In this document: positions 1 through 64,000 of the stretch, one piece after another
Numbering within the stretch: position 1 is the first letter of the stretch
Layout: the number at the start of each line of letters is the position of its first letter
DNA from: Lachnospiraceae bacterium
GTDB taxonomy: Bacteria; Bacillota; Clostridia; Lachnospirales; Lachnospiraceae
Direction of reading: 5' to 3'
DNA length: 64,000 bases
Assembly: GCA_017513005.1 (NCBI GenBank)
Contig: JAFWDM010000078.1
Coordinates: 17,228 to 81,227, forward strand
Notes under the pieces: model-generated
Seen by the model: only the letters and a program-made list of their open reading frames with translations
Databases searched by the model: none
Told to the model about the DNA's origin: nothing
Translations under genes and position numbers: made by a program

Positions 1-1862
1 ACGGCGGCTGCAGTGACGTCGCTGCAGTTGAGGACCGTGCGGCCCTCCAGGTACTGGCTCTCGACAGTCGCCAGGCCCATGAGACCGAACCGGTCACTCA
101 TACCATATTGGGTGACCATATTGCGGGCGAGGGTCGTCGCACGCTCGATATCGTTCGAGGCGCCGGTCGTGACACTGTCAAATTTGAGTTCCTCCGCCGC
201 ACGGCCGCCCAGGAAACCGATGATCATGGCTTCGAGCTCCGCCTTGCTGTTGAGGTATTTTTCCTCCTCCGGGACCTGCATGACATAACCCAGCGCCCCC
301 ATCGTGCGCGGCACGATCGTGATCTTCTGGACCGGTTCGGAATTCTTCTGGATGGCGCTGATCAGGGCGTGTCCGACCTCGTGATAGGACACGATGCGGC
401 GCTCCTCTTTGCTCATGATACGGTCTTTTTTCTCTTTGCCGACCAGAACCTGTTCGACAGCCTCAAAGAGGTCCTTCTGGCTCACATACTGGCGGTGGTC
501 CTTGACCGCATTGATGGCGGCCTCATTGATCATATTCGCCAAGTCGCTTCCCACGGCGCCGCTGGTGGCGAGGGCGATCTCCTCCAGATCGACCGTCTCG
601 TCCATCCTGACGTCCTTGGCATGCACCTTCAGGATCGCGATGCGGCCCTTGAGGTCCGGGCGGTCCACGATGATCCAGCGGTCAAAACGGCCGGGGCGCA
701 GGAGCGCCTTGTCCAGGATCTCCGGCCGGTTGGTCGCGCCGATGATCAGGATTCCCTTGGACGCCTCAAAACCGTCCATCTCGGAGAGGAGCTGATTCAG
801 GGTCTGCTCGCGCTCCTCGTTGCCTCCGCCGTAGCGGGAGTCACGGCTGCGGCCGATCGCATCGATCTCATCGATAAAGATGATGCAGGGCGCATTCTTG
901 TTTGCCTCCTTAAACAGGTCTCGCACACGGGAGGCACCCACGCCGACATAGAGCTCGATGAAATCTGAGCCCGTGAGGGAAAAGAAGGGCACATGCGCCT
1001 CGCCGGCCACTGCCTTGGCGAGCAGGGTCTTGCCGGTCCCGGGCGGGCCCACGAGCAGGGCGCCCTTGGGCAGACGCGCGCCGATCTTGACATACCGGCC
1101 AGGATTGTGCAGGAAATCCACGACCTCCACGAGGGATTCCTTTGCCTCATCCTCGCCTGCGACGTCCTTGAACGTGACGCCGGTCTCCTGCTGGACATAT
1201 TCCTTCGCCGTACTCTTGCCGACATTGAAAATGCCTCCGCGGCCTCCGCCCATCCGGCGGAAAAGGATGCTCAGCAGCCCCCACATCAGGAGGATGGGGA
1301 GCACGTAGGAGAGCAGGAAGGAGACCACCATCCCCGAACTGTCGGGCACATAGGGATTGAAGGTGATCTTCGCCTCCAGAAGACGCTGGGTGAGGGCGTC
1401 CTCGGACTCCGCCAGGCCCGTATACAGTACGGCATCCGAATCCTTGAGATGGATCTCCAGACGGTCGGACTTCATGTCGACCTCTGTCACCTTCTCCTGC
1501 TGGATATACTTGATAAATTCATTGTAGGAGATCTTGCGCGATTCGCCGTTGTCCCGCATAAAATAGCTGGCACAGGCAAAAGCAATGATCGTCACCAGAA
1601 GCAGGATGAACATTGTCTGGCGGTTGGAACCGCTCCCGCCATTGCCGCTGCCGTCCCCGTTTCCGTTCCGGCCTCCGTTGCCGTCTGCGCCGCCGTTGTT
1701 CCCGCCGTCGCTGTTTCCATTTCTGCGGCCGCGGTTCCCATTTCCCCTGTTTCCGCCGCGTCCGCTCCGGCCGTCGCCGTTCCCGCCCCCGAACAGATCA
1801 CCGGGGTCAAAACGGCGGATCCTCTCAGCAAAGGGGCCCTCCGGCCGCAGTCTTTCACTCAT
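1..1862 (-). CDS. ftsH: ATP-dependent zinc metalloprotease FtsH (C-terminus cut by window edge)
   Basis: Membrane-bound AAA+ protease that degrades unneeded or damaged membrane and regulatory proteins. About 620 codons are visible and the stop lies beyond position 1. In order: a short N-terminal tail, a Gly/Asn/Arg-rich low-complexity stretch (about residues 25-80), TM1 (about 84-102), the small extracytoplasmic domain, TM2, then the AAA module with Walker A GPPGTGKT (about residue 272), Walker B IIFIDEID, and the zinc site HEVGH (about residue 493). The Gly/Asn stretch before TM1 is unusual; FtsH normally starts a few residues before TM1. Start is ambiguous: in-frame ATGs lie at 1862, 1871 and 1883, and a GGAGAGG sits 12 nt before 1862 but only 3 nt before 1871. 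A promoter lies near 2012-2040. Family assignment is certain. Confidence 0.97.
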
Positions 1863-2011
1863 TTCGTACATATTCCTCTCCATGGCAAAACGCCAAACAC
1901 CACATCCGGTCCAGACAATTTTTATTTCGGTGAAGCCGGGATCCCCGGCATGTCTGTCTCCTGTAAAAGCATCCTTTTACAGATAAAAACATCTTCTGAT
2001 AAAACCATCTT

Positions 2012-2040
2012 ATTATAAAGAAGAAAAACGTGCAAGGCAA
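2012..2040 (-). promoter_or_regulatory. Probable sigma-A promoter of ftsH
   Basis: On the minus strand TTGCCT (2035-2040) and a perfect TATAAT (2012-2017) are separated by 17 nt. This lies about 140 nt before the ftsH start and after the hsp20 terminator, so ftsH appears to have its own transcript. Confidence 0.6.
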
Positions 2041-2123
2041 TCCCCTGTTTTGCAACCGGCTGCCCGCCGGACAGGCCCCCCGCCGGACAGGTCCCCCGCA
2101 CGACAACAACCCCGCCGGACAGG

Positions 2124-2160
2124 AAAAAGCCCGCAGAACCGCCTTTAAGGTTCTGCGGGC
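2124..2160 (-). terminator. Intrinsic terminator of hsp20
   Basis: A perfect 12-bp stem (2129-2140 with 2149-2160), 8-nt loop, followed on the minus strand by five T (2128-2124). It lies about 75 nt after the hsp20 stop and separates hsp20 from ftsH. Confidence 0.85.
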
Positions 2161-2233
2161 CTTACGCTCCCTTGTCTTATTTTCTTTTTCCGCCCTGCCG
2201 GAACGGTCCGTTCCGGTACCGGCTTATTCAGGA

Positions 2234-2695
2234 TCAGCCTTCGATCGCAATGGTCTTCTTCTCAGGAACCTTCGCTGCTTCCTTCTTCGGGACGAGCAGC
2301 TTCAGGACACCATCCTCATACTTCGCCTTGATCTCCTCCTCTGTGACATTGCGGCCGATGAAGAAGCTCCTCTGCATGGAACCGGAATAGCGCTCCTGGC
2401 GGATCACTCTGCCCTTCTCGTTCTTCGAATCCTTGTCAAGGCCCTTGGTTGCTGCAACGGTCAGGTTGCCCTTCTCCAGGGTCAGTGTGATGTCTTCCTT
2501 CTTGAAGCCGGGCAGGTCGATATCGATCTCATACTGGTCGTCGTGCTCGTGGACATCTGTCTTCATCAGACGGCCGGCGTTTTTGCCGTACAGCTTCCTG
2601 TCGACATCCTCAAAGCCGAGATCCCTGAAAGTCGGGAAACGGAAATCCATGAAGTCATCAAACAAATTCTCACCAAAAATACTAGGATATAACAT
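2234..2695 (-). CDS. hsp20: Small heat shock protein, Hsp20/alpha-crystallin family
   Basis: ATP-independent holdase chaperone of 153 aa, the normal length for bacterial Hsp18/Hsp20. The alpha-crystallin domain spans about residues 45-145, with the usual DLPGFKKEDI and GVLKLLVPK motifs, and the protein ends with a short tail. The start is well supported by an AGGAGG 8 nt before the ATG. Upstream, a consensus promoter overlaps a CIRCE operator (2871-2897), so the gene should be repressed by HrcA and induced by heat. A terminator follows, so it is probably monocistronic. Confidence 0.96.
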   Translation of the reverse strand: MLYPSIFGENLFDDFMDFRFPTFRDLGFEDVDRKLYGKNAGRLMKTDVHEHDDQYEIDIDLPGFKKEDITLTLEKGNLTVAATKGLDKDSKNEKGRVIRQERYSGSMQRSFFIGRNVTEEEIKAKYEDGVLKLLVPKKEAAKVPEKKTIAIEG

Positions 2696-2854
2696 GATCT
2701 TTACCTCCTGTAGACTGATATTTGCGCAGGATCCGCAGCCGGTCTGCGGCTGGTCTGCAGTTGTCCTGACGTATTGTTATTTTTGCGGAACAACGCAACA
2801 GGTTTTCAAATATCTTTCTTTCAATATCTTTCCTGTTTCCTTTGTTCTATATGT

Positions 2855-2883
2855 GTTATAACACTTATTGTTAGCACTGTCAA
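2855..2883 (-). promoter_or_regulatory. Sigma-A promoter of hsp20
   Basis: Minus-strand TTGACA (2878-2883), 17-nt spacer, TATAAC (2855-2860). The -35 box lies inside the CIRCE element, the usual arrangement for HrcA repression. The 5' UTR is about 150 nt. Confidence 0.8.
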
Positions 2884-2897
2884 GGGGTGAGTGCTAA
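2871..2897. promoter_or_regulatory. CIRCE operator (HrcA binding site)
   Basis: Inverted repeat TTAGCACTG-N9-GAGTGCTAA. It matches the 27-bp CIRCE consensus (TTAGCACTC-N9-GAGTGCTAA) except for one base in the left arm. It overlaps the -35 region of the hsp20 promoter. Confidence 0.93.
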
Positions 2898-3199
2898 TTT
2901 TCTTCAAAAGATTTACAAACCTTCTGAAATACAGTACATTTACACTCAGAATCAGGACTTGCAGGCTGTCTCTTTTCCGCCTAAACATCCGTGCGCATTA
3001 AAAAGCATGTCAGGGGAGATGCGGGACACATGCCGCCTGTACGGGACTGCCCAGCCAGGATATAACCCGCGCCTCGATTGCGGAGGAAACCCGCCGCCTG
3101 TATGGGACTGCCGGTTCGGAAACGGATCCGGAAGTGGATATAGAAAAGGATTCGAAAAGGGAAACAAAAACAGAAACGGAACTGGAAAAGGAAACAAAA

Positions 3200-4585
3200 A
3201 TGGAAACGGAACTGGAAAGGGAAATGGAAAGACAGGAGGAGGAGAGAAACCGCTATCTCTTCGAGAAAATGCCGGTGGTCCGGGCACTGGCCGCCATGGC
3301 GGTTCCGACTGTGATCTCCCAGCTGATCGTGCTGGTCCACAACATGGCGGATACCTTTTTCATCGGCCGTACGAACGATCCCTACATGGTGGCGGGCGCG
3401 GCCCTGATCCTGCCGATCTTCAATGTCTGCATCGCGGTCGCAAATATTGCCGGCACCGGCGGAGGGACCCTGATCGCCCGACTCATGGGCGCGGACGAGC
3501 CCGGGAAAGCCCGGCGCGTCGCCTCCTTCAGCATCTGGTTTTCTGTCTTCGGCGGCCTGCTCTTCGCCGTGCTGACAGGGGTCTTCATGCATCCCCTTCT
3601 CACATTTCTGGGGGCGAGCGCACAGACCTTTGAATATGCCAGGCAGTACTGCTTCTGTGTGATCGTCATCGGCGCGGCGCCTACGATCACGGCCATGACG
3701 ATGGGAAACCTCCTGCGCAACGTCGGCTGCTCAAAGCAGGCCGGATTTGCCATTTCAATGGGCGGGGTGATCAATATCATCCTGGATCCGATCTTTATGT
3801 TCGTACTCCTGCCGCCCGGCATGGAGATAATGGGTGCCGGCATCGCCACGACGATCGCCAACACGATCACCTGTATCTACTTCATCGTGCTGATCCTGCG
3901 CCTGCATAACCCCATCCTGCACTTCTCCCTGCGGGACGGCCTGCCGGAAGCCCCTGCGCTGGCCTCCTTCTTCGGCGTCGGGCTTCCCGCAGCCATGGGG
4001 CCCTTCCTCTTTGACCTGGACTATATCGTTCTCGACCGCCTGATGGCCGCCCACAGCGACATCGCCCTGGCCGCCATCGGCATCGTCCTCAAGGTGGAAC
4101 GTCTGCCGCTCAACGTCGGGATCGGCCTGTGTCTGGGGATGGTGCCCCTCGCCGCCTATAACTACTCCGCAAAAAACATCCCCCGTATGAACGAAGTCTT
4201 TCGGGCAGCCCGCACCGCAGGCATCCTGATCAGCATCGGCAGCATCATCCTCTACGAACTGTTCGCCCCGCAGCTGATGCGCATCTTCATCGGCGATCCC
4301 TCGACCATCGCGCTGGGCTCCGACTTTCTCCGCATCCGCATGCTGGCGACCATCATGATGTTCCTGAGCTTCATCTATGTCTACTTCTTCCAGGCGCTGG
4401 GACACGGACGTATGTCCCTCCTGCTCGTGGTTCTGCGCTGGCTCGCCGTGAACATCCCCATGCTCTTTGTGCTCGACCATTTCTTCGGCCAGTACGGTCT
4501 CGCCTGGTCCCAGTTTATCAGTGACACCTTCGTCGCCCTCCTCTCCTGGGCGGTCTACTGCATGTACCGGCGGAAAAATCTGTGA
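3200..4585 (+). CDS. MATE family multidrug/Na+ antiporter
   Basis: Twelve-helix MATE (NorM/DinF-like) exporter of about 461 aa from this start. Sequences such as AVPTVISQLIVLVHNMADTF in helix 1 and the repeated 6-helix halves are typical. Start choice: ATG 3200 has AGGA 7 nt upstream. The frame stays open to a GTG at 3134, but that extra stretch encodes only a Lys/Glu/Thr repeat (KETKTETELE repeated) made by a purine-rich minisatellite. ATG 3224 is also possible. The next gene starts 6 nt after the stop and is probably cotranscribed. The substrate cannot be told. Confidence 0.93.
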   Translation: METELEREMERQEEERNRYLFEKMPVVRALAAMAVPTVISQLIVLVHNMADTFFIGRTNDPYMVAGAALILPIFNVCIAVANIAGTGGGTLIARLMGADEPGKARRVASFSIWFSVFGGLLFAVLTGVFMHPLLTFLGASAQTFEYARQYCFCVIVIGAAPTITAMTMGNLLRNVGCSKQAGFAISMGGVINIILDPIFMFVLLPPGMEIMGAGIATTIANTITCIYFIVLILRLHNPILHFSLRDGLPEAPALASFFGVGLPAAMGPFLFDLDYIVLDRLMAAHSDIALAAIGIVLKVERLPLNVGIGLCLGMVPLAAYNYSAKNIPRMNEVFRAARTAGILISIGSIILYELFAPQLMRIFIGDPSTIALGSDFLRIRMLATIMMFLSFIYVYFFQALGHGRMSLLLVVLRWLAVNIPMLFVLDHFFGQYGLAWSQFISDTFVALLSWAVYCMYRRKNL

Positions 4586-4591
4586 AAAACT

Positions 4592-5560
4592 ATGCGTCAG
4601 AAAATGGTATCCGAATACCTGAAGGAACGATTCGGAACAAAAGTCTATAAGCTGTCCCTCTCGAGCGGGTGTACCTGCCCCAACCGGGACGGACTGATCG
4701 GAATGGGAGGCTGTACTTTCTGCTCCGAAGGCGGCTCCGGAGAATTTGCCGCGCCGCCCCTGCCGCTGGAGGACCAGATCCGGCTTGCGCGGAAACGGGT
4801 CGATGCAAAGATCCCTGCCCGCATCCCCCCGGACGAGCGCCGGTATATCGCATATTTCCAGTCCTTTACCAACACCTATGTGAGAACGGAAGCAGAACGG
4901 ATAAAGCTCCGCTCTCTGTACACGGAAGCGGTCCGGCGCCCGGAGATCGCAGCTCTTTCCATCGGCACCCGCCCGGACTGCCTGCCTCCGGAGATCCTGG
5001 ACATGCTCGCGGACCTGCAAAAGGTAAAGCCCGTATGGGTGGAGCTGGGACTCCAGACCGTTCATGAAAAAACAGCTGCTGCGATCCGCCGCGGCTATTC
5101 CCTGCCGGTATTTGAGAAGGCGGTACGGGATCTGAAAGAGATCGGTGTCGAGGTGATCGTCCATGTGATCCTGGGGCTTCCCGGGGAGACCCGGGAGGAA
5201 ATGCTGGAAACAGTCCGGTATCTTGCAGAGCTGCATGTGCATACCGCGCACAGCAATAATACGCCCTCCGCAGAGCTCCCTGCCGGGTCGGGACGGGCCA
5301 TCGACGGAATCAAGCTCCAGCAGCTGCAGATCCTGCGCGGTACACCTGTGGGAGAACAATACCTGCAAGATCCCTTTCCCGTCATGACACTGGATGCATA
5401 CTGTGCTCTGATCCGGGACTGCCTCGACCTCCTGCCGGAGGACATCGTGATCCACCGGCTGACAGGAGACGGACCAAAGTCCCTGCTGATCGCTCCCCTC
5501 TGGTCTGCGGACAAAAAACGTGTCTTGAATACAATGAAGCGTGTCCTGAATACGACGTAA
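4592..5560 (+). CDS. TIGR01212 family (YhcC-like) radical SAM protein
   Basis: Radical SAM enzyme of 322 aa with the family's spaced cluster motif: Cys27, Cys29 and then Cys41-x2-Cys44 in an Elp3-like N-terminus (CTCPNRDG...GGCTFC). The role of this family is not settled; YhcC-like proteins are often linked to tRNA or thiol chemistry. Two oddities: about 22 extra residues (THSNN/PAGSG-like) between the HVH element and GIKLQQLQILRGT, where relatives run straight through, and a C-terminus of two near-identical RVLNT units encoded by an 18-bp direct repeat. Probably cotranscribed with the MATE gene. Confidence 0.88.
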   Translation: MRQKMVSEYLKERFGTKVYKLSLSSGCTCPNRDGLIGMGGCTFCSEGGSGEFAAPPLPLEDQIRLARKRVDAKIPARIPPDERRYIAYFQSFTNTYVRTEAERIKLRSLYTEAVRRPEIAALSIGTRPDCLPPEILDMLADLQKVKPVWVELGLQTVHEKTAAAIRRGYSLPVFEKAVRDLKEIGVEVIVHVILGLPGETREEMLETVRYLAELHVHTAHSNNTPSAELPAGSGRAIDGIKLQQLQILRGTPVGEQYLQDPFPVMTLDAYCALIRDCLDLLPEDIVIHRLTGDGPKSLLIAPLWSADKKRVLNTMKRVLNTT

Positions 5561-5661
5561 ATCTTCCTGCATTCGATATAACGTATTCTGAATTTGGTGC
5601 AAACTATCTTTACTGCGATGTAAAGCGTTTCTATAATAAAACAAGTCGGACGCTTCTTCGT

Positions 5662-6501
5662 TTAAAACCTGTCCCGCCCGGATGTCCCAGTCCCTCTCGC
5701 GATCTCTTCGTTCCGCAGAATCCTCTGCCGGATCCTGCAAAAATCGATCCGGCAGAGTCCGTCCGAGATCAGGACCGGTACCTTGTCCTCGAAGGTATAT
5801 TCAGCCGCCGCACCCTCCTTCCGGTTTCGTTCCCTGAAATCGAAAACACTGACTGTAAAATCCCAGGGATTAATGATCCAGTATTCCCGGACACCATGCC
5901 TTTTGTACAGCTCCCGCTTCCGCCACAAATCGTTGGCCGGGTTCGACGGGGAAAGGACTTCGATTATAAAATCCGGCGCTAAGGCGACGGCAGCGTCTGT
6001 CTTCCTCCGGTTCTCATTCCGGCCGTTTACACATCGCACATAAACATCCGGCTGGACGATCGTATCTCTTTTATTCCCAAGTTCCACATCGGAAGGCGCG
6101 ATGACCACCATGCACGGCGCATCATGCCTGTCAATACAGCCGTCGATCTGTTTTGCAATCTCCAATAACACCGTCTGATGCGGCAGCGTGGGCGCTGCCA
6201 TCTCATAAAAGACACCGTCAATCAATTCCACCCGCAGATCGTCAGGCAGGGACAGATAGTCCTCTTTTGTGTGGCCGCCCCCCTTCGGAATCCGCGGATC
6301 CTGTTTCCCGTCTTCCTGTTCACTGGTCACCACACCCCCTGTCTGATCGTCCTTTCCTTTGCGGTATTCCCGTTCCGCGTTTTCCATATACGCGGCAGCG
6401 CCCGAAGGCTCCTGCACCATCCCGTCCGTCAGCAGGCGGTTTTCCGGATCATTTCCCGGTTTCTTTCCCGGGTCATTCTCCTTATTATTCCAGCGTGCCA
6501 T
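5662..6501 (-). CDS. Uma2-family (DUF820) putative restriction-like nuclease
   Basis: Protein of 279 aa. Residues about 75-260 form a Uma2/DUF820 domain of the PD-(D/E)xK fold: VELIDGVFYEM, then PDVYV, then PDFIIEVLSPS and KRELYKRHGVREYWIINP carrying the expected acidic and Lys/Glu catalytic pattern. The first ~70 residues are a charged low-complexity extension absent from typical ~190-aa members. Family function is uncertain; members are abundant, usually isolated, and often near mobile DNA. AAAGGAG lies 5 nt before the ATG and a consensus promoter sits at 6604-6631. Confidence 0.87.
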   Translation of the reverse strand: MARWNNKENDPGKKPGNDPENRLLTDGMVQEPSGAAAYMENAEREYRKGKDDQTGGVVTSEQEDGKQDPRIPKGGGHTKEDYLSLPDDLRVELIDGVFYEMAAPTLPHQTVLLEIAKQIDGCIDRHDAPCMVVIAPSDVELGNKRDTIVQPDVYVRCVNGRNENRRKTDAAVALAPDFIIEVLSPSNPANDLWRKRELYKRHGVREYWIINPWDFTVSVFDFRERNRKEGAAAEYTFEDKVPVLISDGLCRIDFCRIRQRILRNEEIARGTGTSGRDRF

Positions 6502-6603
6502 CTTTTCTCCTTTGCATTCAGTCGAATTTTCCTGCAGCGAAGGACGCCGTTCTCACGCATCAGAAGAAATATCTGATCCTCAATCAGTATCCTTTGGGTA
6601 TTA

Positions 6604-6631
6604 TTATAGCACAAAGGCTTCCTTTGTCAAT
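6604..6631 (-). promoter_or_regulatory. Consensus sigma-A promoter of the Uma2 gene
   Basis: Minus-strand TTGACA (6626-6631), 16-nt spacer, TATAAT (6604-6609), about 100 nt before the Uma2 start and after the patatin terminator. Confidence 0.75.
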
Positions 6632-6731
6632 ACGTTTATTCGAACCATCGTACAGAAGACTTTCCGCTTTGCTGCCGCCTCTCGAGGCTTCAGACAGGTC
6701 TGCAGCTCTGTTTTGACTATCTCCTTCGGGC

Positions 6732-6763
6732 AAAAAAAGAGACAGAGATCTGCTCTCTGTCTC
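6732..6763 (-). terminator. Intrinsic terminator of the patatin gene
   Basis: Stem of 9 bp (6739-6747 with 6755-6763), 7-nt loop, then seven T on the minus strand (6738-6732). About 120 nt beyond the patatin stop. Confidence 0.85.
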
Positions 6764-6805
6764 CAGGTCTGACCGGCAGGCACATCCAGGCACATCTGTG
6801 CCATG

Positions 6806-6900
6806 CCGTTTTTTTATGATTCCGTTTTTATGATTCCGTTTTTTACGATTCTGTCTTCACGATTCCGTTCTCATGATTCCGTTTTCATGATTCTGTTTTC
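6806..6900. repeat. Minisatellite, about 14-15-bp unit, ~7 imperfect copies
   Basis: Imperfect tandem copies of a unit like ATGATTCCGTTTTT. The array starts in the 3' UTR and runs into the last codons of the patatin gene, so array changes could alter that protein's C-terminus. Confidence 0.8.
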
Positions 6901-8135
6901 TTTTCGGTTTCCGGGTTCTTCTCAAGCGAAGCACTCTGCTTTAAAGCCTTCATGCTGCCGGGTTTCCAGGTCTTTCTGTGCCTGCGGCTTCGCGGTATAC
7001 TTCCCGCAGACGGTAAGGGACTGACACACTCCGGCTCGTCCCGCTCCGGTCCGCAGGAGGCTTCTTCATGAATGACTGCACTGACTGCAGCAGTCTTTGC
7101 GGGAATCGTCTCGGGGGAGGCCGCAGCCGGTCTTTTCTCTGCTGCGGACGGTACGGGAGTCACAGTGCTCCTTTCTGTTACCGCTGCCGCATCCGTCCCG
7201 CCTGCTGCACCGAGGGCTGCCAGCGGTGCGCTGCTCAAAGCGGTCTCTCCCAGCGCGGTCTCTCCCTTCGCTGCCTCTCCCTTCGCTTCAGCCAGGAACT
7301 GCCGGATCGCCGGCAGCAGGCGCCTGGCCGTCCTGCGTCCCTCCTTGTAGGCTGCGCGGATCTTCGCGCGGTCATGCTCGACGCGGCCCACGTCGATCGC
7401 CTCCTTCGGGCGGATGACAAACGCGGCTTTCTCATTCTCGCGCTGCCGGATATAGGCCAGGGTCTTGTTATAACCGATGTGGCGGTTCTCGATGGCCTCC
7501 AGCACCGCGGGGTATTCGCGCAGGGCGGGGCGCATTACAGCCATCATGGGATTGGCTTTTTTTACGTAGCCGGCGGGACGTGTGAGGACCACGACGTTCC
7601 GCTCATACCCCTCGTTCTCCATGAAACGGAGAGGGACCGAGTCCGAGATCCCGCCATCGAGAAGCTTATAGCCGCCGACTTCGACGATCCTGGAGACCAG
7701 GGGCATGGAACCGGATGCCCGGAACCATTCCAGCATCTCCCAGTCCCCGTCTTTGTCACAGCAGTGGTAGACCGGAAGGCCGGTCTCGACGTCCGTGCAC
7801 ACCAGATAAAAGGACATGGGATTCTCCCGAAAGGCCTTCCAGTCGAAAGGATCCAGTTTCTCCGGAATCTCATGGTAACAGAACCGGGCGTTGAACAGGT
7901 CCCCTGTTTTGAGCAGCGACCGCACGCTCGAATAACGCGGATCCTTCGCAAAACGCAGATTATAGCGGATCGCCCGTCTGGGCTGACGGGATTTGTAATT
8001 GCATCCGAATGCCGCCCCGGCGGATACGCCGACCGCGCCGTCGAATGCGATCCCCTCTTCCATCAGAACATCCAGAACACCCGCTGAAAAAATACCGCGG
8101 ATCCCGCCGCCCTCAAGTACCAGACCTGTCTTCAT
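6885..8135 (-). CDS. Patatin-like phospholipase family protein
   Basis: Probable lipid acyl hydrolase of 416 aa. The catalytic core is within residues 1-290: oxyanion motif GGGIRG (residues 9-14), nucleophile elbow GVSAG (Ser about 39), and the dyad aspartate in DGG (about residue 158). This is the RssA/YjjU-like patatin type. Residues about 290-416 are an Ala/Pro/Glu-rich low-complexity tail not expected in the family. AGGAGG precedes the ATG. Its 5' UTR (promoter near 8472-8500) carries a 22-bp tandem array. It appears to be monocistronic. Confidence 0.92.
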   Translation of the reverse strand: MKTGLVLEGGGIRGIFSAGVLDVLMEEGIAFDGAVGVSAGAAFGCNYKSRQPRRAIRYNLRFAKDPRYSSVRSLLKTGDLFNARFCYHEIPEKLDPFDWKAFRENPMSFYLVCTDVETGLPVYHCCDKDGDWEMLEWFRASGSMPLVSRIVEVGGYKLLDGGISDSVPLRFMENEGYERNVVVLTRPAGYVKKANPMMAVMRPALREYPAVLEAIENRHIGYNKTLAYIRQRENEKAAFVIRPKEAIDVGRVEHDRAKIRAAYKEGRRTARRLLPAIRQFLAEAKGEAAKGETALGETALSSAPLAALGAAGGTDAAAVTERSTVTPVPSAAEKRPAAASPETIPAKTAAVSAVIHEEASCGPERDEPECVSPLPSAGSIPRSRRHRKTWKPGSMKALKQSASLEKNPETEKKTES

Positions 8136-8232
8136 CTGTCTTTTCCTCCTGCTTCCGACATGATGGTTCTACTCATTCGTCATCGCATATCACGCAGACC
8201 GTAACTTCCACCTGAAAAACCAAAAACCTGCT

Positions 8233-8355
8233 GCTATAGAAAAAGGCCGTAACTGCCATAGAAAAAAGCCGCAGCTGCCATAGAAAAAAGCCGCAGCTGC
8301 CATAGAAAAAGGCCGTAACCGCCATAGAAAAAGGCCGCAGCCGGCATATAAAAAA
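8233..8355. repeat. Minisatellite, ~22-bp unit, about 5.5 copies
   Basis: Tandem units of the form CCATAGAAAAAAGCCGCAGCTG, imperfect at both ends. It occupies the 5' UTR of the patatin gene between its likely promoter and its start codon. Confidence 0.88.
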
Positions 8356-8471
8356 CCGGGTAAGCCGTCCGCCGGATCCGCCGGTGCAACCCCCTTCCTA
8401 TCATAACACAATCTTTCTGCTTATTTTATTTTCTTTTTAGATTTCATCTATTACGTTTTTAGAATCATAGT

Positions 8472-8500
8472 GTAATATACTTACTGTAAACGAAAGGCAA
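8472..8500 (-). promoter_or_regulatory. Possible promoter of the patatin gene
   Basis: Minus-strand TTGCCT (8495-8500), 17 nt, TATTAC (8472-8477). The same -35 sequence is seen before ftsH. It implies a ~330-nt leader that includes the tandem array. Confidence 0.4.
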
Positions 8501-8561
8501 CGACAGATTCCCCCTTCGTTTTTCGTTTCAAACAAGATTTTCATACTCCCCCTTTATGTGA

Positions 8562-8613
8562 AAAAGCCCTTCACAATGGCTCTGAACGATCAGGCCCATT
8601 GTGAAGGGCTTTT
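8562..8613 (-). terminator. Strong terminator after the lipoprotein gene
   Basis: An 18-bp perfect inverted repeat (8562-8579 with 8596-8613) with a GC-rich core and A/T ends, so it could stop transcription in both directions. It is placed to end the large lipoprotein transcript. Between it and the gene end (8614-8803) I see only two direct copies of a ~24-bp GCAGGGC(T/C)TCCGGGATGTCC-like unit. Confidence 0.85.
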
Positions 8614-8803
8614 CCTGTCCCGCAGGAGGCGGGCAGGTTCTTTTAGGGGGAAGCGCAGAATAGTCCTGTAGTCTGTCCTGCCCACAGGGCCTCCGGGATG
8701 TCCTATCCGGCGTATCCCCGCTCTTCTGCAGGGCGGGTTCTGCCCGCACCGCAGGGCTTCCGGGATGTCCCTGAAAGCCCTGCGCTTTTAATCTCGTTCT
8801 CCC

Positions 8804-11800
8804 TCACCAGGTCACGGCGATGTCGAGCTGGTTGGAATTCCGGCTGGCAAAACCGCCGGTATCACAGACGATGCAGGTCCCGAGGCTGCTTTCGACGTAA
8901 GAGCCGCGGGGGTGGACGCTGAGGTTTGCGGCGCACATGATGTAGTCGCCCAGCATCTTACAGCCGTCGTCCCGCACCCAGTACTCATCCGTGTTTCCCA
9001 TCCGCCGCATGATGTTCACAACACCGCTCATGTTGAGGTTGTAGTAGGTTTCTTTTCCGCTGGGACCGGTGACCGATCCCTTGCTCCTGGAAAGCACCGG
9101 TCCGTCCCAGTTGGGATTGCGGGTCTGGGTCTTGATCATCTCATGGTGCTCGATCTCCGCCAGGACACGTTCGGTCTCCGCACGGACATCCGCGGCATGG
9201 TCCGCCAGTTCACTCTCCTTTACTTCGTGCACAGAGGCAGTGAGCATCTCCATCTGCAGGTTCTGTTCCTCTTCCTCCCGGCGCAGCTGCTGCAGAACAT
9301 TTTCATCCGCAGTCACCCGGTCCGCTTCCAGATAGTGGAATTTTCCGTCCACATCGATTCTGGCATAGCGTTCATTTCCTGTTCCCGTCAGATGCACCTG
9401 TGTGTACTTCGGCAGGGAGACCAGCCGGGTCGCCTTGCTTCCGGTCCCGCCCAGAAGCCAGGCCTGCCGTGTGAGCCAGGCGCTGGTATCGGTTTTTTCA
9501 AAATACCTGTCCGAGGAGAAAAGCCTGGTCAGGAAATTGTCCGGTTTTTGAGTGGAACCGCCCTGGACTTTGCCGACAAAAGGGCTTTCCAGTCCCGTCC
9601 CGCTTTTTTCCGCCCTGCCCGGGAACAGCAGTTTGATAAGACCGGCCCCCTTGTTTTCACCATCCCTGCCGCTCTCCGCCTTACCCGCATCACTCGATCC
9701 ATCCGGGTGATTTCCGGGAGCAGAGTCCTCCTCTGCGCCCTCAAAAGCTGCATTCTCAGCAGCCGCATTCTCAAGAACTGCATTCTTAACAGCTGTATTC
9801 TCAGAAGACGCATCCTCAGAAGCAGCATCCTCAAAAGCTGTATTCTCAGAAGACGCATCCTCAGAAGCCGCATTTTCAGAAACTGCATTTTCAGAAGCTG
9901 CATTTTCAGAAGCTGCATCCTCCTGCCTGCCGGCAGCCGCAGCTCCACTGTCCGCATCCGTTTTTTTCCAGATCTGCCAGCAGCCTGAAACGTCGCAGAA
10001 AATATCTGCGCAGTCCTCACTGCGGAGCCAGGAGAGACGGCGCATGGCCAGAGGCGCACAGGGCAGCTCCTGTGCCAGAATCTTCACTGCCTCCTGCATT
10101 CTGCCTGCATACTCTGCATCTGTCCACCCTCCGGCAGAACCGGCAGTTTCTTCTTCCGGCTCCGCTCGGGAAGCCTCTTCCCCCGCCTGCTTCTCCTCTT
10201 CTTCCGACTCCTCCGCACCGGATTCTGCGTCTCCGGCTTTCTCTTCCTTCTCTGCAACGGCCCCGGTCAGCAGCCGGTCATAGGATTCGGAAGAAAAGCC
10301 GCACACATTTTCACTGCTGTCTGTCACATACCCCGCCAGTTCCTCCGAAGCCACATCGGATGCGAGGAAAATGCTGCCGCAGAGCATGTCAAAAGTCCCT
10401 GCCGCCTTCTCCTGGGCGATATCCTCTGCCTTTTCCGGCTCGACGCGGATCTCGATCCCCAGATCCTTCCATACGGAGACCAGGTACTCGGCGATCAGGT
10501 AAGAGACATCGTCTTCTCTTGCCAGGCAGGTCAGTACCGGGAATCCCTTTCCATCCGGATAGCCGGCTGCCGCCAGCAGCTCTTTCGCCTCTTCTGAGTC
10601 GCCCTCGATCCTCTGCCGCAATTCGTCATTCGTCTCCATCAGAGACAGGAGGGCCTCTGCAGGCGCATGCGACAGCGGATCATCGTCCGCCGCCAGGGAA
10701 GCGACCGGCGCATAGAGACCGCCCAGGATCTCTGCTGTGATATAGGCGCGGTCTGCAGCCACAGACATGGCCCGCCGCACGCGGGGATCCTCCAGTTCCT
10801 CCTTCCGGCAGTTGAACAGAAGACCAAGGGTATCCGGCACGATGGTCTGGTCATAGTAAGGGGCAAGTTCCGCAGAATCACCGGCCGCTGTTCCGGAGCT
10901 GTCTTTTGTTGTGTTATCCTGCTCATTTCCGGGAACACTTTCCTGCCCGGTCCTGTTTTTCTGCCAGGCACCGGAGCCGGTGAGTGCGGCCTCCTCCTCC
11001 GCCGGGATTCCCGAGAACGCATCCATCTCCCCGTTCAGAAAACCGGAATACTCTTCGTTCGCATCGCCGCTGACCATCCACAGAACTGCATCGAAGGGCG
11101 TTTTCTCTCCCGCGTGGTAATAGGGGTTCTTTTTCAGCAGGTATCCCTCCCCCTCCCGGAAGGACTCGACAATATAGGGGCCGTTTCCCGTGAGGGTCTC
11201 CCATCCCGGCGGGAGTATGTCCGCACTCTCTGTCTCCGGATCCTCTGCCGCTCCGTCGTTTTCCGTGTCAGAAGCTTCTGCCGCCCCGTCACCTTCTGCG
11301 TCCGTGGTCTCTGTCCCATCGGCAGCTTCCGCATCGGAACGATCCGCCTCGTCTACGCTATCCGCATCGGCGGTATCCGTCCCGTCTTCGCTCTCCGCGT
11401 CGGCAGTATCCGTTCCATCACCGCTCTCCGCATCGGCAGTATCCGTTCCATCGCCGCTCTCCGCATCGGCCGATTCCCTGCGGACCAGCTCCCGGACAGG
11501 CAGCAGGGCCCAGGAGGCACACTTCCGGGCAAAATCGGGATCGGGCGCCGTCAGGCGGACGACCAGGGTATCCGCATCCTCTGCAGATACATCCAGAGCG
11601 TCCTTTTCTCCGTTGAGGACGTCTTCATATCCCGCAATATTCCGGGTCAGATGGCTGCCGTAGAGGACTTCCGATGCGGGGTCTGCCGTCTGCCGGAAGA
11701 TCGCGGCAAAGTCAGCTGCCTCCAGTGTCTGCCCGTCCGACCAGCGCAGGTCGTCCTGCAGGGTAAAGGTCCACACAAGCCCGTCCTCAGAAACCTCCCA

Positions 11801-12304
11801 TTCCCTGGCGGCACCCGGTGCAGGTTCTCCGTTTTCATCCAGGACCGTCAATCCCTCGCTGACCTGCTTCAGGAGGCTAGCCGTATCCGCGTCCATGACC
11901 CTGGTCGGGTCCGGCTCCCCGGGCATTCCCGCCAGGTGGACGCGAAGGGGCCGGTCTTCTGTGCCCGCAGTGCCTGCGGTCCCTGCCGCCCACAAAGACG
12001 CAGTTTCTGCCGCCCCGGCGGCTGCCGTGTCCAATGCGGATGCGGCTCCCGTTGCCCCAACAGCTGCAGGCTCCTGTGCTGATCCGGCTCTCGTTGCCCC
12101 GGCAGCTGCCGGCTCCAATGCGGATCCGGCTCCCGTTGCTCCGGCAGCTGCCGGCTCCTGCGCTGACACAGCCCCCGTCGCTCCGGCCCCGGTATTGACC
12201 TCTTTCTGCGGCGCCGCACAGGCCGCCATGGAAATGATTAAAATAATTGTAGTGAGGACTCCGGCAAACCGCCTCATCCGTCCCGTAAACTGTCTTTTAT
12301 ACAT
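8804..12304 (-). CDS. Giant lipoprotein: peptide-type solute-binding domain fused to a 3D/RlpA-like barrel
   Basis: 1166 aa. Residues 1-29 are a lipoprotein signal (SMAAC, Cys29), followed by Ala/Gly repeats (GATGAGSALEPAA units). A family 5 solute-binding domain (OppA/DppA type) follows: RPLRVHLAG near 120, TFTLQDDLRWSDGQTLEAADF, and NGPYIVESFREGEGYLLKKN. It is interrupted by an acidic ESGDGTDTADA array (bases about 11225-11480) and an Glu-rich run (about 10150-10260). An Asn/Ala/Ser/Glu array (about 9740-9945) leads into an SH3-like stretch (SLPKYTQVHLTGTG), a coiled segment, and a C-terminal double-psi-barrel domain (YNLNMSGVV, DYIMCAANLSVHP, GTCIVCDTGGF). No permease or ATPase genes adjoin, so transport is doubtful; a cell-wall or sensing role is possible. 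Start: AAAGG 6 nt before ATG 12304. Both end domains are confident; the combination is unusual. Confidence 0.87.
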   Translation of the reverse strand: MYKRQFTGRMRRFAGVLTTIILIISMAACAAPQKEVNTGAGATGAVSAQEPAAAGATGAGSALEPAAAGATRAGSAQEPAAVGATGAASALDTAAAGAAETASLWAAGTAGTAGTEDRPLRVHLAGMPGEPDPTRVMDADTASLLKQVSEGLTVLDENGEPAPGAAREWEVSEDGLVWTFTLQDDLRWSDGQTLEAADFAAIFRQTADPASEVLYGSHLTRNIAGYEDVLNGEKDALDVSAEDADTLVVRLTAPDPDFARKCASWALLPVRELVRRESADAESGDGTDTADAESGDGTDTADAESEDGTDTADADSVDEADRSDAEAADGTETTDAEGDGAAEASDTENDGAAEDPETESADILPPGWETLTGNGPYIVESFREGEGYLLKKNPYYHAGEKTPFDAVLWMVSGDANEEYSGFLNGEMDAFSGIPAEEEAALTGSGAWQKNRTGQESVPGNEQDNTTKDSSGTAAGDSAELAPYYDQTIVPDTLGLLFNCRKEELEDPRVRRAMSVAADRAYITAEILGGLYAPVASLAADDDPLSHAPAEALLSLMETNDELRQRIEGDSEEAKELLAAAGYPDGKGFPVLTCLAREDDVSYLIAEYLVSVWKDLGIEIRVEPEKAEDIAQEKAAGTFDMLCGSIFLASDVASEELAGYVTDSSENVCGFSSESYDRLLTGAVAEKEEKAGDAESGAEESEEEEKQAGEEASRAEPEEETAGSAGGWTDAEYAGRMQEAVKILAQELPCAPLAMRRLSWLRSEDCADIFCDVSGCWQIWKKTDADSGAAAAGRQEDAASENAASENAVSENAASEDASSENTAFEDAASEDASSENTAVKNAVLENAAAENAAFEGAEEDSAPGNHPDGSSDAGKAESGRDGENKGAGLIKLLFPGRAEKSGTGLESPFVGKVQGGSTQKPDNFLTRLFSSDRYFEKTDTSAWLTRQAWLLGGTGSKATRLVSLPKYTQVHLTGTGNERYARIDVDGKFHYLEADRVTADENVLQQLRREEEEQNLQMEMLTASVHEVKESELADHAADVRAETERVLAEIEHHEMIKTQTRNPNWDGPVLSRSKGSVTGPSGKETYYNLNMSGVVNIMRRMGNTDEYWVRDDGCKMLGDYIMCAANLSVHPRGSYVESSLGTCIVCDTGGFASRNSNQLDIAVTW

Positions 12305-12339
12305 ACTCTGCCTTTTCTATTCTGTTGCCTTTTACGTCT

Positions 12340-12490
12340 GATTGAACAACAAGTCTACGAACCAACGCCACCACCGAGCTTATTGCCGGGCTTGCTTTTA
12401 AGTGTGATAGAACAACAGGTCTATAAACACCCGGTCTTTGTAGAACAGACCAGTGCACAAAATATTTTTGGACAACAAGTCTGTTTGTTT
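12340..12490. repeat. Three direct repeats upstream of the lipoprotein gene (possible operators)
   Basis: Minus-strand copies of GA(C/T)TTGTTGT(T/C)C occur at about 12344-12356, 12409-12422 and 12470-12482, spaced about 60-66 bp apart. They lie in the AT-rich region before the start codon. A repressor or activator binding array is possible. No clear -35/-10 pair was found among them. Confidence 0.45.
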
Positions 12491-12575
12491 TTAATTTTTT
12501 GTAACATTTCGTAATAATTATGATACATGATATACGCATTTTTGTCAAAAAAGACCGCCGGGCCTGGCTCATGGC

Positions 12576-12619
12576 AAATAAAAAACGGCATAACCGGGCC
12601 GGGGCCTGATTATGCCGTT
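12576..12619 (-). terminator. Intrinsic terminator downstream of fbp
   Basis: Stem ACGGCATAA/TTATGCCGT with a GC-rich inner part (12584-12592 with 12611-12619), followed by T6 on the minus strand. About 200 nt after the fbp stop, beyond the minisatellite. Confidence 0.8.
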
Positions 12620-12669
12620 CATTATTTCAAGTCTTTTCTGTCAAAACTTTTCTGCTCAGAAACGTTCCG

Positions 12670-12769
12670 TTCAGAGCCTTTTCTGTTCAGAGTCCATTCC
12701 GTTCAGAGTCCATTCCGTTCAGAGTCCATTCCGTTCAGAGTCCATTCCGTTCAGAGTCTTTTCTGTTCG
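12670..12769. repeat. Minisatellite, 16-bp unit, ~6 copies
   Basis: Four perfect copies of GTTCAGAGTCCATTCC flanked by diverged copies (TTTTCT in place of CATTCC). It lies in the 3' UTR of fbp, between the stop and the terminator. Confidence 0.9.
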
Positions 12770-12825
12770 GGGACGGATCCCGCTCTCTCCGGGGCGATCC
12801 ATCTCCTGCGGCAGGAGAGCAGCCG

Positions 12826-14829
12826 TCAGGATTCTCTCAGGATGCCGCTGCGGTAGGCGTCGAGCAGGGCCTGGAGATCCTTGATCCGCTCGCGGGTCCT
12901 CTTTCCGTCGTCAGTGTCCGCGATCATCACGCGGTGCTCCTCGATCTCGACGACTTCGGTGTCGGAGTGGATGTCGATGTTCTCCTCGATGGCCTTCTGC
13001 AGGCTGTGGAAGGGCTGGTGGGTCTTGAGCTTAAGCCCGTGGGAGTTGAAGATCAGCGTATAGCCTGCAATGCCGGTGGTCTTCTGGTAGGCGCGGCAGA
13101 AACCGCCGTCGATGACGTAGAGGCAGCCGTCCGCGCGGATGGGGGACTCGCCCTTTTTCACGGGTGTATGCCCGTTGATGATGTGGCTGCGGTCGGAGAA
13201 AAGTCCGAACTCATGCAGGATCATCTTGGCCGTGCGCCGCTCCGGATTGAAGCGGTAGTAGGGGTTTTTGGGCTCGTTCCAGGTGGACTCGTCCGTGATA
13301 TAGGTGCGCTCGAAGGTCTTGATAATCTTGCCGAAGAGTGGCGAATAGTAACCGCCCCACAGGTACCACATGAGGTCGACGCTGTCGGGATCCTTCCGGC
13401 TCCAGGCGCGGCGGGCTGCCGTGTCGAGCTGGTCCAGGAGGGCTTTGCCGTGGACGGGTTCGCCCCAGATCCGGACCTGTTCGAAGTTGCCGTCCCCGTC
13501 GAGCGGGATGCAGCCGTGGAATAGGAGGTTCTCATTGCAGACCAGGTACATGGATCCGCGGGAATACAGAAAATCGATGTGGTGGCGCAGGCGCACGGAG
13601 TTCATAAAGGCATGCTGCAGCTCCTGCATGACCTCTTCTTCTTCCGGGGTCAGACGCAGCGGGTCGGTCGGATCGACTGTCGGGAAATCCTTCGTCTTGA
13701 GCGGATAGACGACTCCTTCGATCTCCACCGTGCCCTCTTCCCAGTTGATTTTTTCAAAAAGGCACCGGTCATCCATCTGATATTCGGGATGGCGGTGGAC
13801 CATCTGGCCTTCCAGCTTGAACATCAGGGTGGAGATCGCTTTTTTGAGGGGATCCATCCCGTCGTCCACGAGATAGGTCTTCTCTGCAAAAAGAACGAGG
13901 CTGCGCATGCTGATGCCGTAGCCGTTTTCCAGGACTTCATAGTTGCCGTACTTGACGTTGTTGTTGATGCAGTTGAGGATGCTGCACATGTTGCCGGCCG
14001 CCGCACCCATCCAGAGCACGTCGTGGTTGCCCCACTGGATATCGAGCTCGTTCTTATAATTCCGCAACAGGTCCATGATCTTATCCGCATGCTCGCCGCG
14101 GTCGAAAATGTCTCCGATGATGTGGAGACGGTCCACAGTCAGACGCTTGGTAAGTTCGCAGAGGGCCGTGATGAAATCATCCGCACTCTCCGTATCCAGG
14201 ATCGAATCCAGGATCTTCGAGTGATAGAGCGTGCGGTTGTCGTCCTCGTCCTTCTGCGCGTGCATGAGCTCGTCGATGATGAAGGCGAACTCCTCCGGCA
14301 TGGCCCGGCGGACCTTGTTGCGCGTATACTTGGAGGAGACGAACCGGGTCAGCTCGATCAGCCGCTCCAGAAGCTGCTTGTAGACGCCCCGGTGAAGCTG
14401 GCCCTGCTTCTTCATGCGCTCCAGTTCTTTCTCCGGATAGTAGATCAGGGTGCAGAAAGCATCCTGCTCCTGCCGGGTCATGGTCTCTCCGAAGACCGCC
14501 TCGACCTTCTCCCGGATCACGCCCGAGCAGTTGTTGATGATGTGGGCAAACGCCTCATATTCCCCGTGGGGATCGCTGAGGAAGTGCTCCGTCCCCTTGG
14601 GCAGGTTCATGATCGCCTGCAGATTGATGATCTCCGCAAAGGCTGCCCGCCGGTTCGGGAATTCCCGCGCCAGCAGTCCCAGCATTTTCCAGTAATCCTC
14701 CGATACGTTCCCGAACCTGGTCAGTCCGGACACATCTACCGGCATGTTTCCGAGCTTATGCATCTCGGCATAATTTGTCGAGGAGCCGCTTCTTGTGTTC
14801 CCTGCAAATCCGTTTCCCGCATTATCCAT
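12826..14829 (-). CDS. fbp: Fructose-1,6-bisphosphatase, class III (Firmicutes type)
   Basis: Gluconeogenic phosphatase (fructose 1,6-bisphosphate to fructose 6-phosphate), 667 aa, the usual class III length. Metallophosphatase motifs are visible: LSDPHGEYEAF, IGDIFDRGEHAD, WGNHDVLW, and IINGHTPVKKGESP. Start chosen at ATG 14829, which has AAAGGA 10 nt upstream. The frame remains open to 15012, but that extra part is encoded by a duplicated 36-bp noncoding unit (14857-14964) and does not match the family. Terminator at 12576-12619. Confidence 0.95.
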   Translation of the reverse strand: MDNAGNGFAGNTRSGSSTNYAEMHKLGNMPVDVSGLTRFGNVSEDYWKMLGLLAREFPNRRAAFAEIINLQAIMNLPKGTEHFLSDPHGEYEAFAHIINNCSGVIREKVEAVFGETMTRQEQDAFCTLIYYPEKELERMKKQGQLHRGVYKQLLERLIELTRFVSSKYTRNKVRRAMPEEFAFIIDELMHAQKDEDDNRTLYHSKILDSILDTESADDFITALCELTKRLTVDRLHIIGDIFDRGEHADKIMDLLRNYKNELDIQWGNHDVLWMGAAAGNMCSILNCINNNVKYGNYEVLENGYGISMRSLVLFAEKTYLVDDGMDPLKKAISTLMFKLEGQMVHRHPEYQMDDRCLFEKINWEEGTVEIEGVVYPLKTKDFPTVDPTDPLRLTPEEEEVMQELQHAFMNSVRLRHHIDFLYSRGSMYLVCNENLLFHGCIPLDGDGNFEQVRIWGEPVHGKALLDQLDTAARRAWSRKDPDSVDLMWYLWGGYYSPLFGKIIKTFERTYITDESTWNEPKNPYYRFNPERRTAKMILHEFGLFSDRSHIINGHTPVKKGESPIRADGCLYVIDGGFCRAYQKTTGIAGYTLIFNSHGLKLKTHQPFHSLQKAIEENIDIHSDTEVVEIEEHRVMIADTDDGKRTRERIKDLQALLDAYRSGILRES

Positions 14830-14856
14830 TTTTGTGTGTTCCTTTCCTCTATCCCC

Positions 14857-14964
14857 CGTTTGCATGGTTGCCTTGCTGCACTTCCGCTCCATATGCGGAT
14901 ACCGTATCTGTACAGCATCAATTTCCGCCGTTTGCATGATTGCCATGCTGCACTTCCGCTCCAT
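14857..14964. repeat. 36-bp direct duplication upstream of fbp
   Basis: CCGTTTGCATG(G/A)TTGCC(T/A)TG followed by CTGCACTTCCGCTCCAT occurs at 14857-14892 and again at 14928-14964, 71 bp apart. It lies in the fbp leader. Confidence 0.85.
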
Positions 14965-15030
14965 GATCCGGAGCGGGACCCGGCCGTACATCCCCACGTT
15001 CCGGCCGGTCAAAGATCGAATCGCCCCCTT

Positions 15031-15429
15031 TTATCCGTTCGCAGGTCCGCAGGCCGAGCGGCAGCTTGAACATACGCCGTTGCAGCCTGCAAACGCCTTG
15101 TTCGGACGCGCCAGCAGTTGCATCATATCGGCGTCCAGCTGCTGCAGGATCTCTTCATTCGTCGGATACCGTCCCTTGAGCACGATCTTTCCATCCGCCG
15201 TCATACAGGGAAATCCGTCCATTCCCTCCCCCTGCATGATCTGCTGCACTGCAGGACTGTCCATAAAGACCAGCGAATCCTTGTGCAGGTTCAGATACCG
15301 CGCATCGGCGCCGCGGGCGCCAAGCGTATACAGCATAGTGCTCACGCGCCGGTAGTCTGAACCGATCTGCGAATCCTCGGGCTGCATCTCCGGTGAATAA
15401 TTGATGTCATATACTCTGATCTGTTTCAT
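15031..15429 (-). CDS. ArsD-like thioredoxin-fold protein
   Basis: 132 aa. The core matches the ArsD arsenic metallochaperone/repressor family: RVYDINYSPEM at the start, LNLHKDSLVFMDSPAVQQ, GMDGFPCMTADGKIVLKGRYP and TNEEILQQL. The N-terminal cysteine pair that binds As(III) in ArsD is absent. Instead there is a C-terminal Cys cluster (CNGVCSSCRSAC). No arsA, arsB or arsR lies nearby. It may be a metal or redox protein that borrowed the fold. It has its own promoter (15480-15508). Moderate confidence in family, none in substrate. Confidence 0.72.
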   Translation of the reverse strand: MKQIRVYDINYSPEMQPEDSQIGSDYRRVSTMLYTLGARGADARYLNLHKDSLVFMDSPAVQQIMQGEGMDGFPCMTADGKIVLKGRYPTNEEILQQLDADMMQLLARPNKAFAGCNGVCSSCRSACGPANG

Positions 15430-15479
15430 AACTATGCTTTCCTCTCTGCCATATGTGTCAGAATCATAAACTTCTCCCA

Positions 15480-15508
15480 GTATAACAAGACTGTCCGAAA
15501 GGTGTCAA
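15480..15508 (-). promoter_or_regulatory. Promoter of the ArsD-like gene
   Basis: Minus-strand TTGACA (15503-15508), 17 nt, TTATAC (15480-15485), about 50 nt before the start. A 29-bp palindromic element abuts it upstream. Confidence 0.65.
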
Positions 15509-15510
15509 AG

Positions 15511-15539
15511 GTGACAGAAGGGACGGTTCTTTTTGTCAC
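15511..15539. repeat. 29-bp palindromic repeat element, copy 1
   Basis: GTGACAGAAGGG then ACGGTTCTTTTTGTCAC. Imperfect palindrome with GTGACA/TGTCAC ends. It is 28/29 identical to copies at 54884 and 54925 and similar to 22759. Confidence 0.9.
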
Positions 15540-15548
15540 CTTCCGTCA

Positions 15549-16070
15549 TCACTGCCTGCGCTCCTTCATAAGCTCCTTGCCGATCTTCCCGGTCATGTGG
15601 TCGATCGTGATCTCCACGCAGCACAGGGTGCCGCGGCAGATCGTATCCTCGGTCTCCGCCATATAGAGTTCCTCGTATCCGGCGGAATATTTCGCTCCAA
15701 GGGTGTTGGCCGCCCTGCGCAGGGTTTCCTCGCCTTCGAGAAACCTGGCCCTGCCAAAAGCGATGACACTGCAGTACTTGGTCGTTCTCTCCTTCGGCAT
15801 GATCTCATCGCGGTCGACGACCGTGAAGGAGACCTTTTCATTGCGCCGGATGCCATCGATCTTGTGGCCTGTCGTCGCGCAGTGGAATCCGATGGTCCCA
15901 AGGCCCTTTCCCGCCTCCTCCGGAGGTGTATATACAAAATTCAGGGGAACTGTATACGGATAGCCATCGTCTCCGTATACGCCCAGCACCCCGGTCTTTG
16001 CGCGCAGCAGGATCTCCATACACTCCTGTGTCGTGATCTGCTGGCCTTTTCTTCTCATTTCTCTGAACAT
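15549..16070 (-). CDS. Pyridoxamine 5'-phosphate oxidase-like flavin-binding protein (NimA-like)
   Basis: About 173 aa with a split-barrel FMN-binding fold. Typical features: TTQECMEILLRAKTGVLGV at the N-terminus, GYPYTVPLNFVY, GTIGFHCATTGHKIDGI (flavin-contacting His region) and YCSVIAFGRARFLEG. Relatives include nitroimidazole reductases (Nim) and many uncharacterised clostridial flavoproteins, so resistance should not be assumed. Start at ATG 16070, supported by AAAGGA 7 nt upstream; an upstream ATG at 16103 is in frame but lacks a good site. Confidence 0.87.
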   Translation of the reverse strand: MFREMRRKGQQITTQECMEILLRAKTGVLGVYGDDGYPYTVPLNFVYTPPEEAGKGLGTIGFHCATTGHKIDGIRRNEKVSFTVVDRDEIMPKERTTKYCSVIAFGRARFLEGEETLRRAANTLGAKYSAGYEELYMAETEDTICRGTLCCVEITIDHMTGKIGKELMKERRQ

Positions 16071-16087
16071 AGCGTGTTCCTTTGCGC

Positions 16088-16261
16088 TCACATGACAGTA
16101 CAAACTTTCGCAGAAATACTAAATATCTTTCTTTCGTTGACATTCCAGATCATATTCTTAAAGCGATCAAATAAATCTGCACACTCCTCGAGAGTTATTT
16201 TCCACCTGATCCAGCAGCGTCTGAAAAGCCGCAGCTGCATATGCTCCAGATCTGTATTCAT
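16088..16261 (-). pseudogene. Small DUF3791-like remnant
   Basis: 57 codons after an ATG with GGAGGATGGAAA upstream. The start (HMQLRLFRRCWIRWKITLEE then CADLFDRF) resembles my memory of DUF3791 antitoxin-like proteins. The expected C-terminal half is replaced by an unrelated tail ending next to the following gene. A decayed copy is most likely; a short real protein is possible. The usual DUF3990 partner is not present. Confidence 0.4.
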
Positions 16262-16374
16262 TTTCCATCCTCCATTCCAGACTCCGTACGACGATTGGAC
16301 CGGTTGCGATCCGGAAAGAATCTTCATCGCACGAGCCCCGCGTGCGATTTCTGCATCTTTAAGACTGGCTTACG

Positions 16375-16432
16375 ATTTTTGCGCGCGTATTCCAGACTGG
16401 AGTCACGGGTATTGCGCTATGAAGAATATAGC
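16375..16432. repeat. Dispersed repeat, copy A
   Basis: TTTTTGCGCGCGTATTCCAG followed by ACTGGAGTCACGGGTATTGCG and CTATGAAGAATA. It matches 32776-32831 at most positions, 16 kb away. It contains a small GACT...AGTC hairpin. It could be an insertion-sequence end or a REP-like unit. Confidence 0.75.
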
Positions 16433-16433
16433 T

Positions 16434-18767
16434 CTATTTTCCCAGCGGGATCTCCACGACCTCCGCCATCCGCATGAGGCATTCCTCGATCTGTCCGGAG
16501 ATCTCACTGATCATCCTGCGGGCGACTTCCTCGCTCTTTTCCTTCTCCATCGTCTCAAAACAGGTCTTTTTGATCTCCCCGCTGATCTTTCCCATGCGGG
16601 CTTCAAAGTATCCGTGCGGCACGATCTTCCGCATGAGGACCGGAATATCCATCTTCATAAAGGCGGATTCCATCTGTTCGCGTCCCAGAAAGAGGACGAG
16701 AAGGGTGAGCATGGCCCCGGCAATAATGCCGGAAATGCCGCTGGAGAGCAGGGCGATGCCGCTTCCGCCGCACAGCAGGCCGACGAGGATGGAAATGATG
16801 GCATTGACCATCCAGGTGAGCTCCTCCACGGCGAACACATCGCGGGCATTGACATGTACATCGATCTCCGCAAGGGAGAGGTAGGACGTAAAGCTGAGCG
16901 CCCGGTAGGGGACATTGTGTCTGACGCAGATCGGCATGGTATGTTCCTCCAGCCGGTAGGCGACAGGGCGCAGCCAGCCCGTAATGGGTTTTACCAGAAG
17001 GTCTGCCGCATCGGCGGAGTGGAGCCAGGCGTCGATCTCCCTCTCCATTTCGGTATCTATATCCGCGAGCCGGCGGATCTCCCCGTTTCTCCACTTCTCG
17101 AAGACCGGGATCGCGGCATTGCGCAGGATGGGTTCCACAAGCGTATCCACGGTCCGGTGAAAGAGGTCCTCTACATGTTCCTCGACAATGCGCTCGACGA
17201 TGGACGAATCCACGAGGTCCCGCACTTCCTGCCGGAAGGCCCGGATCTCCTCATCGACCCGCCCGCTGTAGGCAAGCCCCCTCGAGACCGAGAATTCCGG
17301 CTCCGCTCCGGTGATCACGACCGCCTCCGGGAAGGCTTCGCGGCACCATGCGCGCAGGGCCGGCATCTTCGAGACGCCGCCGGTCAGAAAGAGCAGCTCC
17401 GGCATCTGTGCGGCCCGCTTTTCTGCCTGCTCCCGATCTCCCGGATGGGCACTGCCGCCTGCCGCCTGTCTCCCGTCTCCCGGATGGGCACCGCTGTCCG
17501 CTCCCTGTCTCCCGTCTCCCGGGCGCGAACTGCCGCCTGCCGCCTGTCTCCCCGCATCTGCAAGTGTGCGGAGGTCTCCCGTCGTCTGCTCTGCGCCTTC
17601 CAGGCGCGCACGGATCTCCTGCAGGCTTGCGGCAAACACTTCGTGAAAGGACCTTCCCTCCAGCTGGGGAACCGGCGTCTCCAAAAGGCGCTGTGCCATT
17701 TCTCCGTTCATCCGCAGCTGCAGGCGCAGGGTCCGGACACTTGGCCTTTTTTCAAACAGGCGGGCGATTCCGGCTGTGATCGATGTACCTTCCCTGCTTC
17801 CGGCACCGGCATGGGTTTTTCCTGTGCCTCCCCTGTTTCCCGTTCCGGCATGTGTCGTTCCTGTGCCTCCCCCGCTTCCGGTTCCGGCATGCGTCGTTCC
17901 TGTGCCGTTTCCGCTCCCCGCTCCGGAGGAGGTCTCCTCCGCCGCATGGCTGCCGGATCTCCCTTCGCCTTCGATCACGATCGTAACGGTCTCCAGGCAG
18001 TCCCTGTCCTTCCAGTACGCTTCATCGGAAAAATACTTTTCCTTGAGGCGCCTGGCCTTGAATTCGCAAAAACTGCGCCAGGGCGGGCTCTCCGCAAAGA
18101 CTCTGCGGATCTCCTCCCTGTGCGGCGAGGACTCCACAGCCGCATCCAGCAGCAGCTCATCCATGATGCCGCCCCTCAGCCGGACCTCGCCGGCTGTCTG
18201 CAGCTCCACTTCCCGCCCGCTGTTGATATAGGCGAAGTCAGTCGTTGAGGACCCCATGTCCACGACCAGGACCGGCCTGGACAGGATGTCGTATCCCACC
18301 TGAAAATGACGGGACTGGCAGGCACTGATCAGGGCTGCGCGCGATTCGGAGATCACACGAACGGGCGGGTATCCCGCTTCCTCAAAGATCTCTCGGTACC
18401 GCTCCCGCTGCAGCCGGTCCCAGCCCGCGGGACAGCCTATATAGAAACAGCAGTCCTCTCCTTTGACCAGGCTGCCGGACATATACAGCTCCCCGAGCAC
18501 GCCGCCCGCAAAGCTTTTGATCTGGCGCATACTCGAAGGATCCGTCAGAAACCGGCTTTTAAAGCGCAGGCAGCGCTCCACAGCGTCCGGCGTATAGCAG
18601 GCCTCCTCCCCGATCAGGAGCTCTCCCGTGCGCAGCCGGGCATACGCTGTGATAAAGCTTCCCGCCTCACGGACGGGAACTACCTGCGGTTCCGCCTGTT
18701 CATTCTTTTTGAGATACGTGACCGCGCTCTCCGCGTCGCCGAGGTCAAACCCGAAATACCGGTCCAT
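16434..18767 (-). CDS. Membrane-anchored Hsp70-like (actin-fold) ATPase
   Basis: 777 aa. The actin/Hsp70 nucleotide-binding motifs are all present: phosphate-1 YFGFDLGD at the N-terminus, phosphate-2 VVDMGSSTTDFAYI, and adenosine motif LTGGVSKMPAL. There is no DnaK-type substrate-binding domain. The C-terminal half is helical (VEPILRNAAIPVFEKW, DTEMEREIDAWL), has two transmembrane helices (about residues 655-695, SILVGLLCGGSG and GIIAGAMLTLLVLFLG), and ends with an amphipathic tail. Two repeat inserts interrupt the ATPase domain: GTGTTHAG units (about 17790-17930) and PGDGRQ units (about 17420-17560). GAGG precedes ATG. It follows the membrane partner gene by ~160 bp. Function unknown; GrpE/DnaJ-type partners are not adjacent. 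Confidence 0.82.
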   Translation of the reverse strand: MDRYFGFDLGDAESAVTYLKKNEQAEPQVVPVREAGSFITAYARLRTGELLIGEEACYTPDAVERCLRFKSRFLTDPSSMRQIKSFAGGVLGELYMSGSLVKGEDCCFYIGCPAGWDRLQRERYREIFEEAGYPPVRVISESRAALISACQSRHFQVGYDILSRPVLVVDMGSSTTDFAYINSGREVELQTAGEVRLRGGIMDELLLDAAVESSPHREEIRRVFAESPPWRSFCEFKARRLKEKYFSDEAYWKDRDCLETVTIVIEGEGRSGSHAAEETSSGAGSGNGTGTTHAGTGSGGGTGTTHAGTGNRGGTGKTHAGAGSREGTSITAGIARLFEKRPSVRTLRLQLRMNGEMAQRLLETPVPQLEGRSFHEVFAASLQEIRARLEGAEQTTGDLRTLADAGRQAAGGSSRPGDGRQGADSGAHPGDGRQAAGGSAHPGDREQAEKRAAQMPELLFLTGGVSKMPALRAWCREAFPEAVVITGAEPEFSVSRGLAYSGRVDEEIRAFRQEVRDLVDSSIVERIVEEHVEDLFHRTVDTLVEPILRNAAIPVFEKWRNGEIRRLADIDTEMEREIDAWLHSADAADLLVKPITGWLRPVAYRLEEHTMPICVRHNVPYRALSFTSYLSLAEIDVHVNARDVFAVEELTWMVNAIISILVGLLCGGSGIALLSSGISGIIAGAMLTLLVLFLGREQMESAFMKMDIPVLMRKIVPHGYFEARMGKISGEIKKTCFETMEKEKSEEVARRMISEISGQIEECLMRMAEVVEIPLGK

Positions 18768-18793
18768 GTAGTGCCCTCATTTTCTTTTCTCTG

Positions 18794-18960
18794 TATCTGC
18801 CATACGGCCATACTTTTTTCAGAAGGTATCTGCCGCGCAACCATGCCTTTTTCAAAAGGTATCTGCCGCACGGCTATGCCTTTTTTCAGAAACTGCCTGC
18901 CGCATGGCCATGTCTAATTCAGAAGCTTTCTACCGCACGGCTATGCCTTTTTTCAGAAGC
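18794..18960. repeat. Minisatellite, ~33-34-bp unit, ~5 copies
   Basis: Imperfect units like TATCTGCCGCACGGCTATGCC plus TTTTTTCAGAAG. The array fills the gap between the two genes of the Hsp70-like pair and covers the last codons of the upstream gene. Confidence 0.85.
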
Positions 18961-19994
18961 TTCCCGCCCTGTGCCAGCGCGGGCCGGATGGTGACGACCT
19001 TCTCATCTTCCGATGCCGCGCCCGGATCTTCGTTCCCGTTTCCACTGAAGCTTCCATTCACATTTCCATACCCATTCACATATCCATTTCCGGAGCCGGC
19101 TCCGTCTTTCCGTGCCCCGGCTCCCGGGCCTGCCATTCCCGGAAGTATCTCAAACCAGGCGGCGTACACGGGCGACCACGAGAGGACATCCACATTTTTT
19201 TTGTGCAGATAGTAGCGGATATCCTCCGCCATCTGCGGGCTGTCGGCATCCGCCTGCTCCAGAAGGCCCGAGAAAAGCTCGATCTCCTCCGCGGAGATCC
19301 CGTTCGCGCCCGCCCGGGCGGTGAGATCCCTGTGCCGGTCATACGCTTCCGATTCCTGCGCGATCTCGAGATTTCTGTCCACTACCATGACGGCGCCGCG
19401 CAGAGAGTTCCAGAGCTTCTCCGGATCGACCGTGATCTCGATCCGTTCCTCCGCAGGGACCGGGTCCGATCCGTTTCCGATCCGGATCCGGGTATTTTTC
19501 CCGGCGGTCCGGCCCGCCAGATACAGGCATCCGCCTCCGGCAGCGGGGAGCAGGATCCCCCGCAGAAGCGCGGGCAGGACCGCGGTTCCTCCGGCCGCGA
19601 GCGCAGGCACAAAAAAGGCCGCCGCCGTAAGGACGGCACCGATCGCCAGCAGGATCCCGGACAGACCCGTCCCCTGTGCCTTCTGTGCCCCTGCGGAAAA
19701 GGCACCTGCTCCCGAAGCGCCGCTTCCATTCACCGGCAGCGAACCTCTGCCGGTCCTCCAGACACGGGCTTCTCCCATGGAATCCAGAAAGGGGACACTG
19801 CTGCGAAGGGCCTGCATCATACCGGAAGCCGCGTCCCTTATGCGCACACTGGTGCAATCCTCATTGTACTGCAGAAGGAGACGGTCCGCCTCTTTTTCCA
19901 GGATCATCTGCGCCGCCTCCGGAGAAGCGGCGCTCTGCAGACCGCTGAAGACCCGCTCGCGGTCCTCCTCCAGATATTCGATCATTTTTTTCAT
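18930..19994 (-). CDS. Uncharacterised membrane partner of the Hsp70-like ATPase
   Basis: 354 aa, family not recognised. Residues 1-90 form a helical cytoplasmic region (MIEYLEEDRERVFSGLQSAA). A Gly/Ala spacer leads to two membrane segments (about 115-165: GILLAIGAVLTAAAFFVPAL and LLRGILLPAAGGGCLYLAG). A soluble domain of ~150 residues follows (IEITVDPEKLWNSL, MVVDRNLEIAQESEAYDRH, ISAEEIELFSGLLEQAD, IRYYLHKKNVDVLSWSP). A Gly/Asn-rich repeat linker (about 19030-19130) precedes a conserved-looking basic tail (KVVTIRPALAQGGKLLKKG). Same strand and next to the Hsp70-like gene, so the two probably act together at the membrane. Confidence 0.7.
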   Translation of the reverse strand: MKKMIEYLEEDRERVFSGLQSAASPEAAQMILEKEADRLLLQYNEDCTSVRIRDAASGMMQALRSSVPFLDSMGEARVWRTGRGSLPVNGSGASGAGAFSAGAQKAQGTGLSGILLAIGAVLTAAAFFVPALAAGGTAVLPALLRGILLPAAGGGCLYLAGRTAGKNTRIRIGNGSDPVPAEERIEITVDPEKLWNSLRGAVMVVDRNLEIAQESEAYDRHRDLTARAGANGISAEEIELFSGLLEQADADSPQMAEDIRYYLHKKNVDVLSWSPVYAAWFEILPGMAGPGAGARKDGAGSGNGYVNGYGNVNGSFSGNGNEDPGAASEDEKVVTIRPALAQGGKLLKKGIAVR

Positions 19995-20010
19995 AAATGT
20001 ACGTCCCTCT

Positions 20011-20103
20011 GGTCAGGCACTGTTTCGTAAAACACTGTTAAGCCTTCATGCCAGGCACTGTTACGTGAAACGCTGTTAAGCCTTCATGCCAGGCACTGCT
20101 CTG
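20011..20103. repeat. 38-bp tandem repeat, ~2.4 copies
   Basis: Unit CCAGGCACTGTTACGTGAAA followed by CGCTGTTAAGCCTTCATG, between nth and the membrane-partner gene. Confidence 0.9.
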
Positions 20104-20137
20104 TCCATTCTGCCTTCCGTTCTCTTTGATCACTGCG

Positions 20138-20908
20138 TCAGAAAGCCTCGCCGTATGTAAGCGTTTCCTTCCCGTGCCGGCAGATGTCCCGCAGACAGCA
20201 TTTCCCGCACTGCGGCCGGCGCGCGATGCACACCGCCCGGCCGTGAAGCACAAAGCGGTGGCAGAGATCATTACCCTCCTCCGGGGGAATGATCTTCCAC
20301 AGTTCGCGTTCCACCTTCGCTGGCTCCCTGATCTGATCGACAAGACCGATCAGGTTGCAGAGACGGATGCAGTGGGTGTCCGTGACGATCGCAGGTTTTC
20401 CGAACACATCCCCCATGATCAGGTTCGCGCTCTTGCGGCCGACGCCCGGCAGGGCAAGCAGGTCTTCAAAATCCTCCGGCACGTGATCCCCGTATTTTTC
20501 ATGAAGGACGCGCATACAGGCGCTGATATCCCGCGCCTTGCTGCGGCCGAGCCCGCAGGGGCGCACGATCTCCTCGATCTCCTCCGGCTCCGCAGCCGCC
20601 AGCGCCGCCACATCCGGAAACTTCTCGTACAGAAGCGGGGTGATCTGATCGACGCGCGCATCGGTACACTGGGCCGCCAGTCGGACACTGACGAGCAGCT
20701 GCCAGGCTTTCTCGTATTCGAGCGTACACTTTGCTTCCGGATACTCTTTTTTCAGGCGCCCGATCACCTCCAGGGCGAGCTCTTTATGCGCCTCCAGATC
20801 CGCCGCTGCCTCTTTCTCCAACTGTCCGCTCTTCCTGTTGGGTCTATTCTTTGCCGTGACTGCTTTTCCCGCCAAACTATTTCCTCCCGCAGGCATTTTA
20901 TGTCTCAT
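20138..20908 (-). CDS. nth: Endonuclease III
   Basis: Bifunctional DNA glycosylase/AP lyase of base excision repair, 256 aa. The helix-hairpin-helix LPGVGRKSANLIMG supplies the catalytic Lys, and the Asp lies in VTDTHCIRL. The [4Fe-4S] site C-x6-C-x2-C-x5-C is intact at the C-terminus (CIARRPQCGKCCLRDIC). Residues 1-35 are a Lys/Gly-rich extension beyond the usual ~210-aa length. Probably the first gene of the minus-strand group running into the Hsp70-like pair, with divergent preA upstream. Confidence 0.96.
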   Translation of the reverse strand: MRHKMPAGGNSLAGKAVTAKNRPNRKSGQLEKEAAADLEAHKELALEVIGRLKKEYPEAKCTLEYEKAWQLLVSVRLAAQCTDARVDQITPLLYEKFPDVAALAAAEPEEIEEIVRPCGLGRSKARDISACMRVLHEKYGDHVPEDFEDLLALPGVGRKSANLIMGDVFGKPAIVTDTHCIRLCNLIGLVDQIREPAKVERELWKIIPPEEGNDLCHRFVLHGRAVCIARRPQCGKCCLRDICRHGKETLTYGEAF

Positions 20909-21256
20909 CCGACCGCATCAGCGGTTATAACTGTCATGTAATAATGTAAGGGGCAAAAATATCGTAAAGGCTCTGAATCTCGCCAAGCTGCATAGACAGC
21001 AGAAGGGCCTTCACATCATATGATTATAGCATGTTATGGGTGCCAGATGGTAATCCCCTTAAAAAAAGCACCTGCAACTGTGGTACAATAACAATAAATA
21101 ATAGTGGCGGAGATACAGCTGACCGCGCAAAAAACTGCCGGCATGAACCTCATCATCCCTCGGAAGCACCTGACAATCATCCCCCAGGAGTCCCTGACAT
21201 GCCCCGAAAGCACCTGACAGTCATACCCTGAGCGTACCTGAAAGGCGGTGAAAGCT
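20909..21256. other. Divergent intergenic region between nth and preA
   Basis: 348 bp without a supported gene. An extended -10 (TGGTACAAT, TACAAT at 21084-21089) could start the plus-strand preA transcript, but no good -35 is visible. Two imperfect ~43-bp direct copies of AAGCACCTGACA(A/G)TCAT(C/A)CC lie at about 21167-21230. Confidence 0.5.
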
Positions 21257-22762
21257 ATGTTGGAAAGAAGTATACAGCGCGCGGACATGATCCGCTGCGT
21301 GCTCTGCCGGGAGGCCCCCTGCACACAGGCCTGCGGGAAGACAGATCCCGCCGGACTTCTGTGCAGCCTCTGGTTTGACAATGAAAAAACAGCGGCTGCC
21401 CGCTATCCTGCCGGCGATCCGTGCAAAGACTGCGGCGCCCCCTGCGAGGCTGCCTGTGTCCGTCCGCATGAAGTGCCGATCCGCGCGCTGCTGCTGTGGC
21501 TGCAGGAAGAAGTGCAGCCTTCCCTGGAGGTCTCCTCCCCCCTGGAAAAATGCACAGATCCGGACATTCTGCGGACAGATCTGTGCGGGATCCCGCTGGA
21601 AAATCCCTTTCTCCTGTCCTCCTCCGTGGTGTCCAGCACCTACGACATGTGTGCGCGGGCCTTCGAGGCAGGCTGGGCCGGCGCCGCCTTCAAGACGATC
21701 TGTTCCTTTGAGATCCACGAGGCGTCTCCCCGCTTTTCCGCGATCACAGGGGACAACGGGAGCATCATCGGCTTCAAGAATATCGAGCAGCTCTCCGACC
21801 ACAGCGTGGCGGAAAACATGGAGATCTTCCGCCGCCTGAAAACGGACTACCCCGAAAAGTTCATCCTTGCCTCCATCATGGGGCAGGACGAAGCCGAATG
21901 GGAGGAGCTGGCCCGGCTCTGCGATGAGAACGGGGCGGATGCGGTCGAATTGAATTTCTCCTGTCCGAACATGAAGGACGAGGGACTGGGTTCCGACATC
22001 GGGCAGGTCCCGGAGCTCGTCGAGCTCTTCACGTCTGCCGCAAGACGCGGCACGAAAAAGCCGGTCCTGGCCAAGCTCACCCCGAACGTGGCGGTCATGA
22101 GCCCCGCCGCGGAGGCCGCCCTGCGCGGCGGCGCGGACGGAATCGCCGCGATCAACACGATCAAAAGCATCACCTCCGTCAACCCCCACACCTACGTCTC
22201 CGCTCCGGCAGTCCGCGGCATGTCCGCCGTGGGAGGCTACAGCGGCAGCGCCGTCCGGCCGATCGCCCTGCGTTTTATCGCGGAACTGGGACAGAATCCC
22301 GTTCTGGCAGGAATGCACCTGTCCGGGATGGGCGGCATCGAGACCTGGAAGGACGCCCTGGAATTTCTCCTTTTGGGAGCCGGCACTGTCCAGGTGACCA
22401 CCGCCGTCATGCAGTACGGCTACCGCATCATCGACGACCTGAAGACAGGACTCGCCCTCTATCTGGCGGAAAAAGGATTCAAAAATGTCCGCGACATCGT
22501 CGGGCTCGGGCTGGATTCCGTCAGCAGTACGACGGACGTTCTGGAACGGGACACGATCCTCTTCCCGAAATTTCATCACGACAGATGCATCGGCTGCGGA
22601 AGGTGCGAGATCTCCTGCGCCGACGGCGGACACCAGGCCATCCGGCTCTCCGAAGAGCGCCGGCCGATGCTGGACGGAAGCAAATGTGTGGGCTGCCACC
22701 TTTGCGTCCTCGTATGTCCCCAGCGCGCGATCACACCCGGTCGCAAGAGGATCCGCCGGTGA
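21257..22762 (+). CDS. preA: PreA-like dihydropyrimidine/dihydroorotate dehydrogenase with Fe-S domains
   Basis: About 501 aa. Residues 1-75 carry a Cys-rich segment (CVLCREAPC, CGKTD, CKDCGAPCEAAC). Residues about 100-430 are a flavin-binding TIM barrel of the dihydroorotate/dihydropyrimidine dehydrogenase class (NPFLLSSSVVSSTYDM, ELNFSCPNMKDEGLGSDIG, AKLTPNV, GMSAVGGYSG, GMGGIETWKDALEFLLLGA). The C-terminus has two [4Fe-4S] motifs (CIGCGRCEISC and CVGCHLCVLVC). It matches PreA, which normally pairs with the NAD(P)H subunit PreT; no preT is adjacent. ATG 21257 follows GGCGGTG; the GTG at 21248 overlaps that site and is less likely. Confidence 0.9.
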   Translation: MLERSIQRADMIRCVLCREAPCTQACGKTDPAGLLCSLWFDNEKTAAARYPAGDPCKDCGAPCEAACVRPHEVPIRALLLWLQEEVQPSLEVSSPLEKCTDPDILRTDLCGIPLENPFLLSSSVVSSTYDMCARAFEAGWAGAAFKTICSFEIHEASPRFSAITGDNGSIIGFKNIEQLSDHSVAENMEIFRRLKTDYPEKFILASIMGQDEAEWEELARLCDENGADAVELNFSCPNMKDEGLGSDIGQVPELVELFTSAARRGTKKPVLAKLTPNVAVMSPAAEAALRGGADGIAAINTIKSITSVNPHTYVSAPAVRGMSAVGGYSGSAVRPIALRFIAELGQNPVLAGMHLSGMGGIETWKDALEFLLLGAGTVQVTTAVMQYGYRIIDDLKTGLALYLAEKGFKNVRDIVGLGLDSVSSTTDVLERDTILFPKFHHDRCIGCGRCEISCADGGHQAIRLSEERRPMLDGSKCVGCHLCVLVCPQRAITPGRKRIRR

Positions 22763-22787
22763 CAAAGGGGACGGTTCTTTTTGTCAC
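22759..22787. repeat. 29-bp palindromic repeat element, copy 2
   Basis: GTGACAAAGGGG then ACGGTTCTTTTTGTCAC. It overlaps the preA stop region. Confidence 0.9.
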
Positions 22788-22938
22788 ATCCGGCGTTCGA
22801 TCGTGAAACAAAAGCTGTGCCATACGGACGGTGCTTTTTAACAACACCTGCCGCATAATTGTGTACAGCATAAACCTGCATATGCCTGAGGTCGAAACAG
22901 CAAAGAGGAGGAAAACCCAAAGAGGAGGGAACCGAAAA

Positions 22939-23910
22939 ATGAAACTGAAGCAGGTCACAGCAGTCTATTTCAGTCCTACGGGAAATGCAAAGAGAATCGT
23001 CTCGGCGATCGCGGAGGCGGTCGCCGGACAGCTGGAAACCTTCTATGAAAAAACAGAAATGTACGGGGACCGGCTGGAAACCTTCAATGAAAAAACACAA
23101 ATGTGCGGAACCCGGGCGGAAACCTCTTTCCATAAACAGACAGCGGATTCGACAGGGACAAAAATTCCTGTGCGCACCATCGACTTCACGCTTCCGGCGG
23201 CCAGGCAGGAAACGTACCGGTTTGAAGCGGGTGACCTGGTCGTCTTCGGGACACCGGTCTACGCGGGCCGGATCCCCAACCGGATCCTCCCCGCCGTTCA
23301 GACCCTGTTCGAGGGAAACGGTGCACTCGCGGTGCCTGTCGTGACCTTCGGCAACCGCAGCTTTGACAATGCCCTGATCGAGCTGCGGATCGAACTGGAA
23401 CAGCACGGCTTTCACACCATTGCAGGCGCTGCTTTCGTGTCCGAACACGTCTTTTCCGGAAAGCTTGCCCCGGGAAGGCCGGACGCGGACGATTTCGAAA
23501 TGATGCGCCGGTTTGCAGGTCAGGTCGCGGAAAAAGCCGCTGCCATCCCGGCGGGAAACCTGGACGGCATGGCGCAGATCTCCGCCCCGGTCCGGGTCAA
23601 GGGCATCGAACCTGTCCCCGGCTACTACCGCCCGCTCCAGGCGGACGGATCCCCCGCGGTCTTTCTGAAGGCGAAGCCCAAAACCACCGATGCCTGTAAT
23701 GACTGCGGGCTCTGCCCGAAAGTATGTCCCATGGGCTCCATCAGCCCGGAGGATCCGCGCACGGTCACCGGCATCTGCATCAAGTGCCAGGCCTGCGTGA
23801 AATGCTGTCCCGTCCGCGCCAAATATTTTGATGATCCGGCCATGCTCTCCCACATCCTGATGCTGGAGCAGAACTATGCCCGCCGCGCGGAAAACGAAAT
23901 CTTTCTCTGA
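22939..23910 (+). CDS. EFR1-family flavodoxin/ferredoxin protein
   Basis: 323 aa electron carrier. The N-terminal flavodoxin-like domain opens with the FMN phosphate loop YFSPTGNAKRI and continues with VFGTPVYAGRIPNRILP. The C-terminus has two [4Fe-4S] motifs (CNDCGLCPKVCP and CIKCQACVKCCP). Between beta-1/helix-1 and the next strand lies a duplicated stretch (ETFYEKTEMYG / ETFNEKTQMCG, bases 23036-23110) that enlarges the domain. The ATG at 22939 has AGAGGAGGG upstream; an earlier in-frame GTG at 22831 is not supported. Same strand as preA with a 176-bp gap, so they may share regulation. Confidence 0.9.
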   Translation: MKLKQVTAVYFSPTGNAKRIVSAIAEAVAGQLETFYEKTEMYGDRLETFNEKTQMCGTRAETSFHKQTADSTGTKIPVRTIDFTLPAARQETYRFEAGDLVVFGTPVYAGRIPNRILPAVQTLFEGNGALAVPVVTFGNRSFDNALIELRIELEQHGFHTIAGAAFVSEHVFSGKLAPGRPDADDFEMMRRFAGQVAEKAAAIPAGNLDGMAQISAPVRVKGIEPVPGYYRPLQADGSPAVFLKAKPKTTDACNDCGLCPKVCPMGSISPEDPRTVTGICIKCQACVKCCPVRAKYFDDPAMLSHILMLEQNYARRAENEIFL

Positions 23911-23989
23911 AACATCGATCAGGCTCTGTGAGCACACTCGAAGCCGGCAAAAACCGCCTCCGCGGCTTCCGGACACGGAATTCCGGGAC

Positions 23990-24062
23990 ACACTTGCAGC
24001 ACGCACACTTGCGGCACACACTTGCGGCACACACACTTGCGGCACACACTTGCAGCACATAT
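23990..24062. repeat. Minisatellite, ~14-16-bp unit, 5 copies
   Basis: Copies of ACACTTGCGGCAC / ACACTTGCAGCAC in tandem between the convergent EFR1 gene and modC. Confidence 0.88.
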
Positions 24063-24065
24063 ACA

Positions 24066-24096
24066 GAGCGCAGGATCCGCGAAAGATCCTGCGCTC
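24066..24096. terminator. Possible bidirectional hairpin between convergent genes
   Basis: Perfect 12-bp stem (24066-24077 with 24085-24096), 7-nt loop. No T-run on either side, so it may slow or process transcripts rather than act as a classic terminator. Confidence 0.45.
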
Positions 24097-24117
24097 TCAT
24101 TGCCTTGCGGCGGCGGT

Positions 24118-25284
24118 CTATTCAGATGCGGGCGAATCCCGCAGAAGCATGACATCCGAACTGTTCAGGTAAAGTTTCTCCGGCACTGTAAATGCACGCC
24201 GGGGATCCCGGGCCGTCCGCCAGAGAAGGGGCGCCGCAGAGGGTTCTCCGGCAAAACTGTTCGCGGCAGAGTCTTCCTCTGCTATGACTTTCCATAAATC
24301 ACCTCTCTCTGCAAGGTCTTCAGATAGATGCGGGGCGCATGCATTCCCCGCGGCGAAGAAGGATACGTTCCACTCGAAGGGATCCTCCAGGACCTCGTAT
24401 CTGCCGACACAGAGCACATTGTCATCTTCCTCCCCCCGTTCGGCATGGAACATATGCGCCCTGATCTCCACGGCCCGGATCCTGGCGGGCGCATCCGCGG
24501 GAAGCCCGCTGCCAAAATGCAGGCGGATCCCCCAGAGAGGAACCTCGACCGTATGCCCGTCGACCACCCTTGCCGGAGCGACGTTTTTACAGCCGGACAG
24601 GCGCGCCCCGGTGACAGTCTCCGGGTTTTTGAAAAAATCCCGCACCGGAAGGGTCCTTTCGGAAATGCCGTCCTGCAGGCAGCAGACACTCGAGCACAGA
24701 CGGTATACCTCGTCGCGGCTGTGGGTGACAAGGACAGCCGGAACCCCGGCTGTATCCAGAAGGGATTTCATTTCATTCTGCAGCACCCACTTCAGGTGGG
24801 AATCCAGCGCGGAGAACGGCTCGTCCAGGAGGATCAGGGCCGGCTCCTGCGCCGCGATCCTCGCCATGGCAACACGCTGCTTCTGCCCTCCGGACAGTTT
24901 CCCGGGATACCGGTCCGCAAGGTCCTGGACCTGGAAGCGCCGCAGGTAGTCCGCCGCTCTCCCCGTATCTTTTTTCCGCCCCATCGCCGCCAGGACATTC
25001 TGCAACACGGTCATGGTCGGAAAAAGGGCATAGTCCTGAAACATATAGCCGGTTCTCCGCTTCTGCGGGGGCAGGTTGATCTTTTTTCCGGAGTCAAAAA
25101 AGATCCTTCCGTCCAGCGAGATCTGTCCCTCGTCCGGCGTCATAATGCCCGCGATACACTTGAGCGTCATGGTCTTTCCGCTTCCGGAGGCCCCCAGGAG
25201 CGCATGCAGGCCCGCGTCCGTCTCAAAACAGACCTGCAGCTGAAAGTCTCCCGTCTTTTTTCGAATATCCACCCGCAGACCCAT
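24118..25284 (-). CDS. modC: Molybdate ABC transporter, ATP-binding protein
   Basis: 388 aa ATPase. Walker A GASGSGKT (about residue 33), Q-loop YMFQDYALFP, signature LSGGQKQR, Walker B LILLDEP, and H-loop VTHSRDE are all present. The C-terminal third (TVEVPLWGIRLHFGSGL and following) is a MOP-like/TOBE regulatory region followed by a longer tail. Last gene of modABC and of the respiratory/cofactor gene run. GGGGGAGGAGG lies before ATG. Confidence 0.93.
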   Translation of the reverse strand: MGLRVDIRKKTGDFQLQVCFETDAGLHALLGASGSGKTMTLKCIAGIMTPDEGQISLDGRIFFDSGKKINLPPQKRRTGYMFQDYALFPTMTVLQNVLAAMGRKKDTGRAADYLRRFQVQDLADRYPGKLSGGQKQRVAMARIAAQEPALILLDEPFSALDSHLKWVLQNEMKSLLDTAGVPAVLVTHSRDEVYRLCSSVCCLQDGISERTLPVRDFFKNPETVTGARLSGCKNVAPARVVDGHTVEVPLWGIRLHFGSGLPADAPARIRAVEIRAHMFHAERGEEDDNVLCVGRYEVLEDPFEWNVSFFAAGNACAPHLSEDLAERGDLWKVIAEEDSAANSFAGEPSAAPLLWRTARDPRRAFTVPEKLYLNSSDVMLLRDSPASE

Positions 25285-25387
25285 CTATGCCTCCTCCCCC
25301 GGACCCCGGACGGTCCCTGCGGCTCCGTCCGGTTTATCTCAGCGGGAAGACCCCCGCCTCCATAAGCCTCTGCTCTTCCATAATCCA

Positions 25388-26074
25388 CTACTCCCTATCC
25401 TCGGACACCAGATTCATGATCACAATGACCGCGAATGCGATCAGGGTGATGACGGCGGCCCAGAACCCCGCGACCGTATAGTCACCGTCCTGTATGACCA
25501 TGGCGATCCTCTGGGAGATCGTACCGGTCCGCCCCGGTATATTGCCCGCCAGCATGGACGTCGCGCCGTACTCCCCCAGCGCCCGGGCAAAGGTGAGGAC
25601 GACGCCGGACAGAAGCCCCGGCTGTGCCGACGGCACAAGCACTTTGAAAAAGATCGCCGTCTCCGACATGCCCATCGTCCGCGCCGCATAGACGAGGTTC
25701 TCATCCACCAGTTCAAACGCCGCGCGGGCATTGCGGTACATCAGCGGCAGCGCGATGACGGCCGCCGCCAGGATACAACCGGTCCAGGTCTGTACGATCC
25801 TGATCCCGTGCGCCTGGAAGAGATATTTCCCGAAGGGCCTGCGCTGGCTGAAGAATAAAAGCAGGAAAAAACCGGCTGCCGTGGGCGGCAGGACCATAGG
25901 CAGGGTCAATACGCCGTCCAGCACCGCTTTCAGGGCCGGTCTTGCCCGATACACCATCCCCGCCAGCCACGTCCCCAGAAAGAAGCACAGGACCGTCGCG
26001 ACCACTCCCGTCTTCAGTGAGATGAAAAGGGGACTCCAGTCCAGCCCCTGCATAAAAAGCCATAAATTGCGCAT
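25388..26074 (-). CDS. modB: Molybdate ABC transporter, permease
   Basis: 228 aa, about five to six transmembrane helices. It has the permease EAA loop (YAARTMGMSETAIFFKVLVP) and the molybdate/sulfate-type signature FARALGEYGATSMLAGNIPG. GGAG lies 8 nt before ATG. Confidence 0.95.
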   Translation of the reverse strand: MRNLWLFMQGLDWSPLFISLKTGVVATVLCFFLGTWLAGMVYRARPALKAVLDGVLTLPMVLPPTAAGFFLLLFFSQRRPFGKYLFQAHGIRIVQTWTGCILAAAVIALPLMYRNARAAFELVDENLVYAARTMGMSETAIFFKVLVPSAQPGLLSGVVLTFARALGEYGATSMLAGNIPGRTGTISQRIAMVIQDGDYTVAGFWAAVITLIAFAVIVIMNLVSEDRE

Positions 26075-26224
26075 TTCCAGAGCTCCTCAAACCTTTTTCC
26101 ATCGGCCGGTCGGTCGCAATCCCCCTTCCGCCGGCCATCCGCCATTTCTTTTCCTCCGACCTGCCAGCCCAACCTCTTTTCCGCCCGCCGGTCGGCTGAC
26201 CGGCCATTCAAACACATACCGGAA

Positions 26225-27193
26225 TCAGTCCATGACGTCCGGATCAAAATAATATGCCCGGAAAAGCTCCTCCGCCTCCCCGGACAGAAGGAACTCCACA
26301 AAGTCCTTTGCGGCGGCCTTCTGCGCATCGGAGGCCTCCGGATTGACGATCTGCGCGACAGGATAGATGACATTCCCCGTCAGGTCATAGGGGACCGTCT
26401 CCAGGATCTCAAGCCGGTCCTCCATCCCCCGGGTGTCGCTGTAGTAGACTGTGCCCACCTCATTGGATCCCTCGGAGACAGCTGCGGCAACCGCGCCGAC
26501 GTTTACACACTCGTTGATCACCAGGCCGCCGAGCGCCTCCGAGACCTCCTGCGTCGTGATTTCCGAGACATCTGCTCCGTCTGCGGGAGCTTCCAGAATC
26601 CCCGCGCCCACCAGGGCCTGACGGGTATATTTTCCGACGGGAACACTGCCGTCCGCCAGGGCCATACTGGCAGCCTTCTCCAGGTCCCTGAGGCCGGTGA
26701 CGGCAGTCCCGCTGCCCGGCCATGTCACCACGACCACCTGGTTGTTGACCACATTGTGGCGGGTCCCCGGTTCCAGAAGCCCCTCTTCTTCGAGTACATC
26801 CATCTGTTTTTGCGCGGCAGAAAAGAAAATGTCACAGGAAGCGCCCTCCCGGATCTGTGTCATCAGCGTACCGGAGCTGTCATAATTGCCGATGATGTCT
26901 ATGCCGGGGTGGTCTGCCCTGTACTTCTCTATGATGTCCTCCATCACTGTGTGCAGGCTCTTCGCGGCAAACATAGTCAGCGTGATTTTTTCCCGCCCCT
27001 CCGCTGCAGTCTTCTTTGCCGGCACTGTTTCCGCTTCTTCCCGCCGGTCTTCTCCCGCTTTCTTCTCCACGACTCCGCCGTCCCCGGCCGCGGAGCCCTC
27101 CGCTCCGGATGATCCGCACGCAGCCATCAGAACGGCTGCGGCCAGAAAGGCGGCGGCTGCAGTGGTGAATCGTCTCAAATAGTTCTTTTTCAT
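26225..27193 (-). CDS. modA: Molybdate ABC transporter, substrate-binding lipoprotein
   Basis: 322 aa. Signal with lipobox (LMAAC, Cys26) anchors it to the membrane. Residues 27-65 are a low-complexity linker. The binding domain starts at TLTMFAAKSLHTVMEDI and includes YDSSGTLMTQIREGASCDIFFSA, with the Ser residues that hold molybdate in ModA. VPVGKYTRQAL and IYPVAQI further match. It should bind molybdate or tungstate and deliver it to ModB. Confidence 0.95.
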   Translation of the reverse strand: MKKNYLRRFTTAAAAFLAAAVLMAACGSSGAEGSAAGDGGVVEKKAGEDRREEAETVPAKKTAAEGREKITLTMFAAKSLHTVMEDIIEKYRADHPGIDIIGNYDSSGTLMTQIREGASCDIFFSAAQKQMDVLEEEGLLEPGTRHNVVNNQVVVVTWPGSGTAVTGLRDLEKAASMALADGSVPVGKYTRQALVGAGILEAPADGADVSEITTQEVSEALGGLVINECVNVGAVAAAVSEGSNEVGTVYYSDTRGMEDRLEILETVPYDLTGNVIYPVAQIVNPEASDAQKAAAKDFVEFLLSGEAEELFRAYYFDPDVMD

Positions 27194-27217
27194 TTCTGTG
27201 GTATCCCCTTTCTTCGC

Positions 27218-28270
27218 TCAGTGTCCCTTTCCGAACCCGCAGTTCGGATACGTACAGACGGCACACTGCAGGCAGAGTCCCCCCTCGCCGAGTCCTGCAA
27301 GCTCCCCCGGCAGAATCTCGTCATCCGCAATCAGGCGGGGCAGGACGAGGTCAAAAATCGTCCGATTTGCGTACATGGCACAGCCCGGCAGGCCTGCGAT
27401 CGGGATCCTCACCGCATCCCTGCCCTGCGGATCCCGCTTTTCATAATACGCGAGCATGAACATGGCGCCAGGCAGTACCGGGGCCCCATAGGTCACTACG
27501 CGCGCGCCGGTGCTTTTAATGGCAAGGGGCGTCCTGTCGTCCGGATCCACGCTCATGCCGCCGGTGCAGAACACCATCTGCGCCCCCGCATCGATGGCGC
27601 GCAGACATCCCTCCGTGAGGGTCTCCGGCACGTCATCAAAGACCTCGTTGAAAACGACCTCCACGCCATACTCCCGGAGCTTCTCCTCGATCACCGGGGT
27701 AAACCCGTCCCTGATCCGCCCGTGAAAGACCTCGCTTCCGGTCGCCAGGACCGCCGCCCTTTTCAGAACAAAAGGGGCGATGCGGAAGAGGGGAGCATCC
27801 CCGCCGGCCTCCTTCGCGCGTTCCATCTTCTCTTTTTCGATGACAAGGGGGATCACGCGGGTTCCCGCGATCCTGTCCCCTTCCCGGACCGGTGTGTCCC
27901 CGTGCCGGGAGGCGATCATCATCTCCCCCAGCATATTGATGGCACGCAGCCTTTCCCGGTCGATCTTCAGCATGCCGCTCCGGTCCGCGATCAGCTCGAT
28001 CTTTCCCTCGCTCACATCCGACGGATGCATGCCGGCTCCGGCACAGATCCGGTACAAGATCTCCGCCGCCTCATCCTCGTGGAGCATGTTCTCCTCTTTT
28101 TCCCAGACATAGAGGTGCTCTTTCCCTATGCTGAGGAGGACCGGGATATCTTCTTCCATGACGACATGGCCTTTTTTAAATGCAGGTCCCTTGTATTTCC
28201 CGGGAATGATCTGCGTGATGTCGTGGCAGAGCACATGTCCTGCCGCATCCTGTGTTCTGATCAGTTTCAT
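27218..28270 (-). CDS. Molybdopterin-binding protein (MoCF domain) with C-terminal Cys cluster
   Basis: 350 aa. The N-terminal half is like that in clostridial proteins encoded beside molybdenum hydroxylase genes (MKLIRTQDAAGHVLCHDITQIIPG). The C-terminal half is a MoaB/Mog-like molybdopterin-binding domain: AVLATGSEVFHGRIRDGF, VFCTGGMSVDPDDRTP, and GLPGCAMY. It ends in a Cys motif (CLQCAVCTYPNCGFG) that could hold a metal or Fe-S. It probably handles or sorts molybdopterin; the exact step is unknown. Confidence 0.83.
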   Translation of the reverse strand: MKLIRTQDAAGHVLCHDITQIIPGKYKGPAFKKGHVVMEEDIPVLLSIGKEHLYVWEKEENMLHEDEAAEILYRICAGAGMHPSDVSEGKIELIADRSGMLKIDRERLRAINMLGEMMIASRHGDTPVREGDRIAGTRVIPLVIEKEKMERAKEAGGDAPLFRIAPFVLKRAAVLATGSEVFHGRIRDGFTPVIEEKLREYGVEVVFNEVFDDVPETLTEGCLRAIDAGAQMVFCTGGMSVDPDDRTPLAIKSTGARVVTYGAPVLPGAMFMLAYYEKRDPQGRDAVRIPIAGLPGCAMYANRTIFDLVLPRLIADDEILPGELAGLGEGGLCLQCAVCTYPNCGFGKGH

Positions 28271-28333
28271 ACCAGTCGTTATGCCCTCCTGTTCGTAAAC
28301 ATGATTGCTGAAAGCTGCGCAATGCCGCGCGCG

Positions 28334-28442
28334 CGTTCACAGGTGCAAATGCTCTGCGCACTGTCGCGGGTGTAAACGCTCTGCGCGCTGTCGCGGGTGT
28401 AAAACCTCTGGGCGCTGTCGCGGATGTAAATGCTCTGCGCCG
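28334..28442. repeat. Minisatellite, ~29-30-bp unit, ~4 copies
   Basis: Units like GCGGGTGTAAACGCTCTGCG followed by CGCTGTC, directly before the MoCF gene. Adjacent units have no unique spacers, so this is not a CRISPR array. Confidence 0.9.
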
Positions 28443-28468
28443 GTGCAGGTACCGGATGCAGGGTCAGG

Positions 28469-29425
28469 TCAGAGCACGCAGATAACGTCCCCGGCTTTCG
28501 CGCTGCCGCCTTCCAGTACACGCGCAAAAATCCCTTTCGTCGGCATGACACATTTGCCGGTCAGCGCCCGGATCTCGCAGTCTTTATGGCATTCTTTCCC
28601 GATCTGGGTCACTTCACACAGGGCACTGCCGATGCGGAGCCTGGTGCCGGGAGACAGGGTCTCCAGCGCGATGCCCTCCGTCAGGATATTCTCCGCAAAC
28701 TCTCCCGGCAGGATCTCTCTGCCCAGCTCCGCCTCCATCTCCTGTACGTCCTCCCGGGCAAGGAGGCTGACCTGCCTGTGCCAACTGCCGGCATGGGCAT
28801 CCCCGCGAATACCTTCCCCCTCCACAAGGGCAATGGACGCGGCGGGATGCTTGCGGATCCCCTTTTTCTCACTGATGCAGACTGCGCGGAGCAGGCCGGA
28901 CGCCGGCCCGCAGTCGGCAGCCACAGAGCCCCGCAGGATATCCACGCCGTGCCGGATGGGGTCGATCACAGCCTCAATATTCTCTGTTGCCGCCTTCACG
29001 CTCCCCGGCAGGTTCACAATGAGGCTTCCTCCCCGGATCCCCGCGACCGCCCGCGAAAGGCAGCCCCTCGGTGTGATCCGCATGCTCGCCGCACGCATAG
29101 CTTCGGGAATCCCCCGCGCTTCACGCGCAATGACCGCCAAAGTCGCCTCCGGCGTCACGTCCCGCACAGAGAAGCCTGTTCCGCCTGTTGTCAGGATCAG
29201 AGCGGCATCCAGTTCATCCGCACAGCGGATCAGGGCTGCTTCGATCTGCTCTTTTTCATCAGGGACAGTGAGACGGATGATCACCCTCCATCCCCTGGCG
29301 GCGAGCAGCGCCTCCAATGCCGGACCGCTGGTGTCTGTCCGCTCGCCGCGCGCGCCCTTATCGCTGACCGTAATAACGGCTGCCGTACGGCGTCTGTCCC
29401 CTGCTTCCTCTTTTTTTGCGCACAT
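28469..29425 (-). CDS. MogA-MOSC fusion, molybdenum cofactor biosynthesis
   Basis: 318 aa. Residues about 10-170 are MogA/MoaB-like (molybdopterin adenylyltransferase): AVITVSDKGARGERTDTSGP, LILTTGGTGFSVRDVTPEAT, and IVNLPGSVKAATENIEAV. Residues about 175-318 are a MOSC domain: GEGIRGDAHAGSWHRQVSLL, EFAENILTEGI, LRIGSALCEVTQIGKECHKD. The MOSC Cys lies in GKECHKDC. The fusion joins cofactor activation to a domain used for sulfur or cofactor delivery. AGGAGG upstream. Confidence 0.92.
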   Translation of the reverse strand: MCAKKEEAGDRRRTAAVITVSDKGARGERTDTSGPALEALLAARGWRVIIRLTVPDEKEQIEAALIRCADELDAALILTTGGTGFSVRDVTPEATLAVIAREARGIPEAMRAASMRITPRGCLSRAVAGIRGGSLIVNLPGSVKAATENIEAVIDPIRHGVDILRGSVAADCGPASGLLRAVCISEKKGIRKHPAASIALVEGEGIRGDAHAGSWHRQVSLLAREDVQEMEAELGREILPGEFAENILTEGIALETLSPGTRLRIGSALCEVTQIGKECHKDCEIRALTGKCVMPTKGIFARVLEGGSAKAGDVICVL

Positions 29426-29655
29426 AACCTGTTTATCCTCCTACATGTATTCCCGGTTTCCCGACATCCTTCGCCATCCGCTCTTATTTCCGGAATTCGT
29501 TCTGTTTCCTCAGTCTCTTTCTCCTGTTTTCCCGGCTTTATGCCTTCTGTCTTCCGATGCTTCCGCTCCTGTTCCAGCCCGGTTCCATCCGCTGATCCTG
29601 CTCCTGTTCCAGCCCGGTTTCCTCCGCCGATCCTGCTCATGCCGTGGGCCTTCTG

Positions 29656-30828
29656 TCATCCGCCGATCCTGCTCATGCTCCGGCCGGCAGTCGCCCTGGG
29701 CAGTTTTTTTCTCACAGGGCCCTCCGCCCCGGTCCCCTGCCCTTCCGCGGCGGCATTTCCCGCCACTGTTTCCCTCACTTTTGCGGAAGAGTTTCCCGCC
29801 CCGGCTTCCTGTCCGGTCCCGGTGTTCCCCGCCCCGGCTTCCCGCTCTTTCGCGGCAGAGTTCCCGGCTCCCTTTCCCGGCTCCCCGCCGGCTTCCCCTT
29901 CTCCGAACAGCATGGGATTCCCGGGCGGTTTGTTCCGGATCGACCGTATGAACTGCTCCCGCATTTCCTCTTCCGTGCAACCCTTTATACTGTACTCACG
30001 CGAGTCGTGCAGACAGGGGCGGATGTGGCCGTCCGCTGTCAGCCGCAGGCGGTTGCAGCCCGCGCAGAAATGGGCGCTCATGGGGCTGATCAGGCCGATG
30101 CTGCCGCGTGCGCCCGGGAGACGGTAGAGGCGGGCGATCGTGCCTCTGTCCCAGGGCTTTTGCTCCTCCTGCCCGAGCGGGACCGCTTCCGGCAGGGCAG
30201 ACAGGACCTCGCCCGCAGGGATACAGCCTCCGCCCTGCTCCTCTTCATTTCCGGGCATGGGCATCATCTCGATAAAGCGCACATCCACCGGCATCCGCAT
30301 GGTCAGGTCCGCCAGCCGCCGGATCTCCTCCCGGTCTGTCTCCCGCAGGAGGACAGCGTTGATCTTGACCCTCTCAAATCCGGCATGCAGGGCTGCCTGC
30401 AGCCCCCGGAGGGCATCCCGCAGATCCCCTCCCCGCGTGATCTCGCTGTACCGCCCGGCATCCAGTGTATCCAGGCTCAGGTTGATCCTGTCCACGCCCG
30501 CCCCGCGCAGGTCCGCCGCCATCTCCGGCAGCAGGATCCCGTTGGTCGTCAGACAGAGCTCCCGGATCCCCTCTATCTTCCGGATCCCCCGGCAGATGGA
30601 CAGGATATTCTTTTTGACGAGAGGCTCCCCGCCCGTCACACGCACCTTGTACACGCCCAGAGAAGCCGCGGCGCGTACTGCGCGGAGCATTTCCTCCTCC
30701 GTCAGCATCTCCCCGCGGGGTCGCAGCGCGACTCCCTCCGGAGGCATGCAGTACCGGCAGCGCAGGTTGCACCGCTCCGTGACGGACAGCCGCAGATAGG
30801 AGATCGTTCTTCCTCTGGAATCCTGCAT
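29656..30828 (-). CDS. moaA: GTP 3',8-cyclase (MoaA) with repeat insert before the GG tail
   Basis: Radical SAM enzyme for the first step of molybdopterin synthesis, 390 aa versus ~330 usual. SAM cluster motif CNLRCRYC near residue 19; second cluster CAGCNRLRL...RPC. After FIRSIRNKPPGNPMLFGEGE comes a ~75-residue Gly/Ala/Glu repeat tract (AGAGN units), and only then the family's terminal MSRIGG. The last two Gly are needed for catalysis in known MoaA, so the expansion seems to have kept them. Start at ATG 30828 (AGGAGGA, 5 nt); the frame extends to 31002 only through repeat DNA. Confidence 0.93.
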   Translation of the reverse strand: MQDSRGRTISYLRLSVTERCNLRCRYCMPPEGVALRPRGEMLTEEEMLRAVRAAASLGVYKVRVTGGEPLVKKNILSICRGIRKIEGIRELCLTTNGILLPEMAADLRGAGVDRINLSLDTLDAGRYSEITRGGDLRDALRGLQAALHAGFERVKINAVLLRETDREEIRRLADLTMRMPVDVRFIEMMPMPGNEEEQGGGCIPAGEVLSALPEAVPLGQEEQKPWDRGTIARLYRLPGARGSIGLISPMSAHFCAGCNRLRLTADGHIRPCLHDSREYSIKGCTEEEMREQFIRSIRNKPPGNPMLFGEGEAGGEPGKGAGNSAAKEREAGAGNTGTGQEAGAGNSSAKVRETVAGNAAAEGQGTGAEGPVRKKLPRATAGRSMSRIGG

Positions 30829-30869
30829 CATGTCCTCCTGTCTCCGCCGCAGAAAAAAACAGACAGTAC

Positions 30870-31005
30870 TCTGTTGAGACTCTGTTAAAAATCCGTTGTA
30901 CCGCTGTTGCAAAATAATCGAAAAGTCGTCTGAAAGCTGTTGTAAAAATGATTGGAAAACTCTTGCAAAGCAGCTGAAAAAATGATTGAAACGCTGTTGC
31001 AAAAG
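30870..31005. repeat. Degenerate minisatellite between moeA and moaA
   Basis: Imperfect units around CGCTGTTGCAAAA / AGCTGTTGTAAAAATGATTG, spacing ~25-40 bp. It fills the whole gap between the moeA stop and the moaA ribosome-binding site. Confidence 0.65.
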
Positions 31006-31008
31006 CTG

Positions 31009-32325
31009 TCAGAAATCGATCAGAAAAGCTTCCGCCTCATCCGTCGCCGATAAAACTGTGTCGGGCGGCAGGATCGCAAAAGCGTTTGCCCCCGCCAGGC
31101 TGCTCAGCACCTGGTTTCCCTGTTTTTCAAAAATATCCATGTCCTGGATCACAGCCCCCGGATCTATGCGGCCCCGCAGCAGCCTCTCGGTCGGTCTTTT
31201 TTTCGTGTAGTTTCTGCCGAGCCGGACCCGCACAAGGGGCGGCAGCACATCCGTCAGACCCATCCGTCTGCGCAGCACCGGCAGCGCGATCGCGTAGAAT
31301 CCCGTCATGCAGGCGGCCGGATTGCCGGAAAGTCCGAAGACGGGAATGGTGCACCGGCCGTCTTTCTCCTCCCTGCAGGGAGTTTTGCTGCAGATGCCCG
31401 GCTTACCAGCGTCCCGCAGGCCGCCGTATTTTATCTTCCTGCTTCCTGTTCCGTATGCACCTGCCATCCCGGGTTTGAGCGCGACACCCCTGGCGAGGAT
31501 CCGTATGCCCGCTCTCTCCATCGCCGCCGGCGTACAATCGAAGTCCCCGACCGAGACGCCCCCGGAGACAAGCACGGCGTCGCAGGTCCTGACTGCCTCC
31601 TGCAGCAGGGCGCAGATCCTGCCGGGATCATCCTTCCCTGTTCCCAGAAACACACTTCTGCATCCCGCCTGCGAGCAGGCTGCCTGCAGGCTGTAGCGGT
31701 TCGAATCGTAGATCCTGCCCGGCCTGCCCGGAGAAAGCTCTTCCCCTTCCTCCAGAAGCTCCGCCCCCGTGGAGATCACGCCCACGCAGGGCACCCGGAA
31801 CACCTCCGGACAAAAAACGCCCTGCCCCGCCAGCGTGCCTGCCAGACCGGCATCGATCCTGCTTCCCCTGTGCGCTACAACACTTCCCCGCCTGACATCC
31901 TCACCCGGCAGGATCACGTTGGACCCGGGCGCAGCGGGCTCACGGATCGTCACTGTCTCTTTTGAAAAAACCGTTCTCTCGAAGGGCAGGACTGCATTCG
32001 CCCCCTCCGGGACGGGTGCACCCGTCATCAGATGCGCCGCTGTCCCGGGAAGGATCTTTGTGTGCGGCATTTCTCCGGCGGGAATATAATCGATGATCCG
32101 CAGCGTCACCGGATTGTCGGCGGCAGCCTCTGCGACGTCCTCCGCCCGAAAGGCATAACCGTCATAGGGAGACCGCGCAAAAGCAGGAATATCCTCCTGT
32201 GCGATGACGTCCTGTGCCAGCACCCTCCCCGCAGCCTGCTCCAGCGCTGCATATTCCGTTTCTACAGGTTTCACGACAGCAAGCAGAGCGTCCCTCACCT
32301 GCCTGTAATCCCCTCTCTCGATCAT
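31009..32325 (-). CDS. moeA: Molybdopterin molybdotransferase MoeA
   Basis: Inserts molybdate into adenylylated molybdopterin. About 438 aa. Family signatures: EDIPAFARSPYDGYAFRAED, MTGAPVPEGANAVLPFE, PGEDVRRGSVVAHRG, GVISTGAELLEEGE, VLVSGGVSVGDFDCTPAAM and GLSGNPAACMTGFY. A ~30-residue insert (IKYGGLRDAGKPGICSKTP) lies between GVALKPGMAGAYG and VFGLSGNP. The start at ATG 32325 has GGAGGAGGTG upstream; the in-frame extension to 32412 is unsupported. Upstream lies a terminator-like hairpin that might be a control element. Confidence 0.95.
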   Translation of the reverse strand: MIERGDYRQVRDALLAVVKPVETEYAALEQAAGRVLAQDVIAQEDIPAFARSPYDGYAFRAEDVAEAAADNPVTLRIIDYIPAGEMPHTKILPGTAAHLMTGAPVPEGANAVLPFERTVFSKETVTIREPAAPGSNVILPGEDVRRGSVVAHRGSRIDAGLAGTLAGQGVFCPEVFRVPCVGVISTGAELLEEGEELSPGRPGRIYDSNRYSLQAACSQAGCRSVFLGTGKDDPGRICALLQEAVRTCDAVLVSGGVSVGDFDCTPAAMERAGIRILARGVALKPGMAGAYGTGSRKIKYGGLRDAGKPGICSKTPCREEKDGRCTIPVFGLSGNPAACMTGFYAIALPVLRRRMGLTDVLPPLVRVRLGRNYTKKRPTERLLRGRIDPGAVIQDMDIFEKQGNQVLSSLAGANAFAILPPDTVLSATDEAEAFLIDF

Positions 32326-32419
32326 CTGTCTGCGCACCTCCTCCCTGCGGTTCAGGAACAATAACAGAAGCGGCGGATAAACGTGTCTCCGTACATGCAG
32401 AGGTCCCTGCACGAAGATG

Positions 32420-32468
32420 AAAAAATCCCCGGTCCAGCCGTCTGCAGACGGACAGACCGGGATTTTTT
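32420..32468 (-). terminator. Terminator-like hairpin upstream of moeA
   Basis: Stem AAAAAATCCC(C)GGTC/GACCGGGATTTTTT (32420-32434 with 32455-32468), enclosing an inner GTCTGCAGAC palindrome, with T6 on the minus strand. It lies ~95 nt before moeA and ~380 nt after mobB-moaC. Confidence 0.8.
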
Positions 32469-32775
32469 CGTACCCAAATCACACCGGCAGTGCGCTGCCG
32501 GAGGCCAGAATAAGAAATTCCCTCTGCCGTCCTCTTTTCAAACACGGAAGGCTGTCCCGTTTCCGGTACAACCCTGACCGGCAGGACCCGCTTTTCAAAC
32601 AGCACGGACCCTCCGGATCGGCCCGGCTTCCATAGACCCTGCCGGCATAGCAGGCGTCCCCAGAAAACAGGGCTCGAAGACACAGATTATGAAATGCAGG
32701 ACTCGCACGCGTGGGCATCCTCGCGGAGCGTTTATTTTTCATCGCGGGATTGTCCCCACGATGAAGCGAGTTTCC

Positions 32776-32831
32776 TTTTTGCACGCGTATCTCACGACTG
32801 AAGTCACGGGTTTTGCGCGATGAAGAATAAA
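32776..32831. repeat. Dispersed repeat, copy B
   Basis: CTTTTTGCACGCGTATCTCA then CGACTGAAGTCACGGGTTTTG and CGCGATGAAGAATAA. Relative of 16375-16432. Another palindromic stretch (32740-32768, CATCGCGGG...CCCACGATG) lies just before it. Confidence 0.75.
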
Positions 32832-32845
32832 CATGTCTCAAGCTG

Positions 32846-34039
32846 TCAGCCGTTTCGCTCGTACAGGCCGTGTGCGCCGCCGGTTTTCCGCACCAGATGA
32901 ATGTCGGTGATCTCTATATCCCGCTGAACCGCTTTACACATATCGTAGACCGTCAGGGCTGCTGTGGACACCGCAGTGAGCGCTTCCATCTCAACGCCGG
33001 TCTTCCCTTCGCAGGATACCTCCGCCCGGATGTCCACGGTGCAGTCCGCCTCATTCAGCTGCAGGTCGAGCTTTATCCCGGTCACAAAAAGCGGATGGCA
33101 CATGGGAATGAGGTCCGGCGTCCGCTTGGCGCCCATGATGCCGGCGATCTGCGCGGCCCCGAGCACATCTCCCTTTTTCATCCCGCCGCTTTTGATGAGG
33201 GAAAAGGTCCGCGCATTCACGCGCACCCGGCCCTCCGCCAGGGCGGTTCGATGCGTCACAGCCTTCTCTCCGACATCAACCATCCTTGCCCGGCCCTGCG
33301 CATCAAAATGGGTGAATTCCTCCTGGAGGCAGACCTCCCCGCTCTTTTCCGCCCGATCCTGTGCGCGGTCCCGGTCGCTCTCTGATTCCGCCGGATCCGC
33401 ATCCTGCCCGCCACAGCCTTTTTCCTTCTGTGACAGGATCAGATCCACGATCTTTTCGATCTGTGAAAAAGGCAGCGTTCTCTCTCCCAGGATCTCCTCC
33501 GGCAGATCCGATACAAGCAGGAATCTTCCCTCCGGGTTGGAGACAGGCCTGCGGGACACCCCGCTTCGCACCACTTCAAGCTTTGGAACCGGAAGGGCCT
33601 TTCCCCCTTCCAGCAGGATCACATCCGCCTCCGGGAAAGCCCCGGCCAGGCTGCGCAGAAAGCGGTCCGCTCCCGGATCCTCCCCGCCGATATCCGGAAT
33701 ATCCGCCAAAGAAGCGTTCTCCCTGTCCCGTGCACCAGACGCGCTGCCCATACGTGCGTCTTCCTTCCCCGCTGTGCTTTTGTCCATCGCGGGAAAAACT
33801 CCCCGTTTGCGGACAAACAGCTGCTGTCCGGAAAAGACCGCGGCGCCGCAGGCTCCCGCCTCCACGTAACGAAAACTGTCCGTCCCGGGGACATCACACG
33901 TAAAATCATGTCCGTCATGCTTGAGGACGGCTGCTTTTTGCCCCCGCTGCCCCAGTTCGCGCAGGATCCTCTCCGTCAACGTCGTCTTTCCGCTGTTTTT
34001 TACACCGCACACAGCCACAAAAACCTGCTTCTTTTTCAT
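32846..34039 (-). CDS. MobB-MoaC fusion protein
   Basis: 397 aa. Residues 1-200 are MobB-like with P-loop GVKNSGKTTL (about 12-21), KHDGHDF and ADVILLEGGKALPVPKLEVVR. A short acidic linker follows. Residues about 235-397 are MoaC (cyclic pyranopterin monophosphate synthase): FTHFDAQGRARMVDVGEK, MCHPLFVTGI, and EMEALTAVSTAALTVYDMCKA, with the catalytic Asp/Lys pair in DMCK. One chain therefore joins an early step (MoaC) with a late, MGD-related accessory (MobB). A ~30-residue insert with a variable sequence splits MobB near residue 85. It follows mobA by 6 nt. Confidence 0.93.
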   Translation of the reverse strand: MKKKQVFVAVCGVKNSGKTTLTERILRELGQRGQKAAVLKHDGHDFTCDVPGTDSFRYVEAGACGAAVFSGQQLFVRKRGVFPAMDKSTAGKEDARMGSASGARDRENASLADIPDIGGEDPGADRFLRSLAGAFPEADVILLEGGKALPVPKLEVVRSGVSRRPVSNPEGRFLLVSDLPEEILGERTLPFSQIEKIVDLILSQKEKGCGGQDADPAESESDRDRAQDRAEKSGEVCLQEEFTHFDAQGRARMVDVGEKAVTHRTALAEGRVRVNARTFSLIKSGGMKKGDVLGAAQIAGIMGAKRTPDLIPMCHPLFVTGIKLDLQLNEADCTVDIRAEVSCEGKTGVEMEALTAVSTAALTVYDMCKAVQRDIEITDIHLVRKTGGAHGLYERNG

Positions 34040-34045
34040 CTCTGA

Positions 34046-34921
34046 TCATTCGAACCTGAGGCATGCAAAAAGCGCCAGGTCCGCCTTTGTATTGACATTG
34101 GTGAGCATCCTGATCATTGCCGGGTCGGTAATGGGGATCCTTTTTGTCCGGCACCGGTCCGCCAGACTGCGGAGCCGGAAATCCCCTTCCCTGATCCGCT
34201 CCCCGATCTGCGGGGCAAGCGTCCTGCTGTACAGGGCACAGGTCAGATGCATGCGTCCGTCCGGTGTCACCGGGCAGACCAGGTCTACATCCTCCCCCCT
34301 GCCTTCCAGCAGCCGCAGGAGCAGGGGCTGTCCCAGTGCGGGGATATCACAGGAAGTGATCAGGGCCCACCGGCTTTTGCAGGTCAGAAGGGCTGTCCAG
34401 ATCCCGCCCATCGGGCCGCATCCGGGGAGCCGGTCAGGCAGGACGACCCAGTCCTCCGACAGACCGTACAGCCGGGCGCTGCCCGCCTGCTGTCCTGTAC
34501 CTGCGGGTTCCTCCCCACCGACGGGCTTTTCTGCGCCGTCTGCTTTTTTCCCGCCGACAGAACCTTCCCTGTCAGCAGAGCCTTTCTCGTCGGCGAATCC
34601 TTTCCCGCCGCCGGATTCCTCCCCGCCGGCGGATCCTCCCGTGCCTATTCCATAAGCTACGGAAAGATATTTTTCCGGAAACATCTCCAGACAGGCCGCG
34701 ACCGCCTGCAGAAATGTGCCGCCTCCCCAGGGGAGCAGCGCCTTGTCCTGCCCCATGCGGCGGCTCCTGCCGCCCCGCAGAAGGACCGCACAGCAGTCCC
34801 TGATCTTAGCAGCCTGGCCTTTGTCCTCTTCTGCATCCATCCGGATCTTAGCAGCCGGGTCTTTGCCCTTTCCTGCATCCGCCCGGATCTCCGCAGCCGG
34901 TTTCCGGTCGCAGCAACTCAT
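34046..34921 (-). CDS. mobA: Molybdenum cofactor guanylyltransferase MobA
   Basis: Attaches GMP to Mo-molybdopterin to give the MGD cofactor needed by DMSO-reductase-family enzymes such as the one at 46810-49407. Signature LRGGRSRRMGQDKALLPWGG after a repeated N-terminal AAKIR-D-A segment; then GPMGGIWTALL, SCDIPALG and VNTKADLA. A ~45-residue Gly/Glu/Lys repeat (bases about 34505-34650) is inserted after SVAYGIGTG. Start: ATG 34921 after GGTGGG; an alternative GTG at 34954 overlaps the upstream stop (GTGA). Confidence 0.92.
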   Translation of the reverse strand: MSCCDRKPAAEIRADAGKGKDPAAKIRMDAEEDKGQAAKIRDCCAVLLRGGRSRRMGQDKALLPWGGGTFLQAVAACLEMFPEKYLSVAYGIGTGGSAGGEESGGGKGFADEKGSADREGSVGGKKADGAEKPVGGEEPAGTGQQAGSARLYGLSEDWVVLPDRLPGCGPMGGIWTALLTCKSRWALITSCDIPALGQPLLLRLLEGRGEDVDLVCPVTPDGRMHLTCALYSRTLAPQIGERIREGDFRLRSLADRCRTKRIPITDPAMIRMLTNVNTKADLALFACLRFE

Positions 34922-34950
34922 ATTCCCACCCTTTTCCGGTCCATACTTTC

Positions 34951-35910
34951 TCACATCCGCAGACGCAGTCCCGCCAGGATCGTATCCGGCTTCATGCGCA
35001 GTACGCTGTACATCTCCCCTGCCATGGAAAAGCCGCAGTCATCGCAGACTCCCATGAGGCTCCCCGGGCAGTTCGGAAGCTTCCTTCCGTCAATGAGTAT
35101 GTAATTGGCGATCCAGCAGTCTTTCGGAAACCCCCGCTTTTTCATGATCTGCAGGCCGGAGACGGAATTCATGACCGGATATCCCCTTTTTTTATAGGCG
35201 ATGATCCTGTCGATCACGCGGTTTTGTTCCTCCCGGTCCATCATCAGTGATTCTGTGCCCGGAAAGGGTGTGTGAAAATTGAAGGCGATCTGCCGGACCG
35301 CCGGATTCTCCTTTGCGTAGCGGATCAGCCTTCCGACAGAATCTTTGTTGCGGTTATTGACTGCCATGGCGATGCTCAGGGCCGGATGCCCGCTCTCCCG
35401 GATATTTTTGTCCAGTTTTGCAAAGGTACCCCTGCCGCGTATGCGGTCGTGGTACTTCCCGTACCCGTCGACACTGACCCAGACAGAGTCTGCCAGCGTG
35501 TCCCCGAAGGGACGCTGTCCGTTGGTCGTCAGCGTGCAGGACCAGAAGCCCTCCTCCTTCGCCAGGCGGTAAAGGTCATTTAAACCGCGGCCTTCACAGT
35601 CGCGCCAGAGCGTGGGCTCCCCGCCTTCGAAGTCGACAAAGCGGGATCCCATCCTGTAGGACCAGGCCAGCTCCTTCCGGATCTCTTCATAGGGCTTCAT
35701 CCGGGACCCCCGGTGTCCTTCCTCCATGCAGTGCTTACAATGCAGGTTACAGTAATCCGTTACAAACAGGACTGTCTGCAGAGGGCGTTTCTGCCCCAGG
35801 ATCCGGCTCCGGAAATACCACCACGGTAGGTAAGCTGTTTTCTTTATATTCCCTGCAAACCCTGTGACAGGCCGCCGGATGACCGGCAGTCCCTCTGCTG
35901 TTTTTTTCAT
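34951..35910 (-). CDS. Radical SAM protein of the quinone-type operon
   Basis: 319 aa. Radical SAM cluster CNLHCKHC at about residues 54-61, then DFEGGEPTLWRD, LTTNGQRPFGD and VWVSVDGYGKYHDRIRG as in SPASM/HpnH-like enzymes. Four C-terminal Cys (CWIANY, NCPGSL, VCDDCGF) could hold an auxiliary cluster. It overlaps the polyprenyl synthase stop by 4 nt (ATGA) and abuts mobA. I do not recognise the precise subfamily. By position it may modify a quinone or lipid carrier, or a peptide/cofactor; no known Mqn or Men radical SAM enzyme matches well. Confidence 0.83.
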   Translation of the reverse strand: MKKTAEGLPVIRRPVTGFAGNIKKTAYLPWWYFRSRILGQKRPLQTVLFVTDYCNLHCKHCMEEGHRGSRMKPYEEIRKELAWSYRMGSRFVDFEGGEPTLWRDCEGRGLNDLYRLAKEEGFWSCTLTTNGQRPFGDTLADSVWVSVDGYGKYHDRIRGRGTFAKLDKNIRESGHPALSIAMAVNNRNKDSVGRLIRYAKENPAVRQIAFNFHTPFPGTESLMMDREEQNRVIDRIIAYKKRGYPVMNSVSGLQIMKKRGFPKDCWIANYILIDGRKLPNCPGSLMGVCDDCGFSMAGEMYSVLRMKPDTILAGLRLRM

Positions 35911-36911
35911 CTGCAGCCTCCCTGCTGGCTCTTTTGCAGAAGGCCCCGGAAGACATCACTGACTCCGTGGTCGGGAAGCGTCTCGACCGCCTGCAGAGCT
36001 TTCTGCGCATACATCTCCATATCGGCCGCAGCACGGGCGAGGCCGCCCGAAGAGGCAACGACCTCCTGCAGGCACTGCGCCTCTTTTTCGCCGAATCTCC
36101 CCGCTTCCGCCTCCCGGAGCAGAGCGACGATCTTCTGCCTGGCCGGTTCTTTTTCCATGGCATACAGGACCGGCAGCGTCAGGATCCCCTCCCGGAAATC
36201 CATCTGCGTGCACTTTCCCTCCCGGGCAGCGTCAGAGACAAAATCCAGAAGGTCATCCCTGATCTGAAACATATACCCGAAATTGACGCCCAGATCCTCG
36301 AGCTGCGCCTGCACGTCCTCCCGGCAGCCGCTTTCCACCGCTCCCGCCCTGCAGGCAAGCCTGCACAGGGCAGCCGTCTTTCCGTAGATATTGCGCATAT
36401 ACTGGTCTACCGTGGTGTCCTCGCGAAAGCGGCACGCCATCTGTCCGAGCTCTCCCATGCACATGGCTTCCACAGCCTCTCCGAAAAAAGCCCCGACGCG
36501 GGTGAAACCGTCCCGGAACAGGCTCTGTACGATCCTGCTCAGGAGCAGGTCTCCGGCATATACCGCCCTGTCTTTTCCGTATTTCGACTGGATCGTAGGG
36601 GCTCCCCGCCGCAGCGGGGCATCATCCACGATGTCATCGTGGATCAGAGATGCCATGTGAACAAGCTCCACCAGCGCTCCCAGCCGGCAGAGTCTCTCCC
36701 GGGCTGTCTCAAAGCGCTCCCCGTACCGCCCTGCCAGAAGCAAAAGCCTGGGGCGCAGTCTTTTCCCCTTTGATTCTCCCACGTCGCGCAGGATCTCTCC
36801 GATCGCGCCGCCAAATCCCGGATCCCGCAGACAGGCAGTCAGGTGCCTCTCCACTTCCGCCATTTCCCTCTGCAGGTCCTCTTTCTCAAATCGATTCATT
36901 TTCTGTATCAT
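35907..36911 (-). CDS. Polyprenyl diphosphate synthase (trans, long-chain type)
   Basis: 334 aa. Makes the prenyl tail of quinones from IPP. First Asp-rich motif HDDIVDDAPLRRG and second QIRDDLLDF are intact, as are GKRLRPRLLLLAG and YGKTAALCRLAC. Most like heptaprenyl/solanesyl synthases (HepT, IspB). Chain length cannot be read safely. ATG 36911 sits very close to GGAGGGG; ATG 36899 is an alternative. Next to UbiA, which would use its product. Confidence 0.93.
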   Translation of the reverse strand: MIQKMNRFEKEDLQREMAEVERHLTACLRDPGFGGAIGEILRDVGESKGKRLRPRLLLLAGRYGERFETARERLCRLGALVELVHMASLIHDDIVDDAPLRRGAPTIQSKYGKDRAVYAGDLLLSRIVQSLFRDGFTRVGAFFGEAVEAMCMGELGQMACRFREDTTVDQYMRNIYGKTAALCRLACRAGAVESGCREDVQAQLEDLGVNFGYMFQIRDDLLDFVSDAAREGKCTQMDFREGILTLPVLYAMEKEPARQKIVALLREAEAGRFGEKEAQCLQEVVASSGGLARAAADMEMYAQKALQAVETLPDHGVSDVFRGLLQKSQQGGCR

Positions 36912-37138
36912 CCCCTCCGGTCTGTGTCTGCATCTGTTTTCTGTAACAGGTCTTATTATCCCATCGCTATATTACCTTACAGGGATTCCGTCTGGCAAGA
37001 CGACGACACAGGGCAGCACGCCGGTTACGGCGATGCGGGGTTTTACCGCCCCGGGGAAAACTGACCGGCGCGGCAGCGAGCGGCACCGCGATCGGACCTT
37101 CCCGCCGCTCCGGGGAGAACGTATTCATAAAGAGCTTT
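36912..37138. other. Intergenic gap between ubiA-like and prenyl synthase genes
   Basis: About 227 bp. No gene, terminator or clear promoter seen. It holds GC-rich short inverted repeats. Confidence 0.4.
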
Positions 37139-38089
37139 TTACAGGATCCTGCACAGGACCAGATGCATCGCCACAGAAGCGAGATACCCCTCCGAGAGCC
37201 AGAAGGCCATGCCGGAGACCGCCGCCGTCGCGCGCAGCTTGTTGTCTCTTGTGCGCGGCTGGCGGAAGACGCCCCGGATCCCCCTGCGGGCTTTCCAGAC
37301 GGCCCCTGCCAAAGCCGGCAGTCCCAGCGGGAAATACCATGCCGTCACGACGGCGAGCTGAACCAGCCAGAAGACCCCCATCCCCTTTGCCAGGTCCTGT
37401 GCCCCTTCACGGCCCAGGAACATGGGGAGGGTGCGCCGCCCCGCCTGTGCGTCTCTCTCCATGTCGCAGGTGTTGTTCTCCAGCATGAACATGGAGACCA
37501 CCATCATCATGGGAACGGCTTTCCAGAGCACGATAAAGTCCAGCCGCCCTGTCAGGGATGCATGAACAGCCAGAGGAATGAGCCCGCCCATGGTAAAGCC
37601 CGACAGGACCTCCTCGACCGGAAGGTGGGAAGTGGAGACCCATTTGCCGGAATAGGTCGCGGTGATGACTGCCCCGAAGGCCCCGATCACGGCGGGCACC
37701 GGCCCGCACCGGCAGACCACATAGATCCCCATCAGGCAGGCAGCCGCAAAAAACGCTGCCCCGTACCGGAGGGCCGGCGCGGGATCCTCGACCTGATGAA
37801 AGGCCAGCGGCCCCTCTGCCTCCGCCACAATATTGTCCGCCGTGTCATTGCCCCCGATGTAATCGTAGTAATCGTTGAGCAGGTTGACTGCGCAGTTGGC
37901 CGCTGCGGGGATCAGCAATAGAAAGACCGCGAGCACAGGCTGCACCCTTCCCGTCTCCTGGATCGAAAGGAGCAGGCCCAGGACCGCCGGGTTCAGGGCC
38001 GAAAGGAGCACAGCCCCGGGCGTAAGCATATCGATAAACACCTCCCAGGTGATCCGCCGGAGCGGCTCCCTTTGCTCATGCTGCCTCAT
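37139..38089 (-). CDS. UbiA-family prenyltransferase (MenA-like)
   Basis: 316 aa, eight to nine transmembrane helices. Both Asp-rich motifs are present: NDYYDYIGGND and ENNTCDMERDAQAGRRTLP. The sequence fits 1,4-dihydroxy-2-naphthoate polyprenyltransferase (MenA) best, giving demethylmenaquinone if DHNA is the acceptor. No other men or mqn gene lies in the window, so the ring substrate is uncertain. It starts 1 nt after the fixX-like stop, with AAGGG just upstream. Confidence 0.88.
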   Translation of the reverse strand: MRQHEQREPLRRITWEVFIDMLTPGAVLLSALNPAVLGLLLSIQETGRVQPVLAVFLLLIPAAANCAVNLLNDYYDYIGGNDTADNIVAEAEGPLAFHQVEDPAPALRYGAAFFAAACLMGIYVVCRCGPVPAVIGAFGAVITATYSGKWVSTSHLPVEEVLSGFTMGGLIPLAVHASLTGRLDFIVLWKAVPMMMVVSMFMLENNTCDMERDAQAGRRTLPMFLGREGAQDLAKGMGVFWLVQLAVVTAWYFPLGLPALAGAVWKARRGIRGVFRQPRTRDNKLRATAAVSGMAFWLSEGYLASVAMHLVLCRIL

Positions 38090-38090
38090 C

Positions 38091-38375
38091 TCAACCCTTT
38101 TTAAACGCGACCCCCATGCCGCCCATGGGATGGTCCCAGGACTTGACGATGCGGCCGCCCGTGAGCACCCTGCAGGTCCCGCACTCCAGACATCCCTCGT
38201 AGCTGAACTCGACCGTGTTGTCCTCCCGCAGCCTGTACAGCTTTGCGGGACAGGCCATGACCAGCCGCTCCTTCAGTGTCTGGTCCGCATACTCTCCGTC
38301 GATCTGAATATGCGGCGTGCTGTCGACGTTAAAGCGGTTCAATCCCAGTTTATCTTCAATCGTCATTGCCATCAC
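38091..38375 (-). CDS. fixX: FixX-like ferredoxin
   Basis: 94 aa. Cys-containing ferredoxin-like protein of the FixX/ETF-quinone oxidoreductase C-terminal type: CPAKLYRL and YEGCLECGTCRVL. It overlaps fixC by 4 nt (ATGA), so the pair is translationally coupled. It should form the Fe-S half of an ETF:quinone oxidoreductase. Confidence 0.93.
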   Translation of the reverse strand: MMAMTIEDKLGLNRFNVDSTPHIQIDGEYADQTLKERLVMACPAKLYRLREDNTVEFSYEGCLECGTCRVLTGGRIVKSWDHPMGGMGVAFKKG

Positions 38376-39664
38376 AATGCACCCATGCCCTTTCTGACAT
38401 CGCCCAGGATCTTGAAGATGCCGACCTTTTTCACTGCACCCATTGCCGTCTTCGTGAATTTTTCAGGTTTCGACCCGTCCACCAGGAAGAGTCCCCGCAT
38501 CATTTCGTCGATCATGCCCGGATACTGTTCAAAGATGCGGTGATTGTCGATAAACGCGGGCATCTTCCGGAAATGCTTCATGTCTGTAAAAACAAAGCTG
38601 TCATTGAGCTTCTTTTCGTACAGGGACAGGGCCGCTTTGCTGAAATCGCCCTTTTCCTTCGCCTCGATGATCGTCTCTGCGGCGAGCCGCGCGGACTCCG
38701 TGCAGCAGTCCATCCCGCGGATCGTGAAACCCAGATTCATGACGAGCGCCGCGGCATCTCCTGCGACGAGCACGCCGTCCGCATACAGCTGCGGGATCAT
38801 ATCATACCCGCCCTCTGTAACCAGGTGGGCGGAGTATTCCTGGATCTGTCCGCCCGTGAGAAGGTCCCTGACGGAAGGATGCTGCTTGAGACGCTCGAGC
38901 ATATCCCTGGGAGCCACGCCCCCGTAACCGATCTCCTCGATGGTCTCCACGATCCCGACGGAAAGGGAATCCTTATTGGTATAAATAAACCCGCCTCCGA
39001 CAGCGCCGTTTGTCACATCTCCCATAAACAGATTCGCGATGCCTTCGCCGTCCTTTACGCCAAACCTTTTGTTGATCTCCTCTTCTCCGAAGTAGATGAC
39101 CTCCTTGACGCCGACTGCCACCTGTTTGGGCGTAAGCTCTTTTTTCAGGCCGAGCTGCTGCGCGAGCAGTGAGTTCACGCCGTCCGCCAGCAGGATGCAG
39201 TCCGCGTACATCTCCTCCTCACCCGCCAGCACGCCGCAGGCTTTCCCGTTTTCGTCCTGGAGGATCCTGTCCACCCGGATCCCGTGGATGAACATGGCGC
39301 CCGCCTCTTCCGCCTTTTCCGTCAGCCAGGGGTCCAGATTCGCTCGCAGGATGGAATAGCTCGCCATCTCTGGTCTGCGCATATCATCGTCGTCGTATTC
39401 CACGGTAAAGGCCTTGTCCTCACTCAGGACAGAGATCTTTTCCCGGACGATCTTTCTCTCCACCGGCGCTTCCTCTCCAAATCCCGGGAAGACCTTTTCC
39501 ATCGCGTGTCCGTACATCCGTCCGCCGGTCACTGCCTTCTGTCCCGCCCCTTCCGCGCGCTCGACCACCAGCACTTCCAGGCCTGCCTGCGCCGTCAGAT
39601 AGGCGGCCACACATCCCGTGATGCCTCCTCCCACGATAATGACATCAAATTTTTCCTCTGCCAT
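38372..39664 (-). CDS. fixC: FixC-like FAD-dependent oxidoreductase (ETF:quinone oxidoreductase type)
   Basis: 430 aa. FAD-binding FDVIIVGGGITGC at the N-terminus, YDMIPQLYADGVLVAGDAAA near residue 300, and NLGFTIRGMDCCTESARLAAE follow the FixC pattern. Start at ATG 39664 with AAGGGGAG upstream; the extension to 39733 lies in repeat DNA. It would take electrons from an ETF (FixAB, not in the window) and pass them with FixX to a membrane quinone. Confidence 0.93.
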   Translation of the reverse strand: MAEEKFDVIIVGGGITGCVAAYLTAQAGLEVLVVERAEGAGQKAVTGGRMYGHAMEKVFPGFGEEAPVERKIVREKISVLSEDKAFTVEYDDDDMRRPEMASYSILRANLDPWLTEKAEEAGAMFIHGIRVDRILQDENGKACGVLAGEEEMYADCILLADGVNSLLAQQLGLKKELTPKQVAVGVKEVIYFGEEEINKRFGVKDGEGIANLFMGDVTNGAVGGGFIYTNKDSLSVGIVETIEEIGYGGVAPRDMLERLKQHPSVRDLLTGGQIQEYSAHLVTEGGYDMIPQLYADGVLVAGDAAALVMNLGFTIRGMDCCTESARLAAETIIEAKEKGDFSKAALSLYEKKLNDSFVFTDMKHFRKMPAFIDNHRIFEQYPGMIDEMMRGLFLVDGSKPEKFTKTAMGAVKKVGIFKILGDVRKGMGAL

Positions 39665-39816
39665 TTTCTCCCCTTTCTCCTCTATAGCGGCGTTTTCGCT
39701 TCCCTTATATCTGACATACAGACACTTCCGCATCTATATGGCTGTCCTGTTGATATGCCTGCTGCCCGGTCTCTGCTGCCTGGTCTCTGCTGTACGGTTT
39801 CCCCCATGCGCTGCAC

Positions 39817-40695
39817 TCAGCCCTCCCCGGCCTGCGCGGCCCTTCTGCCCAGCAGCCTGCAGCAGAGAACACTGATCTCAAAAAGAAGCAGGAGCGGAAA
39901 AGCCAGCATACACTGCGAGACGACATCGGGCGGTGTCAGGACCGCCGCAGCGACAAAGACGGCCAGAATGATATATTTTCTCGCCTTCACAAGCTGGTCC
40001 GCTGTGATCAGCCCCAGCCCGGAGAGCCAGATCATCAGGACAGGCAGCTCAAACATGATCCCGAAGGGAACCAGAAAGGCGAACAGGAAATCCACATATT
40101 TTCCCAGGGAAAACATCGGGTCAGCCATTCCGTCCCCCATATTGACGAAAAAATTCACCGCCAGAAAAAATACGAACCGGTAGGCAAACAGGACCCCCAG
40201 AAGAAACAGCCCCAGGGCCGCTGACAGGTAGGCCAGCGCCGCCCGTCTCTCCCGCCTGTGCAGGGCGGGGCGCACGAACCACCAGACCGCTCCGAAGACG
40301 ACAGGGCTTGCGAGAACAGCGCCTGCGATCAGGGATATTTTTGTCTGGGCCCCGAAGGCTTCCGAGACCTCCGTGTAGATCAGCTGTACGCCTTCCCCCG
40401 CCAGAGGACCACACACCCGCCGGACCAGCCTGCCGCTGAAGAAGAAAAAAACGACCAGAAAGCCGGTGACGACGGCAGCCATGCTCACGAGCAGGGCGCG
40501 CCGCAGTGCCCGGAAATGCTCCAGCAGGGGCAGGGCCTGCATGGGCTCCTCCCCGGGTTCCTTTTCCTGTCTTCTGCGCACTTCTCCCTGTCCCTGCAGA
40601 GGCTTCTCCTGTCTGTTCAATGCCGCAGGTTCTTCTGCAGCTGCAGGCTCATAGCTCCTCATGGGTCCTGCCGGCTTCCTCCTTCTTTTCATCAC
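39817..40695 (-). CDS. tatC: Sec-independent protein translocase TatC
   Basis: 292 aa with six membrane helices. The core starts at LLEHFRALRRALLVSM (the LxELRxR-like motif) and includes ALHRRERRAALAYLSAALGL, FGIMFELPVLMIWLSGLGLI and AVLTPPDVVSQCMLAFPLLLLFE. Residues 1-50 are a charged extension. It overlaps the tatA 3' end; ATG 40662 is an alternative start. It should export the twin-arginine molybdoenzyme coded at 46810-49407. Confidence 0.95.
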   Translation of the reverse strand: MMKRRRKPAGPMRSYEPAAAEEPAALNRQEKPLQGQGEVRRRQEKEPGEEPMQALPLLEHFRALRRALLVSMAAVVTGFLVVFFFFSGRLVRRVCGPLAGEGVQLIYTEVSEAFGAQTKISLIAGAVLASPVVFGAVWWFVRPALHRRERRAALAYLSAALGLFLLGVLFAYRFVFFLAVNFFVNMGDGMADPMFSLGKYVDFLFAFLVPFGIMFELPVLMIWLSGLGLITADQLVKARKYIILAVFVAAAVLTPPDVVSQCMLAFPLLLLFEISVLCCRLLGRRAAQAGEG

Positions 40696-40834
40696 TGTCG
40701 TCCGGATTCAGCTCCTCCTTGAATTCACGTATGCTTTTCCCCATCGCCTTCCCGATCCCCGCGATCCGGCTCGTTCCGAACAGGGCGATCGCGATGATCA
40801 GGATCAGGATCAGTTCTGTGGTTCCCAGCCTCAT
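40649..40834 (-). CDS. tatA: Twin-arginine translocase subunit TatA
   Basis: 61 aa. One N-terminal membrane helix (LGTTELILILIIAIALFG) followed by the hinge and amphipathic helix KAMGKSIREFKEEL and an acidic tail, typical of TatA. AGGAGG upstream. First gene of the tatA-tatC-fixC-fixX-ubiA-prenyl synthase run. Confidence 0.95.
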   Translation of the reverse strand: MRLGTTELILILIIAIALFGTSRIAGIGKAMGKSIREFKEELNPDDSDEKKEEAGRTHEEL

Positions 40835-40932
40835 TTTTTATCCTCCTGCCTTCCATGAACGATCTTCTATCTTATGAATCTTATGAACTGTCTTCTGTCT
40901 TTGATATTTTTATTATACCTTTGGCCCTGTTC

Positions 40933-40977
40933 AAAAAATATCAGGGGATACCCTCTAAATGGAGAGGGAATCCCCTG
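40933..40977 (-). terminator. Terminator of the two-component operon
   Basis: Stem CAGGGGATACCCTC/GAGGGAATCCCCTG (40942-40955 with 40964-40977), one mismatch, with T6 on the minus strand. It lies 70 nt after the response-regulator stop and 100 nt before tatA, so tatA must have its own promoter. Confidence 0.88.
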
Positions 40978-41046
40978 TTCGTCACTGTCCTGTTTCATTT
41001 TACCTGCCTGCATTCGCAGATTCTGCTCTGTCGCCGATCGACGCCG

Positions 41047-41700
41047 TTATTGCAGCAGCTTTTTGCGCAGAGCATACTCCACCAGCTCCGCCCGGGTCCT
41101 GAGCCCCAGTTTGTTCATGATCTTGGCCCGGTAGCTCTCCACTGTCTTGACGGAGATAAAGAGCTTCTCTCCGATCTCCTTGTTGCCGTATCCGCGGGCG
41201 ATCAGGGAGAGGACCTCCAGCTCCCGCTCCCGCAGGGACAGATATCCTCCCTTTCCCTCCTCGTGGCGGTTGACAAAACCGTCCACCAGATGGGGCACCA
41301 TCTCCTTGCTGATATAGTCGCTCCCCTCATATACCGTGTGGATCGCCTCGATCAGTTCCTCCTCCGGGACATTTTTCAGCAGATATCCGGAGACGCCGAT
41401 CTGTACCGTATAGAGAAGGTATTCCTTGTCCGCATGCATCGTCAGCATGATGATCTTCACATCCGGATATTCCGTGTGGATCCTCCCCGCTGTGACGACG
41501 CCGCTTTCTCCGGGCGGCATACTGATGTCCAACAGGAGAATGTCCGGCTGCAGCTGTGAGACGACTTCAACCGTCTCCTGGCTGTTGGCGGCCGTACCGA
41601 CCACCTCGATATCCGGCTGGTGATTCAACAGCATTTTCAGCGCATTGCGCACGATCGTATGATCGTCCGCCAGAACGACCCGAATCATTTTCCCCCGCAT
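41047..41700 (-). CDS. NarL/NreC-family response regulator
   Basis: 217 aa. Receiver domain VVLADDHTIVRNALKMLL with acidic pair, phospho-acceptor Asp in ILLLDISMPP, conserved Thr in IIMLTMHAD and Lys in GYLLKNV. C-terminal LuxR/NarL HTH: LSLRERELEVLSLIARGYGN then KEIGEKLFISVKTVESYRAKI. Start at ATG 41700 after AGAGG; the frame runs to 41880 only through repetitive DNA. Its gene follows the kinase. The likely target is the respiratory operon. Confidence 0.94.
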   Translation of the reverse strand: MRGKMIRVVLADDHTIVRNALKMLLNHQPDIEVVGTAANSQETVEVVSQLQPDILLLDISMPPGESGVVTAGRIHTEYPDVKIIMLTMHADKEYLLYTVQIGVSGYLLKNVPEEELIEAIHTVYEGSDYISKEMVPHLVDGFVNRHEEGKGGYLSLRERELEVLSLIARGYGNKEIGEKLFISVKTVESYRAKIMNKLGLRTRAELVEYALRKKLLQ

Positions 41701-41789
41701 ATTCTTTTTCCTCTCAAAAATGGCTGCTGCCCGCGCTCTGGCATGCGCGCGGCAGTATCTTTGCGCGTCGTTTTTAAAGCCTGTACTGT

Positions 41790-41880
41790 GCCGGAACCCC
41801 TGCGTTATCCGGATGAGCTGTGCTATCCGGAAAGCCTGCATTGGTCTGCGGACCTGTATCCTTCTGCGGACCTGTTCCAC
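41790..41880. repeat. Short degenerate repeats between kinase and regulator genes
   Basis: Units around TATCCGGA(A/T)GAGC and TCTGCGGACCTGT(A/T)(T/C)CC, 2-3 copies each. Confidence 0.6.
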
Positions 41881-41883
41881 TGC

Positions 41884-43020
41884 TCAGGTATCCTGCACCA
41901 CGAGCATGACGCAGGTTCCCCTCCCCGGCGCAGACCGTACAGTCAGCTCCGCGCCGATGCTGGAGGCCCAGTACTGCATGCCGGGCAGTCCCATGCCGCC
42001 GCCCTTGCTCTTCACATTCTCTGCATCAAAACCTTTTCCGCTGTCCCGCACCTCCAGGCGCAGTGTCCCGGCCCTGTTCCAGTGCAGGTTCACCTCGATT
42101 TCTCCGGTCTGCGCATATTTACAGGCGTTTGCACAGGCCTCCTGACAGATTCGGTACACGACCGTCTCAACATCCTGCCCGAAGCGGCGTCCGTCCGTAT
42201 TCTCCGTGAAATCCACATGGATCCCGTGGCTGGCTTCCAGAAAGCGGAAGTGCTGCCGGAGCGCTTCCCCCAGCCCCAGGTCCTCCACGACCCCGGGTTT
42301 TACGCGCAGGAGGATCTCCCGGAGTTCCTCCTGGATCTGGTTCAGAGATGTGTCCGCGACCTGCAGTCCCTCCCGGACCTCCTCCATGTCCCGCGCATAT
42401 TTGAGCGTGCGCAGCTGCATCTGGACCCCCACAAGGTTCTGGATCACGCTGTCATGAAGGTCTCTGGCTATGCGCTGCCGCTCTTCATTGATCGCCTCCC
42501 GCACGGGGACATCGACCAGCTCGTAGATCGGGAGCGCCTGATACTCCGGGTGTACCGTCTCGATCGCGTCCTCATAAGCCGAAGCCTCCGCCTCCATCCC
42601 GCAGATCCCCCCTGCGAGCAGGTCCAGCAGCTGGGCATACCGCTCCCTGGTGATCCCGCCGGCCTGCCGCATGGCCAGCAGCAGGACCCCCTCGATCCTC
42701 CCTTCGGCACGGAGCGGGAAGGCGGCAAAGCTCCGCAGGTCCTCGGCGAGCAGGATGGGGGAATTCACGATCTCGCTCTCGCTGTAGGTCTGCAGCGTAT
42801 CCTGCACGATCATCGCCTTTTCCCGACCGTAGACACCGCCCGCGACCCCTTTTCCGGGCTCCAGTACGATCTTCAGATAGTTTTTGCTGCGGTTCCCGGA
42901 AGCTTCTTTCCACACCAGAAGTGTGCTGCGTCCGCGGACTGCAGACGCCATCCCGGCGAAATCAAAACCCGCCTTTTTCCGGAGAGAACGCAGACAATCC
43001 TTCCATGCCTGATGCTCCAT
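41884..43020 (-). CDS. GAF-domain sensor histidine kinase (NarX/NreB-like HisKA_3 type)
   Basis: 378 aa, no membrane helix. Residues about 15-165 are GAF-like. The HisKA_3 phosphoacceptor is in EERQRIARDLHDSVIQNLVG (about residue 202). The HATPase core includes QEACANACKYAQ (N box), DSGKGFD and GMGLPGMQYWA. Cytoplasmic location suggests an internal redox or ligand signal. AGGAGG upstream. It forms an operon with the response regulator and is divergent from the polyferredoxin gene. Confidence 0.93.
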   Translation of the reverse strand: MEHQAWKDCLRSLRKKAGFDFAGMASAVRGRSTLLVWKEASGNRSKNYLKIVLEPGKGVAGGVYGREKAMIVQDTLQTYSESEIVNSPILLAEDLRSFAAFPLRAEGRIEGVLLLAMRQAGGITRERYAQLLDLLAGGICGMEAEASAYEDAIETVHPEYQALPIYELVDVPVREAINEERQRIARDLHDSVIQNLVGVQMQLRTLKYARDMEEVREGLQVADTSLNQIQEELREILLRVKPGVVEDLGLGEALRQHFRFLEASHGIHVDFTENTDGRRFGQDVETVVYRICQEACANACKYAQTGEIEVNLHWNRAGTLRLEVRDSGKGFDAENVKSKGGGMGLPGMQYWASSIGAELTVRSAPGRGTCVMLVVQDT

Positions 43021-43162
43021 GATGCGCCTCCTGCTCCTGACAATGTGTTATACTGACAGCAGAAGCCAATCGTTTTTCTCTGTCCCTGCTGTACCCGCTG
43101 TATCTGCCGCCGTATTCGTTGCAACCGTCCCCACTGTAATCGCTGTAAAAAGGATCTGAACC

Positions 43163-44323
43163 ATGGCCCTCTGGAGTGAATATCTGGCAAAAAAACTGAT
43201 CTTCGACAACCACCCGTCTCTGGACGGGAACCGGTGTCTGAACCACGTCCAGACCCGCAGTCTCTGCACGGTCTGTAAGGACGTATGTCCTGCCGGGGTC
43301 TTTTCCCTCTCCGGCCCGGAAGCGCCTGCTCCGGACTGGACCGCCTGTATAAACTGCGGCCTCTGCGCCGGCGCCTGCCCGTCCCGGGCGATCGCTCCCG
43401 CCGGCCTGCAGATACAGAGACAGTACGCTGCTACCACGAACATGCAAAAAACACCTTACTATAAGGATATCATAATCTCGTGTTTAAATGGACAAAATGC
43501 AGACCTTTATACAGAATACCCCGGCGGATTATCCTGGGAATATCTGTGTTTTCCGGCCCTGCAGGGACGTATCCTCCTGATCACCGGTGACTGCCAAAGT
43601 TGTGAAAAACAAAGCTGCCGCAGACAGCTCGAAAAAAACCTCGCGGCGGCACGCTCTTTCTTCAGAGGCTCCGGCATTTTCCCGGACACCGGTCCCGAAG
43701 TAGCAGGGTCTGCAGCCGGGCCGGTATCTCCCTGTGGGGAAGACATTCGGGAAAAAACTCCCGACTATGCGTCAAATCTCATCGTCACCCGGGATCCGGA
43801 TGCTGTCCCGCCCCGCCGCTATACGCGGCGGGAAGCGCTCAGCCTGGCGGTTCGGCGCTCGGGGCAGACCGCTTCCTCGGTCCTGCCTTCCCTGCAGGAA
43901 TCCGTTCCGGACGGGACCGTCTGGCGCAGGCTTTTGCTGCGCAGGATGGACCTTGCCGCCGACAGAGGAAGGGGCTGTCCGTTTTTCCTCCCGCTCCCGG
44001 CCTTCAGGGAAACCTGCACCGCCTGCGGGATCTGCGCCCGGCTCTGTCCGGCCGGCGCCATCCTGCGGGTGCCAGGCCCCGAAGGATCCGGCCGTTTCTA
44101 CATGGCCCTTCTGCCGGAAAAATGCACCGCCTGCGGGATCTGCGCGGGTGTCTGTCCGGAAAAGGCCCTGCAGGCTCCTGCCCCGGTCCGCATGGCTGCG
44201 CCTGTTCGCCCCCGCCTGCACGCCGTCGCCGCGGCTCCCTGTCCCCGATGCGGAGAGCCGGTCCCCGCAGGAACCGGCTCCGGCCTGTGCGCCCGCTGCC
44301 GCGGGGAACAGGGCTGTTTTTAA
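43163..44323 (+). CDS. Multi-cluster 4Fe-4S ferredoxin protein
   Basis: 386 aa, the only plus-strand gene in the respiratory island. Four [4Fe-4S]-type motifs: CTVCKDVCPAG, CINCGLCAGACP, CTACGICARLCP and CTACGICAGVCP. A middle section has more Cys (CQSCEKQSC). The end has a zinc-ribbon-like CPRCGEPV...CARC and stops with EQGCF. Similar proteins occur beside DMSO-reductase-family operons and may feed or mature the enzyme. Divergent from the kinase gene (142-bp shared upstream region). The last 11 codons are duplicated downstream (44377-44409). Confidence 0.82.
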   Translation: MALWSEYLAKKLIFDNHPSLDGNRCLNHVQTRSLCTVCKDVCPAGVFSLSGPEAPAPDWTACINCGLCAGACPSRAIAPAGLQIQRQYAATTNMQKTPYYKDIIISCLNGQNADLYTEYPGGLSWEYLCFPALQGRILLITGDCQSCEKQSCRRQLEKNLAAARSFFRGSGIFPDTGPEVAGSAAGPVSPCGEDIREKTPDYASNLIVTRDPDAVPPRRYTRREALSLAVRRSGQTASSVLPSLQESVPDGTVWRRLLLRRMDLAADRGRGCPFFLPLPAFRETCTACGICARLCPAGAILRVPGPEGSGRFYMALLPEKCTACGICAGVCPEKALQAPAPVRMAAPVRPRLHAVAAAPCPRCGEPVPAGTGSGLCARCRGEQGCF

Positions 44324-44411
44324 AGCGCTGCAGCTATCTGTGCAAATGGACGCCCCCGGTGCTGCAGGGACTCTGCGCCCGCTGCCGCGGAGAACAGGGC
44401 TGTTTTTAATG
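44290..44411. repeat. Duplicated 3' end of the ferredoxin gene
   Basis: A ~36-bp sequence coding for CARCRGEQGCF and stop occurs at 44288-44323 and again at 44374-44409, 86 bp apart, with only one or two changes. The second copy is untranslated. Confidence 0.88.
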
Positions 44412-44413
44412 CT

Positions 44414-44674
44414 TTAAACTTTGGAGATCCTCTCCTCCGCCTCCCGGATCTCCCGCAGGACGCTTTCCAGCTCTGCGGCAGGGATCTCCTTTTCTTTGAC
44501 GGATGCCGGCAGGGCCAGACTGTCCCCCGCCTCTTTCTGCAGGTCCGCGCTGAGCTTTCTGATCTCGCGCAGGGCCTTTGCCAGCGTCCGGGCCAGCTTT
44601 CCCATGTCCTCCGGTCCCACGATCACATAGGCAATGACCAGTATGAGTGCGATTTCTCCGGGTCCAAGTCCCAT
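44414..44674 (-). CDS. TatA/TatB-family translocase subunit
   Basis: 86 aa. N-terminal helix MGLGPGEIALILVIAYVIVG, then PEDMGKLARTLAKALREIRK as in TatB/TatA, then a helical charged tail. It is the last gene of the molybdoenzyme operon, separate from tatA-tatC, so it may be a dedicated TatB-like partner. Confidence 0.88.
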   Translation of the reverse strand: MGLGPGEIALILVIAYVIVGPEDMGKLARTLAKALREIRKLSADLQKEAGDSLALPASVKEKEIPAAELESVLREIREAEERISKV

Positions 44675-44811
44675 CGTTTTTTCCCCCGCTGCGAATCGTT
44701 TATTTCATTTCTGACAGACCATTCCGGACTTCGGATGATTTCGCATGCCCGAAGGCATGCACAGTTTCGAACTGTTTTCATTGCTCTTCAGGGCATGAGA
44801 TCCGGGTCATA

Positions 44812-46026
44812 TTACTCCCGGTCCGGGAGCAGCTGAAACAGCATGCCGGCCCCCGCCATGACAAAGATGATCAGGCCTGGCGGCAGGATCCCGACTACCC
44901 ACTCAGGCAGGGTCGGGGCATAGTTCCAGAACCGCACGAATACATCCTGCCCCTCTGTAAAGGTACCGACCGCGATCGGGAAGGTCCAGAGCTTTCCCGC
45001 CACCGGAAGCGTGAGGGGGATGGTGTTGAATGCGGGCAGCAGGAGCATCATGCGTTGGATAAAGATACCGATGATGACCAGGACGCTCGCTGCCGCGACC
45101 AGCTCCTTACCCAGACCGCCGCCGACCAGGAACAGGATCATGGCGATCAGGGGAAGCAGGATCTCCAGCCAGAAGAGCGGCCCGTAGGTATGGAAGAGCA
45201 GATGCAGCAGGTGCCGGCTCTCCGGCGTATTGCTCCAGGCCAGGGGGATGATCTCGATGAAGGACATGGCGATGTAGGCGGCGATCGCCGCGGCAGCCAG
45301 CCTCGCCAGCAGCCGGATCCCGTCGCTGTTTTCCACAAACAGGTCGTGTTTAGCCATCAGAGCGCAGAGAAGGATCGTAAAGGACAGGCCGACCGCCGCT
45401 GCCTCCGCACAGGCATTGACGGGGATCAGGGCGCTGTGCCACCACTCACGGGTGTTCTGTGTCGCGAACATAAAGCTGGTGACGATGTTGACGAGGAAAG
45501 CCGCCGGAAGAGCAATATAAGAAAATTTCCTGCAGTTCTCCTCGTTATTCATCCTGTACCCGCGGTCATGTCTGTGCTTTTTCGTATCAGGCAGGAGCGA
45601 CAGCACCACTGCCGCGACGCAGACGATCACATACAGGGTCAGAATGATCACGTCCCAGAAGAGGGGGGATCCCACATTGGGGGTGAGGAGCATGTAGAGC
45701 GCATGGAAGGGCATCCCCAGGTCCTCGAAGATCGCCACACCGGAGGCGACGACCGAGGCAAGAGAACCGATCGCCGCGATCTTTACGAAGGGTTTGAGCT
45801 GCTCCACGTTCCACAGATAAGCAATGGAAAAAACGAGCATCCCGCCCGACGCCATTGCGATAAAAAATTCAAAGCTTCCCATATAGAGGCCCCAGGTGAA
45901 GCTGTTGCGCATGGCTGTCACCTGCATGCCGGCCACCAGCTGGTAAGCCCACGCCGCCAGTCCCGCGGCGCACATGGCAGCGCCGATGACCAGGGCTGCC
46001 AGTTTTCTGCCGGATAAGTTTTTCAT
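44812..46026 (-). CDS. nrfD: NrfD/PsrC-family membrane subunit
   Basis: 404 aa with about ten transmembrane helices. NrfD-type features include TWGLYMGSFEFFIAMASGGM in the first helices and WWHSALIPVNACAEAAAVG. It binds no haem and would anchor the complex and exchange electrons and protons with the membrane quinone. The sequence ends in LFQLLPDRE. It follows the ferredoxin subunit by 40 nt. Confidence 0.93.
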   Translation of the reverse strand: MKNLSGRKLAALVIGAAMCAAGLAAWAYQLVAGMQVTAMRNSFTWGLYMGSFEFFIAMASGGMLVFSIAYLWNVEQLKPFVKIAAIGSLASVVASGVAIFEDLGMPFHALYMLLTPNVGSPLFWDVIILTLYVIVCVAAVVLSLLPDTKKHRHDRGYRMNNEENCRKFSYIALPAAFLVNIVTSFMFATQNTREWWHSALIPVNACAEAAAVGLSFTILLCALMAKHDLFVENSDGIRLLARLAAAAIAAYIAMSFIEIIPLAWSNTPESRHLLHLLFHTYGPLFWLEILLPLIAMILFLVGGGLGKELVAAASVLVIIGIFIQRMMLLLPAFNTIPLTLPVAGKLWTFPIAVGTFTEGQDVFVRFWNYAPTLPEWVVGILPPGLIIFVMAGAGMLFQLLPDRE

Positions 46027-46066
46027 ACTCGTACTCTATGACCTCCTCTCACAGAATCCTGCTGCC

Positions 46067-46813
46067 TCACGGGATCACGTTCGGCGTTGTATTTTCCCAG
46101 GACTGGTCCGCCCAGCCGGCGTCCACATTTTTGCTCTTGTTCGAAGAAATATAGTAGACCTTGGGTTCCGTCCCGTAATCCTCCCGGAGCCGGAAAACCT
46201 GCTTTGTTCTGATCAGATGGCTCACGTGGGAATCCGGATCGTCCAGGTCTCCGAAAAACCGTGCCTTGCCGGGGCAGGCCCGGATACAGGCCGGCAGCGT
46301 GTCATAGGTTCCGTCCTCGTTCATGCATTCCACGCAGAACGTGCACTTCTCTACGACCCCCGCAGGCCGGTTCTGTGTATAGACCAGGCGTTTCCCCTTC
46401 TCCTTCACATCGAAGGGATACCCGTAGGCATATCCCGTTTCTTCCTTTTCCTTCGCGGGGTCCTTCCAGTTGAACTGGCGCACGCCGTAGGGACAGGCCG
46501 CCATACAGGTGCGGCATCCGATACAGCGGTTGTAGTCCACCAGGATCATCCCCTCCTCATTTTTATAGGTCGCCCCGGTGGGACAGACGCGCTCACAGGG
46601 CGCGTTGTCGCACATCTGGCAGGAGACCGGGAGATATTCAATTTTATAAGCGCCGTCGCTGCCGACTGCGGACTGATGATAGTCGGATCCCTGGGTAAAG
46701 ACCCTGTTCCACCAGGTGCCCTGCGGCTGCGCGTGGTGCATCTTGCAGATCACGGCGCAGGTCTGGCAGCCAATGCATTTGTCGAGATCGATCACCATAC
46801 AGTAACGCATCAA
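46067..46813 (-). CDS. dmsB: Four-cluster [4Fe-4S] electron-transfer subunit (DmsB/PsrB type)
   Basis: 248 aa. Sixteen Cys in four groups: CIGCQTCAVICK, CQMCDNAPCERVCP, CIGCRTCMAACPYG and CTFCVEC...CIRAC. It lacks a signal sequence, so it should travel out with the catalytic subunit. The start overlaps the catalytic gene stop (ATGA). It carries electrons between NrfD and the molybdenum subunit. Confidence 0.95.
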   Translation of the reverse strand: MMRYCMVIDLDKCIGCQTCAVICKMHHAQPQGTWWNRVFTQGSDYHQSAVGSDGAYKIEYLPVSCQMCDNAPCERVCPTGATYKNEEGMILVDYNRCIGCRTCMAACPYGVRQFNWKDPAKEKEETGYAYGYPFDVKEKGKRLVYTQNRPAGVVEKCTFCVECMNEDGTYDTLPACIRACPGKARFFGDLDDPDSHVSHLIRTKQVFRLREDYGTEPKVYYISSNKSKNVDAGWADQSWENTTPNVIP

Positions 46814-49407
46814 AGATCACCCGCCTTTCTATAATCGACCAGGCACTCATTCCAGGAGGTGTTGGGCGCCCACATCTGCGACACAAAATAGATCTCGTGA
46901 ATGGGGTTGATCCACATTTTCAGGAGCGTATTGTAGGAGGTGCCGTGTGTGTAGCGGCTCCACCAGCCCTCTTCGAAAATGCACATCATGGACCTGATGC
47001 CTGGATCCAGCACCGCCTCCGCCAGAAGCTTTCCGCGGTCATTAAAGACCTCCACCATATCCCCGGCGGCGATGCCCTTTTCTGCCGCGTCGCCCGGATT
47101 GAGATAGACCTTGGGACTGTCGTCCTGCAGTTCCCGCATCATTGCATTGTTGGAGTGCGTAGAGTGGACGCGGTGGATGGAGTTTCTGGTCACATAATTG
47201 AATTTATAGAGCTCGCGGGCCGCCGGATTCAGAACGTACTCGGTCTCCTCAAAGGGAGGCTTGTGGACCGGCAGGCATTCGCCCAGCCTGATGAAGGTAT
47301 CCTCGTCCTTGTAAAACTCCATGCGGCCGCTCTTGACAAACTGGGCCGTCGCCGCCAGCGGCGTCGGATAGCTCTGCGGCGGGAAGGGAACCTTTTCGTG
47401 GATCTGCTCCCAGAAGGCGATCCTCTTCCTGCCCGGGTTGGCGTGTCTGAACTTGACCGGTCCCTTTTTCAGGTCTTCGAGCGTGAGACCTTCCAGCTCA
47501 AAATTGCCTTTCTCAAAGGTGAGCTTTATGACCTCCTCCACCACATCGTCGGGATCCATGTCACCATAATAGTACTTCGCCTTATCGCCGGGATTGATCC
47601 GGTCCGCCAGTTCCCGGATGATCCAGACCTCATGCCTGCAGTCGTACAGGGGCTCTATAGCGGGGTTCATCATCTGGATATAGGGATGGCAGGGTGTGGA
47701 GACCATCTCCTTCTTCTCATACCAGGAGACCCCCGGCAGGTTCACGTGCGCATACCTGCTGGTCGTGGTATTCTGGAAGTCGAAGTTGACGACCAGTTCC
47801 AGCTGCCCGCTCTCCACCTGTTCCCGGAGGATATTGCTCATGTTGTGCTGGTCAAAAGGATTACAGCAGTAGATCAGCCAGGCCTTGATGCCGTGCTCCG
47901 GGTAGGGGCAGGTCATGGTCTCGGTCTTTCCGTTGAGCATGTAGCAGAAGGAGAATCCTGCGCTCTTTCTGTCCGGCTCCTCCGGCACGCTCCACCACTG
48001 GCCCGTGCTGCTGTATTTGAGCTTGTACTGGCCGGCATAGGTGGACATGCCGTCGCCCAGATGTCCGTAGTTGCCGGTGAGGGCGCACAAAAGCGCCATG
48101 GCGCGGCCCTTCAGGTCACCGTGGTACCACTGGTAGTTGGAGGCGCCGTACATGATGTGAAGAGGTTTGACCATCGCGATCTCACGGGCCAGCCGCTCGA
48201 TCTCCGATGCGGGCATATCCGACATCTCCTCCACTGCCTCCGGCGTATACTCGCTGAGCATCTCCCGCATCAGGGCAAACGCGGGCCTGCAGCGCACCCG
48301 TCTCCCGTTCTTTAAGGGCACATCGACCGTGCCCTCCAGCCGGGTGGTCAGAGGCAGGTCCAGATGCTCCGGATCCACTGTGAGGTACTGCCCGGCTCTT
48401 TCGTCATAGACCACGTAGGCCTCCCTGTATTCCGGCATATCCGCGGGCACTTCCAGGCCTTCCACATCCCTCGCCAGGAGCCTTTTGTGCGTGTCGTCCC
48501 TGATCAGGATCGGCAGGTCCGTGTAGGTCCGGACGAAATCGGCGTCGTACAGGCCCTCCTCCACGATGACTCTGGAGAAGCCGTTCGCGACCGCCGCGTC
48601 GCAGGACGGCCTGATGGAATACCACTCATCCGCCTTGGAAGCCGTGGCGGTAAAACAGGGATCGAAACAGATCACCTTCGATCCGTTTTCCTTTGCCTCG
48701 ATCAGGAAATGGGCATCCGGGATCCGGGTCTGCAGAGGATTGGACCCGAAAATCAGGATATACTTCGCGTCCGGCCAGCAGTAGGTATCCAGCTCCTCGC
48801 TCTGCACCCCGAAGGTGATCGGGGCGGACATGGGCAGGTCGCCGTTCATCTCATAGCCGCCCAGGACGCTGAAATGGTTCAGGGTCGCCAGCCTGATCAG
48901 GGCGCCCTTACAGACATGACCGGTGCCCGCGACCTGCACGACGACAGCCACGGATTCCGGGCCGTAGGTATCGATGATCCTGCGCAGCTCGCTGCCTGTA
49001 TAGTCGAGCGCCTCGTCCCAGCTGACGTCCTCGTAGCCCTCCGGGATCCCGGACGGGTTCCCCTCTCCTCTCCAGATCTGCGGCCCCTTCATGCGGTGCG
49101 GACCATAGATGAGATTTGAAAAAGAGATCCCCTTCAGACATCCCCTGGGATTGTGCTCCTCATCCGGATAGTCCGAAGCCTGGATAATGTCCTTGATCTC
49201 CCCCTTGTAGACACAGGCCTGCTGTCCGCAGCCCCCGGTGCAGTTGGGCGCACACGTTGTCCGCACGTATTTGAGTTCGCCCTTCTGCGGCTGTACATCA
49301 GGGGCCGCCTGTGCCGTCAGTTCGATCCCTCCCACTGCGGCGACAGCCCCGGCCGCTGCCGTCGCCTGGAGAAACTTTCTTCTGGTGAGTTTCAGTTTTT
49401 CATCCAT
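46810..49407 (-). CDS. Molybdopterin oxidoreductase, catalytic subunit (DMSO reductase family, type II-like)
   Basis: 865 aa, exported by Tat: RRKFLQ at residues 9-14, hydrophobic stretch to ~28, and AQA cleavage region. FS0 cluster Cys52-x3-Cys56-x3-Cys60-x29-Cys90. The next segments (HNPRGCLKG, GDLPMSAPITFGVQ, FGSNPLQTRIPDAHF, NYQWYHGDLKGRA) look most like NarG and other type II enzymes, where the Asp in GDLP (Asp190 here) binds molybdenum. NarG has His where Cys52 stands. It pairs with DmsB/NrfD-like subunits, not a haem subunit. Substrate unknown. ATG 49407 has GGAGGGG/AAGGA upstream; the extension to 49494 is unlikely. Confidence 0.93.
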   Translation of the reverse strand: MDEKLKLTRRKFLQATAAAGAVAAVGGIELTAQAAPDVQPQKGELKYVRTTCAPNCTGGCGQQACVYKGEIKDIIQASDYPDEEHNPRGCLKGISFSNLIYGPHRMKGPQIWRGEGNPSGIPEGYEDVSWDEALDYTGSELRRIIDTYGPESVAVVVQVAGTGHVCKGALIRLATLNHFSVLGGYEMNGDLPMSAPITFGVQSEELDTYCWPDAKYILIFGSNPLQTRIPDAHFLIEAKENGSKVICFDPCFTATASKADEWYSIRPSCDAAVANGFSRVIVEEGLYDADFVRTYTDLPILIRDDTHKRLLARDVEGLEVPADMPEYREAYVVYDERAGQYLTVDPEHLDLPLTTRLEGTVDVPLKNGRRVRCRPAFALMREMLSEYTPEAVEEMSDMPASEIERLAREIAMVKPLHIMYGASNYQWYHGDLKGRAMALLCALTGNYGHLGDGMSTYAGQYKLKYSSTGQWWSVPEEPDRKSAGFSFCYMLNGKTETMTCPYPEHGIKAWLIYCCNPFDQHNMSNILREQVESGQLELVVNFDFQNTTTSRYAHVNLPGVSWYEKKEMVSTPCHPYIQMMNPAIEPLYDCRHEVWIIRELADRINPGDKAKYYYGDMDPDDVVEEVIKLTFEKGNFELEGLTLEDLKKGPVKFRHANPGRKRIAFWEQIHEKVPFPPQSYPTPLAATAQFVKSGRMEFYKDEDTFIRLGECLPVHKPPFEETEYVLNPAARELYKFNYVTRNSIHRVHSTHSNNAMMRELQDDSPKVYLNPGDAAEKGIAAGDMVEVFNDRGKLLAEAVLDPGIRSMMCIFEEGWWSRYTHGTSYNTLLKMWINPIHEIYFVSQMWAPNTSWNECLVDYRKAGDL

Positions 49408-49526
49408 CTTCCTTTTCCCCTCCTTCCGGTGATCTGGTGCGGCAGGTAAAAGCATGCTGCTCTTCAGAGTCATCTGAAAAACGACCTGCAGCAAGAGAAT
49501 TCAGTGTCCGCCTTTTTATACACCCT

Positions 49527-49532
49527 ATTATA
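49527..49532 (-). promoter_or_regulatory. Likely -10 box of the molybdoenzyme operon
   Basis: Perfect TATAAT on the minus strand 120 nt before the catalytic-subunit start, but the 16-17-nt position shows only T-rich sequence and no -35 consensus. This fits an activator-dependent promoter, possibly for the NarL-type regulator. Confidence 0.5.
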
Positions 49533-49549
49533 GGAAACATCCCAAAGAC

Positions 49550-49591
49550 AAAAAATCGGGGAAAACCCTTTAATCAAAACGGGTTTTTCCC
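49550..49591 (-). terminator. Terminator upstream of the molybdoenzyme operon
   Basis: Stem GGGAAAACCC/GGGTTTTTCCC (49559-49568 with 49581-49591), T6 on the minus strand. It ends the metallo-beta-lactamase-fold transcript 20 nt after its stop. Confidence 0.85.
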
Positions 49592-49610
49592 TTTTCTCAA
49601 ACGCTCCCTG

Positions 49611-50660
49611 TCAGAGCTTCCAGTCGGTCAGAAAAACACTCCCCCTCTCATACAGGGTCTGTCCGGATTCGTCCTCCCGCGCATGGATATACTTTCTGTC
49701 ACAAAGATACCTGCAGATACTCTCCGTGCTTTTTTCTTCGCGCCTGCCGGTGCCAGCTGCCTTCATCCGCGTTTTCAGTTTGTCCAGGCTTATGCTCCCC
49801 TGCAGGGGCACCTTCTGATATACTTCCAGAATCCGGATACAATACTGCCGGATCATCTCATCCAGCACCGCCGTGCAGACTTCCCGCGCGCATGAAGCAG
49901 CGGTTTTTCCATTTCCGCCATATTTTTTATTTCCGGCACTTTTTCCATTTCCAGCGCATCTTTCATCTCCGGCGTCTTTTCTGTAACAGGCATCCGCAGG
50001 ATAAACTGCTCCCCTGTCCTGCGCCCGCATCCTTTCCGGCGCCTCGTCCAGCCCCGCTGCGCGCCCGCTGCCGGGCAGGATCATCTGCAGAGGCAGACGC
50101 CGGAGCCGGCGCACTGTCTCGATCTGAAGGCCGAGTGCATCGACCTTTTTGTCCCGGACGGGAACCTCCGGCAGATGATCGCAGCCCACTATATCCCCGG
50201 AAAAAAGGATTCCCTTCTCCGCCAGCCACAGGCACCGCATCCCGGGCGCATGCCCCTCCGCCCGAATACAACACAGCAGGACGCCGCCGATCCGGAGCGT
50301 GCCGGCTTTTGTGTTCGCAGTTACATTCGCAAATGCATTTAAGCCTGTATCTGCCTTCTCCTTTCCATCTGCGTTCTGTGTTCTCCTTTCCCTGCCGGTC
50401 TCCGATTCCTGCAGGATATCTTCCATACCTGCCACCAGCGTCTCGTCTGTAAAAAAGATCTGCTCTTTCGAGACATGCTCTATTCCTTCCGCGTACAGCA
50501 ATCCACAGGCAAGCCTCCTGATGCTTCGCAGCATGGCCGGTGAGCGCGGATCGATCACCAGAACCTCCCCTTCGGACAGAAGCACATAGGCATTTTCCCG
50601 CTCACCCGCTTCCCGGATCCTGTATATATACGGCCTCTCCAGGATCTCCTCCCAGATCAT
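49611..50660 (-). CDS. Degenerate metallo-beta-lactamase-fold protein
   Basis: About 349 aa. Residues 1-230 follow the MBL fold (YVLLSEGEVLVIDPRSP, GHAPGMRCLWLAEKGILFSGDI) and the end has a winged-helix-like region (SISLDKLKTRMK, SICRYLCDRKYI) as in LACTB2-like proteins. The metal site is broken: HxHxDH is replaced by FFTDETLVAG, and the last His motif reads LPGSG. So it is probably not a hydrolase. A Gly/Asn/Lys repeat is inserted (bases about 49895-49990). Start unclear: ATG 50660 or TTG 50675 (with GAGGAG). Confidence 0.68.
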   Translation of the reverse strand: MIWEEILERPYIYRIREAGERENAYVLLSEGEVLVIDPRSPAMLRSIRRLACGLLYAEGIEHVSKEQIFFTDETLVAGMEDILQESETGRERRTQNADGKEKADTGLNAFANVTANTKAGTLRIGGVLLCCIRAEGHAPGMRCLWLAEKGILFSGDIVGCDHLPEVPVRDKKVDALGLQIETVRRLRRLPLQMILPGSGRAAGLDEAPERMRAQDRGAVYPADACYRKDAGDERCAGNGKSAGNKKYGGNGKTAASCAREVCTAVLDEMIRQYCIRILEVYQKVPLQGSISLDKLKTRMKAAGTGRREEKSTESICRYLCDRKYIHAREDESGQTLYERGSVFLTDWKL

Positions 50661-50675
50661 TCTTCCGCTTCTCAA

Positions 50676-50974
50676 ATCTCTCTCCTCTTCTTCTGTTCCC
50701 TCTTCTTCCTTTTTTCTTCCCGGCGGCACTGAAAAACACTTTCCCTTTCCAGTGCAGTCCGAAAGACGCGATTTGACAAAATCATACAGCCCGGCACAAA
50801 ATAAAAAAACAGGGTATTTCCCTTCTTTTCAGACTGGAAATCCCCTGTTTTACAAACAAAGCTTACTTTTTCTCTATTCTGTTTCCCTGCCCCCGTCTTT
50901 TTCTGTCTCCTGATCCCGTTTCTTTATCCGATTTTTTATTCCGACTCTTTATTCTGATTCTTTATTCTGATTCT
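50676..50974. other. Intergenic region with terminator and AT-rich repeats
   Basis: About 300 bp, no gene seen. A purine-rich tract lies at 50690-50730, a terminator at 50803-50850, and a short repeat at 50925-50990. Confidence 0.5.
50803..50850 (-). terminator. Terminator of the DUF624 gene
   Basis: Stem AAACAGGGTATTTCC/GGAAATCCCCTGTTT (50807-50821 with 50836-50850), with T7 on the minus strand. Confidence 0.85.
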
Positions 50975-50990
50975 TTATTCGGATTCTTCT
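50925..50990. repeat. Minisatellite, ~14-bp unit
   Basis: Copies of TTTATTC(T/C)GA(C/T)TC(T) in tandem, 4-5 units, from the DUF624 3' UTR into its last codons. Confidence 0.8.
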
Positions 50991-51712
50991 TCGTCCTGCC
51001 TGTCTTCCTCTTCCGCCCCCGGCGCCTTTCCCTCCATCTTCGCAAAGACCGGGCTGTACAGGTGCGCGCAAACCAGGCCCGGCGCCGTCAGGCCTGCCAG
51101 GATCACTACGGGGAGGACCGGCGGGAACAAAAGGGCCGCCACCGGGATCACCAGGCTCGCCACCGTCATCCCCAGCGTGCGGGGAAAGACCGCTGCCGCC
51201 AGCACCGCCGCGTTCCGCAGGGTCCCGAAGACCGTATTGGAAAAGCGGGCAAGAAGAGGAAAGGCATACAGAAAGATGAACCAGACACAGACGGCGGTTG
51301 CCATCAGGAAGATCCGGAAGCCTCCCGGCAGGCGGACCGGAGCCGCAGAGCCCGCGCCTGCTGCCGCATCCGCCGCTGCTTTCGCTGCGCCGGACACGTT
51401 TCCCATAATGGGCAGGATCAGATTTCCGGTCAGGCGCAGGTCCAGGAAAAACAGAAGACCGAACAGCAGGAACAGCAGCCACATGGCTGTCGCCTGCACA
51501 AAATTCTGCCGGAAGGATTTGAAATAGGTGCGCACGATATACCCGTCCTCGTTGCGTACCATCTTCAGCAATACATAGTGCATGCCTGTCAGTGCCGCCC
51601 CCGCTGTCACGACCGGAATACAGCACGCCAGGACGACCAGATTGAGGATCACCAGGTCCGCCACCATGGAGAGGGCCTCCATCAGGGGACTGTCAGGGTT
51701 AAAGATCCGCAT
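50975..51712 (-). CDS. DUF624 (YesL-like) membrane protein
   Basis: 245 aa, about five membrane helices. The start MRIFNPDSPLMEALSMVADL and the following NLVVLACCIPVVTAGAALTG are typical of DUF624/YesL proteins often found near sugar transport genes, though none are here. An Ala-rich insert splits the middle (about residues 105-125). The C-terminus is an acidic EEEDRQDEEESE tail coded partly by a repeat. GGAGGAGG upstream. Confidence 0.88.
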   Translation of the reverse strand: MRIFNPDSPLMEALSMVADLVILNLVVLACCIPVVTAGAALTGMHYVLLKMVRNEDGYIVRTYFKSFRQNFVQATAMWLLFLLFGLLFFLDLRLTGNLILPIMGNVSGAAKAAADAAAGAGSAAPVRLPGGFRIFLMATAVCVWFIFLYAFPLLARFSNTVFGTLRNAAVLAAAVFPRTLGMTVASLVIPVAALLFPPVLPVVILAGLTAPGLVCAHLYSPVFAKMEGKAPGAEEEDRQDEEESE

Positions 51713-51773
51713 TGTTTTACCTCCTCCCTGCAGCAGGTTTTGCGTCAGATGCCTTTTTCACCGCATCGGAGGA

Positions 51774-52466
51774 TTATTTCTTTCCCCCTCCGACGGCCTG
51801 CTCTACCGCTTTGTCGACTTCCTCGGACGCTTTTTTCTTTACTTTTTCAGCTGCCTGATCCACGGCTTTGTCAAATTCCTCGGAGGCCTTTTTCTTCACT
51901 TTCTCCGTGACTGATTCCGCGTCCTGCGAATCAGCCGTTTTGCCGGCCTTTTTCTCCGTGTTCTTCGGATCAGATGTTTTGCCGGCCTTTTTCTCCGCAT
52001 CCTCCGGATCAGATGTTTTGCCGGCCTTTTTCTCCGCATCCTCCGGATCAGATGTTTTGCCGGCCTTTTTCTCCGTGTCCTTCGGGAAAAAGTATGTCCA
52101 GGCGCGCCGCAGGAGGATCTTCGGGGAAATTCCCATGCGGTCCATCTCTTCGAGCGCTTCCCGCAGCTTTTCCTTTTCCGCTTCCTTATCGAGTTTGGAA
52201 AAATCGATCTCCGGAAGTTCGATATGCGGAATTTCGATATGCGGAAGCCCGATTTTCGGAAGCTTCACTGCCTTTGTGCCGGCCCCCAGGACTGCAATGG
52301 ATCTTTCTGCTTCATAAAGCTGTGACGCCCCCTGAAAAGCCGTCACAGCTTTCCCCTGTTCGGCCGCCAGAACCGTTTCTAAGTTGAAAAGCCCCATGGC
52401 GGCAGTCAGCATCATGACTGCGGCCAGGATACGAATTCTACCGGTTTTCTTTTTGCGATTTTTCAT
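51774..52466 (-). CDS. Secreted protein with 13-residue tandem repeats
   Basis: 230 aa, family not recognised. Basic N-terminus and a signal-like segment (ILAAVMMLTAAMGLF), then a short-period LPxI repeat (PKIGLP, HIEIPHIELPEIDF), then a helical segment (KLREALEEMDRMGISPKILLRRAW). Four copies of a DAEKKAGKTSDPE unit (39-bp DNA repeat, bases about 51930-52080) follow, then two copies of a KVKKKASEE(F/V)DKAV helix. Exported, Lys/Glu-rich, and possibly bound to the cell wall. Gene is between DUF624 and metG. Confidence 0.62.
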   Translation of the reverse strand: MKNRKKKTGRIRILAAVMMLTAAMGLFNLETVLAAEQGKAVTAFQGASQLYEAERSIAVLGAGTKAVKLPKIGLPHIEIPHIELPEIDFSKLDKEAEKEKLREALEEMDRMGISPKILLRRAWTYFFPKDTEKKAGKTSDPEDAEKKAGKTSDPEDAEKKAGKTSDPKNTEKKAGKTADSQDAESVTEKVKKKASEEFDKAVDQAAEKVKKKASEEVDKAVEQAVGGGKK

Positions 52467-52766
52467 TTCAGAACTCCCATTCTGCAGATCGTTCTCTTTT
52501 GCAAATCGTCTCCGGCTGTCGTTTTTTTACAGTTCCTTCTATTTTTTACGATTTTTCTGCAGGGCGCTCTCTCCCGGCAGGTTCCGTGCGTTTTCTTCCG
52601 GCACGTTCCGGACGCTCTCCCCCGGCAGGTTCCGGATGATCTCTTCCGGCAGATTCTATCGGCAGAACCAGATCCGTCTCTGCACGCAGATTCAGGTCGA
52701 TCTCTGCCTTAGGATCCTGTCGATCTCTTCAGACAGAGACAGTTTCCGGAGTTCTCCCGGGTATAC
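52467..52766. other. Intergenic region with GC-rich repeats
   Basis: 300 bp, no gene seen. Units of (T/C)CCGGCA(G/C)(G/A)TTCC repeat at about 52570-52665, and AGATT(C)-like units follow. No clear terminator or promoter. Confidence 0.5.
52570..52665. repeat. Minisatellite, ~25-30-bp unit, 4 copies
   Basis: CCGGCAGGTTCCG(T/G) recurs four times with variable spacers, downstream of metG. Confidence 0.75.
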
Positions 52767-54848
52767 TCAGCCGATCTCGCTGCCGGCGGGAACCTCCCTG
52801 CCAGCCTCGGGGACCATGAGGGCCAGGCTTCCGTCCGGAGCCTCCGCGCAGAGGATCATGCCCTCGGACATCAGTCCGGCGAGCTTTGCGGGCTTGAGGT
52901 TGGTGATGACCATGACCTTTTTGCCCACCATTTCCTCAGGTGTGTAGTACTTGCGGATACCGGAGACGATCTGGCGGACCTCCGCACCGATCTTCACCTG
53001 GGAGCAGAGGAGCTTTTTGGACTTCTTTACCGCTTCACAGGCGATGATCTCGCCGACCTGGAACTGACATTTCGCGAAGTCATCGATCGTGACCTCGGGC
53101 TTCTTCTCGACTTCGGGGACGACTTCTTCGGCCTGCGCGTCGGTGGAAGCCGGGGCGGCTCCGTCTGCCGCTCCTGCCCTGGCAGCATTTTCGGCCGCGT
53201 CGGCCGCCGCTTCCGCAGCCGCTGCCGCGCGCTGTTTTTCCATGATGACCTCGACCTTCTTCATGACCTCTTTCTGGTCGAGGCGGGCGAAGAGGATCTC
53301 GGGCTTGTCGGTCACGGTGAAGCTGCCGCCCGCGGCGCCAAAGCCGGTCAGGGTTTCGAAGTCGCGGATCTGTGTGCCCAGCATCCGGACAGTCTTCTCC
53401 GCTGTCTCAGGCATGAAAGGCGCGAGAAGGGAGACACCCATAGTGATCCCCTCCACCAGGTTATAGAGGACGGTGGAAAGGCGGTCCTTCTTTGCCTCGT
53501 CCCGGCCCAGGATCCAGGGCTCGGTCTCGTCGATATATTTGTTGAGGCGCTTGAAGACAGAGAAGATCTCGGTCAGGCAGTCCGCCGCGCGGAGCTCATC
53601 CATTTTCTTCTCGACCTTGTCGTAGGCAGCCGTCACGACCGCCTTGAGATCCTCGTCATAGCCCTTTGCCTTAGCGGCCTCCTCATCAGTCAGACCGGCG
53701 AAGGAACCGGTGTCCTTCACAGTGCCGCCCAGGTACTTGTTGGACATGGCAATGGTGCGGTTGACCAGGTTGCCCAGAGTATTGGCCAGGTCGGAGTTGA
53801 TGCGCTCGGCGACCAGCTCCCAGGTGATGACGCCGTCGTTTTCATAGGGCATCTCATGGACGACGAAGTAGCGGACCGCGTCCACGCCGAAAATGTCCAC
53901 CAGGTCGTCCGCGTAGATAACGTTGCCCTTGGTCTTGGACATCTTCTCTCCGCCCTGCAGGAGCCAGGGATGACCGAAGACCTGTTTGGGAAGCGGCACA
54001 CCCAGAGCCATCAGGAAGATGGGCCAGTAGATGGTGTGGAAACGGACAATGTCCTTGCCGATCAGGTGGAGGTCGGCAGGCCAGTACTTGTCAAAGAGCG
54101 GATCATTATTGCCGTCCGCATCATAGCCCAGGCCGGTGATGTAGTTGGTCAGGGCATCCAGCCAGACATAGACGACGTGGCCGGGCGCGAAATCCACGGG
54201 AATACCCCAGGAGAAGGAGGACCGGGACACACACAGATCCTGCAGGCCGGGCAGGAGGAAATTGTTCATCATCTCGTTCTTTCTGGAGACGGGCTGGATG
54301 AACTCGGGGTGGGTATTGATGTGCTCGATCAGCCTGTCGGCATATTTTTTCATGCGGAAGAAATATGCGTCCTCCTGTGCCTCATGGACAGGACTGCCGC
54401 AGACGGGGCACTTGCCCTCCTCCTCGATCTGGGAAGGCGTGTAGAAGGCCTCGCACTCCTGGCAGTACATACCGCTGTAGTGGCCCAGGTAGATGTCGCC
54501 CTGCTCATAAAGCTTTTTGAAGATCTTCTGGACCTGGCGCTCGTGATCGGCATCGGTCGTGCGGATAAAACGGTCATAGGACGTGCCGACCAGGTCCCAC
54601 AGACGCCCGATCTTGCCCGCAGTCTCGTCGACGAACTCCTTGGGCGTCTTGCCCGCGCGCGCCGCCCTGGACTCGATCTTCTGACCGTGCTCGTCAGAAC
54701 CGGTCATAAAGCGGACATCATAACCGTCCGCCCTCTTGTAGCGCGCGATGCAGTCCGCCAGAATGATCTCATAGGTGTTGCCGATGTGCGGCTTGCCCGA
54801 CGTATATGCGATCGCTGTCGTGATATAGTATTTTCCCTTATTCTGCAT
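52767..54848 (-). CDS. metG: Methionyl-tRNA synthetase
   Basis: 693 aa class I synthetase. ATP-binding HIGH variant (KPHIGNTYEI) and KMSKS variant (KMSKTKGN) are present, with the zinc-knuckle Cys (CQECEAF, CPVCGSP). After an Ala/Glu-rich linker (EAAADAAENAA) comes a C-terminal tRNA-binding OB domain (FAKCQFQVGEIIACEAVK). That makes the long two-part form common in Firmicutes. Start at ATG 54848 with GGGAGG upstream; the extension to 54890 is unlikely. Confidence 0.97.
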   Translation of the reverse strand: MQNKGKYYITTAIAYTSGKPHIGNTYEIILADCIARYKRADGYDVRFMTGSDEHGQKIESRAARAGKTPKEFVDETAGKIGRLWDLVGTSYDRFIRTTDADHERQVQKIFKKLYEQGDIYLGHYSGMYCQECEAFYTPSQIEEEGKCPVCGSPVHEAQEDAYFFRMKKYADRLIEHINTHPEFIQPVSRKNEMMNNFLLPGLQDLCVSRSSFSWGIPVDFAPGHVVYVWLDALTNYITGLGYDADGNNDPLFDKYWPADLHLIGKDIVRFHTIYWPIFLMALGVPLPKQVFGHPWLLQGGEKMSKTKGNVIYADDLVDIFGVDAVRYFVVHEMPYENDGVITWELVAERINSDLANTLGNLVNRTIAMSNKYLGGTVKDTGSFAGLTDEEAAKAKGYDEDLKAVVTAAYDKVEKKMDELRAADCLTEIFSVFKRLNKYIDETEPWILGRDEAKKDRLSTVLYNLVEGITMGVSLLAPFMPETAEKTVRMLGTQIRDFETLTGFGAAGGSFTVTDKPEILFARLDQKEVMKKVEVIMEKQRAAAAAEAAADAAENAARAGAADGAAPASTDAQAEEVVPEVEKKPEVTIDDFAKCQFQVGEIIACEAVKKSKKLLCSQVKIGAEVRQIVSGIRKYYTPEEMVGKKVMVITNLKPAKLAGLMSEGMILCAEAPDGSLALMVPEAGREVPAGSEIG

Positions 54849-54883
54849 AACCTCTGTTCCTCCCGTTTCTATCCTCTCCCCAG

Positions 54884-54953
54884 GTGACAAAAGGGACGGT
54901 TCTTTTTGTCACACCGTCACTTCTGTGACAAAAAGAACCGTCCCTTTTGTCAC
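54884..54953. repeat. 29-bp palindromic element, copies 3 and 4 in inverted order
   Basis: Copy 3 at 54884-54912 and its reverse complement at 54925-54953 form a nearly perfect 29-bp inverted repeat around a 12-nt centre. In RNA this would be a large hairpin between map and metG. Confidence 0.92.
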
Positions 54954-54961
54954 CTCACTCT

Positions 54962-55141
54962 GTCACCAGCACAAAACATCAGGTTCCCCTTCCGTCACCA
55001 GTACCTGGATCTCCCACTGGGCGGAGGGTGAACACTCCGCAACCAACGTTAATCACCAGCAGAGAACTTCGTGACCCTGCTCCGTCACCAGTACCTGGAT
55101 CTCCCACTGGGCGGAGGGTTTGCCGTCCTGCGTATAGATGG
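54962..55141. repeat. 90-bp tandem duplication of the map 3' end
   Basis: 54991-55029 is identical to 55081-55119, exactly 90 bp apart. The flanks are similar too (TCACCAGCA then CCGTCACCAG). The copy nearer the map gene is its real C-terminus; the outer copy is untranslated. Confidence 0.9.
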
Positions 55142-55940
55142 TCCACCCGTTGTCCGCGTCCTGAAAGATCCTGTCCGTCCCCATGTTGACCATGGGCTCA
55201 ATGGTAAAGACCATGCCGGGCACCATCAGCATCTCGGTCCCCGGCTCTGAGACATAGCTCACAAAGGGGTCCTCGTGGAATTCCAGTCCGATGCCGTGGC
55301 CGCCGATCTCCCGGACGACCGAATAGCCGTTTTTCACGGCGTGGGCATGGACCTTGCTGCCCATGTCGCCCAGGTGTGTCCAGGGAATGACCGCCTTGAG
55401 TCCGATCTCCACACATTCCTTCGTGACATCGACGAGGCGCTGCTTTTCTTCAGAGACCTTCCCGATGCAGTACATGCGGGAGGAATCCGAAAAATAGCCG
55501 TTCAGGATCGTGGAGCAGTCGACGTTGATGATGTCTCCCTCCTTCAGGACATGCTTTGTGTCCGGGATCCCGTGGCAGACTTCCTCGTTGATCGAGGTGC
55601 AGACACTTTTCGGAAAGCCCTCGTAGTGCAGCGGGGCGGGGATCCCGCCCATGCGGACCGTCGTCTCATAGACGATGCGGTCGATGTCTTCCGTGGGCAT
55701 ACCCGCGGCGATCTCCTTTTCCACGGCATCGAGGCAGGCCATGTTGATCTCCGCGCTCTTTTTGATTCCGTCCACGTCCGCCCGGGTCTTCAGGAGGCTG
55801 TGGTCCGGCACGATATTGCCCGCGATCTGATATTTTCTCAGCTTCTCGTCAAACTGCATGTGGCAGGCCTTGTATTTCCGTCCGCTGCCGCACCAGCACG
55901 GCGCGTTGCGCTCAAACTTGTTCTTTCCCGCTAGTATCAT
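55053..55940 (-). CDS. map: Methionine aminopeptidase, type I, with SEC-C zinc motif
   Basis: 295 aa. Removes the first Met from new proteins. The N-terminal SEC-C motif CWCGSGRKYKACH binds zinc and is common in Firmicute Map variants. Metal ligands: Asp in NVDCST and YFSDSSRM, His in GGHGIG, Glu in TIEPMV and in QWEIQVLV. Start at ATG 55940 (AGAGGA, 8 nt); the frame upstream is encoded by an 18-19-bp repeat. Its 3' end is duplicated (54962-55141). Confidence 0.96.
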   Translation of the reverse strand: MILAGKNKFERNAPCWCGSGRKYKACHMQFDEKLRKYQIAGNIVPDHSLLKTRADVDGIKKSAEINMACLDAVEKEIAAGMPTEDIDRIVYETTVRMGGIPAPLHYEGFPKSVCTSINEEVCHGIPDTKHVLKEGDIINVDCSTILNGYFSDSSRMYCIGKVSEEKQRLVDVTKECVEIGLKAVIPWTHLGDMGSKVHAHAVKNGYSVVREIGGHGIGLEFHEDPFVSYVSEPGTEMLMVPGMVFTIEPMVNMGTDRIFQDADNGWTIYTQDGKPSAQWEIQVLVTEQGHEVLCW

Positions 55941-55984
55941 AACTGTCTTCCTCTTCTGTTCCTGCTCTGTCCGGTCCGTGTGCT

Positions 55985-56050
55985 GCCAGCCGTTCAAATG
56001 GATCCGGCCGTTCGAATGAATCCGACTGTTCGTATGGATCCGGCCGCACA
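55985..56050. repeat. Minisatellite, ~18-bp unit, 3-4 copies
   Basis: (C/A)CGTTC(A/G)AATG(G/A)ATCCG(G/A)C-like units in the map leader. Confidence 0.8.
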
Positions 56051-56229
56051 GCCGGTCCCGCGTTTTTTCCTGTCTGCGCCCCTCGAAGGGCGCGTACAAA
56101 AAGGGTCCCGCCCATGTATAAACGAATACTAGGATACCATTATTATTGTCCGGCGTCTACCACGGAATCACCTCAAAACTTCAGCCGGCCTGTACAGGAC
56201 TGTAATCTCCTTACATAGCATCACAGGAT

Positions 56230-56365
56230 AGCCCTGCTCTGTAACCCGGAATCCTACAAAAGCAAGGGTTCCGGTCTCCCGTCGCAAGCGAGGGAGCACG
56301 GAACCTCCTGAACTTTCACCAGCCCCGAGGGCTGCTGCCTGATGACGCGGTACGGACGCTGTGCT
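56230..56365. ncRNA. Candidate structured RNA, class not identified
   Basis: Several nested stems on either strand: GGTTCCG(56267 region)...CGGAACC enclosing CTCCC...GGGAG with a GCAA loop, then CAGCCC-CGA-GGGCTG at about 56322-56336, then a GC-rich end. I could not match it to SRP RNA, 6S RNA, tmRNA, RNase P RNA or a known riboswitch by eye. It lies before map on the minus strand. Confidence 0.3.
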
Positions 56366-56418
56366 GCCGTTTCCTTCTTCTCAGTCCTTCTTCTCAGTCC
56401 TTCTTTCAGTCTTCCTTC

Positions 56419-56934
56419 TCAGTCCTCCCAGGAGGGCATATCCTCTTCCTGCGGGCTGTTCATCTCGACGGCGCTGTCAATGAGACGGATCAGTTCCCAG
56501 ACCGAGCGGAAGTAGACGGTCTTGTTTTTTTCGACCCAGGTAAGCCGGCCCTGCATACTGCTGTTCTGCCGCTGCTGCACGCGGATGATAAATGATCCCA
56601 TATCGCCGTGTTTCCCAAGAAGCTCCTGATCCTTCATGATTTTCTCCCTTTTTTCTGTGTGCCGCTGTCTCTTCTCCTCCCCCGCAAATGACCGGATATT
56701 CGTCGCGGGATGCGGGAAGTTGATGCTGTCAAGAAAACGCTCCATCTCAAAAACAAGCTGGTCCGGATTCTCGAAAAGCACCGGTTCCGTGCTGTAGGCG
56801 TGATAGAACCTGCCCCTCAGCCGGGTACCGGATCCCTCGTCCGCACAGAGGACGATCCCGTTCGGAGTGCCTATATAGATCTGGGAAGGGCGCTCCGCAG
56901 GTGGCTCCGGGAGTATATTTTCTCTCTTTTCCAT
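56419..56934 (-). CDS. Conserved hypothetical protein at the pilus locus
   Basis: 171 aa, family not recognised. Two similar halves: a first part (YIGTPNGIVLCADEGSGTRL, GRFYHAYSTEPVLFENPDQL, FEMERFLDSINFP) and a second (SFIIRVQQRQNSSMQGRLTW, KNKTVYFRSVWELIRLIDSAV). Each ends with 'front part - bulky strand - FxS/ENxxxLixxmerfLDs', suggesting an internal duplication. It follows the BTAD regulator (80-bp gap) and may be coregulated. Confidence 0.68.
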   Translation of the reverse strand: MEKRENILPEPPAERPSQIYIGTPNGIVLCADEGSGTRLRGRFYHAYSTEPVLFENPDQLVFEMERFLDSINFPHPATNIRSFAGEEKRQRHTEKREKIMKDQELLGKHGDMGSFIIRVQQRQNSSMQGRLTWVEKNKTVYFRSVWELIRLIDSAVEMNSPQEEDMPSWED

Positions 56935-57014
56935 CCTTTTTCTTCTTCCTTTTTCTTCCTTTTACTTTTTTTCTCTTTCTTTATATTTCTTTTTTCCGTT
57001 TTCTTATTATTGTA

Positions 57015-58433
57015 TTACCGTTTGTTCCCTGTGTCAAAGGGTGTTCTCCCGGGGGATGGGTGCGCCGCATTCCCGCCGACACGGGTCACCGTGCTTCGGG
57101 AGGTCCGGATCTCCCCGGCCCTGCCCGGCTGCCCCCGCTCGGGGCTGCAGATCACACTGTTGACATAGTAGCGGATCCCCGTCCTCTGCCTGCCGACGAT
57201 AAAGTTCTGGTTGATGCGTCTCTGGACGACGGCGCAGTTCTCGAGGGTCGTATTGACCAGCAGGACCAGGTACTGTCCGCGCCCATAGCGGTTGATCGTG
57301 TCGCTGTGGCGGACCGAGCGCTGGATCGCTGCACCCAGGCGCTCCGACAGGCTGTCCAGGGCGGGGCCCTCCTTCATGGGATTCCCCTTGCTGTCCACGA
57401 TCGTGCACAGCATCAGGTAGACGGACTGGCCGCCGCGCTCCATGAGCCGCTCCACGACCTGGTAGATCCCCTGAAAGACCGGATAGGTGCACACATATCC
57501 GCCGCGGGGCTGCCCGCCCGCGCTCTGCCGTTCCGGGTCGTTCTGCGCCTTCTCCGAGAGCGCGATCTGGATCTCATCCAGGGCGGCGTGCTGATGGTTC
57601 ATGTGGTTTCCCAGACGCTCCATCTGCTTCATCATATGTTCTGACGGCCGCAGTCCCTGCTCCCGCATATACAGGTCCACCGTCTCCTCATAGAGCCGGC
57701 GCGCCTCCTCATACCGTCCCAGAGATACCAGGGCCTCCATCGTGAGCGCCTCCCAGTCGGAGAGGGGGCTGATGCGCGACGCATACTGGCCCAGCGCCTC
57801 CAGCTGGAAAAAATCCTGGTGGAAGCGCAGAAGCTGCGCCGCCTCCTCCACCATCTCGAAAAACAGGGTGCGGTACCTGCGCGCCTCCTGGGCGGCCCAG
57901 ATGACGCCTGCCTGACTGCCCAGAAAATCTCCCTTGTAGGCATGAACGGCATCCATACACAGGTCGAGCCGCTGCTGCAGGTCCTCCGTGGCTTTCGCCG
58001 CCCCGCACAGGTGCTCGAACTCCTCGGCATCCTCGATGACCGCGATCTCGTCCGTCCACCGGTATACCCCCTTTTTCTGTATGATCAGGGGGACGGGAGG
58101 AAGCCCTGCCGCCTGCAGCTTTTTCTTCGTATTGTAGATCACGCTGCGCATGGCGTGATGAACATTCATCAGATCCCTGTCCTCAAAGAGGACACGCTCC
58201 AGAGTATCCCGGGAAACCCCGTCCTGCCGGTAATGCAGGAGCATCTGCATCAGATAGTTGAACTGAGACTCGCTCGTCCGGCTCCCGCCCGAAAGCGGTT
58301 TCCCGTTCCAGGTCATCTGGAAGCTCCCGAACATCTGCACCTGCAGGATGCTGTCAGTGCCCGTATCATGCCCGGCAGCATCCTGCTGCCCGGTCTTTTG
58401 ACTGTTTTCCTGAAACTCTTCTTCCTGCATCAT
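57015..58433 (-). CDS. BTAD-type transcriptional regulator with degenerate GGDEF-like domain
   Basis: 472 aa. Residues about 28-125 form an OmpR/SARP-like winged helix (QVQMFGSFQMTWNGKPLSG, ALLHYRQDGVSRDTLERVLF, HAMRSVIYNTKKKL). Residues about 140-280 are a BTAD helical repeat (DAVHAYKGDFLG, GRYEEARRLYEETVDLYMRE). Residues about 315-440 resemble a GGDEF-fold domain without GGDEF (RHSDTINRYGRGQYLVLLVN). It likely controls the pilus genes. The very C-terminus is variable Arg/Ser-rich. Confidence 0.85.
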   Translation of the reverse strand: MMQEEEFQENSQKTGQQDAAGHDTGTDSILQVQMFGSFQMTWNGKPLSGGSRTSESQFNYLMQMLLHYRQDGVSRDTLERVLFEDRDLMNVHHAMRSVIYNTKKKLQAAGLPPVPLIIQKKGVYRWTDEIAVIEDAEEFEHLCGAAKATEDLQQRLDLCMDAVHAYKGDFLGSQAGVIWAAQEARRYRTLFFEMVEEAAQLLRFHQDFFQLEALGQYASRISPLSDWEALTMEALVSLGRYEEARRLYEETVDLYMREQGLRPSEHMMKQMERLGNHMNHQHAALDEIQIALSEKAQNDPERQSAGGQPRGGYVCTYPVFQGIYQVVERLMERGGQSVYLMLCTIVDSKGNPMKEGPALDSLSERLGAAIQRSVRHSDTINRYGRGQYLVLLVNTTLENCAVVQRRINQNFIVGRQRTGIRYYVNSVICSPERGQPGRAGEIRTSRSTVTRVGGNAAHPSPGRTPFDTGNKR

Positions 58434-58530
58434 AGACTGTTCCTGCCTGTTCCCTTAACTGCCTGCTATTTTCGCCTGCGGGCCTGTCCTGCCCGCGGGG
58501 TTTTCCGGCGTGTGCCTTTCTCCTGCCTGC

Positions 58531-59592
58531 TCAAAGTCCGCCGATGCGCTTGACCATATTTTCATAGTGTACACAGCTGACCAGCGCCGTCGCCCTGGAG
58601 ATCCTGCCCTCCTTGTAGAGACGCAGGAGGCTCCCGTCCATCGTGCACATGCCGTCCGCCGCGCCGGCCTGCATCGCGCTGTCGAGCTGGTGCAGCTTGT
58701 CCTCGCGGATCATATTCTGGATAGCGGTCGTGGACTTCATGATCTCGAAGACGGGGATCTGCCCGCCGTCCACGCCGGGCACCAGCTGCTGACAGACGAC
58801 TCCCTTCAGGATCTGCGCCAGCTGGATCTTGACCTGCTGCTGCTGATTGGCAGGGAACACATCCAGGATCCGGCTGATCGTATTTGCGGCACTGCTCGTG
58901 TGCAGCGTGGAAAACAGCAGGACGCCGGTCTCCGCCGCGGTGATGGCACTGGAGATCGTATCATAGTCGCGCATCTCGCCCAGAAGGATGACATCCGGGC
59001 TCTCCCGCAGGGCCGACCGCAGGGACTCCAGGTAGCCGGGCATGTCGATCGAGATCTCCCTCTGGGTCACGATCGATTTGTCGTGCCGGTGGATATACTC
59101 GATCGGGTCCTCCATCGTGATGATATGGCAGTCCCGGCTTTTGTTGATCCGGTCGATCATGCAGGCGAGGGTCGTCGATTTTCCCGTGCCTGCCGCCCCC
59201 GTGATCAGGACCAGCCCCTTTTTATTCTCCGTCAGGGAGAGGACCGACTCCGGGATCCCGAGCTTGACCGGATCCGGCAGTCCGAAATGGATGACCCGGA
59301 TGACGGCTGCCAGAGAACCCCTCTGCCGGAACACATTTACCCTGAACCGTCCCAGCTGCGAGAGCGAGAAGGAAAAGTCATCGTCGATTCCCTTCTCCAT
59401 GTTTCCCCTGTCGCGTCTACTCACCTCGTAGATCTGGTCCACCAGCACCGCGATCGAATCCGGCAGCATCCTCTCTCCCGGCATGCGCTCCTGGTGCCCG
59501 TTGCACTTGAAGGTCACAGGAAGGCCGGCGACGATGAAAATATCCGCCGCATCCATGTCTATGGCTTTCTGTAATATCTCTTCGATCCGCAT
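58531..59592 (-). CDS. pilT: PilT-like retraction ATPase
   Basis: 353 aa. Walker A GAAGTGKST (about residue 131), Asp box ITMEDPIEYIH, Walker B VILLGEMRDYDT, and His box STLHTSSA, all intact. The sequence fits PilT/PilU family hexameric ATPases that depolymerise type IV pili. The N-terminal domain ADIFIVAGLPVTFKCNG is also typical. First secretion ATPase of this cluster; a PilB would be expected past the right edge. Confidence 0.95.
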   Translation of the reverse strand: MRIEEILQKAIDMDAADIFIVAGLPVTFKCNGHQERMPGERMLPDSIAVLVDQIYEVSRRDRGNMEKGIDDDFSFSLSQLGRFRVNVFRQRGSLAAVIRVIHFGLPDPVKLGIPESVLSLTENKKGLVLITGAAGTGKSTTLACMIDRINKSRDCHIITMEDPIEYIHRHDKSIVTQREISIDMPGYLESLRSALRESPDVILLGEMRDYDTISSAITAAETGVLLFSTLHTSSAANTISRILDVFPANQQQQVKIQLAQILKGVVCQQLVPGVDGGQIPVFEIMKSTTAIQNMIREDKLHQLDSAMQAGAADGMCTMDGSLLRLYKEGRISRATALVSCVHYENMVKRIGGL

Positions 59593-59602
59593 CCTCTTAT
59601 CC

Positions 59603-60010
59603 TCACTCTCCCATCCAGAGATTCCCGATACTGTTGTCCTCCTCCCACTGCCGCGTGATCGTCCAGCCGCTCACCTCATATTCCTTTTCACTGTCGGGAA
59701 GCAGGGTCACAGTCAGAACCGTCCCGCCCTGCTCGAAGGTCCGGGAGATCCCGCCCCCCGGGACCGGCATGGCATCAAAAACCGCATTTAAGGGCAGGCC
59801 GGAGGAAACGGTCTCCTCCGCCTCCTGCAGAAATGCCTGTCCCTCCCGCTCCAGTTCATACCGGGTCTTCACCGTCTCCGCATACTTGTCTGCCAGACGC
59901 AGGTCCGCCCTGGAGGTCGTAAAGGTCAGTATGGAAAGTGTCGTCAGACAGATGCTGATGATCGTCAGCAGCAGCGCCAGCGGCCCCAGCTTGATCGGTA
60001 CCTGATTCAT
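59603..60010 (-). CDS. Small membrane-anchored protein of the pilus cluster
   Basis: 135 aa. N-terminal membrane helix (LALLLTIISICLTTLSILTF) followed by an extracellular domain with a coiled start (YAETVKTRYELEREGQAFL). It resembles the pilin-like or pilus-assembly proteins commonly found beside pilT in related genomes. No prepilin cleavage motif (GFxxxE) is evident. The start is followed by little upstream ribosome site. Confidence 0.62.
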   Translation of the reverse strand: MNQVPIKLGPLALLLTIISICLTTLSILTFTTSRADLRLADKYAETVKTRYELEREGQAFLQEAEETVSSGLPLNAVFDAMPVPGGGISRTFEQGGTVLTVTLLPDSEKEYEVSGWTITRQWEEDNSIGNLWMGE

Positions 60011-60034
60011 CCTTTTGGCTATGCCCTCCGTTTA

Positions 60035-60142
60035 CAGACTCTTTGTTCAAAGTCTCTCCGTTCAAAGGCTTTTCCGTTCGCAGACTTTTCGTTCACAGAC
60101 TCTTGTTCACAGACTCTTGTTCACAGGCTCTTGCTTACAGAC
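60035..60142. repeat. Minisatellite, ~15-bp unit, ~6 copies
   Basis: TTGTTCACAGACTC / CCGTTCAAAGGCTTT-like units in the gap between two pilus genes. Confidence 0.82.
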
Positions 60143-60183
60143 GCAACGATTTCGCGTATTTCGCGCCGGAAGACGGCGCGGCT

Positions 60184-60900
60184 TCAGTTTCCGGCCGCCC
60201 AGACGGCTGTCTGCAGGGAAAAGACCGCCTCGCCGGTGTTTCCGTCAAAGACGGTGATCACGGCATTGACCATGGCTGCGTCCTCCCCGCTCTCGCTGCC
60301 CGCCCCGTCCCGGTCCCGGACCGGTTTCCAGGCAGTCTCTACGATCAGGTCTCCGATCCGCAGCAGCTCTGCCACAGGTTCCGTGCCGGCCCCGGCCTTC
60401 CCCGGTTCAGCCTGCGGGAGGCCTGTTCCGCCGCCTGCTTCCTCCTGTTCTGCCTGCGGGAGGCCTGCACCGCCGCCTGTCTGCTCCGCCACCGTCTCTG
60501 TCCTGCCGCCTTCTCCCGCCTGCTCTGCCTGCGCCGGATCGGCACCGGCAGTCGGGGAGCGCTGTGCCTCCGGGAGGATCCCCCCCGGGATCGGGACGGG
60601 ATGCAGGTCAGTGTCATAGACGGCCGTCACCAGGGCCTCACCTGTCGAAGCATCCTCCTGCAGCAGGGCGTTACCGTCCGTACCAAGAATCGCCAGCAGG
60701 TCCTGCGGGCTCTTCGAGGCGGACACGGCCTCCGCGGCATTCTGGGCCAGGGTGACCGCTGCCGTCAGATTCTTTGCCTTCGCACTCTGGGCGCGGGCGC
60801 TGCCGAACACCCTCGTCAGCACCAGTATGATGGATACAAAAACCGCGATCATCAGGAGCGTTTCCAGATAGAAGGCGGTGATATGCTGTTTTTTCTTCAT
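60184..60900 (-). CDS. Pseudopilin-like protein with repeat insert
   Basis: 238 aa. Start MKKKQHITAFYLETLLMIAVF: a membrane helix near the N-terminus, like type IV pilin-type proteins but lacking a clear Gly|Phe cleavage site. A Gln/Ala/Gly/Glu repeat (GLPQAEQEEAGGGTG units, bases about 60390-60550) is inserted in the extracellular part. It ends with VITVFDGNTGEAVFSLQTAV. The upstream in-frame Met at 60930 is less likely. Confidence 0.65.
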   Translation of the reverse strand: MKKKQHITAFYLETLLMIAVFVSIILVLTRVFGSARAQSAKAKNLTAAVTLAQNAAEAVSASKSPQDLLAILGTDGNALLQEDASTGEALVTAVYDTDLHPVPIPGGILPEAQRSPTAGADPAQAEQAGEGGRTETVAEQTGGGAGLPQAEQEEAGGGTGLPQAEPGKAGAGTEPVAELLRIGDLIVETAWKPVRDRDGAGSESGEDAAMVNAVITVFDGNTGEAVFSLQTAVWAAGN

Positions 60901-60939
60901 CCGGATCTGCCTCCTGTGACAGCGAAACAAGTGTCTGGT

Positions 60940-61404
60940 TTACCCGGCCCGCAGGTGCACGAGCACGCTCCCTTCATCCGTCCGCACACGGAGCACCGGG
61001 CCGTCTTTTTCCACTTCAAAAAGACCTGTCTCTCCGATCACGTTGCTGGCGGAAGGTGTCAGCGGCGCTTCCGCCCGGGCATATTCCTCCATCAGGCTCC
61101 CCTCGTGCAGGTAGATCCGCAGCACATACCCCGTATCTCCATCTGCCAAGCTGAGGACCTGCGTGACTGTCCCGTCGTCCAGAACCGCTTCCTCCACCCG
61201 GACGCCTCCGGCCGTATCCGCGGCACGCACGGCAGCCGTCACATAGGACAGGGTGGCGCGGGTATAATTGTTGCCGTTCTGGACACCGACTGTATGCCGG
61301 TAGGTCTGCGCCCCGAAAATGACCAGCATCAGAAATCCCGCCAGGAAGAGGGCGGCGATCCCGATCACATATAACCCGAGGGGAGAAGAATAACTCTTTT
61401 TCAT
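60940..61404 (-). CDS. DUF4860-type pilus-associated protein
   Basis: About 154 aa from MKKSYSSPLGLYVIG. N-terminal membrane helix (LYVIGIAALFLAGFLMLVIF), then an extracellular domain with DGTVTQVLSLADGDTGYVLR and IYLHEGSLMEEYA. The family assignment is from memory. The frame upstream to 61515 is Arg/Gln-rich and unlikely to be coding. Confidence 0.65.
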   Translation of the reverse strand: MKKSYSSPLGLYVIGIAALFLAGFLMLVIFGAQTYRHTVGVQNGNNYTRATLSYVTAAVRAADTAGGVRVEEAVLDDGTVTQVLSLADGDTGYVLRIYLHEGSLMEEYARAEAPLTPSASNVIGETGLFEVEKDGPVLRVRTDEGSVLVHLRAG

Positions 61405-61542
61405 GGCTTGTCTCTTTTCGGTCTGATCCCTTCCGGCCTGCTTCTGTTCCGGTCTGGTCTGGTTCCGGCCAGATCTTCTGTCTATACTGCAGATGCCGGA
61501 CCCGGGACCTGTCACAGAATAACCTGTACTTCATGGTCTGTC

Positions 61543-61857
61543 TCATTTCGCGGTCACAGTGACCTCCGGCGCAATGTTGGAGGCGAAAATATCATAGCGG
61601 ATATAGTAGTCGCGCGTGTTGACCTGCAGGCCGTAATTGTCCTCCAGGTACTCCAGCGTCGGGGGATAGACGCCCTCGACCGCATAGCACTGCAGGGCAC
61701 TCCGCCGGATGGCCTCCCGGATGGCCGCGGCGCTCTCCTCGGACAGATCCCGGGCAGAGACATGCGACGCGAAATACCACACGAGCGCTGCCGCCGCGAC
61801 AGCCAGCAGGAGGAACAGTATAGCCGGAATTTTCTTTTTTTCTTTATCGGAATACAT
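61543..61857 (-). CDS. Pilin-like small membrane protein
   Basis: 104 aa. Membrane helix (IPAILFLLLAVAAAALVWYF) followed by an extracellular domain with pilin-like AIREAIRRSALQCYAVEGVYP and PTLEYLEDNYGLQV, as in minor pseudopilins. One Cys. GAGGGAG upstream. Confidence 0.72.
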   Translation of the reverse strand: MYSDKEKKKIPAILFLLLAVAAAALVWYFASHVSARDLSEESAAAIREAIRRSALQCYAVEGVYPPTLEYLEDNYGLQVNTRDYYIRYDIFASNIAPEVTVTAK

Positions 61858-61930
61858 TCAAAAGCTCCCTCTCACACACAGGCCTTACCGTCTCCACAGA
61901 TACCGCCCGATATCATTCACCCAATACTGA

Positions 61931-62983
61931 TCACCCGATCGAATTCATCATGCCGATGAGGGGCAGCATGACGGAGAGGAGCGAGAGGCCCACGGTGAAC
62001 ATGAGGACGCCGGAGAGAAGGGGGTCCACGATGCCGACGAGGCTGTCCACCTTGGCGGTGCAGTTCTCCTCCAGGAGCTCTGTGAGGCGCTCCAGGACGG
62101 ACTCCATATTGCCGCTGCGTTCGCCGGCCAGGAGCATGCGTCCGTAGACCGGCTCGAAGAGTTCTTCGTCATAGGCGGCCTGGGCAATGCTGTGCCCCTC
62201 CTCCATGCGGGCAACGCACTTTTTGAGTTTTTCCTCCACCGGCCTGCATTCGGCCATCGGGATACTGTCGATCACCGCGATATCCTGCAGCTCGCCGCTG
62301 GCCAAAAAGGTCCCCAGAGCGGATGTGAAGCGGAACATGCCCATATTGTCCAGGATCTCCGCGCACAGGGGGATCCTGCGCAGCACCTTTTCCACAGCTT
62401 CCTTTTTCCCGTTGTTCCACAGATACAGGCCGCCGAACAGGCAGACCGCGATCACGATCATCAGGACCAGGGCGAACCAGCAGAAGCCGTACGCCCACCG
62501 GATATAGCTGTAGGTGGAGGCGGAGAGACTCCCTGTCAGGCTGTCATAGACATCCGTAAAGGCGGGCAGCACCATGGCCAGCATGACCGCCAGGACCGCG
62601 ATGATCAGCACGATCATGGCCGCCGGATAGGTCACGGCGCTCCGGATCTTCTCCGAGATGGTCTTCTGGTCCCTGTAGTAGCGGGAGAGCCGGAACAGGA
62701 CATCCTCCTGCCGGCCGGACGTCTCGCCCGCCGCCACCATTTTCAGCGCATACTCCGGAAAGATCCCTGCTTCCCGCATGGCGTCCGACAGGCTCGCGCC
62801 CTCCTCCACTCTCTCCTTCATGAGCGTGATCCCCGCGCCCAGCACACCCTTTTCCTTTTCCGCCGTTCCCTGCTCCAGCAGGGCGACCGCCTCATCGGTC
62901 TGGATGCCCGCGCGCACCATCATCCCCATGCTCTCGCAGAAGGCGCTCACGCCGAGATTGTCCAGTTTTCTCTGCTTTGCCAT
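61931..62983 (-). CDS. pilC: Type II secretion/type IV pilus inner-membrane protein (GspF/PilC)
   Basis: 350 aa with two T2SSF domains and three membrane segments. Motifs GVSAFCESMGMMVRAGIQTDEAVALLE, SLSDAMREAG, FPEYALKMVAAGETSGRQEDVL and the second-domain equivalent YGRMLLAGERSGNMESVLERL. Ends near the membrane (LLSVMLPLIGMMNSIG). GGGAGG upstream. Acts as platform for the pilus machine. Confidence 0.94.
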   Translation of the reverse strand: MAKQRKLDNLGVSAFCESMGMMVRAGIQTDEAVALLEQGTAEKEKGVLGAGITLMKERVEEGASLSDAMREAGIFPEYALKMVAAGETSGRQEDVLFRLSRYYRDQKTISEKIRSAVTYPAAMIVLIIAVLAVMLAMVLPAFTDVYDSLTGSLSASTYSYIRWAYGFCWFALVLMIVIAVCLFGGLYLWNNGKKEAVEKVLRRIPLCAEILDNMGMFRFTSALGTFLASGELQDIAVIDSIPMAECRPVEEKLKKCVARMEEGHSIAQAAYDEELFEPVYGRMLLAGERSGNMESVLERLTELLEENCTAKVDSLVGIVDPLLSGVLMFTVGLSLLSVMLPLIGMMNSIG

Positions 62984-63059
62984 AAGAATCCTCCCGGAAT
63001 GTCCGCCGTCACGAGCGGGACCTGCCCGCTATAAAAAAGCCATCAGTACACATGTGTCG

Positions 63060-64000
63060 TCAGTAGCAGTAGACATCCTTGTAGTTGCTGCCGTCGCCGA
63101 TAAATGTCCCGTCGGCGCCGTTTGAAGAGAATGTGAGATCCATGCGGTTCCATTTTTTCCCGCTGATCTCAAACTTGACGGTCACCCAGCCGTTCTCCTC
63201 TGTGTAAAACATGTTCCAGGCATGGTAGACCTCGTTGGGGGAGACATAGCCGAAGATGACCTTGCAGGGTATGCCCTGGCTCCGGAGCATGGCTGCCGCA
63301 AGAGAGGCATAGTCAAAACAAATCCCCTTGCCGGTGGCCAGCGTCTCATCGGGATCCGGCATATAGCCGGCCTGCACCGTCCGCGCCTTGTCCCTGTCAT
63401 ACTTTACGCCGGCGCACACATACTCGTAGACCGCGCTGATGACGCCGTTCGCATCCGCTGCGCCCGCAGCCAGGTCTTGGGCCTTTTTCACACAGGCGGA
63501 GGTCTCCGTATACCTGACATAATCACTGGCGCACAGATAGGGCCGGAAGGGATCCGCGATGGAGACCGTCTCGTCCATCGAATACAGGACCGCATACTTG
63601 CTCCCGGAGACATTTTCCAGGACACGGAAGGTATACATCCCGTCCTCCATCTGGAGCGGGAAGATCGACGGCGTTCCATCCGACTTCAGGTCATAGGTAT
63701 AGGTCGCCCCGTCCTTGAGGACCTGAAATTTCAGCCTGCCGGCGCTGACCGCGCTCACCCCGATGTAGCCCTCCGAAGCCGCCGACAGATCCAGCAGGAC
63801 TCCATTCTCCCCTCCCGCCTTGTCCTTGTGAAAGGCGGAAACAGCCATAGGCGGCGCCGTATAGCCGCGGACCGTGCCCGCCGCCTCGGTCCTCATACCG
63901 CAGCCCGGACAGACCAGCAGCAGGAATACAAGCAGGAGCAGGATCCCTCCGAAGAAAAACCGCCTCCCCGGGACTGTTTCCGGCCGGCCCTCTGTTTTCC
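63060..64000 (-). CDS. Transglutaminase-like membrane/lipoprotein (start beyond right edge)
   Basis: At least 313 codons. The N-terminal part seen is a basic RRFF then hydrophobic FGGILLLLVFLLLV and CPGC, likely a signal or lipoprotein anchor. The transglutaminase core has Cys in GICFDYASLAAAML, His in YHAWNMFY, and Asp in MDLTF. Substrate unknown; it may act on cell wall or pilus proteins. The next gene in the pilus cluster. The earlier in-window Met (63896) is probably internal because the frame stays open upstream to the edge. Confidence 0.85.
   Translation of the reverse strand, partial: KTEGRPETVPGRRFFFGGILLLLVFLLLVCPGCGMRTEAAGTVRGYTAPPMAVSAFHKDKAGGENGVLLDLSAASEGYIGVSAVSAGRLKFQVLKDGATYTYDLKSDGTPSIFPLQMEDGMYTFRVLENVSGSKYAVLYSMDETVSIADPFRPYLCASDYVRYTETSACVKKAQDLAAGAADANGVISAVYEYVCAGVKYDRDKARTVQAGYMPDPDETLATGKGICFDYASLAAAMLRSQGIPCKVIFGYVSPNEVYHAWNMFYTEENGWVTVKFEISGKKWNRMDLTFSSNGADGTFIGDGSNYKDVYCY

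Follow-up and report, generated by a model that had tools for sequence, protein, structure and literature searches.

Lachnospiraceae are usually regarded as fermenters. The locus described here raises the question of whether some of them might respire and, if so, with which quinone and which electron acceptor. It lies in a stretch of 64,000 nt (the window) from Lachnospiraceae bacterium GCA_017513005.1 (contig JAFWDM010000078.1, positions 17,228 to 81,227, forward strand; genome completeness, 97.4%), which the original prediction had read as a nearly self-contained respiratory island. All the genes that this prediction had named (mod, Moco, Tat, quinone-type, FixCX, two-component, and an exported molybdoenzyme complex with its twin-arginine signal) were found where it had placed them. 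The genes, their conserved order, the common site upstream of two operons, and the protein families are read from the sequence, and respiration is predicted from them.

The conserved core and its neighbors

The conserved core (34951 to 49407) comprises the genes for the molybdoenzyme, a four-cluster protein, NrfD, TatB, a ferredoxin, a kinase-regulator pair, TatAC, FixCX, UbiA, a prenyl synthase, and a radical SAM protein. All are on the minus strand, as are the other features of the window described below, except for the polyferredoxin gene (43163 to 44323, plus strand; Fer4 families; present in 9/50 loci), which diverges from the kinase gene. The exported molybdoenzyme (46810 to 49407; PF00384, PF01568, and PF04879; twin-arginine signal; nearest solved structure, PcrA) is accompanied by a DsrO/ArrB-like electron-transfer protein with four [4Fe-4S] clusters (46067 to 46813; Fer4 families), the NrfD-type membrane subunit (44812 to 46026; PF03916, 101.6 bits), and a TatB-like protein (44414 to 44674; PF02416); TatA (40649 to 40834; PF02416, 57.6 bits) and TatC (39817 to 40695; PF00902, 204.5 bits) are encoded further along. 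Gene order in the core is identical in five of the eight carriers read, among them Sarcina sp. DSM 11001, and in the remaining three the contig breaks off within the cassette. The cassette FixC occurs in 7/9 molybdoenzyme carriers versus 0/28 other genomes of the genus, and the co-occurrence count for the two FixC types is 8/9 versus 14/52.

Next to the core lie mobA and mobB-moaC (32846 to 34954; MobB-MoaC, 32846 to 34039), which overlap the radical SAM gene or are 6 bases off, followed by the accessory genes moeA, moaA, MoCF-MOSC, and that for a MoCF_biosynth protein (27218 to 32412; MoCF-MOSC, 28469 to 29425) as well as modA, modB, and modC (24118 to 27193; modC, 24118 to 25284). A Moco riboswitch (32515 to 32691; RF01055, 64.3 bits versus a gathering score of 36) had been overlooked in the original prediction, as had the two operator-like sites described below. 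In the five relatives read, the core is present without an adjoining mod/Moco block, with the exception of a moeA next to the radical SAM gene in genome G009 (locus L170); mod/Moco-type genes adjoin the molybdoenzyme again in loci L092, L096, L098, L106, L117, and L128. The mod and Moco genes are thus neighbors outside the conserved core in these five relatives, which rules out a self-contained island. The description as nearly self-contained was also too strong in that the ETF is encoded on contig C74 and MenG on contig C20, and in that no MoaE and neither MenD nor MqnA/D above the cut-off was found in this genome. The missing MoaE was ruled out as a special trait, since it was also not found in Moorella mulderi and Paradesulfitobacterium. 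A degenerate MBL-fold protein (49611 to 50729) often adjoins the molybdoenzyme (10/50 loci); its role as a substrate-processing enzyme was set aside because the metal motif HxHxDH is absent in all 10 relatives checked.

Predicted electron supply and quinone pool

FixC, which resembles ETF-quinone oxidoreductases (38372 to 39664, with the start at 39664 assumed; PRK10015, 505 bits, cut-off 466), and the ferredoxin FixX (38091 to 38375; without a Pfam match) match the corresponding chains of the bifurcating EtfABCX complex (7koe_C, 2e-80; 7koe_D, 1.3e-16). The ETFQO_UQ-bd model scores 26.7 bits in this FixC, slightly below its cut-off of 27.7, and 36.9 bits in the second FixC of the genome. The genome has a single EtfAB pair for its two FixCX pairs, and the five best solved relatives of its EtfB include CarD, LctB, and an EtfABCX chain, placing it closest to bifurcating ETFs by sequence. 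In loci L091 and L093, EtfBA lies within the cassette, between NrfD and the Fd2/regulator/Tat/FixC genes, and in L092 and L128 it directly follows NrfD or TatB. The path proposed in the original prediction, from ETF over FixCX, quinone, NrfD, and the FeS protein to the molybdoenzyme, fits the homologies, the gene order in five relatives, the ETF genes in the L091 and L093 cassettes, and the common site upstream of the two operons. Acyl-CoA dehydrogenase-type proteins adjoin the genome's own EtfAB pair and may share the ETF; a reservation of the ETF for FixCX for want of an acyl-CoA dehydrogenase was ruled out, with PF02771 found in 11/11 genomes. Rnf-type PF03116 occurs in 13/15 genomes, including this one.

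The core further encodes a MenA-like UbiA prenyltransferase (37139 to 38089; PF01040), for which MenA models are top-scoring but below their own cut-offs, and a polyprenyl diphosphate synthase (35907 to 36911; PF00348, 211.6 bits). The other of the genome's two UbiA genes, likewise MenA-like, belongs to a second operon, together with a quinone-type lactate dehydrogenase (LdhH, 1015 bits, above the cut-off), MenG (TIGR01934, 222 bits versus a cut-off of 158.35), and the second FixCX pair; UbiA and MenG adjoin this FixC type in 13/14 loci of relatives. MenD and MqnA/D above the cut-off were found in 0/11 genomes, this one included. This combination of MenA-like UbiA and MenG with no MenD or MqnA/D suggests that the quinone headgroup is probably scavenged, most likely as DHNA.

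Predicted sensing, probable joint regulation, and the possible electron acceptor

The sensor kinase (41884 to 43020; PF07730 and PF02518), a single protein of 378 aa, fuses an NreA-type GAF receptor to a HisKA_3/HATPase kinase and is followed by a NarL/LuxR-type response regulator (41047 to 41880; PF00072 and PF00196). Over kinase profile positions 3 to 120, the sensory part is homologous to NreA, a receptor for nitrate (4iuh; E value, 1.5e-32), the best GAF match outside NreA-derived chains being 2.4e-4, and W37, P88, and I89 are identical in 8/8 kinases; the kinase family is found in only 8/50 loci. The acceptor, which the original prediction had left open, is therefore not wholly so: the NreA-type domain points to nitrate. 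A two-box palindromic site, with TATAAT, lies upstream of both the molybdoenzyme operon (49527 to 49591) and the tatA-tatC-fixC-fixX-ubiA operon (40912 to 40975), and these are the two matches of the operator pattern in the window, versus 0.02 expected. Thus, the two operons are probably switched jointly. The box pair is missing upstream of the molybdoenzyme in L096, which has kinase and regulator, and in L093, which has the regulator.

The molybdoenzyme is the only PF00384 match in its genome (E ≤ 0.001). We call it type II-like only, because its TIGR03479 score of 437 bits stays below the curated cut-off of 984.75. An Asp, present in 34/34 alignment rows, aligns with the Mo-ligand Asp of NarG, which we take to be number 222. 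The active-site stretch, GYxMNGDLP, differs from those of PcrA and NarG, so that the enzyme alone gives no sign of nitrate specificity, and a proof of nitrate by the active site was ruled out. A NapA-like gene adjoins the complex in L096 and, by eye, also in L098 and L117; in L096 the sensor could therefore serve Nap. The electron acceptor is perhaps nitrate.

The predicted chain, its alternatives, and known systems

On balance, we lean toward a nitrate-induced, menaquinone-linked anaerobic respiration that relies on exogenous DHNA. In this model, the NreA-type kinase domain would sense nitrate, and the regulator, by binding the two-box site, would turn on both operons. The single bifurcating-type ETF would deliver NADH electrons through FixCX to menaquinone while reducing ferredoxin alongside, the latter being usable by the Rnf-type complex, and the quinone-type lactate dehydrogenase would feed the same pool. 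Menaquinone itself would be built on the scavenged headgroup by the prenyl synthase, the MenA-like UbiA, and MenG. NrfD would then oxidize menaquinol, and the four-cluster protein would hand the electrons on to the exported molybdoenzyme for extracellular reduction of nitrate or a comparable acceptor.

A real though lesser possibility is that the chain exists and ends on a different acceptor, i.e., an oxyanion of S, Se, As, or Cl or an organic compound, in which case whatever the NreA-type domain binds, be it nitrate or something else, would act only as a cue. The family-specific active-site stretch argues for this, as do the relatives in Moorella, Desulfitobacterium, and Deltaproteobacteria, which carry no kinase of this NreA-fusion family in the stretches read, and the NrfD-type complexes of Thermosulfurimonas, which PMC4911364 assigns to thiosulfate or polysulfide and which may belong to another family. 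However, the genome's only molybdoenzyme of its family adjoins the NreA-type kinase. The nitrate-type sensor, together with a quinone pool already fed by lactate dehydrogenase, also makes it very improbable that the enzyme is instead an extracellular dehydrogenase passing electrons over the quinone pool to ETF and crotonyl-CoA, even though ETF and acyl-CoA dehydrogenase-type genes (named by eye) come after those of the complex in L091, L092, and L128. Similarly, we give little credence to the two-box sites being terminators of the preceding genes, which would leave the two operons without coregulation. The boxes can pair, a T-run is next to them, and both sites in the window directly follow a stop codon, but every box is palindromic by itself, L092 and L121 have three boxes about 22 bp apart, and TATAAT follows exactly 25 nt downstream at 19/27 box-pair sites (random positions, 0.00015).

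Scavenging would be needless if the radical SAM protein (34951 to 35910; PF04055; above 300 bits in 13/25 genomes searched) made or remodeled the headgroup, which we consider unlikely. In the genus, as in L173 and L176, it has UbiA or the prenyl synthase for a neighbor, and MenD or MqnA/D exceeded the cut-off in 0/13 genomes with it versus 5/12 without (Fisher 0.015, or 0.005 after dropping three genomes of the genus, kinship being uncorrected in both). Against this, the gene adjoins the molybdoenzyme or Moco genes in L091, L092, and L128, and MenG of the second operon fits ordinary menaquinone. Any role of the protein is putative; its weak AlphaFold2 model (mean pLDDT, 60.7) was left unused. 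It is rather improbable that all these elements add up to a way of respiring not described so far in gut Clostridia. The radical SAM protein would in that case synthesize or alter a novel quinone, used by a bifurcating ETF-FixCX complex and a new subfamily of exported molybdoenzyme, and control would lie with a single NreA-fusion sensor and a single operator, shared by Bacillota and Coriobacteriales.

As for the reading as a respiratory island, the path fits, while the mod/Moco block drops out of the core and the quinone probably depends on a scavenged headgroup. New are the NreA-type kinase domain, the common two-box site, the FixCX-EtfABCX match with ETF inside the cassette in two relatives, and the second quinone-type operon, alongside no MenD or MqnA/D above the cut-off in 11 genomes. 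If the nitrate-induced, menaquinone-linked respiration is real, some members of a genus classed with the fermenting Lachnospiraceae would respire, probably nitrate, with a heme-free membrane subunit of the reductase, and would rely on other microbes for their quinone. Nitrate reduction in the gut would thereby be tied to the exchange of a menaquinone precursor between microbes. An uncharacterized molybdoenzyme subfamily of several phyla would gain a testable acceptor, and sensor, regulator, and operator would become handles for finding the regulon in further genomes. Since Sarcina sp. DSM 11001 is a culture collection strain, the claim is directly testable.

Among known systems, EtfABCX/FixABCX of Thermotoga maritima (7koe) has clear homologues in FixC and FixX, whereas here EtfAB is encoded away from FixCX, with one pair for two. 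With the type II DMSO reductases (PcrA, EbdA, and NarG), the molybdoenzyme shares the family, the aligned Asp, Tat export, and an FeS partner, but the first FeS0 position, a His in PcrA, is occupied by Cys, the membrane subunit is an NrfD, and the active-site motif is its own. With NreABC of Staphylococcus, the locus has in common the NreA-type GAF, HisKA_3 kinase, LuxR-type regulator, and GC-rich palindromic target; NreA and NreB are separate proteins there and fused here, so that we liken the present system to NreABC in its working and do not class it as a member. Finally, the DHNA- or menaquinone-dependent gut bacteria of Fenn et al. 2017 (PMC5738691), whose main text does not contain the word "Lachnospiraceae," likewise combine menA-/ubiE-type genes without MenD with a predicted terminal reductase, whereas in the present case, which concerns a lachnospiral genus, such genes share operons with FixCX.

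Conservation and surroundings of the cassette

All genes named in the original prediction were found in the window by Pfam and NCBIfam scans: modABC, moaA, moeA, MobB-MoaC, mobA, a MoCF+MOSC protein, and a second MoCF protein on the cofactor and transport side; TatA, a TatB-like protein, TatC, a polyprenyl synthase, UbiA, and FixC on the Tat and quinone side; and, for control and catalysis, a kinase, a LuxR-type regulator, NrfD, a four-cluster protein, and a molybdoenzyme with a twin-arginine signal. FixX, which had no match in the Pfam scan, was identified by its match to the solved chain 7koe_D. The genome holds one PF00384 match. Genes of type II secretion or of a type IV pilus-like system (T2SSE and T2SSF) lie at 58531-62983.

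The molybdoenzyme was searched for in 61 genomes (the window's own plus relatives; 37 of the genus and 24 others of the order) and matched at E ≤ 0.001 in 21. Nine genomes of the genus (of 37, the window's own included) have a close molybdoenzyme (75 to 94% identity; one partial, at a contig edge); the 24 non-genus genomes gave distant matches only. Stretches from eight carriers were compared across the core (34951-49407 in the window), and five of them (G035, G009, G014, G008, and G028) share an identical order: molybdoenzyme, 4Fe4S protein, NrfD, TatB, ferredoxin (reversed), kinase, regulator, TatA, TatC, FixC, FixX, UbiA, prenyl synthase, and radical SAM protein. In the other three (G010, G026, and G005), a contig end falls inside the cassette. 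The proposed self-contained island did not hold for the mod and Moco genes, which do not adjoin the core in these relatives, except for moeA in G009. Within the window itself, 4-base overlaps join the genes for prenyl synthase, radical SAM protein, and mobA, and mobB-moaC comes 6 bases after them, so the block may in this case be read together with the core genes. A Moco riboswitch (32515-32691) upstream of moeA, overlooked by the original prediction, would place the cofactor block under its own control.

A scan of genome contigs gave 54 named loci with the molybdoenzyme; after L129, L132, L133, and L134 were dropped, the four-cluster protein was present in 47 and NrfD in 44 of the 50 loci analyzed. 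Close carriers are uncultured Lachnospiraceae metagenome-assembled genomes (MAGs; RUG isolates, presumably of rumen origin), MAGs whose titles point to goat gut, and Sarcina sp. DSM 11001, which is placed in Clostridiaceae at NCBI and was grouped here in the same genus as the window's genome. More distant carriers (48 to 61%) are Peptococcaceae (Nt197P3 bins, which we take to be from termite gut), Coriobacteriales, Gordonibacter, Moorella, Desulfitobacterium, Deltaproteobacteria, Thermodesulfobacteria, and an archaeon of the Methanoperedenaceae. A midpoint-rooted tree of 34 sequences tentatively places those from Lachnospiraceae, Coriobacteriales, Peptococcaceae, and Gordonibacter on one side of its root.

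The molybdoenzyme and the radical SAM protein

The solved structure closest to the molybdoenzyme is PcrA, followed by ethylbenzene dehydrogenase and NarG; its TIGR03479 score is 437 bits, below the cut-off of 984.75. Asp190 and three of the four FeS0 cysteines are kept in 34/34 rows and the remaining cysteine in 32/34. The stretch GYxMNGDLP stands in place of FYDWYGD in PcrA and FYDWYCD in NarG. We class the enzyme as type II-like, and its sequence is no proof of a substrate. An adjacent MBL-fold protein (49611-50729) is fast-changing, lacks the metal motif, and is encoded ahead of the molybdoenzyme in 10 of 50 loci. Judged by eye, a TorD/NarJ-type chaperone-like gene lies 3' of NrfD in L112, L113, L115, and L119, with none in the window's cassette, and in Moorella and Desulfitobacterium relatives the complex is adjoined by another molybdoenzyme and a PAS-type regulator. 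MoaE had no match in 18 of the 20 genomes searched (the window's own plus 19 more), Moorella mulderi and Paradesulfitobacterium among them; perhaps these Clostridia use an unrecognised molybdopterin synthase.

The radical SAM protein is 82 to 84% identical among five genus sequences and keeps its CxxxCxxC motif and four more cysteines in all rows. Of 25 genomes searched, 13 have a match above 300 bits, and MenD or MqnA/D is over the cut-off in none of these 13 versus 5 of the 12 others (Fisher, 0.015; uncorrected for kinship), all five lying outside the genus. Its neighbors vary by lineage, being UbiA/prenyl synthase in some and molybdoenzyme/Moco genes in others; quinone chemistry and enzyme maturation are candidate roles.

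Predicted electron input and quinone

The best solved relatives of FixC and FixX are the Thermotoga EtfABCX proteins, reported to couple NADH oxidation to the reduction of ferredoxin and menaquinone (PMC10734219). The genome's one ETF pair, on contig C74, adjoins a 3-hydroxybutyryl-CoA dehydrogenase-like gene (by eye), and bifurcating ETFs are nearest to its EtfB. Because acyl-CoA dehydrogenase-type proteins occur in 11/11 genomes, the ETF is probably shared with them. Among relatives' loci, L091 and L093 have EtfB and EtfA placed between NrfD and the ferredoxin/regulator/Tat/FixC genes; in L092 and L128 the two come directly after NrfD or TatB, and no FixCX was seen in these latter stretches. 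An Rnf-type protein is found in 13 of 15 genomes, including the window's own.

A second operon, on contig C20, encodes a LUD protein, LdhH (1015 bits; cut-off, 800), a MenA-like UbiA, MenG/UbiE (222 bits; cut-off, 158), FixC, and FixX. UbiA and MenG adjoin this FixC type in 13 of 14 loci from relatives; L066 is truncated. Among the 61 genomes, 22 hold the second-operon type and 9 the cassette type, the former occurring in 8 of the 9 cassette-type genomes versus 14 of the 52 others (Fisher, 0.0007; uncorrected for kinship and completeness). Two Get3/ArsA-type ATPases with HSP20-like tails adjoin the second FixCX operon (L074:5357-7787).

In 11 genomes, MenD gave only sub-cut-off matches (11/11; 0/11 over), as did MqnA/D (1/11; 0/11 over). 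MenD is over the cut-off in both Gordonibacter genomes, and MqnA/D is in Moorella mulderi and Paradesulfitobacterium and, though weakly, in one Coriobacteriaceae MAG, which shows that both searches function in genomes of this kind. Fenn et al. describe menA and ubiE minus the remaining pathway as a sign of DHNA as growth factor (PMC5738691), and a 2026 survey names Bacillota and Chloroflexota as holding most lineages without quinone pathways (PMC13386864). We judge it likely that the quinone headgroup is scavenged.

A two-box site and a candidate nitrate sensor

An alignment of upstream DNA from six or seven members of the genus has conserved blocks ahead of the molybdoenzyme and of tatA; for G028, the start used lies beyond the first block, which was located further upstream. 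The site consists of two boxes like GGGGAATCCCC, spaced about 22 bp. At ≤3 mismatches the pattern has two matches in the window, before the molybdoenzyme and tatA, versus 0.02 expected; the original prediction had passed over both. Twenty-three loci chosen for carrying, or possibly carrying, the site yielded 27 sites with both boxes. TATAAT lies exactly 25 nt after the GAT in 19 of the 27 and at 23 in L128, and the L095 site has no TATAAT nearby. A further six sites match TATAAT at 4 of 6 letters at 24; five of these precede the MBL gene, and the sixth is in G028 on the opposite strand. A rival reading takes the two-box sites for terminators, not operators.

The putative operator matches all genus moco loci with enough upstream DNA, the exceptions being L083 and L104. 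There are further box pairs before the molybdoenzyme in L091 (there tatA too), L092, L095, L121, and L128. None was found in the window before MBL, HK, prenyl synthase, moeA, modA, nrfD, tatB, or Fd2, before etfB or the four second-operon genes examined, or before the molybdoenzyme in L093, L096, L098, L101, L103, L106, L117, L124, L125, and L131. That L096 (kinase and regulator) and L093 (regulator) are without the pair argues against a strict link. The MBL gene has its own operator-like site in five genomes.

A profile built from eight kinases matches the nitrate receptor of staphylococci, NreA, over positions 3-120 (E 1.5e-32), and W37, G42, N43, G56, G58, G61, P88, and I89 are invariant in all eight. 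The NreA pocket is presumably lined by a Trp, a glycine loop, and a Tyr-Pro-Ile stretch; the Tyr of that stretch is present in two of the eight kinases. The GAF domain of NreA is reported to bind nitrate, and the NreC target is described as a GC-rich palindromic region (PMC8139620; also PMC9310391 and PMC8199190). On the strength of the sensor, nitrate would be our best guess for the acceptor, one we favor by a small margin. NapG-, NapH-, NrfH-, and NapA-like genes adjoin the complex in a Peptococcaceae MAG (L096:14646-18858), and inspection by eye shows similar genes in L098 and L117; they link the complex to nitrate, but by the same token the sensor could serve Nap in those loci.

Our searches of a library of open-licence papers found no description of the cassette. 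As a prediction from sequence, the existence of a conserved respiratory cassette that is linked to quinone and has a shared control site is well supported. Each of its parts is of a known kind; the variant lies in how they are combined, in the fused sensor, and in the putative operator.
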